Shown here piece after piece: positions 1 through 64,000 of a stretch of 64,000 nt of DNA (its first letter is position 1; the number at the start of each line of letters is the position of its first letter). Source of the stretch: Pomacea canaliculata (lineage: Eukaryota; Mollusca; Gastropoda; Architaenioglossa; Ampullariidae); NCBI RefSeq assembly GCF_003073045.1, contig NC_037590.1, positions 34,666,327 through 34,730,326 on the forward strand, written 5' to 3'. The notes under the pieces are model-generated. The model ran no database searches. It was not told the DNA's origin and was given only the letters and a program-made list of their open reading frames with translations. The position numbers and the translations under genes are program-made.

Positions 1-560
1 AGCGAGTGTGGCAAGCCTTGGTACCTGGAATGTTCGGTGCGAGAAAACGTATGTGTAACGAGAAGATGCTGGATATTTCTAGATAACTTTTGTACAGTGT
101 ATACACGCCCTGAGTGAGAGTGAGTGTTAGGAGAGTCACAGTCACATGATGTAGATTCGAGACAGTAGAGAGTTGGGGTAGCTATTGTGGGCGTGTGTCG
201 CCGACAACTTAGTTGTTGTGTCAGGCGTGAGTCGCCGTTAGTCAGCGTGTGTCGCTGTTGAAGTAGCAGGAGTAGTTACTAGTGTCAGCATCTGCCTCTG
301 ATTGTGTATCCAGAGTGTCACTGATTTGCCAGCGTGTATAACTCGTGCACATTGTTGTACAAACTGTAAATAAAGTTCTTCCTTCGAAATATCTTTGAAA
401 TATCTGATTCATGTTTTTAGAGAGGTTGGCCCCGTAGATTGAGGACCCGAAACAAGTCATCGCTTCGTCGCTCAATTCATTACGGACATTAAACACATCT
501 TCCACATTAAACACATTTTCACACACCCTATATTACGACATAACAGATAAAGACACTTAC

Positions 561-2106
561 CACAGGAAAAGCCATACTTCTTCAGTTCTTGCTCTACCTG
601 TGAGTAGTATGGCGAGAGGTCTACATTGCAGGAGGCTTGCAGACAGTACAGAAGACTCTGCGTAATGCTGAAATAAAATAAATTTCGAGTTATATTTTGT
701 CTGATTTTCTACAAGCTAGAGCACTTTGCTCAATTACGTTTCTTGAACGCTTTCAATGGTACAAAAAAAAATCATTATAGATGAAGAAAATAAATGAATA
801 ATTTTATAGCTAGTATGCACGTTTAATTCTTTTCTCAAGTACTGCTTATTTTTCAGAACGATGCAACGAATGCATAAAAAAAAGAAAATAAAGGAAAATA
901 ATAGAGCACACGTTTTCTTGTCGTGATGGGAAACCTTTAAAATACTCCATCGCACTCTCTAACCCACCCACCCTCACACACAGAGACAATTGTACAGCAT
1001 GATTATTATCAACAGATTTCTTTTATACACTGTATTCATTTCCCCATTTGGTTATAAATAGAAATGGTGAGCTGCCGAGTAATGAGGCCGTTTTAGTGTA
1101 AAGATAAAGCAGAAAATAAGTGAATATACGTAAACATATGCAGAAAAAATGCGAGTCAAAAGTTTATTGAGAACACACAGTTAAATGCTCTCTTTTTGTG
1201 CTTATATTCGTGTACTAAACCAGTTTGTAACATACGGGCAGGCTTGGGCGGCACTTTTCGCATTTGTCAAGGCAGCATAAAAACTGTCCATGCAAGAAGT
1301 TTTGCAGTCGCAGTTAACACGGTTTGTGAAGAAAGCTGCAACAACAGGTTTTAAAACTGATTTGCATTGATATTTAAAGTTATTGTCTACCCACGAAGAG
1401 TACAAAATAAAGAAAACTTTTTAGAATTGAAAATTAGAAAATTTGACTTCACACCCACAAACATACACAGACAAACACTCATGAACACTCTCAAACATAC
1501 ACTTGTACAAACTTGAACGTTACCACCGCGCGCGCGTGCGTGCGTGTGTTTGAGAGAGAGAGAGGGCGCATGAGTTTGTTTACGTTCTAAAAATTCTTTT
1601 GTGTTAAATAGTTCTAAATGTTGTGCAAAGTCTTCCTCCTCACCGAGGCAGATGTATGTACATTGGAAAGAGCGAAGAATTCTTTAGAAAGTGATATAGA
1701 CTATTTTTTTTTTATTATAAATAATTTAATGAACACTTTTTAGATATCATTCTATAGCAAGTAACAAAATGTCTAAGAAAATAAATTTCAAACTTTGCCC
1801 TATTAAAGTAGACAAATGTCTGAAATCTGTAAATAATTACAAATAAATAAATCATAATAAATATGTTAACAAAGAAATAAATCAATTAAAAAAAATACTG
1901 ATGTAAATTAGTGAGCGCATCAGTTCAATGTTTTCAGTAAGGCATTGGCAAGGTCTTTTCTTGTGTCAGTTTTGACCAAACGGGGTAACGTTTTGACTTG
2001 AATTAAGTTTTGCTGTTATGCTTGATTCTTCTACAGAAATATATCGCTTGAAACAAATAATGAAACACTTACCAGCGAAAAGGCAAAGTGTCAACAAGTA
2101 CTTCAT
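561..2106 (-). CDS. Six-cysteine secreted-protein family member, 3' end beyond window (partial)
   Basis: Minus-strand gene rebuilt from splice sites: exon 1 2106-2073 (34 nt, donor GTAAG), exon A 1335-1236 (100 nt, acceptor TTGCAG, donor GTATG), exon B 667-561 (107 nt, acceptor TTTCAG, donor GTAAG). Phases are 1, 2, 1 and the joined frame stays open for 80 codons. The protein starts MKYLLTLCLFAAFFTN, a clear signal peptide. Family cysteines are at 22, 26, 44, 53, 58 and 80 (x3, x17, x8, x4, x21), with an extra Cys20 giving NCDCKTSC. The closest pattern is the 20-21 kb gene, which has identical cysteine positions. The last exon with linker and hydrophobic tail is not visible in 1-560 and probably lies left of the window. 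Function is unknown; a secreted, possibly GPI-anchored product is inferred. Confidence 0.85.
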
Positions 2107-2227
2107 GATTAACAAACCACTTGGAAAGAGTTTGGAGCGTTGTAGCAAAAGCGATTTTTAGTTGAAACCTAGGGAATGCCTAAAACTGTTCTGAGAATGA
2201 CACCTCGACCTATCTGACTTTTTTCAT

Positions 2228-2237
2228 CTATATATAG
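2228..2237 (-). promoter_or_regulatory. Likely TATA box of the 561-2106 gene
   Basis: CTATATATAG lies about 120 bp upstream of the minus-strand ATG at 2106. Similar TATA-like motifs sit at comparable distances upstream of several family members. Position and motif only. Confidence 0.45.
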
Positions 2238-2299
2238 AGCACTTACACGAAGACAGCTTGGAAGGTGAAAACGATTGGTTCTCATACTTTTGCAGTTGT

Positions 2300-5200
2300 G
2301 TCCCAACCAGCCAGTCAGTCTTCCAAAACTAAAGAGATACACGAGTTTTCCAGGAGCGGCTGCATATCACGTGATATTCAAATAAATGACACACCTGTGC
2401 TCTGCACCTGAAAAGCGGAGTTAAGCATGTAGGTAGGCGGCAAAGGAGGTACATAACAAAAAAATTAACTAAGCAAAACTACCAAAAAAAAAAAGGAGTT
2501 GCATACTGAATATAGTATGTTAAGTGAGTTTAGCCGTTGATAGTCGATGGAAATGCAGTGAAAAGAGTGGGTTTGATCGCATTGTTGAGTAGGAGACAGC
2601 AGCTTCCATAGCTAAGTGGAGGAGCCTACTATGCACTGAATGAATTTAATCTTTTAGATTGCTGTATATATACATAGTATATTTGAACAATTGTGCATTT
2701 ATTTAGCTACTTATCCTAAGGGATCTGAACTACTGTTACGAAGGCAAAACTATTGCCCTATATTTTTTCATTTTTCCCAGGTTTCAAAAACTGTCTAGGT
2801 CAACTTGAACTGAAAAGCAAAGAGTTCTGTCGTACTTGAAAATTAGCTTCTTTTCCCTTCCTCCAAAGCGCACTGTTGAACCAGTTCCCAAGAAAAGAGC
2901 GACTGGTAGAGCCCCATACACCTGTGCATCAACAATTCCAGGTATGAAAGTGGAGGCGTAGCTCCCAAATATGGGGAGGTAGATTATAGTAGACTGTTTG
3001 AAGAACCATACAATCTTTTAACCCCCCTCCCAATTCTACCCCCCTGCAGCCTTCAGGGTGCTTTCGGTAATGATGGGCGGGAAGCAACGTGCAGAACGAG
3101 CAAAAGGTGTAGAGTTTTATATGGACTTTAATGTATCTAGGAACTGCTGGTAACGCCCCCTTTATTATTCCACACAAAACTGATGTGGACAAAAGGGGTT
3201 GCAAGGGGAACCTTTTTTTTTATCCTGAACTCACACTTGTCTTCACTTGTGTTACATGTATTTTGCCCCTTGTAACGAAACATTCGCATTCTCATACTAA
3301 GACCGTTTAGTAGAGGGTGTCCAAGCTAATTCTCGTCAAGGGATGAATAAATGAGTGCGTGTATTGAAATATTTGAGATTGTAATAAAGTTTTATTTTAT
3401 TTCTTTTAATAAGTTCATTACATACACAAATATTAGAGATGAACCCGCAATTTCCTATATTCGTGAAGCACTGTTACCCAAGCAGGTTGCAGCTAAGATC
3501 CATGTGTTCCGGGTAGACCTGCCCAAGTTCTTTAGCAGCTGGTAATTTATCAGAGATGGTTCCTTGCGATAATTTTTCCGAACATGTCAAAAATTAGTCA
3601 GTCGACATTTTGACATAATAAAGTTGTCTTTTCTTCACTATCTAAGATAAATTTACCATAGCAAAGTGTTAGGCTTAGGATTCAATGGATAAATTGCCGA
3701 TGGGCTCTGATAAATTAAACTGGATACTCGTTTGTCGATAGTAATCACTGTAGTTTTTTTGTTGGAAATTGGAGATTTACAACAACCACCTATTTCCATA
3801 TAGTTGCAAATAACCACCTCTCGTCTTTGCACCACCCAAGTTTGGGGTTTCTCAGTTTAGGGAGGATCAAATACAACTGAATAAGAGCTTACCTCCGGCG
3901 TCCACAAGCTATGTCCTAGACACACAGAACTATGTACAGCTTACTGCTCTAGCCATTATGCTATGGAACCCTTTATATTTTACTACATCGTTGTCTGCGC
4001 TGTACTAGTGAAAATTGTGATTAATACCATTGCAGGTTAAAGACATTGTTTTCAGTTCTGTAAGGCATTATATAAGCTAGTAGCTGATATAAATGAATGT
4101 GCACGTGCGCCGGAAAAAGTTGGAGGAAAACCTCTGCAGTAACATGACACATTCAGGGTAATAATCACGATGAATACTTTAATTACTGTCTGGTAAATTA
4201 TCTACACTGCCAATATTCCACAAAACGATTTGTGTTACTACTTATTTAATTTAATGTCACACTTCTCCGAAAACTCTCTAACCCATTGATCTGAAAAAGG
4301 TCAGCAATGGAGCAACGTGTTAGTCCCTAACACAGTTTATTAAAGGTCTAGTGGTATACAGGCTTTTTCTGAGAATAGCAAATGTAGCGCACAAATCTTA
4401 ACATGACACTGGTTAGCCATCAAACTGACGACATGGGTAACCTCTTTAAACCTAGAATGGCGATCGCATATCCTTAACCTGTTATTTTTTTTGGCAGCAA
4501 TTGTCTACAAAGGTTATCGTCCTACCCCGAAGACATAATCATTCAACCCAGATTAGTCCACTTCTCCGACCGATTTGTATTTACTGCCACCAATTATTTC
4601 TCTACCACTGACTAGTCAGGACACTACGAAGCCTTGCTCGATGGCCCCGTCATCCAGAAATCTTTACCAGGCCTAGCTTAGACCTCAGGATCTTAATATG
4701 TAGAAATGTGTTCATCGTCAATGAATTGAAGCACAACACAAGAAAATGTGTATTTGTGGCGACACACTTTTATGGACCACCAGACATCAAACTCCCATCA
4801 TGCTACCCCGGAGCTCACCCAGCGGCAAGCCACTAGAAAGGCGGCAAAATCAGATAAAAGCTGTCTGTGTGAAGCCGGGTATGAAAACAGGGTGAGTCAT
4901 CTAATGGGTAGAGAGGGTTGGCTCCTGATGTCAGCTGCAGCAGGTGTGTAAAGCTTCGATTTTTGTTGGGGCTCTGGTTGGCCAGAAAGGGTTAATATTG
5001 AGTGCATCTGTACACCCGACTGAATAGCAGATGAATGGAATAGTTTCTGGAAACCGACTTTCGTTTTCGTTTTCCTCACTGCTGAGGTTAAATGGCGTTA
5101 GTGTACACTGATGATCCTAGATTAGGGATAAAACAGATGAAATGCATCTGAACTATGTTTTTTACAAGAAAAATAGTTTTGATAGGTATAGCTGGTAGTC

Positions 5201-5340
5201 ACTGCTTGTGAGAACAATCAACAACTATTGACAGTTACGGACATGTGACTTTTAAATTGAGGAACAATGAGCTTTCCTGGAAAACTGACATCGATTAAAA
5301 TCTCTTTCTGCTTTTGGGAAAACCTCGTACAATACAAATT
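2300..5340. other. Intergenic, no gene recognised
   Basis: Open frames here are short, lack splice-site support and resemble no family I know. No member of the six-cysteine family was found on either strand. Confidence 0.5.
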
Positions 5341-5344
5341 GACG

Positions 5345-5935
5345 GTTATTCCAATACAAACTAATGTCTACTGGTAGATATCTGTATTTGAAAACGATTT
5401 ACATTAAACCAAATGTATTTAAAACTGTTCATCACTTCGATCATGAAGATCTGTGCTTTGCCGTTGCCATTGACCATAACTTTGCTCTTTTCAGTGCTGG
5501 TCTCCATACCATATGCCTTTAAACTGTCTGTCAGTCTGTTGGTGAGGTCTTGCAGTTCTTTGTTAGTACCTGCTAACAAATCTGTGTCGTCTGCAGAATG
5601 TAGGTTGCAGATCGGCCTTGCGCCAATGGGAATGGAAGTATGATGGTCGTAGAGAGCTTCGAGCAGAATGTTCTACAAGAAGATATTAAACAGCACCGTA
5701 GATAGGGGACATCCTTGACGCAACCCTACTGTAGTTCGAATGTAAGCTCCTATTTACTTATTCAAAAGTACTTGTTGAGATATTATTAAGCGTTCTGTGA
5801 GTTGAATAAGACCTTCGATTTAGCATGACTTTGCTTGGGTGGCTGATCAGGTTTGTGGTTCTGTAGTTCTGGCACTGTTTGCTTTTTCCGTTTTTAGGGA
5901 ATGGTATGACTATTTTCTTGAAGTTTTAATCTTTT
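5345..5935 (-). pseudogene. LINE reverse-transcriptase fragment
   Basis: Reading the minus strand from about 5935 down, several frames encode typical non-LTR reverse-transcriptase stretches: a QCQNYRTTNLISHPSK-like segment, then VGLRQGCPLSTVLFN (fingers/palm), then SADDTDLLAGTNKELQDL, which corresponds to the catalytic F/YADD box. The aromatic residue before ADD is Ser here. The last part (5579-5361) continues as an open frame of 72 codons ending in unrelated sequence. Stops and frameshifts between blocks show a decayed fragment. Assignment to non-LTR retrotransposons rests on these motifs; the clade is not determined. Confidence 0.8.
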
Positions 5936-7379
5936 GTAGAGTAAAATATATCTTGTGTTGTGCTACCTGTCGTACTTATTTCAGTTCCACAATTAAAACT
6001 GGCTAAGGTAAGGTGTCATTCTCTGCACCACGAGTGAGCAGGTGAGTGTTGCGTGCGACCAGTTACCGCCGCGGCGCAGTCAGGACGTGGACTAGGTGCA
6101 GTTGTCAGATGTGTTGTTGGACCCCACCACTGGCCCCAAAAGAGGGCGTTAGCAGGTTGATGGTGGAGAAGTGAAGGGTCGCCTCCCTTCCTCGGGAATG
6201 ACACTCCCCAACCCAACTCTGCATTTTCCTTTTGGTTGCTTCTTTCATTCGCAACTTATTTTGTTGGGCTAGGGTAGACTCACTCTTTTCAAAGCCTAAA
6301 ATCAGTTTAAAGGTCAAGAAAGGTGCTGATTATCAGTTGATCTGTCAAAGCTGGTTAATAATAGGAAGGAGTGGGTCAGGCCAGTAGAAGCTCAAAATAA
6401 GCATTCAGGTTGCACCTGATTTGACGTTAAGCCACAGCCTTGCGTACTGTATTTTTTAACTTGTACCTTGCCTGTTAATATATCAACCACTTTATTAACA
6501 TATTCATGCCTTTTCAATCCGTATCAAATTTATAAGCACTGTATACCTTAACATCTATTAAAGGAGAAGTAAATGCGTTGTTTTACAACTTTAGTCAACT
6601 AATGGTATTTTAAGGCTTTTCAATCCTGTGTATCAGACTCTGTATGATGATATAGTATAAGATGGCGTTTAATGTTGTAGACTCTGTCTCTATTTTTTTT
6701 TTACCTATAGCCAATTATCATATGCTTCCACATTTCCAGCGGCTGCAAGCTTGTGAATTTTTCAACCTGATCTAAATTTAAATACTTACTGTCCTCGAGT
6801 GATAATTTTCAGGTTTGGAGGAAAGGGATGCAAGAAGAATTAATATCATTAACTTTACTTTGTATTTAGAGACTTTGCTTTTTTCCATGCCTATTTTAAG
6901 CGAGAGCAGATCCAATTCCTCTCCCTCGCTGCTTTACCTTTCCCAAACCTGAATGAGTCAGTACCCATTCTCGCCAGCTGGTCGACGGGGGGGGCTTTTA
7001 TGCGCTCCCACGGATACCAAACCGGATTGCAATGTCATGCAAACAGCAATCTAATCACTCAGCTATATCCGCTTCCACAATGTGACAAGTTATCACCCAA
7101 TGTCATAGTTCATGACCTTGCATCCGTCGATGGACCCTATAGAGTGAGGAGCTGAGCAAACCCTGAACAGCAGCTGCTGCCCGCAGGAGGTTAACACTCG
7201 ATACGGAAAAAACATGAAGGAAACCTGGATCGAGGACAGATGTGATATCGATGCAGCTTATACATGGGCGACAGACTTAAGACTGCTGTCTCCTGAAGAC
7301 TTTTGCAAACGAGGTTCAGGAGGTGTTCATCGAAGACTGCGCTGTCGCCTGCTCTTGGATAACAAGTGTCCTTGACCGG

Positions 7380-7640
7380 TGAAACGCAGTACTGCAATGA
7401 CCTTTACAATTTCCCGACATACAAGAACATCCTCGAAAAGAGCCAAAGCAACAAAACCCGACAAACTGCGAGTCCTACGGAAAGAGGTCGAATAAGCCAT
7501 TCGGAACATGAGTAGAGGAAAGTCTTCGGGGATGGACAACGTGTCAGGGAAGAAGTTCGAAGGTGTCAGGAAAGAGATAGTGAAGTCTCTTACCATGCTG
7601 TGTCGGAAGATGTACGCACTCAATGTGATATTTATAAATT
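7380..7640 (+). pseudogene. LINE fragment, region just upstream of the RT core
   Basis: Plus-strand frames encode YCNDLYNFPTYKN, then a KLRVLRKEVE segment followed by an in-frame stop, then AIRNMSRGKSSGMDNVSGKK. This is the conserved linker before reverse-transcriptase motifs in many LINEs, where a GKSxGxDN box precedes the RT. Frame changes and a stop mark it as dead. It is on the opposite strand to the 5.3-5.9 kb fragment, so the two are separate insertions or a rearranged one. Confidence 0.7.
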
Positions 7641-10391
7641 GGAAAAACTTGATTTTGCTTTTCAACACAGACAATCACCATACAAGACACACACAGAACA
7701 TACAAACAGTCAATTCAGCGATAAAAACTTTAAAAGAAGAAGAAAGAGAAGAATAAATAACCACACAAAACGAAATACATGGAAACGGGAATTTTGACCC
7801 AACCAGATTTAATAGATTTAAGCTAAAGAGCATTATTTCTGTGTCATTCGTACACAGAATGTCTCAGATAATTTAAAATCTTCAGCTTGTCCCTATTGTG
7901 ATATACGGTTGCTAAATAAGAATGATTCAAATTCATTTTAAAAATGCTGCTTTAAAGGTATTGGCTTTATGTTTTAATTTCAGTCATGCATGTACTACAG
8001 TCCGTCTCACCAGCCTGAACAACCTCTCATCAAATCTCTGCTTGCGACAGGGCAGGTCTGCAAATGTTACAGTGTGTATAGGTGGTCTGTTTAGGCATCC
8101 ACACTTGGGTTGGTCTCGCAATGACTTTTCTTCTTCAAGACAAATATTCAACCATATTCCCAGTACGAGGTGGTAGACGACGCTTGCTGTCTCTGTCAGT
8201 TGCAGGAATTGGGGTCCCGATTTCTGCAATCGCCACCTTTTGTCGTTTCGTGTCGTTGCCGTGCCATTCATTGTCTTTCGTGTCATGTCGTTGTCGTTTC
8301 GCTTTCATTGTCATGTCGTTGTCTGTCATCGTCCACTTCGTGGTAGTCTACTGAGTTCATCGATCACGACTTTTCCAGGTATACCGTGAATGAATGAATT
8401 ACATAGTGTAATAATGCCTGCACATAAAAACTGTAACTTTTCCACTAACAAACCCCAAGTAAAGCTCTGTATCAATACACATTATGTTCATAATACGCAG
8501 TCTTGAATCAACTATTTATGTAAGGAAATAAACCTTATAAAGATCACACTGCTAATTATATAACCCTACTTTAAAAATGTTCTATGGCAAGGTGAAATAA
8601 TCTATGAACAGTTATACATCAACTTGAAAATTAAAAAACAACATAAACCAAACAATGTATACAAGAAGTTCCAATTATGGAATTATTCGCTGAACAAATT
8701 AAATAGATAATAAAGTGCACGCTTTTGCCTAAGAGAAAAAAATTCAGCTCTGTTTTATATTTGATTCCTCTATATATCTTCGATAGTACGGTGTTATTCT
8801 TTTACCTATTTGTATTGTTTCCTGTCCCTCGTATGCCTTCCCTGTTTCGTTCTTGTTCGCTAGAGCTGCTCCTAGAAGTTGTGGTATTCGCTTTACAAAT
8901 TTCATTTATCCATTATTATTAACACAGAAATGCTAAAAAAACAAATAACCTGAAGATAAATACTTATAAAATGTTTTTGTCACATTTGATAAACACCAAT
9001 ATGTACAGCTACAGCAAGTTCGTTGTGCCATACAGGAAAGACTTGATGTTGAAGTCCTAGTAAACATGAGCGGCATAAGTACCAGGATGCTCATACCAAC
9101 ACTGGTTATGCTTACATACAAATTCACTCGTGAGTCATCAAATGTAGAGAAGAATAAGAAAAAACATTGAAGATATAATGCAGTACATTCAGTAATGGCA
9201 AGTTTTTTCTTCTGAAGATAAGAATAGTTATTTTAAACTATTTTCGGATTTGTTATTGACATTATGTTCAAATGTCAATGTTAAGTGTGCATAAATTTAG
9301 CTACATTCTAGAAAAGCCATTTGTTAAATAGCATACATGGAACTAAATAGAACAACCCATCAACAAAGTGTGATAGACTATTACATATGAAATATGCTAG
9401 CACGAGAAGCGATGTGAGGCAATATGTTACAGAAATAATTAACAGCCCCCCCCTGTCACTTTTTCTCACACAGACTAGAGATCACATGCTGAGATTCTGT
9501 AAACATCAGCAGCACGACCACACACAGTGAGGGACTGAGGACACGACCTTGAGCGGCAGTTTATCTTGTAGAAAAAAAACAATACAGCAGCAACATACAG
9601 TAACAAAATAAAAATGTACAAAATGAAACAGTAACAAAAATAAAAATGTAACAAATTGTAACAGTAACAAATTAATAATTACATTATTACAGAAAATTTA
9701 TCTACTTGCTTAAAGAATATTTGTATATTTAATGATATTATTCAATATATTATCTTTTGTAGATTTTTAACGAAAAAATTTTTTAGGATACAGGATTACA
9801 CTTAAGCACTTTTGTCCCAACACCAGTAGACATGAATAGTGGTAAGCTTAATTCTGTACAGGGTCAGTTGACATAACAATTGCTGTAATGATGTATATAG
9901 GTATAGTGACATTATATTGTCAATTGTCTACAAACCCTATTCTAGTAGAAGCGCGTCGTTGCCGGTTCACACGTGGTTGACTTCGTTCAGCTGGGAGGCT
10001 AAAGATTTGCATGTACTACCTGGTCTTATTCAATTAACAGTTTGCTGTGGATCGATGACCCCCCCCCGTTGGGGGGAAATAATGAGTTACTTGCTGTTAA
10101 AATGCGCTGATTCAGAGCTTGCATTTGCCTTCACTTTCCATGCTCTGGTGACTGTTTAGGCTAATAGATGTCAGGGCCCGCTAACAGTCACTTAGCACGG
10201 AATCCAAATATCCTCGGCCTTTTGCCGTTTAACCCTGTTCTTCATACCTATGTAGGGAATATTGTCTAGCCACTTGCAGGTGATGTTTAGCAGGACCAGA
10301 AAAAAACAAAAAACGTTTTATCCATTACCTGGGAAATTTTTTTAAATTTTTCTGGGGGGTTCCCTTTTGTTTTTAAGCTTGCATCCCCCGG
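7641..10391. other. Intergenic, no gene recognised
   Basis: AT-rich sequence with a gtcgtt-rich low-complexity patch at about 8235-8335. No splice-supported exons were seen. The last 120 bases before the gap are unusually rich in homopolymers and may be poor-quality contig end. Confidence 0.45.
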
Positions 10392-10491
10392 NNNNNNNNN
10401 NNNNNNNNNNNNNNNNNNNNNNNNNNNNNNNNNNNNNNNNNNNNNNNNNNNNNNNNNNNNNNNNNNNNNNNNNNNNNNNNNNNNNNNNNNN
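10392..10491. other. Assembly gap (100 N)
   Basis: Exactly 100 consecutive N, the usual placeholder for a gap of unknown size. Adjacency across it should not be trusted. Confidence 0.99.
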
Positions 10492-13400
10492 ACGGATAGA
10501 GTTCCAAATTGTTTATTTAATAGAATGTTCGTGAACGAAACTTCAGTCATACAAAGAGCACTCTCTCAGAAGGGCAAACGTGGCTTGTGTACTTTTGTGA
10601 TATATCTATTTGATCTAAATTGACTCTTCTCTGATAGAGTTTTTATGAAATAATGAGGGTAATATATACTCTTATGGTTAGTGGTTGAGATAACTACAAT
10701 TGGCAAGCGCTAGCATTAGCTTCATGATTGGTTTTCTCGTTTTTAAAACTTAGTTTTACATAAGATTCTCTCAGAATAGCTGTTAATTGCCAATATTTTT
10801 TTTTAATTAGGGCGTTTAATAGTGATATCGTCCGACTGGTGATGACCCGTGTCTCAGGCATGAACACCATTGTTCACAGTATTTATCACTTTTTTAATGC
10901 TACCGTGACTTACTGCTAGTTTGAGTTCTGTATTGACTGTCTTTCAGTCATACCTACGATTGGGAGACTTTTCTGAAACAATCATGGTTCCTCGTGTTTG
11001 CTCATTTGCACATCATCATTTGTTAAAGTTATTTAGTGTTCTAGTTTTATCTTCGAGAATTATCTCTTGAATTTAGTGGGTTCGCGTTCTATGTTTATGT
11101 CTGTCATTAAATCTGTCCGGGTCGACATCATGCGTGTTAAACCTAGCAATAGGGATTAGACGTGCAAGACTGGTTTTTTGTTCATAGGTAAACCAAGGTT
11201 TCTGTGTCTCCTTGTTCTCGTACCTTTGCTCCTCATTTAGTGTATTAGTTTTAGCCAGGCTTAGCTATCCTTGCGCCTAGATGAAACATCTAAACCAGTA
11301 ACGTCAATAGATATACTAGAGTGTGGCAGATGACTGTTTTAGCGTAGGTCTGTTCAGACCCCCTCTGCGTGACTCTTGTTGTTCTTGGGATACGGATTCA
11401 TTCTGGGTCACGCATCATTAAGAAGCTCCCATATAACAAGCGGTAATCGAATCGATGCAACACGGCCAGCTCATTGGAAGAAGGTGGAGCGTGTCTCTGG
11501 GTCTGCTCTCGACCATTATATGAGAAAGAGACTAAATATCAAGAATATATATTAAGCAAATTGAGTGACCTTTTCTTATATATAATAGCGCTCTAACTAT
11601 TGAATGTATTGTGAAACGGACAATATATGATTATAAGCAAATAAGTTAGGTCTTGAATGTAGTTAGTGAGAGGTTAGACACTGCAGTGACGATTGAACAG
11701 TAGTATATGCGTATTGAGGAATTAGTTATCTAACCAGATATTTGTGTACGCGAACAGTGCGCTTGGATTGACTATTGCAGACTAACTTGAACATTCATAT
11801 ATTATCTGATATGTGTAACAGTTGTTCTTAGGTTTAGATTTGCTTTAGCACTTGGCTATCCATTGATGCTTTAGCTGCCGTGTCTTGTACATGAATTCTG
11901 CAATGCTTAAAGCAGATATGGCATTTTACAGTTTTATGAAGACCCCAGTAGTTGTGGGCACGTTCTAGTTTTATAAATCATATGAGATATTGTGTCTAAC
12001 TCAAAATAATTCGGAACTTCAAATTTAGGTCTCCTTTAAAATGTGAATTTTGTTCTGTCTTCGGGGATACCTACCGTATTTTGTACTTTTCGTGATAGCA
12101 ATGATATGTGCATAAGTTGATACGCCAGCATTATGATATGAATTATCCTTTAAGTCACAGGTATTTCGTCTATCACGCAAGGCAGTGTTATGGATTTTAT
12201 ACAGATGTTCTTCATTAGTTTTTATGGTCACCAACAACAAGGTCATCAGAGATGGTGAACGTGAGAATCTCACATCGATCCCTAAATGCATGTATCTACC
12301 TACTTAGCATTTAAGTAGACCTCGCATCGGCATACTTAGACAGACTCGGAAGTAATAACAACTCGCTAATAATTGCAGGGAGTCGTGGTTTTATACGATA
12401 TTCTTCATCATTTGTGACTTTGACGTTAACTTGTTATTTTAAGAGAGAGAATTATACGGCGTTCTAAATGGTTCATCGAAGTAAACTTTTCGCTTGCATC
12501 ATGACGACATATGTTGTGTAATTTAACTCAACTTGGTGCTATCAACATTAGAGCCTAATTTAAAAACTTTACTGCTCTGTTTGTCTGTGATTTAGAATTT
12601 TGTATCTCTCCTTAGTAGGAGGGATAGCTGCTGACAGATAGTGATAGCATAGTGGATGCAACAAAAGAGCTCTAGTATGACGCTAGTAGTGATAGTGTTT
12701 CTTTCTGGAAAAATGTGTTCTCACAGTAATATCTATTTGCTGCATAGGCATGAAGCGAATAGTTATTACTCCGTATATTTGTAGGCAATGATTACTAGTA
12801 CATATAGTATTACTGCTGCAATGGTCATGCCGAAGGCGTACATGCTAAAATTGATTCAGAAAGAAATCATATGACGACTGTGTACGCAGTCTATCATCAG
12901 CGTCTGTTTTATTTGTAGGTTATTGCTTTAGGCAGCTTAGCAAGGAATGAGCGGTCAACAAACAAGTATTCGAATAGATTATAAACCGCCCTCGCAATAA
13001 CCGTAATTTGTCTTCCTCTTAAATTAAACGTACATATAGCTGATTATTCCTGAGTGGTGACGGTACTCTCAAGATAACTTTATAGTGAGCTGTCATACAT
13101 ATTAATATATATATGTGTAATTTTATGTAGCCTTACATGTTCAGAGGTCCGGTTCTTCACGATAGCGCGTAAGAATACGAGCTAGACTAAGGAACAGTGA
13201 CTAGGTCAATAGCACAAGAAGAGATTTTCTCTTCTCGCAAGGATAAGAGGTTTTTTATGTAGCTCTCTCAGTTCGTGAACAGCGAGTTAGTTTGTGATTT
13301 CAATGATGTGTCACACATGTGTCAGATACTATTAAACTTGTAAGGAAACGTGGACACTGCTTGTAGTGTAGACTCTCGCTTCGCATAAGAGCTATTCTGG

Positions 13401-14460
13401 TATTGATCGTAGCGATAGAACGCACGAGCAGCATCAAAACCAATCGCACTTTAACCCATGTTAAGTACTATCATTAGTGGTGCCAAGCGATAGTCAGCAT
13501 GCGGATATTCACAAATTTGTTAAAAGTGTGAAAGTGTGTAAGCATGTTGGCAGCCAATAATAAAAGACCTAAGTTAGATTCTATTAGGTCTTACAGCGAT
13601 CTGAGCATGCAGGATTGGACAGATGAGGTATCACGCTTAAGCGATAGTACTAGGGTGATGAGCCTAGGGTACGGCATCGCGGTAGCGTTGAGATCGGCTT
13701 GGTTCAGGGTCTGTGAGTAGATCGACCACTCACAGTCGATCTGCATCATCTCTAAATGATGCTAGTTGCATCATTTTCCGCAACTTAAGCGCAAAGTGCA
13801 GCGTTAGGCCATGGTAATATCGCTAAAAGCTGAGTCAGAACACGGACCTGAAATAGATTTTGTTACGTGTCATCTGTTGCTAAGTTGCGTCAGCGTGACT
13901 ATGCATATACAAACTACACTCTGTAAATTAATGCCGAATGGACATAAGACATTGTGCGATACTGAGCTCACGCGATATATTCATGTTAACATTAAAAGGA
14001 TTCAAGTATGCCACTTTATTTAGAGTGAGAAGTTGATTGATATAATAGTACGACAGCAAGTTGTGATAACTTAATCTTTGATGCAGCAAATGATGCTACG
14101 ATTTACTTATAATTCAATTGTATCCTGACGATCTTATGTGGGGTCCTTCTATGGTTACGCAGTTGCAGGGTTGGGATGGAACCCCTGAGACGACGTTAAG
14201 CCTGAAACACAATTTCTCGGGAGTTAGATAGCTTGGTACTTGGAATGGCGATACTCGAGGCGGTGAAGCAAGCAGGACCTCTCTTGCTAGGGTAGGGTAT
14301 TTATTTTCACAGGTGGCGGGAAACGGGATGTAATTCTTGTAGAAGATTAGGCGGAGTCACAATGGTTGAAGCCATAAAATTAAGACAGAATCCTGTGATT
14401 GTAGTTGAGCAACGGGGGCAAGTATAACGATGGAAATCATACTCATATCTTTTTCACAAC
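10492..14460. other. Unexplained non-coding block right of the gap
   Basis: About 4 kb with almost no open frames, few long A/T runs and many tagt, agtg and cgata words, unlike the homopolymer-rich sequence on either side. I see no family exon, transposase or reverse-transcriptase motif. It could be the decayed interior of a large repeat or a differently sourced contig. Confidence 0.4.
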
Positions 14461-15894
14461 TACTGAAATAGTTTGATGCTCGTGTTTTCCTGTTAAAATC
14501 TTTGTGTCAGATTGTCTATTTTTTTCAAAGCGGCCGTTGAACTGTTCGAATGCAATTTTGTGCTGATTCTCTTTGTATTTTCTGGTGGTTTCATAGAATT
14601 TTTTTATTTTTGCATGAGCTATTAGGTGCCTTAAGTCATTTACAAACTGGTGAGCTTAAGTTTCGAGAAGTGACGCGACGGGTCGGATAGCCATTTGACA
14701 GATTTATGGGAGTCGTTAGTATGGTTCATAGTAAAAGAGATAGGAGTTTGTCGGTAAGATAGAATATTTATGATTTAGTGTATGTATAGGGTGTATACTT
14801 GGCATGTAATACTATCTAGATTCTGTTGAAGGAGTTGAGCTGTACATTTAAGTAATATTATGAAATCAATCAAAGCTCATATAAACAATGTTATCAACAG
14901 GTAGATTGGAACTATTGCAAAACATTTAATAAGTTTCATGTCTATTAACTTATATGTTTATTTAAAGAGTAAAATTGGATTTTTACTTTTGGACTGTAAT
15001 AAAAAGATCTATTTTTTAATCCACGCAGCTTCTCATGAAGTTTTACTGATAGGTGTAGACGCAAGTGTATATGTGCCTGTACCGTACACATTAGAGAGCA
15101 TAGCAAACATCGGATAGACAGCTTAATGCGGTAAACGGGCAATGATATTTACCACTCTACCCACAGATTGTTTTTTTACTTCAATGTCATTCAGTTTTTT
15201 TTTTGCTGTTGATAAATAATTTTATTGTCCACTTTTTAAAAAAAAGCGTTTATTTCATCACAGCATATCATCTTAATCGTAGATTTTACCACCAAAAGGA
15301 GATGTCATACAAAGGAGATTATTATCTAAAGACGATTATTCAAAATCGGAAAATAAACTGTCACTATACTGTCTTCTGTTTTAAGTCAAAACATTTAAAG
15401 CTTTTGCCTGTTTGTCGAGAAATAAGACACTGGATGTAAACGTTGCCTTAAAGTGAGGCAATAACACAGTTTGAAATAAAATAAAGAAGGTGGGAATGAA
15501 GATAAGAATTTGAAGCAACAAGAATTTTTTATTACATTTTTCAAGTTTTTTTCATTGTACTAAAGCACATAATATGGCAAACTTGAAGATACTTTTGACT
15601 GCTGTTTATTTTTTCAAACTCGCAAAAAAACGTTTTTATTTGTTACCGGTTAGTCGCCTAATGTTGTTCAGTCGTACAGCTGAACACTGGCTCTAAGAAA
15701 TGTGCACATAAAAATACCTATTTTCTCTCCTCCTATTTTACCATTCTGTACCATTTATACCTTGAGTGTGTTACAAAAGTAAATCTATAGGGTATAGACA
15801 TCTGCTGATGAGGCCTCATTTTTAACCTATGCGCTAACAGCCCTTCAAAACCACAGCAATAAATAAATAAAAAACAAACGTATATTTTATATAA

Positions 15895-16340
15895 CGTGTA
15901 ACCGAGTGGTAAGGTGGGGTTGTATGGTGACAACAACAGTTCAACACTCGAACCAAAAAGGCAGGAACAGTCAGCAGGTGTGCGACCCTTTATTTCTCGT
16001 ACGATGGTCACGGCTGCGTCGATCGCCCGAGGCGCTAGAGGTCGGAGCTGTCTCTTCTTCGTTCGTGTAGCTGTGCGCGCTGTCTCCGCCGACTCTGTTC
16101 TGTCCTTTTCGTCTCAGCTCTGCCCTTATATACCTCTGGGAAGGGGTAAACTTTTCGATGCTCTGATACGGTCGGAACAATACGCCGTTTTACCCTAGCC
16201 AATCACCGCTATTTGCCATCTCTCACCATGCCCTAGCAGATCCCGCCAAAACTAACAACAATGCTGGCGTACAGGCCCACTACAAACGTATGATCACGCT
16301 CGTGAAGGAGCATACTCTCGGCTATTGAGACAAGAACGAG
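15895..16340 (+). repeat. Interspersed repeat with tRNA-like head, copy 1
   Basis: The block shares long similarity, in opposite orientation, with 21845-22255. Matching parts include an acaacaacAGTTC..CTCGAAC stretch, then CAGTCAGCAGGTGTGCGACC, a TCTGTCCTTTT segment, and an ending with CCGCCAAAACTAACAAC. The first 70 bases (ACCGAGTGGTAAGG ... CACTCGAACC) resemble tRNA A- and B-box elements, so a tRNA-derived SINE or a tRNA-related LTR edge is plausible. It lies just upstream of the orphan exon B at 16604. Confidence 0.6.
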
Positions 16341-16603
16341 ACATGGACAGCATAGGAAGAACAGAAAGATTAAGCAACATAAGTAATAAAAGACAAACAT
16401 AGGAGACACGTCGAGGAATCGAACAAAAAACAGTAAGAGTTACCTAAATCTGCAGAAGAAGACGAGAGGCAGACAAGTCTATAGACGACAAAAAAAAACA
16501 AAAAACAAAAAAAAAAAACAAAAAACAAAACAAAACAAGAAAGTTCATTGCAAACCTTTTCTTTAAGTAATATTCAATTTAATTATTTTTTTTTCTTCTG
16601 CAG

Positions 16604-17770
16604 GGCTACTATAGCGTATGTGGGATGCCTTACGTCATGTGGAGAAGATACGACATCGTATTTAAAACAGCTAAAGGAAGCTTTGGACGCCTTGGGATTT
16701 ACCTGTGGTAAATTAATTTTATGACTAGCAAAACACACAAAAAACCCCCCAAAAACCAACCAACCAACCGAACCAAAAAAAACCCCCCACAAAATAAAAC
16801 TACCAACCAAACAAACAAAAAATCAAAATAAAACAAAACAGAAAAAAAAAAACCAAACAAAAGTTTGACTTCATTGCTTACGCTGCAAAAGAAGTAAACA
16901 ATTAAACAAACAACAAAATGTATGAGAAGAGAGAAGAAGAAAGAAAAAAATGTATATAAAAGAAGAAAACTTAGAGACTGACAACCCACACAAGGACATT
17001 AAGTGTTTTAAGGAAATTACACAACATGGTTCGTTGTTGTTGTTTAACGCCGTGTCAGACCAAGAGCCATAACATGGCAAAGACACAAGACGAAATTTAT
17101 CTTTGGTATTGTAGGAAAATGTTGACAACAAAGTGACAATGTTGTTTGTTTGATTGGCTGGCTTACTAATTTCAACTCAGCTGTCGTCGAAGGATATAAG
17201 AGAAAATGCAGCTAAAGGGGATTTGTCTTTTACTAACTAGGATACCTGAAGGGTCCAATTTTTTTGGATCATGTGAATTTATGACCGTCGACATAGGTTA
17301 ATCATATGTTGATAGGTTAGCATGTACACGTGTGCTTTCATGTGACCTGTATTAGTCTGTGTTATTATGAGGTAGACATGCTGTAAACACACAAGAACAC
17401 ACACAAGCACGCAACAAACTACAAAGACAACAGGCAGACTGTAAAGTGTACGATATTCTGCTACAGACTAGTGATGCTTACTTGAACTTTTCAATGATTT
17501 GCTCGAGACATTTACTAACTGCGCCCTCGCTTGGCATCAGAAGAAGCACACAACTCTGCGACAATACACTTGGTGTAGTTTGCAATTTTGGAATGATGTC
17601 TTTAAAACTCATAAAGATGAATGAAAATCGTGCTTGATTTACTTTCAGATCTCCCTAAACCAGATACTGGTTCCGGTTCCGGTTCAGTCTCAGGTTCAAG
17701 TCTCCCATGCGGTCTTCTTATTGTCCTTGATGCACTGCTTCTTGCTGCTTACAAAATCTTCGACTTTTAA
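16604..17770 (+). CDS. Six-cysteine family member, 5' exons not found (partial)
   Basis: Two exons are clear. Exon B is 16604-16707 (104 nt, acceptor TTCTGCAG, donor GTAAAT). It opens in phase 2, encodes ATIAYVGCLTSCGEDTTSYL and onward, and has Cys4-6 spaced x3 and x21. The last exon is 17649-17770 (122 nt, acceptor TTTCAG). It starts in phase 1 and encodes DLPKPDTGSGSGSVSGSS followed by CGLLIVLDALLLAAY and a stop, that is, a Ser/Gly linker and hydrophobic tail typical of a GPI-attachment signal. Phases match the family. No exon 1 or exon A was found between 14.4 and 16.6 kb, where an interspersed repeat sits, so the gene may be 5'-truncated or its exons may lie farther upstream. Confidence 0.75.
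17027..17105 (-). repeat. SINE 3'-end fragment
   Basis: On the minus strand the sequence reads CCATGTTATGGCTCTTGGTC then TGACACGGCGTTAAACAAC with caa repeats. This matches the conserved tail type seen at 63.2 kb and common in molluscan SINEs. It lies inside the intron of the 16.6-17.8 kb gene. Confidence 0.55.
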
Positions 17771-18199
17771 TTATCTGTCACTTAAAGTTTAACCTGCTCT
17801 TAAACTGTAACATGTATAACGTGTAATTATTAACGTTTCTGGAGATAAGAAACCATCTAGTACTCCATTGTATATTTAATAATGTAATGAAACTAGTAAA
17901 ATAATTGTAGAAGCTATTAAAGACAGCATATTGAGAGGGGGTAAGTGTTGAATGACTTGATATATGCTTAATAGTCAGCATAAAAATTTATAAACATTCA
18001 TTTCAAAAACAAGTAATGTGCGACAAACAGATATAATAACAGCAACAGAGAGCTGTAAGTTAAATACAAATTTAGAGACAGTTTGTAGTTGCTAGTACAT
18101 GGCGTCCATTGCCTCATGCGTAGTTTCAAAACCGAAGGTACACTCCAGGATGTGCAGACCAACGACTGAAGCCAGTAACTGCTGAGGGAATAATATTGA

Positions 18200-19000
18200 T
18201 GATGTTTATTATACTTCAGAGATTGTTTTAAAATAGTAACTACTTTAAGACTTGAACAGGTGTTGCTTCAAGATGAAATAAAAAAATTGATGTACATCTC
18301 ACTTATAAAAGACTTAACATCTGGAAACAGCAGGTTATATGGAAACATTCTTCTTAATAAAAGTGTTTTAAGTGAGTTTTGTGTCAATTCAATTATTACC
18401 AATTGTAAATTACTTTCTTAGGGCAAGATAGACCTTTAAATGAAAACAAACATTTAGGAATTTTGTTAAGAAGACGATCACGAGACGAGGAGTGGAGTCG
18501 GAGAGCGAAAAGCACAGTGATCGAAAGACTACAAAACCAAGCAATAACCATCTATCATTCGTCCCTTGACTGGTATCAGCTGATAAACATTTATTGTCGC
18601 TCCGCTTCGTACGTGTAGTCGCTGGAAGAGGGGTTAGGGGAGAGCAACCATTGAGTAAATAACAGAGGACAAGGGTTGCCACTCAGACCCGTCACAAGGC
18701 CTGTCTCTTACTGGGTAGAGCTGATCAAATAACGATAAAACACAAGCACCAGAAATCCGATGACTCCGTGGCACGAAGATTAAGAAATTAAGAGCAAGAG
18801 TTTACTGGGTTATCAAAAAAAAAAAAAAAAAAAAAGAAAAAAAAGGTAAGTTTTGATGTCGAATATAATAACAAGGGGCAGAGAATTTCAAGCGGAGGGG
18901 CCAGAGAAGGAAGAAAGATTTCTATAAAATTTCTCTGTTGCTAGTTTGTAAATTCCAATAAAATATTTCAGACATTCATGAAGATATTTTAGCCACATCG
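18200..19000. other. Intergenic with poly-A tract
   Basis: No supported exon. A run of A at about 18816-18845 interrupts otherwise ordinary AT-rich sequence. Confidence 0.4.
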
Positions 19001-19008
19001 ATGAAGAA

Positions 19009-19069
19009 ATGAACCAGACGTTTGAAACATTTATGATAATCAGTACTGTTGTTTATCTTTCCGTCCTTG
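19009..19069 (+). CDS. Possible isolated signal-peptide exon
   Basis: A 61-nt open stretch encodes MNQTFETFMIISTVVYLSVL and ends in phase 1 at a GTATGT donor, the same layout as exon 1 of the family. No matching exon A follows on this strand before the minus-strand gene at 19.9 kb. It may be a relic or chance. Confidence 0.25.
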
Positions 19070-19930
19070 GTATGTAATGTTTAATGTAAGAAATGCATTA
19101 GGAAGACTTCAAAAACATAACTTATTACCACCCACTAGTTCGTTTAAAGTAAAAGTGTAAAGGTAGTACCTGGTTTCTTTTCTTACATTAACTGCTGCAA
19201 TGCCCATTGTTCAAGCCATGCAGGTCAAGTGAGTTCTATTGTTTACAACAAGGAACACCGTTGCTGTTGCTGTATTGCTCTCCTTTCTTTGGCTGACAGA
19301 TTAGTAGGAGTTTAATAGAGAGAGCAGATGGTAATCTTGCCCTTACTATGCCCTCAACAAACCTTTAGCGATAAAGCATGAACCAATATTCTGTGTTAAT
19401 GCATAATAAATAATGTCTTTCCTGGAGTAAGTGTTAAGCAAGGAAATAAAAAGCCTGTTATCTTTTGACCTATTTTTGCGAAAAGATAAAACCGCGTTTG
19501 TGGACAAAAACAAATCAGTACTGTGCTAGCGTCCATGCGGTACACTTTGGTATCTTGAGATCTTAACCACTTCCACCCGCCTTACAAATACGCCAACACA
19601 GTTTCTCTCTCTCTCTCTCTCACACACACCACAAACAAATAAACAAACACATGTACACATGCAAAGTTATCTCTGCATTCATGCTCACTCATACTAAAAA
19701 CAAGCCTTGCATTTATAACATAGGTACAAAGGAAATAAAAGTTGTAGATATTTATTTTATTGTAGATAAGTAGTTTGTGTACAGGTCATCATATGTTTAC
19801 TCCAGTCACAATCTAGGTCTCAGCAGAGAGAGATAAGGTGGAGAAGGTCTCATGATTAAAATTCAAACAGCTACCGCCAAGTGCTCTAAAGAAACTGCCA
19901 AAAGAAAATAACTGAGCCTGAGCCTGAGTG

Positions 19931-21298
19931 TTACGGTGAGCTGGTACCAGGGATTGTGAGATCTGAAAGGGAAACAAACTATTTAGCGAGAGAGAAATAA
20001 TATAGTCTTGAGTTTTTCTGTAATGTGTTTTTATGTTAATTGAAGCCATTAAAACACATTATTTTTGGTTTTTAAAATATACACTCTCTTGCACTCAGTG
20101 TATTTATTAATCTATAAGAAAAAAAGAGTATATGACTCTAGAAACTCACGGCAAGTAACACCAGTGCGTGTCATTGTTTCCTGAAAGGCGGGCAGGTAGG
20201 GGGTCACATCCAGTTTACAAGTTGTCTCAAGACAAGCTAAGTAGGTCTCTGCGAGTCTGCAACACCATTGTATTGTGAGCTGCATTTCACACTTGAGCAT
20301 CCCTAAAGTCCTGATCGCACTGACGGATTTATTTGGAGATTTTTTAAAAATATTAATCAAGCAGCAAACTTGAAATAATTGGAAGTAGACAATGACAATG
20401 ATGACAATGACAATGAGGACAATGACAATGACAATGACAATGATCAACTTTATTTGTCCCAGTGGCCAACTTGAACATGCGAAGGTGCTCTAGTTACAAG
20501 TAAAAGTAAAAATAAAAAGATTAAAGTTAAAAATAAAAGAAGACAAACATACACGAAGGAGAATTTATTAAAGGGATGAATAATCAGAAGCATAATGTAA
20601 GAGTGTCAGATCCAAGCCAACTTCTCCAACTTACACACACGCCTGTGCTGGAGTAGTTAAGGTCGCCATGTCCTGCGTGAATTTACTCGTGCAGTCCTCG
20701 GGACAGTCACCATGGACGTAGTTGACGAAGAAAACTGGGATGAAATAGAAGTTTTGAATTACAGGCCAGGGAAGACTGCTTAATGTTGTTAAGCACTTTA
20801 TCGTTCATCGAGTCAGCTGATAGTCAACTATTTATTATCTGTACTTATGTTAAGCATGTAACGTGTGTTCTAAATGTACGTTGTTAGGTTGGTCAAAAGA
20901 TTTGGAATCGACAGTGTTTCTTAACACCTGGCTGCATAAGATTCATGTCCTTAATACAATCTCTGGCAGACGACAGTTGTGAAAAAGGATTTTCAAGCAG
21001 TTTAGTTATAGGCTCTGACATATAATTGTCACTTTTGTGCATCTAATACAAACACAGACGTAGCAGAAGGTGTGCAGAGGTTATCTATCCATTCATTTGC
21101 TTAACAGTGCAATCAAGACAGGTAAATTAAAGAAAAGAAACAATAATAAAAAAAACAAGAGAGAGCTCTGTAAATTCAAATGTTTTATTTCTGCAATATC
21201 CGTCTGCACGCTGATGTGCTTTATATTCTGTTTGCTGAAAGATAGCGATTGTCATGAGACTTACCGGAGAAGATACAAAGCACAAGCGAATACTTCAT
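19931..21298 (-). CDS. Six-cysteine family member with decayed C-terminal exon
   Basis: Minus-strand exons: exon 1 21298-21265 (34 nt, MKYSLVLCIFS, donor GTAAG), exon A 20734-20635 (100 nt, acceptor CCCAG, donor GTAAG), exon B 20256-20150 (107 nt, acceptor TTGCAG, donor GTGAG). Phases 1, 2, 1 keep the frame open for 80 codons. Cysteines are at 22, 26, 44, 53, 58 and 80, identical to the left-edge gene. The likely last exon begins at 19962 after TTTCAG. In the expected frame it reads HLTIPGTSSP and stops at 19931, while another frame continues into a hydrophobic LSYFLLAVSLEHLAVAV tail ending at 19863. A small frameshift may have destroyed the anchor signal, or the protein may now be soluble. 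Exons 1, A and B are secure; the tail is not. Confidence 0.78.
20389..20443 (+). repeat. (CAATGA)n microsatellite
   Basis: Near-perfect caatga/caatgaggа-type hexamer repeats lie in the intron between exons A and B of the 19.9-21.3 kb gene. Confidence 0.85.
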
Positions 21299-21844
21299 GA
21301 TGATTGACGAAAAACTCTGAAAGTGTTTGGAAAATATAAACGATGCTCCTTACTTGAATGGATAAAACTCGTTTGCCAGGTTTGTTCCATCTCGCCGACT
21401 AGTCCATTGTGTGCCATTCCTTATCTGCGGGTCGTCGTCTTGGCTTATCGTCCGTTTTACAGGCATCACTTCTGCCGTCTAACCCTTGACCTCATTCTCA
21501 AATAGACAGCTATTTTGTACTTAAAAGCTTAAAGTAGACTATTTTTGATACTTCCCAGCATTATCAAACCTCTACCCCACACGCACCCAAAAAAACATAC
21601 ACACATTCTCTCTCTCTCTAAATAAACATATCTTTAACATTATGTTCAGAAATTTTATTGTTTTTAAGGTGACAATGTTATAAAATTTTCAGTAACATTT
21701 TAGAGTTCGTGAATAGACAATTACACTCGCGTACGTGTGATACATCATGGTGAGTAACATGACACTTACCATTTGCTGCGCAAGTTAGTTTAATTTTAGT
21801 AAGCGACTAGCTTGAAATTAAGAGATTCTTGTATCATTATGTAG

Positions 21845-22255
21845 AGGGCCGGTAGCCCCGTTTGTCGTTAATTTTTGGGGGGCCGGCGGCTGATTGTTAG
21901 TTGTTGGAGAGACTTGCGGAGACATCGCGAGAGGATACTCGGCACTGATTAGCGAGGGTTGAAGCTGCTAATTGCTCAGTCTCTATAGGAGCATCGCGGA
22001 AAGTTTAGCTTCCGAGAAGTAAAAAAGGACAGAGCTAAGACGGAACGAGAGAACAGACGTCGGCGGAGGAGAGAGGCACAGACATGCGTGACAGAGAAGA
22101 GAACTTTTAGCGCCTCTGATGATGCGCCGAAGCCGTTGCCATAGTACCAGCCCGTGGGTCAAAGGGTCGCACACCTGCTGACTGTTATTGTCTTTGTTCG
22201 AGAGTTGGAAGTTTGTTGTCGTCACACCAACACCCCCAATCACTTGGTTATAATT
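21845..22255 (-). repeat. Interspersed repeat with tRNA-like head, copy 2
   Basis: Reverse-orientation relative of 15895-16340. It shares the CAGTCAGCAGGTGTGCGACC core and the order of the flanking blocks. The far end carries a ggggctaccggccctc motif not seen in the other copy, so ends differ or one copy is truncated. Confidence 0.6.
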
Positions 22256-23343
22256 AGTTAAATGAACCTTCCTTCGGTTTCTCAGTCACGGATATTAGAA
22301 GCATCTTGCTGCTCATGCGTGCTAGTTGGGCTAGGGGAGAATAATCCGTCAAACACGTCGAAATATTCAACGCGTTTATCTCCCTGGAACACAGTGGCAG
22401 ACGTCTTGCTAATTTCTACACAGAATTAGATAGATACACAGAGAATGGAAATGGTATCTCATAAATAAGTGACTGATAAAGGTTTTTTTCAATTTTGCAA
22501 GTTCAAGAAAGTGAAGCTTACAATTAGGGGTCAGTGTACAAACATTCACATAACAAGAAATTATCACGGAATTACAAAAAGTGTAGCCTAATCTGATTCT
22601 TGACAACTTCTCCATAAAATTCATTCTATTGAAGGCTAATTTACATAATTTTGAGGTGAATAAATGTCATTTCTTTTAAGACAAATCTTATGATATATGA
22701 TATATGATATATATATATACTGTAGTATCGAAAGTCTATTGACATTCTCTCACACAAGAGAACAGGAACGCGCGCACACACAAACTTACACACACTGAGA
22801 GAATAATGATCTGTTCCGTGTAATTAAATGCTAAAATATAATTCTCTGCTAGTATGTAGAGTTCATCTCAAATTTACATATGCCCTTGTTATTTTCATTT
22901 TACTTTTTTTTGAATGTCGGCGACAGCACAGGTCATAAATTTTGACGACTAAATCTATGACCCATTGTTTTACATGAAGATAGCCATTCTCTCAGACTTG
23001 TGAATGAGCATTGTTTAACCTTGCCATAGATAATAATTATAAATTTAATTTAGTCACAAACATCTACCAAAAACACATACCTTTTGTATATCTCCCAAGC
23101 CAAAATCGCCTATTAAGAGCGGTAATATTATAACAAATGCATAATTTTGGTAACATGTAGAGAGCTGTTTCATTTGCTCTCTAGATGGAAAGTATAATCA
23201 GGATTCATAATATTTTAATATTTAACAGAGTGTATTGATTAGGGTGGCAATCAGATATATAGTGGATGATGGCACGATCAGGAGTGTGTGTGTGATTCTG
23301 TCCTTAAGTGCCAGTTCAGAATTGCCAGGGGAGACAGATTTGC

Positions 23344-25831
23344 TTACAATAAAAAGGCAATCATCAGGACAGCGATGACTTGCAGGACACTGCAGGATAC
23401 TGTCGATGAGTTGGAGAGGGCGTCAGCTTCAGGTTCTGGCTCGGCATCGCTGGAACCGCCTAGAAGAAAATCAGTACAAGAAACCAGAATCAGCATACCT
23501 CTGGTTCTCAAGTCCTCTACTTAAATACGTCTTTACATTTAAAAGAAGAGAATAATAAAAAGAAAAAGCAACAAAAAAACAAAAAAAAAAAACCAGCCCG
23601 CTATGCGTCTCACTTGTACATTCACTGGACCAGTGAAGACACAAGCCGAAACGGAAAGCGCATTAAAAGAAGAGTGAAGTAATTCACTTTCTTTAAGTTT
23701 GATTTTGCTAATAACATACAAATCTATTTAAAGCAAAGCCCACTAATGCATACAATTCTCAAGGATGACATTTCATGACGATGACTTGACACGACTTAAG
23801 TGAATTTGATGTTTCCAAAAAATATTTTGTGCTTCTTTTGCCTGTTTCGTGAATGTGATCAACACAATTCTTATGCTAGTTCAAGGAACGCCATATACAA
23901 CTGTGGTTGCTGTATAAGTAAAGTAAATTAGTTACATGTAAATAAGACAGCTCAAAGTGTCACCGACTTACCACAGGTAGTGAAGCCCTGCTGAGTCAGG
24001 CCAAGGTTTATATGGGAAACATATTGTGACGAGTCTGTGTGGCAACTGGACTCGAGGCAGCTGATGTAGCTCTGTGCGATCCTGTTACACAATGTTTACT
24101 TTGAGTAGAACAAGGTGTAAGTAACTAATGGAACTCTGTGCTGCCTAGAAACACAACGTTTATTGTGAGTGGAGCTAGGTTTATGCAGTTTATGTAATTA
24201 TGCTGTATGCAACTCACTGACCTTCAGGTTTTGTAGCTGAGATTTTACCAATAACAATATCTTATAATCAAAGTAATGATACATATAAAATTTGATAATG
24301 ATAGTAATAAGAATAATACAATAAGTGTATATTTATATAACACTCTGCTGCAATTTTTTGTTTGCTCTGAATCCATTAATATGACATGGCAAGCATATCG
24401 GCGTTGTACGTTGACCATGTGGACGAGAAGAAAAACTTATTTCTAATAATTGAGTATAAATGTTCTCAACATACGCGCATGCCTTGAACTGACTGCTTGC
24501 AGCTACGATGTGCGACTGGAAAGCACTCTCACACGTAGCGATGCATATTTGGGACACTGGACTGCATTACTGCCGTAGATTGCCCTGGACAAATCTGAAA
24601 AAATATCCAGGTGAACCATTGATGTGTTAAACCCACTATTGTCTTATGGTACGAGCGGCACACTCACATATGCAAGCACTCACACAGATACATAGCTAAC
24701 TAGATATACATATAGTGCACTGTATAATTTAATAGACGGTTCAAAAGATACATATATGCATACATTCGGTTTAGTTATGAGGATACCCGAGAGTTTCATG
24801 CCTATCGCCTCATTTGCTCCAGGGGGCAGCTCTACCACATATTTGAGTTTCTTTGTGGTTGACAGATTCTCTTCATATGTGTACTAGGTATGTGTCCATA
24901 TTGTGAAATAACAAGTACTCCGACAGTTTTTCTTTTTGTATTTTTTGCCAAGAATGTCCAGAACTTTTTTTTAAAGAATTTTCTTCGCCTTCTCTTCCAC
25001 TTGGTGCTTCTGTATGGTACCAACGATCTCCTGGGGACTTGTTTGACAGTGTACCGGACTGGACATCGTCCTCACCTTAGCATTTCCTTATGGTAGGCAT
25101 GGAATGACCAGTGAATATAATACATAATAACATAACAACTGGACATACAACCAATTAATTAAATTACCAATTAATAAATGCTACACACCATTAATTTCGT
25201 CCAGTCTCACTATAAACTCACAAAATACAATTTTGGACAGGGTCATACATCGACTTGATGACCAGTTAGTGCAGTCAGTCGCTGTTTCTCAAGATTTCTC
25301 GTCTGAATGATGTTGTTACTAATCGACCTTATACCTAGATGCTCGTTACAGGCGACAGTGTTTAGATCCCCACACATTCTCTGCACAATATTGACAAACT
25401 TGTATTCAAAGTTCATTTTGTACCCGAAACCACTTTCATCATGCATCCATCACTACTTTTCTCATCGGTCACATTCTGATGACATGAAACTGCACTGCTC
25501 GACCCTGTCGTCTGTATCTCACTCTGCTATCAGTGATATAGAACCCTGTATTAATGGTGTCAAAGATAAGAAAAAGAAAACCAAACTGAAAATTAAAGAC
25601 GATAAAATGTAACCTTTCTTGTGCTCACACAAAGTCGACCATCGCTTATTAGTCCGAGTGAATACCTAAAGATGGGGGAGCCCTTATCATCTTTCATATG
25701 TCATGTCACTGCCAACATATCTTTCTCAAGCGCTGAGAACAATATGGTCCTTCATGACCAAGATAATGCGTTATATAAATCGCTCGTTTTTGTTATTGTT
25801 GTTGTTGTTATTGTTGTTGTTGTTATTGTTA

Positions 25832-25867
<36 letters not shown>

Positions 25868-28142
25868 CTACAAGCCTGATCAATAAACACATGCAAAGAT
25901 GCTGACTTACCACATGTAACCCTGCGACTGGATAGCAATTGTTGCACAGACGGGAGATACGGGGTTACGTCGCCTAAATGACACGACGTTTTTAGACAGT
26001 TGAAGTACGTTGGCACGTATCTGCAACAATAGGTTTGCTGTCAGCGCGATTTGTTTTCTAAGTATATGTCTCACAGGTGTTGACTTTGATGCAGTGTTTG
26101 CTTGAATGATTGTCTGAGTAAGAGAGTGAGTGAATGATTGAATGAGAGAGTGAATGAGTGAATATGGCGCTTGATGTTTGTATTAGTCATTGTTCATTGT
26201 GTCTCCAGGTGTATTTTCATATGCGCTCATTCACTCACTGCTTCTGTATCAGCATCACTTGAGAACTTACGCGCAAGCTGTGGCCTGGCTGCTCCCTCCA
26301 CTGAGGATCGACTGGAAGTTGTTCAAGCAGGTCGACATACAGATATTTGTTTGCGAGCCGACATAGTCCGTGACACCTGTAAGACAGTCAGAGAATAAGC
26401 TTACACGAAGCAAGTCATCGCAAGAAAACATTTGTGTACACCTCTCACTCATTTAGCGTATTTTAGCTTTACATAGGCTTGGGATCCAACTTTGCTTTCT
26501 TGTTCTTATGTTATGTTTGTATATTTGGTTGAATCTTATCTCCCCTACACAGGCTTTTGTTTCTGAAACCTCTCTGCGTGACTAGTCCCATGGTGCAGTG
26601 TCACGCTTGGCTGAGTAGGTGTGGGTACACAGAAATCAAGTGACCACAGACACAGTTATGAATCTCGTGTCACCTGTAGTTTTGTACAAGCTTTTGTGTT
26701 GGCGCTGACTAACGAAGGACTATGTAGCTAGGCCCTTAGTGTTGTAGGGGTCAACTATCTCTGGTATTCCATGAAGCACGGCATAGACGAGTAATAATTA
26801 TTTTTGCTAAATTTTGAGAGTAGTTGTGTCTGAATAATGGGATTCCTCAGCCTTCCAAGCATATAGGAAAAGTTTGAGGATTCTACATCTACCAAGGTAC
26901 AATGTACCTGTTTGAACATCAGTTTGTTTTATCTGCACACCTTATTCATTACGGATCCCAGTAATTTGACTGCAAGTTGAAGTATTCCCGAAAAGAATGG
27001 GAGGTCAAATTTTTAAAGTAGTCCTTGGTGATTTGTGTTTTCGTTTTAAATAGTATGTCGGTTATGTGATAGCACTGGGTAGTCTTAGGTGTACACATTA
27101 ATAATACGGTGACTAATCCACCCGGGGTGAAGTTACAACTGAACACTGCGCGGTTATGTCAGTAGTGCGTACCGAAAACTTTAAAGCATTTTCTGAACAT
27201 TAAGTTAACATTAAGTGGACATACTTTAGAGAGAGAAAATAAAACAAATAAAGATATCTCAGTCCACCATTCAGTCCTACGATTAACCCATTTTCTCAGT
27301 TAGCCCAGGCAAGAATCTGGGTACTAATCAAGGAGATTATGAATTAAGGTCAAGCGAGGCTATCAGAGAGATATCAATAAACAAATAAAAGGACCATAAA
27401 TAAATAGAATGTTAAAGCTCAGTGGGAAATGGGGTATAGGTAATATTCACGAGATAAAGCAGCTGGCTATGGATATTTTAATGAAAGTCAATAGCGATGT
27501 TTTCCTCTACCTGTACATAATAATTTAGAGTTGTTATTATTTTTAAAAAAGAATAGGTGTAACCATAAGTCCATGTGTAACGATGTGTAAGCTCTGGTGT
27601 GGATTCTGGGTGAAACTTGCGCAAATCTATCCTCTTATTCTTTAATCACCCTAAATGGGTTTTAAATATAATAAAAATTACTTGAAAAATTATATTATTA
27701 AGTATTTGTAATGTCTTTATCTCTCTCATAGCTTTTTTCTCACTTCTAGTATATTTCTAATATTTATCGAAAAAGGTACTTTCTTATACACAATTACAAT
27801 TGTTTAACCACTTTTTTGTTAGATATAAAATTCTCTGATATAAAAATTGACATTACTTGCTATATTATATTTTAATTAATTTTGATTTTTAATGTGCTAG
27901 TCAACTTATTATTTTCGTAAGGACTAAAAATGACAGACATTTATGGTTTTGTTTTTATGTGAGCGAGGAGCATCTGTCGAGTAATTGTGATCTCATTTTG
28001 TCATTTCAGCCTCTCCTGGTGTCGTGTCATTAAATTATTACTTAATTATTAAATTAAATTCCGCAGTTTTATCAAAGAAATCTAAAACAGAACACATACC
28101 TAAGACAAAGACGAGAAGGAGTACGCTTTTCTTGGCGTCCAT
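23344..28142 (-). pseudogene. Two-module six-cysteine gene with a 1-nt deletion in exon A2
   Basis: Minus-strand exons: 1 28142-28100 (43 nt), A1 26376-26271 (106), B1 26020-25911 (110), A2 24594-24475 (120), B2 24081-23972 (110), last 23459-23344 (116). All have AG acceptors and GT donors with phases 1, 2, 1, 2, 1. The total is 605 nt, one short of a whole number of codons. Compared with the inverted plus-strand copy at 51-56 kb, A2 lacks one base upstream of its first cysteine, so reading shifts and soon stops; the downstream exons remain intact. The signal peptide is MDAKKSVLLLVFVLG. The last exon encodes an Asp/Glu/Pro linker and SVLQVIAVLMIAFLL, a good GPI-type tail. Either a young pseudogene or an assembly error; without the deletion the product would be about 201 residues. 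Confidence 0.88.
25793..25866 (+). repeat. GTT/ATT trinucleotide microsatellite
   Basis: A gttattgtt series grades into (att)n inside the B1-A2 intron of the two-module minus-strand gene. Confidence 0.9.
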
Positions 28143-28243
28143 TACGAGGCAGTCGTTCTCTACCTCTGTATGTCAACCCTCGATCTCTTCTCTACAGGCA
28201 AGTCGACCAGTCAAATCCCTTGTGAGTGGTTCATTGTCCTTAG

Positions 28244-31200
28244 GGCAAGAGCTTTGTATTCCTTTTTGTGGTCTCACACACAACACACGGCCTCCGACCG
28301 ACTATGTAGTCTGCTTCACCTGTAGCCACTTGATACTCTGTATTGTGTGACAGGTAGGCTTCGTTTATACATACAGGGAAGGTGGTGGTGGTAGGGACAG
28401 ATGTTTCTGCTGCAGTGTCTCTTATCATGAGATTAGCAGCTAATAAACTAACGACAAATGCAAGAAATTTTAGACAAAACCTCCTAGATGATGCTCAAAA
28501 TATTTTATTTTGAGCAATGTGTGTCGATGTGTCTTTTCTTTCTATCTTGCTTTAATAAAGGTAACAAATCCTACATCAGACCAGGATGGTGAGAAAAGTG
28601 CGTTGTCTGAATCTGTTTCTATCCCGAGAGGGCTGCACGAGGACTAGTGGTCTCTTACTATCCGTCTGAAACTTTTATGGAAAGAAACTGATTATTTAGC
28701 CACATTATACATGGCAATTTTTCTGCTAGATTTTTAAGATAAAGCAGTAACTTTTACTGATTTCAAAATAAAACGCTCCACGACACAAATTCTAGATATA
28801 ATATTGGCGGATGTGACATGAGCTGGTCACAGGTGAATTTAGTCGTGTTGCTGACTGACTTCACCGAGCTGACAGCCGCTGACGCCAAATGACCCTAATC
28901 GTGTATAATCAAATTACACTAGCACAGTGGGGAGTGTCTTACCAAGTTTTCCTTTGTGTTTGTAATTTTAATTGTTAACAGTCCTTTCTTCTCAGTGCTT
29001 AGTGATGGATGGCAACATTTTCCTCAGATGAACTCTACGTTCTTATTTTATTCCTTTTTAATTGCTGCTAGGTATAGCCAAATCACATGACTAAATAGGA
29101 GGCACTAAATGGAGCTTGAACAATATTGTCGTCAAGTGGAACGAGGGAAAGCATTTCGTCGACCCATTTCTCAATCTCACATCGCACCAGCGTTAAAGTC
29201 TCTGTGAAGGGGGACAACTGCGGACGCATTGGGAAGCGTCATGTCACTGACCTTAACTCTCGTCAGTAACCTTATCCAATTATCAAAAAAAAATGTGTAT
29301 TAGTTTTGATAATTAAGGTTATAGGTTTAAGGCATGTTAATTCCGTAATAATATTACAAAGTTCTTGTAATGCACGGACTCTTTCATTACCTATGACATG
29401 CGGTTGTCCCCCGTAAATTTTCAAATCATTGTTGTGCGAAACGGATCTGTGTACCACAACGGTCGCTCAGTAAGACGAGCCTACACCAAAAAAACAAGCT
29501 CTGCTGGTAAGGGAAAGAAGTCACCAACATAGTAGCAAGAGTAATTTCTCAACGGGACTTCTCTCCCTTTGGATTTCATTTTCGCTCTGTGCTAGACTAG
29601 CGTCAAGACCGGCACAGAGAACTCAATTGTACGTAATTGTGGGTGATCGATATCCGATTGTAAAAATCAATATTTAATCAGAGAGGCCTTAAGTTTACAA
29701 GTAGTGGCATCATTTCAGGTAACATCGTAGATGTCACGACATTTTGTGCTGGCCATATTTTGGGCCAAGCTTGGGCCAATGTTTTTAGCTTGGCCCAAGC
29801 TTGGCCAAGTCTTGAGTGTTTGCTGGGATTGACAGCGCTTAAGAAACAGAAAATACAATAGGGCAACTGTGTCGTTGCTCGTGCCTTTGTTGCATTCCGT
29901 TTTATGGGACCTTTTCGAGATCAAGCTTGAACGCGATACATTATTGGGCATTCGAACCTTACCGACTGTAATGCAGACCTGGTCATTTCGTAGAGAAAGT
30001 GACCTTTGGCCTGGTGCCACTGGTCATGACCGACTGTTCGTAACTTGTGGGCTTTGGTGGGGCTCCAAGTCAGTAGACCTCTTGCTTGGGGAACATTAGC
30101 ACAGCAAGGAAGCTAACCGATGGACAATCGGTCTGCATATCAATGGCAGCGACCGTAAAATGATAGAAAAGTTAATAACTATAAACTCGATCTCCGCTGT
30201 AGAGATTTGGACGAAATAATAAGATAGAAGAAACTGAAGATGGGAGTAGGGGTGGTAATCGACGAAAAGAAAAGAAAAACGGGAGTCACTCTCCAAACGA
30301 AACATGTTTCATTGTGGAGCAATCTTTGTTCCCCAAACGAAACACTCTAATACATGCTTGAATGTGTTGAAATAGGTCATAATAGGGAAACATGGGGGTC
30401 CACATTTGGATATGCTCGAATTCATGCCATTTAACGAAAGGCTTGTAAACATTGCTCTCAAGAACATTATAGACAAGCAGCGAGGCACATAAAAGAAAAG
30501 AAAGATTGATTTTTAAGGACAGGAAGGAATAAAATGAATTAAAAAAATCAGTGATGCTAAAAAAAGAGAAAAACATGAACATTGTAGACAGAGATTGACT
30601 TTAAAACGAATCGACATAAAGACAATGGTTTGTCATCAAACAAGGAAGCGGTTGTAGTTAGTGGTAGTGGTCGTCGTCTATGTGACAGCATAGTGTGTTC
30701 ACTGGGACAACAACTGAGGAGCTATCGTATGACATCACATGACCACCAGCTCTTCAATGTAAGCTACATGCTGCAGTAGAATACAAAGGCGGAGCTGAAA
30801 CGCGGAACAAGTTTTTATTTGTTAGAACTATTTTCACATTCGAAAATAAAACCAGGCAGGCGCCAGCTTGAAGGGCTGGTCGCCCAGGACGTGTTCGGAC
30901 GCATGCGCAATGCATCTTTCGGCAGGATCTTCTTTACATCTTATCGGGCCTCGAGGAATCTCATAGAAGTCTCAATTTATTGACGAGCAGCACTTTGTGG
31001 CACTTTTATGGATTTACGACCAGCAATCAACAAAAGTGTGGTTGAACGAGTGACATTCCTTCGTTGTAAAAAAAAAAATATTGTGGGTTTAGAGAGAGAG
31101 AAGGTGGAATGCACAACGTATTGTCACGTGTTCGCAGAGAAAGCTGATTCGAGGTATCTTACACGTGTGCTGTGTGCGGTTTGTACACTAGTAACAGTTT

Positions 31201-34060
31201 CACATTTAGAAGTCCCTTCCATTCTTAAGTGGCTGAGTCCTCAAATAGCTACTTCTCCTCGATATGTCCTTGTTGTACTTCCTCTTTCTTTGTCTTCGAT
31301 ACTTCAATCTTCACATTGTTAAAGAAAAAATACTGTTACTTTGATGCTGCAGATACTGTAGAAACTTTTATATTTTTACCCTATTTCCTATTTGCAGCTA
31401 TTCTGGTCCTTATTTGTCCACTAGTTTTGTGGGTGGCTTACTGAGCGTGCATTAGAGTTTATTTTCTTTGATTACTGACATCCTCACAAGTTAGCCTCGT
31501 AAGACAATTATCTCAGTTTGAACTATATCTCCCTTCTCATTCCTCGACATCACTTGTACGTGTGTGTGCGCTTGTATGAATGCTTGCCTCCAAGACTGTT
31601 TCAAATAGTTCCTTGAATGCGGTAAAACGATTGAGAAGCAGCTCATTCATTTTTATGTCATTTACTTTATTTGTTCCCAACATTTGTACTAAAACATTTT
31701 CTGCACAGCCGTGGGTCCAACAAAGTTTAATATTGCTGGTATACCTCATGCAATGTAACCTGCTTCACATGTCTGCAAAAAATAATCACAATATTCGAAA
31801 TAAATGCCCCTCTTCAGAACAAAATGGTTCAAACCAAATATTTTAGCAAGCTGTGCATGTTAGGTGAGATTAGAAGGGAGAAAGTGTGTTTGGTGGCGAG
31901 AGAGAAAAAGAGAGAAGAGGTTTTATTGTCAGGCAGGTTGTAAATTTACTTACATTGACTATTACATTCTCTAGGATGAATGCAGAGAGAACCACACGAG
32001 TTGTTTACTCCCTTCCAGCCTACAGTTAAGTATCTAAAAAATAATAACAAATCTTGTGTGTTTTGAAGCATAGAGACCGCTCTCTCGTGGCTGTTGTCAT
32101 GGCGATCTTAACAAAATAATATCTCAAACATTAATTTCATGCACTATGTTCATACATTGCATTTGACCCTGTGAATCCTCCTCCCCAAGGTGACGAAGCA
32201 GCTGGATACGTGTAGTAACATAAAGACCATCAAAATGTATAGCCTGACATAATAATGCTGTTATTAAGCTTTTGTATCTTTTTTTATTTAATTTTTATAA
32301 CAGCAGTTTTATGCTTGCTGCCTTGGCTCGTGTTCATCTGCTGGGTAGTGTCTTTTCGACTTTACCTCCGCAGATTATGTTATTTTGCTCTGTTGTTTTG
32401 TAAGGTCTGTCAGCAAGTAAAGCTCTTACAGACTTCGATATTTTCTTTGAATCTTTTTAAACTGCTTTCGTAAAATGTAGTTTAGTTGATATGATTTTTT
32501 TTTCTCCACACACATACATGCACGCGCGCGCGCGCGGTGGCTTTCCATTAAAAACACTGATGATAAGTTTGCTGCTTAATTAATTTCTTTTTCTCTTTAT
32601 TATTATTAATTTTTTGTCATCAGCCATCCATCGACTTTCACTTCCCGTGGCTGAGAGAAAATCATTTGGTGTGGGGTGCTTTGAAGACAAATGTACGTAC
32701 ACGAGCCCCACCCCTCTGATGATGATCCCGACTACAATACTTTGGAGCGTGGATAAATACACTAAATGCACAGACGTTCTCTGCTCCCCTGGACATCAAC
32801 CACTTCTACCTCTCACAAGTAGCCAAAATTCCGGTGACGAAAAGGTTAGCGCCTGTCACCAATGCAGAGGAAGGGCTGTCAAGAGTTCAGATCTCGTCTC
32901 GGGCACACTGCTCTGCATGTGCCATCTGTTATCGTGTTTATCGTTCAGTTGTCGCTGACTAGTCCCTTGTGGCAAGCTTGTCTAATCCAAGAGCTTCGAC
33001 TATAAACAATATTTATATGGCTCATTCCCCTTCCCCAGGGAGCCAACCTCAATGCTCAATGTGACAAGATGTAAAGGGCAGTAGTTGTTAGGGCTGTTCT
33101 CGCACTGCCAGTCTCTCTTGTGAATCAACGCCTGTTGTGAAGTGAGGAGAAGCACTCAAGACGATATTGCGACAGTCCGATGACATCCTCCTCGAAGTGC
33201 CCATTCTACTATCAGTTGTCACTTCCTGGTCGATCTGCCAAACACGTCAGATAGCGACACAGATTCGAGCATTGGCACTGCCCCGATCCTAAACTAGACT
33301 GTGGAGTACGTAATAGTATGCACCAGGATGATCAATGCCACAAACACCATCTTGATTTCCGACTCCAGTACTTTGGAGTGCTGGCTAACTCTACAGATGT
33401 TCTCTTCTCTTTGAGAACGACGACTTCTGTTGGCATTGATATCCAGCATCTTCACAGGTAGTCTTGGTCACGTGGTCCTTTGATTTCCAGGGTGCCTGCA
33501 GGCAGTCCTGACTTCCTTGTCACTGACTCGCCCGTGCATCAAGGCTCTCCAGAATCTTGACCTCTTGGCTTAGAGCTGGGTCTTGAGATAAAAGTGAAGT
33601 TGGCGTTGGAGATAGCTGAAGTCGCTTTGAGAGCTAACCCTGTGCTTCGTGCCCACTGGGTAGGTGCCGAAAAGTCTTCCAATGTCCTCTCTTCCATGCT
33701 TCACTTCGCCCATCAAAGGGATTTCATTGGTCAACAACTCACCTAGCATTCTTCATTTAATAAACAAATAGCCAGCTACTTTTTTCGATTGATAACGACA
33801 CACTTATTTCACAATAATCTCTAGACAGCGTTTTACAATTCTCCAAAATCAATAACAAAGGAGTACGCACACACGTACACACACAAACATACAGAAACGT
33901 ATGCGAGATAGAAAACAAGTTCTTTGGCATGCTTTTATGTTACATTTAGGACGACTTGTGTGTCACTGTACTTGTGGTGAGCAGATTTATTAGTAGTTGT
34001 AAAACCAACAAAAACTTTTCCTTATCGCCGAAGATTGCTCTTGCTGAGAAATATATGATT
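28244..34060. other. Gene-poor stretch
   Basis: No splice-supported exon was recognised in almost 6 kb. It holds a palindromic ggcccaagc patch (29751-29811), a CG repeat (32521-32536), a degenerate SINE-like piece (about 32870-32950, sharing ctcgtctcgggcac with the 63.2 kb SINE), and two related blocks near 32690-32810 and 33330-33430 that share a 'tactttggag' core. Confidence 0.45.
29751..29811. repeat. Short palindromic GGCCCAAGC repeat
   Basis: ttgggccaagc and its reverse complement alternate (ttgggccaagcttgggccaa, then agcttggcccaagcttggcc), giving overlapping hairpin potential. Confidence 0.7.
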
Positions 34061-34068
34061 ATGAATAA

Positions 34069-34226
34069 TCATAAAACAAACGGATTATGCTCTGTCCGCA
34101 AAATACCTTGTACCTCTGGGATAAGAGCACTACGCAGCTCTTCACTCCAAGTACTCGTGTAGTTGGAGACAAGGTTTGTGAAGACTTCAAGTAATGCTGC
34201 CTGTACATTTGACACTTGAAACATAT
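34069..34226 (-). CDS. Possible last exon of an unidentified gene
   Basis: On the minus strand a TTTTTCTAG acceptor is followed by a 158-nt phase-1 open stretch ending in TGA. It encodes a helical-looking segment that begins MFQVSNVQAALLEVFTN and contains TSTWSEELRSALIPEVQG. It has no cysteines or hydrophobic tail. No partner exons were found, so it may be chance. Confidence 0.25.
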
Positions 34227-34942
34227 CTAGAAAAAGAATGTCTAGTGATTATTTGTAAATGCCAAGTGTTAAAACAAAGTAACGATTAAAAGAAAAAAAA
34301 AAAGAATTGCTGCATGGAGGAGACTCAGGTTTCTGACCACTCATAACATGACCATGTGTAATGATCTTTCCCAAAGCTAAAAACTCATATGTTAGGCTTT
34401 ATAAACAAACTGGAGTTTTCTGATAAAGTTAGAAAATTTATTTGAAAATAATTCGTGGTTTAAGGTTTTCATAATAAGTAATGTTCCTTGTCCTTCAGCT
34501 TTGCTGACAGGGTATCAGTAGCATGTGGGATTTTGAGTGCATGCGCGGGCACACACACACACGCACGCTGCATAATGCACACGGTAAACAGAGGCTAAAA
34601 TATTTTGTTGCCAAGTAAATTAAAAAGTCAACTTCCATGTGATGTAGAATCTAGCAGCTCGAGTGTTAGGTCACCTTTACTTCAAACATAACTTCTAACA
34701 AAGCCGGTAGACATCCCGAAAAGGAGTGAAACAGGAGAGTATGTTCGTCGGTCTTTATTACTCTGTACTTAATCGACAAGCAGAACAGGGAAATGAATTT
34801 TGTTTTACAACCTTCTGCAAGATGGCATGAAGAAGTGGGTGTAACAAAGAGATTTCCTGGTCACTGTTTGCAGCAACGAATGTTGCAACGGCAACCACCC
34901 TTTGATTGACATCTGACTCTGAAAAACTAGCTCAAGCACGGG

Positions 34943-34950
34943 TATATAAG
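34943..34950 (+). promoter_or_regulatory. Likely TATA box of the 35070-37040 gene
   Basis: TATATAAG lies about 125 bp upstream of the ATG at 35070. Confidence 0.55.
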
Positions 34951-35069
34951 CGATGATACTAGCTATCATAAAACCACAGTTCTTCCTACAAACTGCAAGT
35001 TTCTTTTTCAGTTGTAACATCTGTCGTGTCACAGATTTTCTGTTTGCAGCTATCACTATTGTTGTCACC

Positions 35070-37040
35070 ATGAAGTACATGCTGATATTCCTCCTTTTAG
35101 GTAATGTATCGAAGGATACCTTTCAGAAATAATATTTTAGCTTATGCATGATAGATAGTTCATGTGTATTGGTTAAACATTTTAGAGCAAATATTTATAC
35201 CGCCCTAGGAAAAATATACTGGTATGTATATGTTTTTAAATACTTATGTGCTCAGGGATTTCTCTGAAACTTGGAATATGGTTTTAACGGATTTAACGTG
35301 AATGCAGAGTTCAGCAACAGAGGACACCATGTTTTTGATTTTCCTTTCAAATTAGTAAGGGTTAGTAGTTTCAAGATCCTCAGGCTATGTCCTCGAATAT
35401 AACGAAACAGTGTGTCACACGCCTTTGTAGTATTTTTCTTTTACGATTAAACACTTTTCTTACGAACACATAACGAAAACTATTTGTCCTGTAATTAAAA
35501 CGTTTCGTGAATTCATTGCAGCTTTCTTCGTGAACTCCACAAAAGGAATTGGGAGCTGCTTAAGTTGTACTTTTAACCCAGCAGAAAAAGACGTGGCTCG
35601 CATGTGCGCGTAAGTAAAACCTTAATTTGACAAGATACATACATTGGTTTGAATTTTGTTTTCTGAGAGATTAATATCTACATCATCTTATTAAAGTAGC
35701 TAGCCATGTGGTAGCTTTGAGGGTAGGGACTCGCGGTTTAAAGTGAGTGATGTGAACAGTGTATGTAACGTATGTTATCGTAGGTAGTAAGAGGTACACC
35801 ACAGCTGTCACCCACGTGCCAGAAAAATGTGGTAACAGCTAGTGTAACACAGGAAACTAGATTGGCCAGTATTTTTACTCCTACCACACTTTCACTGATG
35901 TATGTATACATCTTAACAACCAATCACTCTATGAAAGCGGTCACAAAGTCAATGGAAAGTTTATTCTTGTCACACAATTATACAGACTTTGTCTTTCTAC
36001 CTTATTTTAATTTTCCTTTCCCAGACTCTCTCCAGATATGAACCAATGGTGGTGTCGAACGTATTAAGGAAAAACGTTTAGGTTTCAATGCTATGTGCGA
36101 CTAAACCAAAGTTAACTTCTGGTAACAAAAAGAAGAGAAGCATGGCAACGCCTACCATTTTAGCTTAATTTATCTTTTACTTGGGTGAATGTATTGCTAA
36201 TTGATAACTTCTGTTTGAGATTTGATTTGTAAATCTTTGTGTTATGTGTATACTATTATTTTTAGCAGAAACATAAATCAAATCTGTGTATCCGAAGAAG
36301 TAATCTATCCACAACCCTCACCAAAGCAAAGAACATACACACATATACAGGCACGCGCTCGCACACACGTGAACAAGCATTATGGAAATCAGTGTGTTTT
36401 ACTTACCTGACATTTTGTGTATAAAGAGAGCACAAATGGGGTTGTTGCAGATCTCTTCGGGCTTATCTGCAATGCCTTCGGGACTGTGGAGCAAATACTG
36501 GAGATAGTTCGGAAACAGAGTTGGACAAACTGTTGAATGAACGTTGTGGTAGGTCATTTCGTTCACCTAACGGTTGAAATCCATACTTAAAACTTAAAAT
36601 TACAGTTTTAAAACTCAAAATTGGTCGGAGTAAAATTACTCCTACTCTAACCCTATCCATTAACCACAGTTACATAAATTGTACTTTTATGGCGGGATTG
36701 CACGGGCAAAAAAACTATGCTGATGGGATTGCCCCTGTGGATTAATTAATTTGTGTTGTATTGTTTTTAGTTCTACTAGAAAACACATCTATTCTAACAG
36801 AAGTTAAGAAACCTTCCTCGTGACTCCTTTTGTCATGTACAAGAAATATACAAGTGAAAGTGGGATGAGGTATTTATCCTGTTTAATTTAGAAAACAAAA
36901 ATGAACTAATCTTTATATGTGGCTGTTAGAGCTAATTGTGTAATTGTAATTCACTTTCAGGTACAGCTGGTCTGTCTGCCAGTCTTCTGACTGTCCTCGG
37001 TGCCTTGCTGCTCACTGTTTATAGAAATATCGGCCTGTGA
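35070..37040 (+). CDS. Single-module six-cysteine, GPI-like protein (complete, 98 aa)
   Basis: Four exons: 35070-35100 (31 nt), 35522-35609 (88), 36451-36548 (98) and 36961-37040 (80). All have AG acceptors and GT donors (GTAATG, GTAAGT, GTAGGT). Phases are 1, 2, 1 and the 297-nt sum gives 98 residues plus TGA. Residues 1-19 (MKYMLIFLLLAFFVNSTKG) form a signal peptide. Cysteines are at 23, 26, 39, 48, 52 and 72 (x2, x12, x8, x3, x19), the most compact module in the cluster. The C-terminus is GTAGLSASLLTVLGALLLTV, then YRNIGL, fitting a GPI-attachment signal that ends with a short polar tail. No known family recognised. Intact splice sites and frame argue that it is functional. A cell-surface or shed protein is inferred. 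Confidence 0.88.
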
Positions 37041-38124
37041 TTTCCTCCTCTTCTTCTTTTTTGTATCAGTTTAGTTTTTAATCATATATATTGTATTATA
37101 TATGAACTTTGCCGTAAAAGATAATTAGTTCATCATTCCTAAAAAAGAACTTTCGTAAAGATCAATGTCATGCTCTCTTTTCTTAAGTCAGTTTAAAAGA
37201 TATTTAAATGTTCTTAAAATATCACAAAGCATTCTTTGTATAAAAATTAATGAGATGAATTATTAGATTTCAGCAGTTTTTGATGCATTGCAGTACGAGC
37301 AAATGGATTTTAAAATTAATTTAAGAAATGAGTGCATTCTGCATTTCTTCAATAAGATATGTCAACGTGTGATCACAGTGGATGTTGTCACGATTCACAC
37401 TAAATGACACTCGAGCTGATAGACTCCAGTTGCATACCACTTATCATTTAAGATAAAAGCTCAAAGACCATATCCACTGGTTATGAGTATCTCGAGTAGC
37501 ATTCCCAAGTGACAACATCTTGAATTAAGTGACATACATAAGATTTAATAATGTGTGAAGAAGCTAAGAAAAATGAAGAACTTTTCATTAATGACTATAT
37601 GTCGACCCTGAAGAAAAAAATAACTGTTACAGCAGTGACACAGAATACCAAAGATATATTTTCGTCAGGATTTTATCCATCATAGATAAGAATTAACTAC
37701 TAAGCAGCTTTGTAATACATAAACACTTCACATCTGGTAATTAGAATTTTACTATTTTGGGAGACTGCCCGTCACACTTTTATAGTTTAAGTTATATGCA
37801 TCAAAAGAAAAAAAAATGCGGAGACCTAAGTAAAACAATTAGTTTACACTTTTTTAGTACATTTCAAATAAAAGTGTGTTTTCACAAATTGTTGGTTATG
37901 TTACTTTTAATTTTAAAGTTTTTTTTTTACCACAGCGCTTTTCCAATGGCAAAATGCTTCTCGGCTTCAGTCTCCAATGACAACATTTCCCTTTTGCTTC
38001 TTCAAGTTGTCTTTTTTTTGTGTTGAGGTTTCACAAATCTGTGTTTTCATTTAGAATGAAGTGATTTAATATTGTATTCCAGTGAGTTAGAGGGGTTGAG
38101 TGTCGGTTGCTAAATTATCATCCG

Positions 38125-38170
38125 TCTGACTGACTGACTGACTGACTGACTGACTGACTGACTGATTGAC
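38125..38170 (+). repeat. (ACTG)n microsatellite
   Basis: About ten tandem tgac/actg units ending in actgattgac. Confidence 0.95.
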
Positions 38171-38835
38171 GCGGGCAATACAGGCTTTCCAATGCTTGAC
38201 AAGAAGGTGAAAATTACCTGAAAAGCACGGGAAAATAAAAACCTGAGAGAAACTATGTGCACAATACTTGCACGCCTGTGTATTTCTTTATTTCGGTTAA
38301 ATTCAATCATTCAAGGTAAGGAACTACTGCATGCTTGAGTTTTGTTATCATTTTACTTTTTGTGACTTTTTTCTCTTTCTGATTTGGAAAACTAGGGGAG
38401 ATAACCTTTGGTTTGCTAGTCCTAGAGCAGCAGTGATCTCCCCTGATCAAGCACATAAGTTCTCATAGCTGGCCACATTGCATCTGGCACTGGGCTCTAA
38501 CAATTTCTATATTTAATATAGCTCTGTTTTATATCACATAGGTCACACGATGCACTCATTTTATTGCACTAATGACATAAACCGTCTGTGTTGCCTACAA
38601 AAGAAAAGACAAATAATTCACTTTTGATTAAGTGATGCTGACCACCTGTCAACATTAAATATTTCCTAAATATCGGTAAGATATTTGCAACAAGCACAGA
38701 TAATGAATGAAAGGGCAGCTAAAACATCTAAAGAGTACATCAACAAGAAGTTAGATTTGCTGGTGTTATGGCAAGAATGTAGAAAAAGTTTATTTACCAT
38801 TTTTCTTTGAATTTCAAAGATATATCATAGAAAAG

Positions 38836-38930
38836 AAAGCTTAATGAGCCTCTTTAAAATGTAGATTTTTTCTTTGATACATCTTTGAAAAACTACATTT
38901 TAAAGATGTTCATTCAGCTTTTTTTAAATA
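38836..38930. repeat. Imperfect inverted repeat (hairpin, MITE-like)
   Basis: The left arm aaagcttaatgagcctcttt continues into aaaatgtag. The right arm, reverse complemented, reads aaagctgaatgaacatcttt and then aaaatgtag. It lies in sequence absent from the duplicated block at 46.8 kb, consistent with a small mobile hairpin. Confidence 0.6.
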
Positions 38931-40129
38931 AGCTTTTATAAGAGAAAGTGCGGTACTTCTGGGTGCTACATCTGTACTATTTAGTGTATAATGCATATTC
39001 TATCCACCAGATTGGAAAGCCATGGCCTATGATGGTTTCCTCAACACTTCAGGTCCATTGTGAGAATTTTCCTACGGCCCCAAACTTAACCATTCAAAGT
39101 AAGGACATTTGTAGGCAACTTCGTACGACTGCACAAATTTAGGTGTTTTGCTGACTGCACATGTACAAAATCTTAAACACTATACAGAAAACTGTATGAC
39201 AATGTAAAACATGTCAGGTCCAGTTGAAAAACGTAACACTTCGTATTTTGGTGACAGTCAAAGGCCCTTACTCTTTATTTTAATTTAGCTTGAATATTGT
39301 GGTCTCTCAGATTATTGATAAAATGGCCAGAAAACAGTTTACTATTGCTTGACTCTGTCTTTGAACGTTTGCTTGAAGATCAGAGTCTTAGTGCACTCAA
39401 CCTCAGTCATACTTAAATTCAAGTCTTAACGTGCCAGTGACCTGACAACTATCCCAGCACACCAGGCAACAGATGAGGGGTGCTTTATTAGGAACAATAA
39501 AACATGGTAGAAGGATCAGTCGACAGAACAAATACACCCCTTGGAATTTTAAACAAGAAAGCTGTGGTCTACTTATCCCTTGTAAAACAAATTTTATCTA
39601 GTGTAAACATTCATAATCACCTTGCTAACTGACACCCTTGTGCTCTCACCGTCCCGCACTTAAACATGCGAAATAATAAGACCGATAAAGGAAAGAAAAA
39701 GAAAATGGGTTACTGTGTCCCTAAGAACAAGTGCTGATAAAGAACTCAGCCTTCTGCGAAGTCGAAGTTCTTTTACTTTCGTTTCGAGGAAAGAGTAAAC
39801 GAAAACCTGATGAATAACATTATTGTCCAGACACGTTCCCTGTGTACCGCTTCTTACGTGTCTACGAAAATCTGTACAAACACTTTAAAGAAAGAGGTAT
39901 AAACGATAAGAAAGACAATAAAATACTAACATTTAAAAGGTTGTATGCCATTAGTGTAGACAGTAGTTGAATATTACAGAAGAGATAATAAAATAGATAA
40001 TACTGGCCCTCGAATCATGAACGATGTTAAGTAGCAAAAGTATTGTTTACATCTTGTTTCTAGGCACAAACATGTATGTGGCTGTGACCCTCCAGGGTTA
40101 TCATGGGAAGCCAATGAAAGCCATCAGAA

Positions 40130-40136
40130 TATAAAG
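40130..40136 (+). promoter_or_regulatory. TATA-like motif upstream of the 40300 signal exon
   Basis: TATAAAG lies about 165 bp upstream of the ATG at 40300. Confidence 0.4.
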
Positions 40137-40299
40137 GGAGGCCCATAATTGGCAGCTGGGTCTGACTCATGGCCATAGAGACTAATATAAAATGACAGCA
40201 GTCGTTCTTTTTATCAGTTTCTCCTGAAGAAGGCTTAGATATTTCATCACAGACATTTTGACTATCCTACTCGTCAACGTTGTCGTTAGTTTGATTATC

Positions 40300-40333
40300 A
40301 TGAAGTACTTTCTGATCGTCCTGCTTCTTTGTG
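40300..40333 (+). pseudogene. Lone signal-peptide exon of the six-cysteine family
   Basis: The 34-nt open exon encodes MKYFLIVLLLC and ends in phase 1 at a GTGAGT donor. Its length matches exon 1 of the 2.1 kb and 21.3 kb genes. A TATA-like motif lies upstream. No exon A, B or tail was found before the next member at 43660; the interval carries transposon fragments (40853-41115, 41819-41911, 42392-43262). Most likely the remains of a member whose other exons were lost. Confidence 0.6.
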
Positions 40334-40852
40334 GTGAGTTTTCTAGAATTGTATTGGAGAATGACAATAGTGCACTTACGGTTCATGCAGTTAAGTACTA
40401 TTCTTGATTTTTGTTATCATTTATAAATACTATGCATCAAAGAAATTTATTTCACATTTTCATCAAGTCAAATTTATCTCTTTACTTTATATACTTAAAT
40501 TTTATTACCCTTCTAATTATATGTATTAATGGCTGAGTATGTTTTGTGTATTATATAAAGTCATTGCTTTCACTTTTTTTTAATTGTTGTTTCGCACAGA
40601 GACCGAAAACCTTTGTTTCGATGTTGCGCGATATAAAAGTTCAGATAAATTTTAAGAAAGATTTTATTTCTAAATTCACCCCCTCGTATTGAATATCCAG
40701 GTATTATTAAACATCTGTGAATGTGAAACATGAAATAAATTGTAGCACACATTAGCACCAGCATGTGACATGTAACGGAATGTGAATTTTCCAAAATTCC
40801 AGGATTTCCTTATGGTGTACATAAATGAATTGCGTACTAAGTTTCCCCTTTC

Positions 40853-41115
40853 CTAACATTCCCAAGAAAGTTTATAGACACTAGGCGAAAAGCAGTCCAT
40901 GGTTGTTTCGCATTCCCCTGAAAGCAAGTTGTTCAACCGGTAATCTTTGAAGATCTCTGAATCCGAGGACCCACAAGAATTCCCTCCAATAACCTTTGCC
41001 TAACTCGTGGGAATTTTTCATGCAGGCATCGTAAAGCTGACAAAGTCCCGCCCATGGCTTTCACGAAGCTCTTCATCAAACCTAGTTAGATGGGATGGGA
41101 TGGTAGCATGATTTT
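40853..41115 (-). pseudogene. Fragment of a repetitive gene family (upstream part)
   Basis: Minus-strand frames give segments such as FDEELRESHGRD, CLHEKFPRVRQRLLEGILVG and FRLVSINFLGN, broken by frameshifts. They look like a repetitive animal gene family, probably transposon-derived, whose later part (the HGERFHQDI region) is at 57540-57834. The last 110 bases are nearly identical to 57795-57905. Confidence 0.6.
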
Positions 41116-41818
41116 GTGAGCATTTTCAGCTTAATACTTTAAAAGACAATAGTTCATGTGGATTAAGTTCAGCCTTTGGATTTATGCAAAACTTTGCCAT
41201 TATTATTATTATGCGGTCTATTATATTATCAGTTAGGGTATTTTCACTATGTCGAAACAAGATAAGAGTAACAGTAAGTTTATAGTCATGTACATGTTTA
41301 CATTCATTATTGTTTCTGTTTTCTAATGTATTCCAAAATTCTTGAACATAGTTGTATTTCAAAAATATGTGTTCGATCCTTTATTTTTTTTTTTTGGTTA
41401 CAAAAGGTACATAAGTTATTACTTAAAATTTTCATCTTTTAAATAATAATTTCAGCTAAGAGCGAATATCATGTGTACAAGACTAACCTGTAACCATGTA
41501 TATTTAATTGCATGGCTATTACTTATTTTAAGAAAAATCCTTTTCCAACTGAATTCGCTTTGCAACTTTTTAATCTATTTTTGACAACAATTTGGTTCAT
41601 ATTCATTATTATTTAATATATTGCAATAGTTCTTTGAGCCTTTTCTTTCGAAAAATATTAATGTTGAAGAAAATTGCAATTTACTTTTTATGTTTTTACA
41701 AATTTGAAAAAGACACTCGAAAATTAATTTACACACATACACACATACTAACAAACACACAAATTCTTTCTCTAGGATAAATAAACAGTAAACATAAAAG
41801 AGGGCTCCGTATACATGA

Positions 41819-41911
41819 TATATGTTACGGCCAAACCCCGAAGTTCGGCCAGTTCCCGAATTGTGTGTGGCCAATGTCTGATGTACTTCGGGCTTTGGCC
41901 GTAACATATAT
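41819..41911. repeat. 93-bp hairpin element
   Basis: tatatgttacggccaaa and ccccgaagt on the left are mirrored by acttcggg and ctttggccgtaacatata on the right, with about 40 bases between. Terminal inverted repeats this long around so little sequence suggest a minimal MITE. Confidence 0.75.
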
Positions 41912-42391
41912 ATATATACACACAAACTACTATTGTTAACTCAAAACAAACTTTCTAATTCCCGAGCTTTACAAATGGTAACCCAGCTACAGGTGACGGA
42001 CAATATAAATAAAAAAGACTCAACATATTTAATTCATCATATGCAATGAAATCACAGGACCCATACATACAAACACATTTTAACTATCAGTAACTTACCT
42101 CAACACACACACCTCCTCAGACACATTACATCTGCTCCTTAGTCGCTCGAGCACAAACATAAAAAGAAGCTGTCACACATATATACTTACACTTAAAACC
42201 ATTTGCAAAGGACACAAGCAAACATTCTTAACCCCACCCTGCAGATAAACATGAAAGGATTTCTCATATATGCTAGATATACACAAGATACTGTTATAAC
42301 ATACTTCATAATAATGACGCTTTTAAGTAGGAACACAGCTACAGATAAATGACAGTATACATGTATGTATAAATGTAAAGGACTTAAAATA

Positions 42392-43262
42392 CAGTGATAC
42401 CTCGGTTCTCGAACGCCTTGACTTTCGACCAAATCGGTATTCGACCAGGAAATTCGAGAAAATTTTGTCTTGGAATCCGAACAAATATTTGGAACTCGAA
42501 CATCCGAACGTCCGAGATGAGCCGAGTTGAGCCGAATGGCGTTCATTCGGCCCAGCGCGCCTTGCTTGCGTCATCAGTGTGAGTGCAGAGAGAGAGAGTG
42601 ACGTTTTTGTGGAGAGAGTCATGAAATGTGTGCAAAATGGGCAGAAATCGCAAATTTTGTTGAACAACATCACCCTGATAAAGTGGTAGCAAATAGAGCA
42701 GTTAACATTTTTAATGACAATGTTATGTCCACTTTCCGCAAAATTTTGCAAATGAGAAAAAAAACAGCAAACAATTGACAAATTCTTCCGTAAAGAAATC
42801 ACACAAGCAACTGCAGAGCAAGATTCTGATTCTCCTCAGCAAAAGATACAGAGAACAGAAACACCCGAAGAGCAGTTACCCTCTGTTTTTATTGAAGATG
42901 ACTCCCCTTCAAAACAATAACCATCCCCCTTCCCTCCTCCCTCCACATTCATTCCCTCCTGCCATAAAGTTTGGTACAGGTACAGTAAATGAAACACAAA
43001 TTACTGTACTGTACAGTACATTTTATTTTTTATTTTATTTTTTTTTAATAAATACACTTTTATTTTTTATTTCTTGTTGAGACTCATGTTTTTCTACATA
43101 TTATATACAAATTAGGCCAGTAAATAGGCATTTTCTGGGGCTTGGAACGAATTAATCCAGTTTCCATTATTTCCTATGGGTTTCATTGCTTCGGTTCTCG
43201 AACAATTTGGTTCTCGACCGTCCTCCCGGAACGAATTATGTTCGAGAACCGAGGTATCACTG
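42392..43262 (+). mobile_element. Non-autonomous pogo/Tigger-like DNA transposon (871 bp)
   Basis: Perfect 23-bp terminal inverted repeats (cagtgatacctcggttctcg plus aac, and its complement) lie at 42392-42414 and 43240-43262, flanked by a TA duplication (42390-42391 and 43263-43264). Inside, 42628-42920 encodes the tail end of a Tigger-type transposase: CAKWAEIANFVEQHHPDKVV onward to STFRKILQMRKK, then, one frame over after a run of A, IDKFFRKEITQATAEQDSD onward to a TAA. The DDE domain is missing, so this is an internally deleted copy moved in trans. The second duplication copy lacks it, so it inserted after that duplication or was lost there. Confidence 0.9.
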
Positions 43263-43659
43263 TATAAATTTAGGTTCTAGAAGTAATGTTACTCTTGAAA
43301 TAATTCTAATAATATTAGCATAAAAACAGCGAAACAGAACATGAACATCAGGACACAGCACTAAATCAAGAATGACAGTGCAAACTCAGATAAGCCAACC
43401 CTACCCGCTTGTAGACGGGTGGAGCTGTTGAAAATATTTATTCTAATAAACAGAAATCAGGATGATGAAATTCCTTTACAACATTTCGTAGATAGGCTAT
43501 GACAGGATATCTCTATGGCCACTATATGAGTGTTTCGGTGATAACAAGTCTGATTGACAGCCGATAATTCAAAGTTAGTAGGACACAGGTATACAAGCAA
43601 ACCACCGAGGTTAAGCTGTAGTACCAGTTTTCGATTTTACTATCGTTCAATTTTTCACC

Positions 43660-45689
43660 ATGAAGTTTGCGATGATATTACTTCTTTCAGATGATACCTA
43701 AAAAGGCAAATTTTGTGTAATAGGTGGCTCGTGAATGTTAATTAAAGGATATATATATATAACTGAGTAAATATTTATACCATTTTAGGTAGGGTCTACT
43801 GGTTTATTTGACGTGACCATGAATTTTATTTATCATTCACGAAACTTGGAGTGAAAGTGGATGAACTTTTTTCACGGAAATATCAGCATCGCCATCAAGT
43901 TTCTGATTCTTGCAAAGAAGCTATAAAAGTTTGTCCACGTCAGAATCTTTAGAAGGTGTGCCTGAAGATAGTTTCCGGAAATGCCAAACAATCTTGTATT
44001 TACAAACTTTGATCCTTTTTCCTGGGATCTGGATTTCGGATTTACTATTAGCACACCTTATACTTTCGCCCTGTGAATTTCGAAGTGCTATTTTTTACCC
44101 CTGACACGGTCAGTTGGGTATAGTTGTATGTAAGTAAAGATCTTCATGATGTGTATTAGACCAATTGAGGCACTATAACACACAACCATCTAAGGATCTT
44201 TTGTTAAAGTTAAGTTAAAGATGTAACACCTACTTTTACACTTTGCAGTTAGAATGCAAGTCTTTAAGATTGACTCTGGATTAAGGTCTATGATTGGCTA
44301 CTGAGAACTGACCATAAAGAAAAGTATAGAGACAAAAATCGTTTGTTTTATTCCGAGAAAGATACTTGTATGCAAATCTTTATATCACAATTACATTTTT
44401 TTTTCAGCAGTCGAATGTCATGTTAATCTTACGAGAAAAAATTGAAAGGTTAATTCTTTCTGTAAACTTTCTAAGTTCATTTTAAATCCACGCATTGTAT
44501 ACAAATGTAGCTCACATTAAGCACTTTCTGAACTGATGCCTCACAGTGTTGGAACAATTTTAGATAGATTGAAATTTTTAAAAGTTTGCCGAAAATTGTA
44601 AAAATCAGGAAACTTTCTAGTCTTAAGTTAGACTTATTTGACAATATACTTTTACCTTTATTTTAAAATTAAATATTATCATAAAACTCAGCCAAGGTGC
44701 ATCCTCCTAGGTACCTAAAAACTGTCTGTGAATCAATTGCAGTGTCTTCCATGACTCTAATAAATGGAGACGACAAGAATGACTGCATGAGGATGTGCAA
44801 TGATGTTGCTGAATCAGGCATACAAAAAAGTTTCTCTCAATCCATAGTTTGCAAGTAAGTTTACTATGTGCAATTTTTATCCTCTTCAACCTCTTAACTA
44901 ATTATTGAAGATGAATAAGAATTTGACAGAAGGTGTAAGAAGAGAATAAGGCGAGTAGGGCAGAACTAAAAGACTCGAATGTCTTTTTTACTCAGCAATC
45001 ACATTTAAATTTAGTCTTTTTTATATCTTATGTACTATAAATTTTTAATATATGCAATAGAAAAGGGTGCTTCCTTTTTTAAAAGTCTCTGGTAACTCCA
45101 TCATATCTAAACTGCATTATATCTTGCTTATGTATAATTTCAATACAAACAGTTTTCCACAGAGACTAATGCATTTTTGTACGGTTTTTTTAACAACTTT
45201 TTTTCAGATATGCTCAGAATAATTTAGACTGCTTTAAAAATACCTGTGGACTAGAGGTCGCATCGCATGTACGAGAGGTAGAGGAGATGTTGAGGAGTAA
45301 AGGCTACTCTTGTGGTAAGCAGTTAACGCGATCAAGATAAACTGATTACACAAAAGCTATTCATGCAAAAAGAACAGGAAAGAAAGCACAGTTCGTAATA
45401 AGAAAGTTTAAAGCATCATGGCGAAGCAAGACTCAATTTTATGTTACAGGGAGTGCTATAGTTGTGGACAGGAATCGTAACTATATTCTGCCTCTCTTAA
45501 GATTGTGGAGATATTAGAAGGAAAGTGGCAAATAATATTTACATATTTTTGTGAAAGAATGACAAAATGAGTTCGGGGTGATAACGTTTCAATTTTCTTG
45601 CAGACCTTTCCGGCTCTAGTGCTCTGTCTGGCAGTCTCCTCATCGTCCTTCTTGCCCTGCTGATTACTACATACAGAGCCTTAATCTAA
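43660..45689 (+). pseudogene. Single-module six-cysteine gene with lost exon-1 splice donor
   Basis: Exons by comparison with the 58.5 kb copy: 43660-43690 (31 nt, MKFAMILLLS), 44743-44854 (112), 45208-45314 (107), 45604-45689 (86). They sum to 336 nt, exactly 112 codons, with no stop. Cysteines follow x3, x17, x8, x4, x21, and the tail SGSLLIVLLALLITT with TYRALI is GPI-like. However, the exon 1 donor is AT (cag|ATGATACC) where the sister has GT (cag|GTGAGACC); read-through adds only DDT before a stop. The TATA motif is also altered (tatacaag against tataaatg), and about 50 bases of 5' leader are missing. Probably a very young pseudogene, unless another donor or start is used. Confidence 0.85.
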
Positions 45690-46621
45690 TGACAACTTGC
45701 AGCTACAATCACTAACAACTGGCCTCATGGTGAATTATACTGCGATCTGTATTATCAGGTCGTAAGAATTAAATATAGAAACATTTGCAAGGCCTAACAG
45801 AAGCAAAAGAAAAAAATATATTTGTGCTAAACAACTGTCTGATTACCAGGCAAAATAATGTATCATATCTACTTAAAATTTAAGTCTTAAATTAAACATA
45901 TAAATGCCATTATATGTCCAGGGGACATCACTACCTGAACGAGTATGTGTATAAGTTCTGCATTGCTTACTGCGATAATGATATACGCATTCTATTAGAC
46001 ATTCCCACCCGTGACATTAAAAAAAAAATTCCAGAAAATACGAAATCTGAATTCACAACCCAAAAACATCATTGCCCTGGTGACAGGCACTTGAACCTGT
46101 TGTCATGAAAACTAAAAGTAGATATCTCATTATTTAGGCGATTGTTATATAGACATATATGCACACACATACTTTATAGCCACGAAGAAATGTTTGAAAA
46201 TATTGAAGGCATGTATGAGATAGTTATCAAATTTAAGAAAGTTGTCAGCTGCAATGTGAATTACCTGTTTACTAATTGTATCTTACAATTTGGCTGATTT
46301 AGCGAAGATTTGACAACTAGATAAAATGTCAGCGTTCGAACCCGACATCGCCGGTTTTCTACTAGTTGATTTCCCCTAGTCGACCCAGCTGTCGGAAATG
46401 ATTATCGAACTCTGTAGATGATTGGAGTGTAATGATCGCGGATGTCTACGCATTTTTGACTAGGTATAGGCTGTGTATATATAAAGCTTCGCGCTAACGA
46501 GTGTCTGATACTGTCTGGGAGAGTAATTGTAACTACTGGCTTAATCTTACTTCACCACAGCGCGAATTAGTGTCTGAATTGAGCTGAAAAATAGTCAACT
46601 ATTAATACACAGCAGTGCGTG

Positions 46622-46622
<1 letters not shown>

Positions 46623-46677
<55 letters not shown>
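46623..46677 (+). repeat. (AATC)n microsatellite
   Basis: About 13 tandem aatc units; the corresponding tract in the duplicated segment is at 62395-62506. Confidence 0.97.
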
Positions 46678-46811
46678 TTTGTATGTACAGGACAGAAATT
46701 CTTCTCTTTGCTCACAAATCATGATAAACTATATATCTAAACATATATATATGTACGTAAAAGTATTGAAGTCAAAACTGCGAAGTTTCCTCAAAAGGTC
46801 TTTGCTGATCC

Positions 46812-47910
46812 ACACTAAATGACACTGGAGCTGATAGACTCCACTTGCATACCAGTTATCATTTAAGATAAAAGCTCAAAGACCATATTCATTGGTTATG
46901 AATATCTCGAGTAGCATTCCCAAATGACAACATCTTGAATTAAATTAAGTGACATACATAAGATTTAATAATGTGAAAAGAAGCTAAGAAAAATGAAGAA
47001 CTTTTCATTAATGACTATATGTCGACCTGAAGAAAAAAAATAACTGTTACAGCAATGACACAGAATACCAAAGATTTGTTTTCGTAAGGACTTTATCCAT
47101 CATAGATAAGAACTAACTACTAAGCAGCTTTTTTAAGACATAAACACTTCGCATCTGGTAGCTAGAATTTTACTATTTTGGGAGACTACCTGTCATACTT
47201 TTATAGTTTAAGTTATATGCATTAAAAAATGCGGAGACCTAAGTAAAACAGTTAGTTTACACTTTTTAGTACATTTCAAATAAAAGTGTGTTTTCAAAAA
47301 TTGTTGCCTTTAACTTTAAAGTCTTTTTTTTCAACACAGCGCTTTTCCAAACGCAAAATGCTTCTCGGCTCCAATGACAACTTTTCCTGATGCTTTTGCT
47401 TCTTCAAGTTGTCTTTTTTGTGTTGAGGTTTCACAAATCTGTGGTCACATGATGCTCTCAGTTTATTGCCCTAATGACCTTTGTAATCAACACGCTTTGT
47501 GCTCTCACCGTCCGGCACTTACAAAATGCGACATAATAAGACCGATAAAGGAAAGACAAAGAAAATGGGTTACTGTGTACCTAAGAACAAGTGCTGATAA
47601 AGAGCTCAGCCTTCTGCGAAGTCGAAGTTCCTTTACTTTCGTTTCTAGGAAAGAGTAAATGAAAACCTGATGAATAACATCATTGTCTATACATGTTCCC
47701 TGTGTACCGCTTCTTACGTGTTGACTAAAATCTGTACAAAGACTTTAAAGAAAGAGGTATAAGCGATAAGAAAGAAAATAAAAGACTAACATTTGAAAAG
47801 TTGTATGATGTCAAAAACGCCATTAGTGTAGACAGTAGTTGAATATTAAAAAAAGAGATCGTAAAATAGATAATACTGGCCTCGAATCATGAACGATGTT
47901 AAGGAAGCAA
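46812..47910 (+). repeat. Duplicated block, copy 2
   Basis: Matches pieces of 37385-40045 in the same order, without the intervening segments. The part from 47490 (ctcaccgtccggcactt onward) is one of four related copies of a repeat also at about 39590, 49060 and 56770. Confidence 0.85.
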
Positions 47911-48229
47911 TTTTATAGCAAATCGTTCACAAATCAGCAGATAATTACATTCAGAGATAAAATCCTTGACCAATTACTTTTTATCAAACGGAAAATTCAA
48001 GTTAGTGATTACAGAGGTAGTCGTGTCATGAATTAAAATAATTCTGTGTATCTACACACATCAAAATGTAAAGAGGAAATTGAGGAAATATAGTATATAA
48101 AAAATGACAAATAAAAACACAGAAAACTGTAAAAAGTTGAAGTTGTTGATAGAACGGATCTATAAGAACTCTTCGCTTTGGATATCCTAGTGTTAAGATA
48201 TATCTGCTGCATATTTGTTTTTTCCATGT

Positions 48230-48302
48230 TAAATATGAAATAAATTCTAGGACATATCAGGTATTTCAGCATGTGACACGTAACGGAATGTGAATTTTCC
48301 AA
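48230..48302 (-). repeat. Short repeat shared with 40722-40800
   Basis: Both copies read MENSHSVTCHML in the same minus-strand frame and share gtaacggaatgtgaattttc. The shared frame is probably incidental to repeat identity; the element is not identified. Confidence 0.6.
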
Positions 48303-49276
48303 GATTTTGTGAAAGTTTGTCTATACTGGAAACACACCGGAGATCTATTTAATGGAGAGAGTAAGAGGAAGTGAGTGAGCGATGAAATAGAAACTTGGAC
48401 GAGGAATCGTACTACATAATCGTTAACCATCACAAGTAGTAAGGGGACAAATCTCCTTTTCTGGACAATAAAGTAATCTTATCTTATCTTATCTTATCTC
48501 ATGCCAATCTAACAACGACTTCGCTGGAGGGGAGTACATTGTGGAGACTAATAAAAATAATGTTGGGTTGTGAGTGTTAAACGTAGAAGGGCGCCATCTC
48601 TTAATGGTTCGTGCCCAAATATCAAAGCAAAAGGCCAAAGGTCATCCGGGCCTGTGGATAGCATTTTGTAGTCCAGCCCAACGAGTAGATTGGTATTTGA
48701 TTTGGGTTTTTTAATCAATCCCAGTCATGATAAGAGAAGCAGAGTAGCGCGAATACAAAGAAACCTTGTCTTCACGTGACACACAACCTGTTGCTGTGGG
48801 ATCTGTGTCACACCTGTCTGTGTGCCATTTCAAACGGCATTTCGATAAACTCTTGGGAAATTCTTTTTAATCAGTTCAAATGCCTTGTGAAGTGTACATT
48901 GCTTTATATCACTATAAGATAAGATTTTCGTAAACACATCTAACTGTTCATTAATAAACAGCCCCCAGCAGGCAAGTAGGACATTTTACTGTTATATGAG
49001 AACCTTGTATCAAATATTGAAAATAAAATAGCACACTGGCACAGTCTAGGCTCAGCAAGATACCTGAAAGATTTTATCTAATGCAAACATAGGTAATCAC
49101 GATACTACTTGACTGGCTTTACTGCTCTCACCGTCCTCTGTCTCACGCATAAAACTACGGATTAATGTGACTAATAAACGAGACAAAAGATCGAAGTGGA
49201 ATGAGTTTTGTTTTTAATTTTTACATCTGAACTGGTTATTTATAACTGATAAACATTTTCACTGATTTAACTGCAG

Positions 49277-49353
49277 ACGGCGTCGAAAGCAATAACACTT
49301 GCATGAGCTCTTCCATCCGCAGAAACATACAATCTTTGATACTCGCTTGTCTA
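49277..49353 (+). pseudogene. Relic exon A of the six-cysteine family
   Basis: After a CTGCAG acceptor the phase-1 frame encodes DGVESNNTCMSSSIRRNIQS and then LILACL. This looks like exon A: a C-x3-C box whose second Cys is Ser (TCC, one base from TGC) and a later A-C pair. A GTAAAC donor follows one base out of the expected phase. Upstream lies the repeat that also precedes the 40300 exon. No exon 1 or B was found nearby. Confidence 0.35.
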
Positions 49354-49689
49354 GTAAACTCAATATGAGTATCAAGGCTCATGATCAAAACAAGGGGAAG
49401 ACTAGAAAAGTGAGCCAAATAAACAATCTTATTGAGTTTTCAAGGCCATAGGACATCAACTTGACATTGTTGTACGAAAATGTAGATGAATGACAATACT
49501 CCAGATTTTACTGAAGATGTGCTGCTATTTGTCTACTGACAACACATAAATGAAAGAAAGAAAGAATTAAAGAAAGAAGGTAAAAAGGAAAAGAAATAAA
49601 ATTAAAGACGAAACGGTTGTATAATGCCAAATCATTAAAGTGTGGAGCGCTATGAAAGAGTTTAAACCATTTGTTTTTCGCTGCACACG

Positions 49690-51000
49690 TTAAACCATCT
49701 CTTGCATCATCGAGCTGTCTCGCTGCACAACATCTGTATTTACATATGTAGTTGTGCTAAGATAAACAAATGAATCAAAACATTGGAATCGAAGACTTTG
49801 CATGTTCGAGGCTAAATAACAACAACAGACAAGCTCTATTACTTGAACAGTTATTTGTTGTGCTGTGGGAAGAGAACAATGACTAGGGTCAACAATAAAG
49901 GATAGCGACCAAAGGGAGTTAACTACTGGCCCAATATTTAGGCAGAGTAAACTACACTTACGTCCCTTTACAGGATGAAAAGTATTCTGTGAAGAAATTT
50001 TTGAGTTCGAGGAAAGCCAAGTGGAAACCCCTACAATGCCCGGCAAAGGAGCGAGAAATGCTGTGGTCGCTCGTCCACAAGAGGCAGCTCGGATTTGTTT
50101 TAACGTCTGTCCCCTAGTTGAGGCGTCAGTGATTGTTTAGAATTTAGATAATTTGTGGAATATATTTACATATTTTCTTAGGTCAGTGCAGCATCAGGTT
50201 TCAGTGACTATAATTAATAATGTTGTAAAAGAACATTATAAAGTGGGAACCGTAAAATGTAACATTGTGCTGAAGTATAAACTCTAGTATTCTTTTATTA
50301 ACAATCAAACTGAGAAAAAGAAACCTTCTATTGAAATATTTGATAATTAAGGTTGTTGAATAATTAGTAACTTTCTGGATGTGTGTTACGAATTAGGTTT
50401 TGTTCAACAATTTTTATATAATTTTATTAAGTATTGTCCATTTTTTAATACAATGAAATGTATACAGGGCATGCAAAGAGGCAGATTTAGTTGGTCTTTC
50501 CTACAATGGCGAAGGCGATATGGCTGTTTTAGTAGACACAACATTAAAAGGAAGAAATAAAGGGTGTAAATGCCTCAGAGAAAATGCTGCAATCACTGAG
50601 CCCCTCAACCCTGACATTTTCTTACCATCTCCCACCTTGTCAGCTAGCACACTCAAGTGCCTGCTGTAACACATATCCATGTTTTGTAACACTTACATAC
50701 GCACATTTCAAACACAGCCATCCGTGCACTCCGAAAAGTCAGAAAAATGTTTACTAATATTTAAAACATTGCTAGATTTTATTTTTATTTTTTAAAAGTT
50801 ATTTACTGCTAACGTAATGACAACAGATAATAAGTGAAGCCGCTTCCCCGCCCCACTCCACCTACATTGCAAGTACAAAGGTATCAAATTTTCTAGCACC
50901 GGCAACAGAAAAGCAAGAGAAACCTGCCTTTGACACAATAAAAAGTATCGAGTGTCCTGCGAGAAGGCGAAGGCCACCGACTACAAGGTTGGTCTGAGGT
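49690..51000. other. Intergenic, no gene recognised
   Basis: A 118-codon minus-strand open frame at 49690-50046 has no motif I recognise and no splice context. The remainder is AT-rich with nothing evident until the promoter block of the next gene. Confidence 0.35.
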
Positions 51001-51173
51001 GGTGCATTGTACGGAACCATCATGTGACCACACAACGCATTTTATCCTAAAGGACAATGAACCACTCACAGTGACTAGACCCATAGAATATTGTATACAA
51101 AAGCGAGGGCTAAAGTAGAAGCAGAAAACGGTGATTACCTTTGTGCTCTTTTTTCCTGAAGTTTTCTTAGGAA

Positions 51174-54100
51174 ATGGATGTCAGGAATAATGTGCTCTTT
51201 CTCATCCTTGTCTTGGGTAAGTGTCCAGTTTTGGATTCTTTTAATCAAACACTATACGGCATTTTTATAAATAAATAATCACATGAAGTGAATTAAGATG
51301 AAAGACGAATGGACAATCACACGTTAGACAACCCTGACGCTCATTAAAAAAACTTCTAGTCCTCACAAAGAGTACAGTTGCTAGCATTATCCAAATAAAT
51401 GTAATATAGTCAAAAGTGATAATTCAAAAGGGACACTAGAGAATTTTATATCAGATGAGATTAAAGATTGTAACTGTGCATACGAAAGTACCTTACTTAA
51501 GTATCCAACAGCTGAGAAGAATCGATTAAGTGTCAGAAAGGATTGGGGGAGAGATAAAAGGAAGGATACAGAAAGTAATAGATTATTAGTATTATAATTA
51601 TTTTTTAATGTAATTTTTTATTAGATTTTAATACCCCCGCAAAGTGGAGAAAGTATAAGTGTTTGTATTTATACAGATCACGGTCTACCTTCAGGTTTAG
51701 TATCTCTGCATATCTACTTTATTTAATAAATAATTAGAATGGTGCAATATTTAATACACGTAGAGGGTTTACAAGTGATCGTTTTTCACTATAAAAGATC
51801 CATAGCCATTTCTCTATAGTTCAGGTCATTGCTTATAGCCTTATTTATTTCTCCTCAAATATCTTCACTTGTCTATAATTCATACCCTACTTCTAACCCA
51901 GACCCAGTTTATTGCCAGCGAGCTGAGAAAATCGGTCGTGGGTTAGTCGTAGGACTGAATCATCGACGTTGATATTTTATTTCTCTCTTTCTCTTTCTCT
52001 CTCTAATTTAACATTATGCGCAGGAAATGCTCGAAAGTCGTTGGTTTTACTTCGCAGTTAATTGCAGACTGTAACTCCAACCCGGGTGAATTAGTCATCG
52101 TATTTGTTACCATGTACTCCTAAGACTAAATGGCGATATCGCATACCTGACATAACAACACAATACACCAGTGGCTGCTTTAAAAATCTGACCTCCTAGT
52201 GGCCTCAAGTGTATCTTTCACTACTAAGACATCGTAATGTAAGGCAGAGGAAGGTGGCCAGGTAAAGTCATAGAACTGATGTTCCGGAAGTTACCTTGTA
52301 TCTTGATAGATGTAAGATCATGAGTCAAATTGTTAAGATACAGCAGATACTGAGGCTGAAGGATCATGTCGTTAAGACACTCCCACTCTCAAAAACTGAA
52401 AATAAATAGTTTCGTTGGCTTCTACCTCATGATTAAAATATTACTGTAGAGGTAATTAACTTATTTAAATACGAAGGGTGTCGGTGCATACTCTCTTCTT
52501 TCAGTCAGTGACACCCTCGCTGCTTGTACGCAGCTACAGGTGACACACGATTCATTTTGTCTCTTGATCGCTGTGTATCCACACCTACTCTGCCAAGCGT
52601 GACATTAAGCCGCGTGACCAGTCTCAACCAGTGGTTTCAGAAACAAAAACCTGCTTAGGGGAGGTAATACTTAATACAGACAACTCCTCACAGACATGGC
52701 ATTACGAGGGTAAAGAGTCCATGTACTATAGTGGGATCTTAAGCACATATAAAGCATAATCATCCGTAGGCGTTTACCGAAAGAAAAGTTATCAAAAGAT
52801 CAGATTTTATTAACTGGCGATTGTATTAGCAAATCCTTGTAGTGAGATTTATGTACCCCCCAGCAATCAGAATTTTTAAATGTGGTAAAATTTTCTTTTT
52901 TTATACACGTCGAGTAATAATAATGATATTAAGTATTAGTTTATAGATACCTTACCCCCCAAGGGACATACATTCATGAGGCTTCAGGAACACACACCTG
53001 TCTCGGGACATTCTCTGTATGACTGTCTTACAGGTGTGCCGGGCTGTGTCACGGACTATGTTGGCTCAGAGACAAATATCTGTATGTCGACTTGCCTGAA
53101 CAATTTTCAGTCGATGCTCCAGGGAGTGAGCGACCAAGCCACAGCTTGCGCGTAAGTTTGGAAGTAATTTCCGTGCAGTTTTAGAAGAAGAAGTTATTGT
53201 TTTTTTATTTTTTTAGTTTGCTTTGGTTGTCATTTTTTGCGCTATTTGTTCGTTATTTTTTCGTGTATTTTCTATTTATTAGTCACCCTAATGCTTCTCT
53301 TTGTATTTTCTCTGTTGTGATAAATGACAAGAAATCTGATGAGCTTATTCCATTAATTACATTTACAAGTCGCAAATCAATAGGCTTAGTGAAAGAGATA
53401 TTCACACATGAAAGTATGCAAAAAAAAATGAACATCTAAGAAAACAAAAGTCTGGGTTAGCGCAAGCATCATTATGGACACTTACTCGCTTAAACAATCA
53501 AGCAAGCAACCAATGCATCAAAATTCATACCTGTGTAACATTTACTTTAGTAAACAACATCGCTCTAACTGTAAACATACCGTTGCAGATACGTGCCAAC
53601 GTATGTCAACTGTCTCAAATCATCGTGCAATTTGGGTGACTTAAGCCCTTATCTCTCTTCTTTGCAAGAAGTGTTGTCCAGTAGTGGGTTTACCTGTGGT
53701 AAGTCAACACTTCGTGTTAAGTGAGCGATTTTGTTTGTAAACTATTTCTGTGTATGAGTGCACGAATGTGAGTATGTATTTTTTCAGCCACCTGACTACT
53801 TATCCAGGTGGCTATTTATGTATCTACATCTGTGTGTGTGTGTAAGTGTGCCGTTCACAGATCATAGCGATGTTAACACAGCAACTGTTAACTATAAGAA
53901 ACACTTCACCTGGTATTTTCAGATTTGTCCAGGTCAATCTACAGCAGTGACCAAGTCCAAGTGTCCCCAATGTGCATCGCTACATGTGAAAGTGCTTTCC
54001 AGTCGCACATCGTAGCTGCAAGCAGTCAGTCCATGGCATGCGCGTATGTTATAAAGCAATTAGAAATAGGTTTTTCTATTCATTCACATCGTCATTTACA

Positions 54101-55850
54101 TGTAACATGTCACCAGCGGACAACTGAGTCATTCAATCATGAACATAATGATATATTTGTTCAACAAACATCTTAGAATTACTTCATTACTAAAGCTTTA
54201 AATCGTCTTTATTATTTGTTGACAAGTTTTGTGTGTAATGTTACAACACCTATATGTTTGTCATTGTATATTTATGGCTGAGCGATCAAAATATAGTTTT
54301 GAGAGAGCAGGAAACGAAGGTAGACATTTTCATTTGTCCTCCTCCTCCTCCTCCTCCTCCCATTCCTCCTCATCATCATCATTAAAATCCGTATTCAATT
54401 TTAGAGCTGACAAGAAGCAGTTTTAATTGACAACATCTAAGTTACAACAACTCCAAACCAAAAAAATGTCCAAAGGTCGGCCCAGAGCGCGTTGAGAAAC
54501 CTATGCACAAGCAAATATGTACATCTATAAGAGTTTATTATTTGTATTTTAAACTGGAATACCAACTGTGCTACCTCATCTATTTTAATATGTATTTACT
54601 GTCACCCTCTTCATAGGACGGTCCGTGGCACAAACATTAGCGCCTGCCACCAAAACAGTGAGAGTTAGATGTCGTGGATGTTGTTTCGTGAGCTCACAAA
54701 ATGAAATAAACTGATTTCACCCTTCTCCAAACAAAACAAACATTGTGTTACAGCATCGCACAGAGCTACATTAGCTGCCTTGAAACCAGCTGCAACGCAG
54801 ACTCGTCGCAGTTTGTATCTCATATGAACCTCGGCCTGACACAACAGGGCTATACTCCATGTGGTAAGTCGCTGACACTTTTGACCTGTCTTATTTACAT
54901 GTAACTGATTTGTTTTTACAGCAGACATCAGATTAATCTGCGGTTTTGTTGAATAAGAATTTTGTTTAATTTAATACAGGCACAATGTGAACATAAAATT
55001 TTATGGACACGTCAAACTCATTTGACTCGTGCTACGTCCATTAAAATCATCATCATATCATCGTCGCAGACAATAATTCTGAATTACTCTCCCTCGACTT
55101 TTATATGTAAATCACGCTAATGTTGATCATTATGGAAGTATTGCTTGTACCAAATGACTTATCAGCAAGTTCTCTAACCCTTCAATGAAATCGGCAAGAC
55201 GTATTCTACTCTGGATTGTTTATCTACGAATTGCGGACGAATCCTCGACTTCTTCTAGAGCAGTTTACTGAGATAAATATTTGGTCATGCCCTAGTTATA
55301 TTTATGTCGTTAACGAACGAAAAATGCATCAATGGTGTATCTCTCAGAATGAAGTGAAGTTAATTTATTTTTGTTAGCACTGTGATGCCATGCTTTAGAA
55401 TTCAATGCATTAGTGCGTGCTTTTCTTTCAACAGATATGTAAACTAGTGAACAAAATTAAACTTAAAGAAAGTGAATTACTTCCCCCTTCTTTATATCCG
55501 CTTTCTATTTATTCGCATCTTACTGGCCCAGTGAGTGTACAAGCGAGAAACAGTGTGGGTTGTTTATTTATATATTCTTTCTTTTTTCTTTCTTTCTTTT
55601 CATGTGCTTTCTCACAAACATAAAGTATTCTGGTAGAAGAATCATGAATGAGAGTTTTCTTTGGATCTGATTTTAATGTCCGTCTCAAACTGTTTCTTTT
55701 GTAGATGGTTACAGTGATGTCGCCGATGCCGAACCTGAAGCTGAACCGCCTTCAAGCTCCTCGGCAGTGTCCTGCAGTGTCCTGCAAGTCCTGGCGATGG
55801 CTACTTTGACAACAAAGATGTCTCTCTGGCAGTTCTCAACTGAAACGTGA
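51174..55850 (+). CDS. Two-module six-cysteine secreted protein (complete, 215 aa)
   Basis: Six exons: 51174-51216 (43 nt), A1 53034-53151 (118), B1 53589-53698 (110), A2 53923-54043 (121), B2 54754-54863 (110), last 55705-55850 (146). All have AG acceptors and GT donors. Phases are 1, 2, 1, 2, 1, and 648 nt give 215 residues plus TGA. The signal peptide is MDVRNNVLFLILVLG. Module 1 cysteines are 31, 35, 53, 62, 67 and 90; module 2 cysteines are 108, 112, 130, 139, 144 and 167. Both use exactly x3, x17, x8, x4, x22. There is an extra Cys19. The last exon encodes an acidic Pro/Ser linker (VADAEPEAEPPSSSS), then SCSVLQVLAMATLTTKMSLW and QFSTET. This is less hydrophobic than the GPI-like tail of its inverted copy, so this protein may be secreted rather than anchored. 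Module duplication is clear; function is unknown. Confidence 0.9.
54340..54382 (+). repeat. (CTC)n microsatellite
   Basis: ctcctc repeats followed by (atc)n inside the A2-B2 intron of the two-module gene. Confidence 0.85.
55440..55560 (+). repeat. Conserved intronic block of the inverted pair
   Basis: The stretch beginning aaacttaaagaaagtgaatt and containing actggcccagtgagtgtaca matches the complement of 23590-23720, in the same intron (B2 to last exon) of the inverted copy. It may simply be recent shared ancestry. Confidence 0.75.
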
Positions 55851-57539
55851 GGCTGGAGACTGAGATCCGAGATACAAGTTTCTACTCCTCATCTCAACAT
55901 CTATCACATCGTCATCCTCGCCTCTCTCCGGATTTCTCTCAAAGACAGCCCTCGTTATGAAGTGTGTTTACTCTTTGTGTCGCCACGCTCGCGTCTCGTC
56001 TAACGTTTGTGTAAATAGCGACGATATAAGAGTCCTGGGATAACATGTATTTCTTTTTTTATATTATATATTTAGATAAGAAAAGCAAAACGGACATTGT
56101 ATACCAGCTAATATCAGAATCGTTGGTTTGCCTTTATCAATTTTTTAAGTAGTCTCTCAGTATGTCGAGAAGTCTCAACAAGTTCAAGAGCCTTAAAATA
56201 AAAAAAATATTGAACAAATGTGAATATTTACTCAGGATCTATCTTGATCAACAACACCAGTAGGGTTAATACTTACATGAGCTATCTCTCGTCAGAATGC
56301 ACGACCAATTAGAATTATATATTTCGTTGTGTTGATTTCCACTCTAATCAAATAAATCCTGTTAAATAGTGAAATATTCAAAAACAAGTTCACAGTTTTC
56401 CATATAGACAGAGGTTATCTGACACGTCTCTGTGAAATGCATTCACGTTACCAAATCATACGTTTATTATAATAAAATACTTTCGTCAGGATAATTTTGC
56501 TTTGTAATATATTATAAATATATAGTTTTTCCCTATGTTTGTAACTAAACTAAATTTAGAATTATTTTTGTTAATCTGTACCTATGTAAATATACTCTAG
56601 ACTTGAGTTCTGAACATTGTTGGTTCCGATGAGTCAAAGAATAAATGGGAATTTCATAAATCTGTTTGTCACCCAAGAAATTAATTTACATACAATACTA
56701 TACAGGCACCTTCGTTATTCCCTGATACATATTTGTGAAACTTAAAAAGGGCATCGGCACTCTCAAGGCACAGCAAGATAGCTAAGAGATTTTAGTTAAA
56801 ACGAATATTTGAAATTACCTGGCAAGCTGACACGTTTTGTGCTCTCACCTTTCCGTACTTTGTCTCGAGCTTTAAAAATGCGGATGAATATGAAGGAGAG
56901 AAAAAAAAAGAAAAGGAAAAATTGATTGTTGTTTACCTGAACATACGTGCTGATAAAGAGAGAAGCCCCTGAGGTGTCAAGTTATCTTGACTTCCTTTTC
57001 TACGAAACCACAAAACGAAACTTGATTCATTCCATTACTTTTCAGTCACGTAGTATTGACACGAGCTACCGTGGAGTTCAGGAAGGTTATCGCTTCAGCA
57101 AAGAAATGATATTTCAATTAGGAAGTTTTTGCCAGGACAATACATGACCTCAGAGGGCTTAAGACAGAACAGGCCACTGGCCAGGTGGGTAGCATCCGCC
57201 ATAATCTTGCACATCCTGCACACTGGGTGGAGATTGTTTCCACAGTGAGTAGGTCACAGCCAGTACATCGGCCAGGTGCATTCACCACCCGGTCCAGTAG
57301 GACCTTTGTTACACTGGTCAACAAATTTGTATAAAAGTCATGCTACTGAAATAAAATTAGTCGTTATCAATTTTATGTGTTCAAGACAAATATGACAATA
57401 AAAGAGCAAAATTAGCTTTAGTTTTTTGTAATCTGCAATAATCATTGTGTACATCATGACATGAATGCTAATAGTAATTGACCTATTTGTAATACCTGAT
57501 AAATACCAAGTCACCGACTACGTCTTAGATTTCTTTACC

Positions 57540-57834
57540 TGTCTCTTGGACAGCTGCTCGGGAGCATCTGTGTAGGGTGTCCAGCAGTAGTCAACCAGCA
57601 TGGTAGTGGAGGATTTTCCCTGGTATTTTTTTTTCATTGTTATGATATCTTGATGAAAACGTTCGCCATGTTCATCACTAACAATCCCACAGTTGTCAGA
57701 AAAGAAACCCAGATGGGAATGAAGTGGATTCTTACAGACATATTGAAGCCAAGTTTCTGATACTGCATTACCATGTCTTCTACCTGTTCCTTGTAGTTCT
57801 CTGACCTAACATTCCCAAGAAAGTTTATAGACAC
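57540..57834 (-). pseudogene. Fragment of a repetitive gene family (HGERFHQDI region)
   Basis: Minus-strand frames encode SINFLGNVRSENYKEQVED and YQKLGFNMSVRIHF. One frame over they give SDNCGIVSDEHGERFHQDI followed by TMKKKYQGKSSTTMLVDYCW. This motif run characterises a repetitive animal gene family, probably transposon-derived, met in many invertebrate assemblies. A frameshift inactivates it. The upstream portion of such a gene is at 40853-41115. Confidence 0.65.
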
Positions 57835-58392
57835 TAGGCGAAAAGCAGTCCGTGGTTGTTTCGCATCACCATGAAAGCAAGTGGTTCAACCGGCCATCTT
57901 TGAAGATCTCCATTTACAAAGCACACAAGAAAACATTTTAACCCCCACCTTACAGGTAAACATAAGAGGATTCCTCGTATATGCTATATACACAAACTAC
58001 TGTTACAACATACTTCATAACAATAAATATATAAATGCGCATATGGTTAAGGTGTATGGTCAGAAGCACAGCTTAGGTTCTAGAAGTAATGTTATTCTTG
58101 AAATAATTCTAACAATCTTAGCATAAAAACAGTGAAACAGAACATGAACACCAGGACACATCGATAAATCAAGAATGACAGTGCAAAGTCAGATAAGCCA
58201 ACCATACCCTCTTGTAAATGTCTGGAGCTGTTAAAAGTATTTGTTCTATAAAACGAAGATCAAGGATATGAAATTCCTTTACAACATTTCGTAGTTAGGC
58301 TGTGACAAGAGATCTCGATGGCCACTGCATTCGTGTTTCGGTGATAACAAGTCTGATTGACAGCTCACAACTAAAAGTGAGTAGGACACAGG

Positions 58393-58399
58393 TATAAAT
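58393..58399 (+). promoter_or_regulatory. Likely TATA box of the 58510-61464 gene
   Basis: TATAAAT lies about 115 bp upstream of the ATG. The sister copy has the altered sequence tatacaa at the corresponding place. Confidence 0.55.
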
Positions 58400-58509
58400 G
58401 TAAACCACGGAGGTTAAGCTGTAGTATCAGTACATATCACGATACAAGTTTTGTTCCCAGTTGTAAAATTTGTCCAGTTTTCGATAACACTATCTTTCAA
58501 TTTTTCACC

Positions 58510-61464
58510 ATGAAGTTTATGATGATATTCCTTCTTTCAGGTGAGACCTATAAAGATATAATTTTGTGTAATAGATAGCTCGTGAAAGTTAATTAAAGGC
58601 TATATATATATATAAAACTAAGTTAATATTTATACTGTTTTAGGTAGGATCTTCTGGTTTTTTTGACGTGACCATGAATTTTATTTATCTTTCACGAAAC
58701 TTGGAGTGAAAGTGAATGTGTTTTTTCCCACGGCAATATCAGCATCATCATCAAGTTTCTGATTTTTGCAAAGAAGCTATAAAAGTTTGTTCGTGTCCAA
58801 ATCTTTAGATAGTGTGCCTGAAGACAGATTCCGGAAATGTCAAACAATCTTGTATTCACAAATTTAGTGAACAGAGAAAAATTGGCAGGAGACTGACCAG
58901 TATCCCGAAGCACAGTTTGTGTTAGCTTTGTGAAAGAAAATGGCGGTGTTATGTTTATCATTGTTCTTGATTCCTCTAAAGGACATATTATTGCCTATGT
59001 CTGAGCAGGACTTTCTAATATTCTCCCAATACATCTCTCAAAGTTCAAAAATGTGGCTGGTAAATATTCTCTTGATAGAGTTCTTCGAGTTGTCCTGCTG
59101 CTGTATTCCAGTTGTCAGTTTTAATCCTTTTTCCTGGGATCTGGATTTCGGATTTACTATTAGCACACCTGATACTTTCGCCCTGTGAATATCGGAGCGC
59201 TATTTTTTTTTACCCCTGGCACGGTCAGTTGGGTATAGTTGTATGTAAGTAAAGATCTTCATGATGTGTATTAGACGAACTGAGGCACTATAACACTCAA
59301 CCATTTAAAGATCTTTTGGACCACATCCGAAATTGTTCAAATAGTGGATTCGCTATGATGAAGAACAGGAAGGCATCTTTCTCTGGTTGGTGCATTCATT
59401 TTGCAACTTTTCACATGCATACTGTGTAACCAGTAAGATGTTTTGTAAGGGGTTACCTGATTCTCCCTTTTCTTTACCTGCAAAATAACAGCCAATAACC
59501 CTTAGCTTTAGTTTGTGTAATGTGCAGAAAACTACTCTCTCTATAGCTGTCCACTAGACAAACATTAATTTGCAAGAGATTTAGCATATTTATATCTTTT
59601 TTATTGTTATTGGACGGGGAGTTTTCGAAACCCAATCCGAATTAAACAATTAAACAGGTTACCTGCTCGTTTGGAAGAGACTCTCAATACCAGTAAGAAA
59701 CAGTGGAACACATCTATTTCCTTCAGAACACAACACCTTTAAACATCATGAAGAAATATCCTTCTCAGAGGAGTTTTACAGGGGACTATGGAAGATCTGG
59801 CTGTGTTTACACGAGGGTAAAGGAAGAAATCAAAGCAAGAACACAAAGCCTTGTTTACATTAAAATTACGGTGGCATCACATGTTGCACTGAGAAGCACA
59901 CGGTAACAAAGAAGGCATGTGATTAGTAGATGACTGTAGATACAATTAAGCGAAAGGTTAAAGATGTAACACCTACTTGTACAGTTTGTAGTTAGAATGC
60001 AAGACTGACTCTGGATTAAGGTCTAAGGTTGGCTACTGAGAACTGACCATTGAGAAAAGTTTAGAGAGACAGAAACCATTTGTTTTGTTCCGAGAAAGAT
60101 ATTTGTATGTAAATCTTTTATATGACAATTACAATTTTCTTTTCAGCCGTGGAACTTCTGTAGAATGTCTTGTTAATCTTACGAGAAAAAATTAAGAGGT
60201 TAATTTTTTCTGTGAACTTTCTAAGTTCATTTTAAAACATCGCATTGTACACAAATGTAGCTCACATTAAGTACGTTCTGAACTGATGCTCCACATCAGT
60301 GTAACAATTTGTGATAGATTTTAAAAATTTTTAAAAAAATTTCCAAAAATTGTAAAAATCAAGAAACTTTCTAGTCTTAAGTTATATTTATTCGACAATC
60401 GACCTTTACCTTTATTTTAGAATTAAATATCATAAAACTCAACCAAGGTGCATCCCTCATAGGTACCAAATAAAAACTGTGAATCAATTGCAGCGTCTTT
60501 CGTGACTCTAATAAATGGAAACAATATGCAGGACTGCATAAATATGTGCGGTAATGCTGAACTAGGCACGCGAGACAGTTTCTCTCAATCCCGAGCTTGC
60601 AGGTAAGGTTACCTTGTCTCCTTTTTATCTTCTTCAACCTCTTAACTAATGATTAAAGATGAATAAGAATTTGGCAGAAAGCGTAAGAAGAGAATAAGGT
60701 GGGTAGGGCAGAACTAAAAGACACGGATGTGTTTTTTCTCCTCAGCCATCACATTTGCATTTAGTCGTTTTTTTTATCTTCAGTAGAATAAGTTTTCAAT
60801 AAATGCAATAGAAAAGGGCGTTTCTTTGTTTTTTAAAGTCTCTGGAAACTCAATGATTTCTAAAAATACATTATATCTTGTTTATATATATAACTTCAAT
60901 ATAAACAGCCTTCCACAGAGACTAATGCACTTTTCTGTTTCTACTGTCTTTGACGTTGAATTTGTTTTTTTTTCAGACAATCGCAGACTATTTTAGACTG
61001 CTTTAGGGATACGTGTGGAATAGATGTCGGACCACGTATACCAGAGACAGAGGAGAAGCTGAGGCGTCAAGGCATCTCTTGTGGTAAGCAGTTAACGCGA
61101 TCAAGATAAACTCTGATTACACAAAAGCTTATCATGCAAAAAGAACTTGGGAAAAAAAGCACAGTGCGTAATAAGAAACTATAAAGCATCATGGCGAAGC
61201 AAGACTCTTCGTTTTATGTTACTGGGAGTGCTACAGTTCTGGACAGGAATCGTAACTATAGTATGCCTCTCTTAAGGTTGTGGAAATATTAGAAGGAAAG
61301 TGGCAAGTAATACTGACATATTTTTGTGAAAGAAGGACAAAATGAATTCGGGTTGATAACATTTCAATTTTCTTGCAGACCTTTCCGGCTCTAGTGCTCT
61401 CTCTGGCAGTCTCCTCGTCGTCCTTGTTTCCCTGCTGATTACTGCATACCGAGCCTTAGTCTAA
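58510..61464 (+). CDS. Single-module six-cysteine, GPI-like protein (complete, 110 aa)
   Basis: Four exons: 58510-58540 (31 nt, donor GTGAGA), 60494-60602 (109, acceptor TTGCAG, donor GTAAGG), 60977-61083 (107, acceptor TTTCAG, donor GTAAGC), 61379-61464 (86, acceptor TTGCAG). Phases are 1, 2, 1, and 333 nt give 110 residues plus TAA. The signal peptide is MKFMMIFLLSASFVTLING, with cleavage likely after Gly19. Cysteines are at 25, 29, 46, 55, 60 and 82 (x3, x16, x8, x4, x21). Residues 83-110 (DLSGSSALSGSLLVVLVSLL onward to TAYRALV) form a small-residue site plus hydrophobic stretch, a convincing GPI signal. Intron 1 is about 2 kb and contains two segments missing from the sister copy. Function is unknown; a cell-surface role is inferred. 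Confidence 0.9.
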
Positions 61465-62394
61465 TGACATCTTGCAGCTATCATCACTAACAACTGGCCT
61501 CATGGTGAATTATACTGCGATCTGTATCATCAGGTCGTAAGAATTAAATATAGAAACATTTGCAAAACCTGACAGAAGCAAAAGAAAAAAAAATATATTT
61601 GTGCTAAACAACTGTCTGATTACCAGGCAAAATAATGTATCATATCTACTTAAATTAAACATATAAATGCCATTATATGTCCAGGGGACATCACTACCTG
61701 AACGAGTATGTGTATAAGTTCTGCATTGCTTACTGCGATAATGATATACGCATTCTATTAGACATCCCCACCCGTGACACTACATTAAAAAAAAAATCCA
61801 GAAAATACGAAATCTGAATTCACATCCCAAAAACATCATTGCCTTGGTGACAGGCACTTGAAGCTGTTGTCATGAAAACTAAAAGTAGAAATCTCATTAT
61901 TTAGGCGATTGTTATATAGACATATATACACACACATACTTTATAGCCACGAACTGCTTTCGAAGAAATGTTTGAAAATATTGAAGGCATGTATGAGATA
62001 GTTATCAAATTTAAGAAAGTTGTCAGCTGCAATGTGAATTACCTGTTTTCTATTTGTATATTACAATTTGGGTGATTAAGCGAAGATTTGACAACTAGAT
62101 AAAATGTCAGCGTTCGAACCCAACATCGCCGGTTTTCTCCTAGTTGATTTCCATAGTCGACCCAGCTGTCGGAAATGATTATCTGACTCTGTAGATGATT
62201 GGAGTGTAACGATCGCGGATGTCTACGGATTTTTGACTAGGTATAGGCTGTGTATATATGGAGCTTCGGCGTTAACGAGTGTCTGATACTGTCTGGGAGA
62301 GTAATCGTACCTACTGGCTTACTTCAGTACATTGTGAATCAGTGTCTGGCCTTGTGCTGAAAAATAGTCAACTATTAATACACAGCAGTACGTA

Positions 62395-62423
62395 CAATCA
62401 ATCGGTCAGTCAGTCAGTCAATT

Positions 62424-62504
<81 letters not shown>

Positions 62505-62506
62505 GT
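62395..62506 (+). repeat. (AATC)n / (AGTC)n microsatellite
   Basis: Tandem tetranucleotides, about twice as long as the corresponding tract at 46623-46677. Confidence 0.97.
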
Positions 62507-63129
62507 TTTGTATGTACAGGACTGAAATTCTTCTCTTTGCTCACAAATCATGATAAACTATATATCTAAACATATAGTATATATGTACATAAAAGTATGG
62601 ACGTCAAAACTGCGAAGTTTCCTCTAAAAGTCTTTGCTGGGCCTTTTTGTACACTTGATGTGCGTGATCGCTAAAGAAGAGTCTTCCATCTATCACTGTA
62701 CCAAGGGACTGGCAACCCTCTGCACCTGTTGCCCCTTGACTTGAATTGGTGAGGAGAGAGGGGCAGTGCTATCTCTTCTATCACTTGACATACTAAGGTC
62801 ATCTCATTTTTCCAAAGTTCAGCTTTAGACACATTCCACAGATAAAAGCACACAAGCAAACACTGTGTCCCACACGTGTTCTTTCTCACAACAAATCACC
62901 AAGACATGTACACGGCTTTGCGTTTTTTATTAATAGGGATCTTTGATGATTTTTTTTTTCAGGGAGGGTGAAAACTATTCTAAGAACACAAGAAACTCAA
63001 ATCAATACCTCTGTAATAACAACAAATAATGTACACACATAAATCACATAAGTTACTCTAATAAATACTTCTCTAATAACAACCGATCATGAATAACACA
63101 TCAGTCACATTTTATAGCCCTAGACTTTA

Positions 63130-63270
63130 ATAATTGGCTGCCCTGAGTTCATTTCTCGTCTCGGGCACGCTGATCTTTCTCTGCACGTGGCATCTGTTTA
63201 CAGGGCTGGCTGCTTGCCGTAATATAGCCTTAGTTGCTGGCACGGCGTAAAACACCAATTCCCCCCCCCC
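63130..63270 (+). repeat. SINE 3' region with poly-C end
   Basis: Reads ctcgtctcgggcacgctg, then ggctggctgcttgccgtaat, then ggcacggcgtaaaacaccaa and a run of C. This is the conserved 3' core of a SINE type common in molluscan genomes (from general knowledge, not searched). Confidence 0.6.
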
Positions 63271-63934
63271 CCGTAATACTTTAATAAACCTTGATGTTGA
63301 ATCTTAAAATTGCAAACTTATTACATTTTCATAACTATAACTATAATTACAATTAACATACGTGTGAAACTAGCCTTCCACTATAGAGAGAACACGATGG
63401 CATTTAAATTTTATGCCAGAAAGGATTTAGTAGTACTCAGTATCTTACACTTTACAGATTGCAAGCACACATCTGTAAAGATAACAAATCCCTGCAAGCA
63501 GGTAAACAGGGGAGGCTATCATTCATTTCCATGTGAAGGGATGGAGTTGTCTTTCTTAGCAAATGTCACAAACTTGATTAATTTTATGCACTTAAATGTA
63601 GAAAGGAAAAAAAGAAAGGCGAAGAGAATGGCAGTTTAACATTTTGCTTGAGAAAGACATATCTTGTAACCGCCAAGCAGCATTAAGGTACCTTTTGAGT
63701 GAGTTACCGTAACTTACCGACTGACTAGCACATAGTCGCACGCAGTACACAGATGTAGTTTCTAGCATTTTTTTTCTCGAATGATTGGGTAGAGGTCATT
63801 GCAAGATATTACAGTATTTTCAAGACTGGGTAAATCACCATAACCAAAAGGAGGTCAACAGTACAGGAATGTGGTTGGATATCTTCGTTGTGAAGGCTTC
63901 AGCCAACAGGAAGACTGGGCTCACTAAACACTAA

Positions 63935-64000
63935 ACAAACAAACATTTCCCTCTTGTAACAAGATCTGCTGCTGTGAGATTTGTGTCATAGCTGTGTGTC
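63935..64000 (+). repeat. Repeat also found near 48770
   Basis: aacaagatctgctgctgtga followed by gatttgtgtcatagctgtgtgtc resembles 48785-48828 (aacctgttgctgtgggatct, then gtgtcacacctgtctgtgtg). It is cut by the window end. Confidence 0.5.

Follow-up and report, generated by a model that had tools for sequence, protein, structure and literature searches.

The window analysed here, a 64-kb stretch of the genome of the apple snail Pomacea canaliculata, encodes several small cysteine-rich proteins, and the question it raises is what these proteins are related to and why so many divergent copies lie together. A first-pass annotation had described at least seven loci on both strands, with a signal exon and intron phases 1-2-1, as a family of secreted or GPI-anchored six-cysteine proteins to which no name could be given.

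Gene models in the window

Eight loci of one six-cysteine gene family were found in the window, three on the minus strand and five on the plus strand (Table 1), in agreement with that description. A signal exon is followed by exon A (C1 to C3), exon B (C4 to C6) and a GPI-type tail exon, with intron phases 1-2-1. Open joined frames had been claimed at 35.1, 51.2 and 58.5 kb, and the spliced models of g35, g51 and g58 are indeed open with GT-AG borders; g51 holds two A-B modules (phases 1-2-1-2-1). The inverted relative of g51, g28, is broken, its second A exon losing the frame ahead of its cysteines, and g44, a tandem copy of g58, is broken at its first donor, where the bases after the signal exon are not GT. 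A signal exon and an A exon were looked for at g16 and not found. DNA profiles made from the exons already located, which match by construction, gave 9 A, 10 B, 7 signal (plus one weaker, solitary) and 7 tail exons in the window; newly gained were the B and tail exons of g16 and the solitary signal exon.

Table 1. Exons of the family in the window (positions count from the first base of the window; negative positions lie to its left)
Feature	Extent	Strand	Signal exon	A exon	B exon	Tail exon	Remarks
g2	561..2106	-	2073-2106	1236-1335	561-667	-1165..-1056	
g16 remnant	16604..17770	+			16604-16707	17649-17770	GPI-type tail
g21	19931..21298	-	21265-21298	20635-20734	20150-20256	19931-19962	
g28	23344..28142	-	28100-28142	A1 26271-26376; A2 24475-24594	B1 25911-26020; B2 23972-24081	23344-23459	
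g35	35070..37040	+	35070-35100	35522-35609	36451-36548	36961-37040	GPI-type tail; open
Solitary signal exon	40300..40333	+					GT donor present
g44	43660..45689	+	43660-43690	44743-44854	45208-45314	45604-45689	
g51	51174..55850	+	51174-51216	A1 53034-53151; A2 53923-54043	B1 53589-53698; B2 54754-54863	55705-55850	open
g58	58510..61464	+	58510-58540	60494-60602	60977-61083	61379-61464	GPI-type tail; open

The combined splice and cysteine grammar (C-x2,3-C-x12,17-C-NN-GT, then AG-N-x7-C-x3,4-C-x19,22-C-N-GT within 150-1500 bases) was read off the very exons that it finds, and it matches 9 A-B pairs in the window against none in 60 dinucleotide shuffles; the shuffle means were 1.55 for the A half alone and 0 for the B half alone. 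The x8 spacing between C3 and C4, said at the outset to be invariant and interrupted by the A/B intron, is so in all 18 models, in both modules of g51, in module 1 of g28 and in a copy on another chromosome. The remaining spacing first given is the one that the grammar finds; in the family as a whole, C1-C2 is x3 (x2 in g35), C2-C3 is x12-19, C4-C5 is x3-4 and C5-C6 is x18-22 (x21 in 9 of the 19 modules). The module is about 60 residues long with six cysteines and occurs once per protein, twice in g51. Because the A+B pair is flanked by phase-1 introns, the reading frame survives its duplication or skipping. For the predicted genes, this exon anatomy and the symmetry of the module are firmly established.

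The predicted tails also tend to end in a hydrophobic stretch. Inspection by eye found small residues and a short hydrophobic C-terminal end in 17 of 18 models; in g51 this end is weak, and the short tail of g21 has none and predicts a secreted form. The description of a secreted or GPI-type family is supported for the predicted proteins. In the spliced models the tail exon comes directly after the module, and no long region separates signal and module (by eye). Venom-like secreted peptides would account for a cysteine-rich protein with a fast module and a slow signal; this reading was rejected on the GPI-type tails and the missing long signal-module region, and is very improbable.

Extent of the array

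A search of the snail's own genome (440,159,624 bases in 24 contigs) established, as predicted loci, an array of about 0.2 Mb with 22 loci in 264 kb, of which 16 have open joined frames. The extent of 561 to 61,464 first assigned to the cluster was too narrow, since the g2 tail exon lies left of the window and the cluster continues leftward for about another 100 kb and rightward for another 48 kb. Outside the array fell 9 of the 89 rows obtained over five protein searches of the genome; they comprise a four-exon family copy on another chromosome (C2:3.47 Mb) and rows on C4, C5, C7, C8, C9 and C10 with E 0.003-8. Tandem and inverted duplicates are present, and 6 of the 22 loci are broken or incomplete. 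The cluster thus shows the marks of birth-and-death evolution, namely clustered duplicates of which some are broken and the open ones have diverged, as had been proposed from the window.

Divergence and selection

Exon and intron divergence was compared for one paralogue pair first and then for eleven pairs. dN exceeded dS in six of the eleven, fell below it in four, and one pair was saturated. Five of the six pairs with dN above dS were pooled, g44-g99 representing both g44 pairs; left out were g44-g58 (same lineage), m98-m64, m98-m27, m64-m27 and m91-m98 (dN below dS), and m33-m74 (dS saturated). For the pooled module, with counts taken from rounded per-pair values and a broken copy (g44, m41) in two of the five pairs, dN was 0.219, dS 0.117 and intron K 0.134. 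The corresponding tests (dN>dS, p=0.003; dN>intron, p=2e-7; dS vs intron, p=0.53) are optimistic because the five pairs were picked after the values had been seen. Singly, m64-m41 (dN/K 1.04) and m8-m33 (1.40, p=0.13) have no clear excess over introns. In recent copies the module, as delimited by the predicted exons, is diversifying beyond the neutral (intron) rate, and the fast change attributed to the family at first reading is confirmed for these pairs. Module 1 of the older pair g51/g28 (dN 0.128, dS 0.601) is under purifying selection.

Could these loci be decaying duplicates, or repeat-derived exons without a protein product? The broken or incomplete loci would fit. However, 16 of 22 loci are open, amino-acid change in excess of silent change cannot arise from decay alone, and TATAWW lies at -180..-60 of 11 of 20 starts against 25% at random places. 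On these three grounds the reading was rejected, and we regard it as highly improbable.

The pattern of divergence would also suit a variable display scaffold, engaged in conflict with parasites or symbionts or in gamete recognition, in which binding of TGF-beta-type ligands has been lost. Clustering and broken copies speak for it, as do module dN above intron divergence in recent pairs and signal and tail exons that change more slowly than the module where both are readable. Furthermore, in m64-m27 and m98-m27 module dS is far above intron K, a pattern suggestive of an exchange of module exons. The conserved linker motif argues the other way. The scaffold fits either origin of the module considered below, its chances overlap those of the other readings, and we place it somewhat short of even.

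Resemblance to the RGM N-terminal domain

Neither tRNA nor Rfam scans named anything. Pfam on 56 frames of the window gave one RVT_1 and one DUF3201 row, nothing that named the family; Pfam on five full proteins gave two weak unrelated rows, and NCBIfam on 19 modules three rows at E 0.055 or more, none of which named it. An IMG/VR scan with g51 returned 15 pattern stretches, none a relative, and searches of open-licence PMC papers gave no described match for the family or its kind.

Ly6/uPAR three-finger proteins are the usual GPI-anchored cysteine-rich clusters, and the GPI-type tail, signal exon and clustering would all suit them. The x8 and x18-22 of the module do not match Ly6 spacing, and no three-finger Pfam row appeared in any of the 20 modules scanned, on which account the reading was rejected; we regard it as extremely improbable.

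The same Pfam scan gave RGM_N (PF06535) rows for 3 of the 20 modules: m27 (E 0.011), m98 (0.014) and m41 (0.057). The best score was 16.3 bits against a curated cut-off of 24.2, and every module row lay below the cut-off. None of 54 cysteine-fixed shuffles matched RGM_N at E<=1, although for random families shuffles too reached E 0.005. DUF3502 was found in as many modules (m41 0.024, m64 0.1, g21 0.13), and m27 also matched Cyclin_C (0.013) and DUF4359 (0.017). For phmmer against PDB, g35, g110 and m27 were chosen by good RGM-profile score, m98 by its Pfam row and m91 as a further member. RGM chains were the top rows for two of these five (ranks 1-4 of 5 for m98; RGMA as the sole row for g35), and the rows of g110, m27 and m91 were unrelated.

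Local hhalign of the family with RGM_N gave E 0.0029, a result matched in 0/300 and again 0/300 cysteine-fixed column shuffles; with the snail's own RGM added, E was 0.0007. The hhalign probabilities were low, 10.6% and, in the comparison that included snail RGM, 25.6%. The global-mode score was reached by 4 of 200 shuffles. Under the family HMM, RGMB was equalled by 2 of 2000 shuffles, RGMA by 1 and snail RGM by 4, and among single modules compared with a three-sequence RGM profile, 8 of 19 had scores reached by 25 to 827 of 1000. The 19-module profile found no PDB chain at E<=10, and the two chains that an 8-module profile did find (E 2.2) both belong to a single unrelated protein. In the genome, RGM_N gave seven rows with the cluster absent from them: C13 is RGM, the row at C2:17.73 Mb is 0.4 bits over the cut-off with three internal stops, and the other five look like chance. 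RGM_C was absent near the cluster and over its cut-off in the genome only at C13. The modules appear to bear a weak, repeated resemblance to RGM_N below curated cut-offs, and the view that no family can be named is not fully borne out.

Is this resemblance due to descent? The modules may instead form a mollusc-restricted helical six-cysteine family without common descent with RGM_N, amphipathic helices and cysteine spacing having converged. The failure of any Pfam row to pass its cut-off, the equal frequency of DUF3502, the lack of a PDB chain for the family profile and an intron layout unlike that of snail RGM are all in its favor, and helix periodicity alone could beat column shuffles. Against it stand the recurrence of RGM in Pfam, PDB and profile comparisons and a C5-x-x-[DEN]-hydrophobic motif seen by eye in both RGM and the modules. 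We judge convergence a serious contender, with slightly less than an even chance.

Proposed function

To a GPI-anchored RGM_N-like family, locally expanded in a snail and under diversifying selection, we would give roughly even chances. Each protein would begin with a signal peptide and continue with a six-cysteine module of about 60 residues (two such modules in g51), usually followed by a GPI-attachment tail. The module would adopt a fold of three helices and three disulfides and be a distant relative of the N-terminal domain of RGMs, which is where these proteins bind BMP-type ligands; the snail proteins would reside at the cell surface, that of g21 being secreted, and would bind a protein ligand via helix 3 and the linker between helices 2 and 3. 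The diversification may be driven by partners that themselves change, whether parasites, symbionts, gametes or ligand paralogues that diverge, and an immune, reproductive or host-contact role may be envisaged. Binding of a BMP/TGF-beta-type ligand would be the most likely specific mechanism, though in itself rather unlikely. Less likely still is a BMP-binding head of RGM freed from its partner domain, which would have been expanded to 16 or more open genes, a GPI-anchored and rapidly diversifying repertoire for variable TGF-beta-type ligands, the snail's own or a parasite's.

If the RGM_N-like reading is true, a stand-alone family of this kind would mean that a ligand-binding fold known from development has been put to a new use. 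The cluster lends itself to studies of diversifying selection on the cell surface of a mollusc, and since P. canaliculata is a noted invasive pest, diversity of its surface receptors would interest host-parasite biology.

Comparison with known systems

The closest comparison is with the RGM N-terminal domain (PF06535; RGMA, RGMB and hemojuvelin; PDB 4uhz, 4uhy), which has six cysteines and shares C3-x8-C4 with the snail modules. The RGMB domain is described as having three helices and three disulfides, with the leucine at the hydrophobic position of C5-x-x-[D/N]-hydrophobic entering the ligand pocket (PMC7354924). RGM spacing is 4-22-8-7-21: the 8 is exact in all modules and the x21 of C5-C6 in RGMA and RGMB recurs in 9 of 19, whereas the other three gaps differ (in RGMB, C2-C3 x22 against x12-19 and C4-C5 x7 against x3-4). 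The C5-x-x-[DEN]-hydrophobic motif (RGNL, RGDL and QGDI in RGM), noticed post hoc and by eye, has [DEN] in 19/19 modules and the hydrophobic residue in 17/19; the Arg and His contact residues of RGM are not kept (by eye). RGM is GPI-anchored, and the predicted snail tails look GPI-type by eye; the snail family has no RGM_C. Snail RGM carries C1-C5 in one open frame without a C3/C4 intron, whereas the cluster modules are split between C3 and C4, and the family, unlike RGM, is multicopy and diversifying.

The N-terminal domain of Twisted gastrulation also has BMPs as ligands and folds as a small bundle of three helices rich in disulfides; it differs in being secreted with seven disulfides (PMC11167000). 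Pfam and PDB searches of the modules gave no match to it. Finally, another snail gene cluster whose surface proteins (here putative) diverge strongly in amino-acid sequence is the Guadeloupe resistance complex of Biomphalaria. Its proteins cross the membrane once, four of them carry fibronectin III, and resistance has been mapped there (PMC4361660).

Family loci and gene structure

The family comprises small proteins with six cysteines (C1-C6), encoded by a signal exon, exon A (C1-C3), exon B (C4-C6) and a mostly GPI-type tail exon; one A and B pair is a module. Cysteine spacing, splice sites and phase follow a single grammar in the nine A-B pairs of the window, and 60 dinucleotide shuffles of the window contained no match to it. 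Searching the window with a DNA profile for each exon type recovered 9 A exons, 10 B exons, 7 tail exons and 7 strong signal exons, most of them those used for profile building, and the window exons group into eight loci. Frames that the first-pass annotation had joined at 35.1, 51.2 and 58.5 kb were borne out by spliced models, each with GT-AG introns and an uninterrupted frame between ATG and stop. The module is flanked on either side by phase-1 introns, and tandem double pairs occur in g51 and g28. The g28 frame is lost where the second A exon begins; judged by eye, splicing to an AG 38 bases deeper in the exon would restore it, skipping the second module would also keep it, and the gene might or might not be expressed. 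The g44 locus has an altered first donor, and a lone upstream signal exon might be its alternative first exon.

The same profiles identified 14 further loci in the 264 kb surrounding the window, for which gene models were made (g94 was only read). The total is 22 loci, 16 of them open across all exons and 6 broken or incomplete. Lone fragments, for example a partial B exon at about -5.8 kb and a tail at about -31.4 kb, are not in this count. The array spans roughly 0.2 Mb, as read to a point short of its left end. The window occupies C1:34,666,327-34,730,326 of the genome (440,159,624 bases, 24 contigs). The genome was searched with g51, m91, g35, g65 and m8 proteins as queries, and the matches listed included at least 89 rows, at least 80 of them in the array, with one additional gene and, among the rows outside the array, a copy on contig C2 that was read. 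The family is therefore largely, not wholly, restricted to one array. Paired signal exons in several left-hand loci are possible alternative first exons. TATAWW was present at -180..-60 upstream of the start in 11 of 20 family genes, versus 25% of random places.

Among other window elements, 42391-43265 resembles a Tigger/pogo-kind DNA transposon. RVT_1 matched one of 56 window frames (E 0.00038), which from its letters is probably the reverse transcriptase-like frame.

Family loci and other features (window coordinates unless a contig is named; negative values lie left of the window)
Feature	Position	Strand	Remark
g2, g21	window	minus	open
g28	window	minus	broken/incomplete
g35, g51, g58	window	plus	open
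g16, g44	window	plus	broken/incomplete
m98, m91, m80, m74, m64, m33, m27, m8	left of window	minus	open
m41, m15	left of window	minus	broken/incomplete
g65, g99, g110	right of window	plus	open
g94	right of window	plus	broken/incomplete
Additional gene	about C1:34.562-34.563 Mb		search rows
Four-exon family copy	C2:3.472-3.474 Mb		outside array
Lone signal exon	40300-40333		GT donor; upstream of g44
Paired signal exons	-97193..-97056, -63265..-63128, -40420..-40285		~90 bases apart
Stretch with inverted ends	42391-43265		by eye; upstream of g44
Reverse transcriptase-like open frame	5361-5672	minus	
~370-base element, inverted copies	15886-16258, 21894-22262		68% alike; first directly upstream of g16 remnant
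Dispersed repeat	about 54599-54680		g51 A2-B2 intron; matches seven places on other contigs
Assembly gap	10392-10491		100 N
Snail RGM gene	C13:21243450-21244150		frame shifts between pieces (assembly error or other cause)

Selection on the module

The tandem copies g44 and g58 are 90.0% identical in noncoding sequence (2386/2650), 79/86 in tail exons and 27/31 in signal exons, but only 83/109 in exon A and 81/107 in exon B (A+B versus noncoding, p=1e-8). Their module dN is 0.32 and dS 0.19, with dN above dS in 945 of 1000 codon bootstraps. Amino-acid divergence exceeded silent divergence in 6 of the 11 pairs compared (g58-g99, g44-g58, g44-g99, m8-m33, m64-m41 and g65-g110). Five of these six, picked once values were seen, gave a pooled module dN of 0.219, dS of 0.117 and intron K of 0.134; dN/K was 1.89 for g58-g99, 2.10 for g44-g99, 1.40 for m8-m33, 1.04 for m64-m41 and 1.49 for g65-g110. 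Because silent sites diverge about as much as introns while amino-acid sites exceed both, the pooled values favour diversifying selection over a loss of constraint. In four of the pooled pairs signal plus tail diverged less than the module; the fifth, m64-m41, is unreadable in this respect because the m41 signal exon has lost its frame.

The older or different pairs m98-m64, m91-m98 and g51-g28 module 1 (dN 0.128, dS 0.601) had no excess of dN over dS. Module dS far exceeds intron K in m64-m27 (0.55 versus 0.13) and m98-m27 (0.93 versus 0.25), which suggests that module exons were exchanged between these paralogues.

Possible relationship to the RGM_N domain

The first-pass annotation could name no family, and this stands in so far as no Pfam family passed the cut-off for 20 modules or five full proteins; however, a weak resemblance to RGM_N (PF06535) recurs. 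Below the cut-off, Pfam listed RGM_N for m27 (E 0.011), m98 (0.014) and m41 (0.057) among the 20 modules, and also DUF3502, an unexpected family, for three modules (E 0.024-0.13) and Cyclin_C for m27 (E 0.013). None of 54 cysteine-fixed shuffles was assigned an RGM_N row, but among the shuffles other families reached E 0.005, and thus Pfam E-values alone prove nothing. Five single modules were searched against PDB: RGM chains ranked first to fourth for m98 (E 0.62-1.0), RGMA was the sole row for g35 (E 0.25), and unrelated proteins were listed for g110, m27 and m91. The 19-module profile returned no PDB rows.

Compared with RGMA+RGMB, the family profile gave E 0.0029 (probability 10.6%) with cysteines 2-5 aligned. 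No shuffle of the alignment columns that left the cysteines in place scored as high, whether applied to the family (300 shuffles) or to RGM (300 shuffles); when the comparison was run in global mode, 4 of 200 shuffles reached the score. Adding snail RGM gave E 0.0007 (probability 25.6%). With the family HMM, shuffles reached human RGMB in 2, RGMA in 1 and snail RGM in 4 of 2000 cases. For 11 of the 19 single modules scored against the three-sequence RGM profile, no more than 11 of 1000 shuffles did as well; for the other eight the number was 25 to 827. It is this recurrence across independent comparisons that speaks for an RGM_N link.

Discussion

We propose that the module would be a GPI-anchored ligand-binding unit, its surface variable and its disulfide core fixed. 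Given a correct RGM_N link, the likeliest specific partner would be a TGF-beta-type ligand. Parasite, symbiont, gamete or ligand paralogue are candidate drivers of diversification.

The RGMB domain is a three-helix bundle with three disulfides, and its linker leucine occupies the ligand's pocket (PMC7354924). Cysteine gaps are 4-22-8-7-21 in RGMB and 2 or 3-(12 to 19)-8-(3 or 4)-(18 to 22) in the family, the last being 21 in 9 of 19 modules. RGMs have RGNL or RGDL after C5, and snail RGM has QGDI; the matching place is D/E/N in 19/19 family modules, followed by a hydrophobic residue in 17/19 (by eye, spotted afterwards), with the pair one residue later in g51 and g28 module 1. The RGMB Arg and His contacts are not retained. 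RGM_N and RGM_C were seen together at a single place in this genome, on contig C13, where, in contrast to the family, a single open frame covers C1-C5 of the N domain. In the open-licence PMC literature we found no multiplied, diversifying RGM_N-like modules without RGM_C; clustered birth-and-death surface families are themselves an already known kind.
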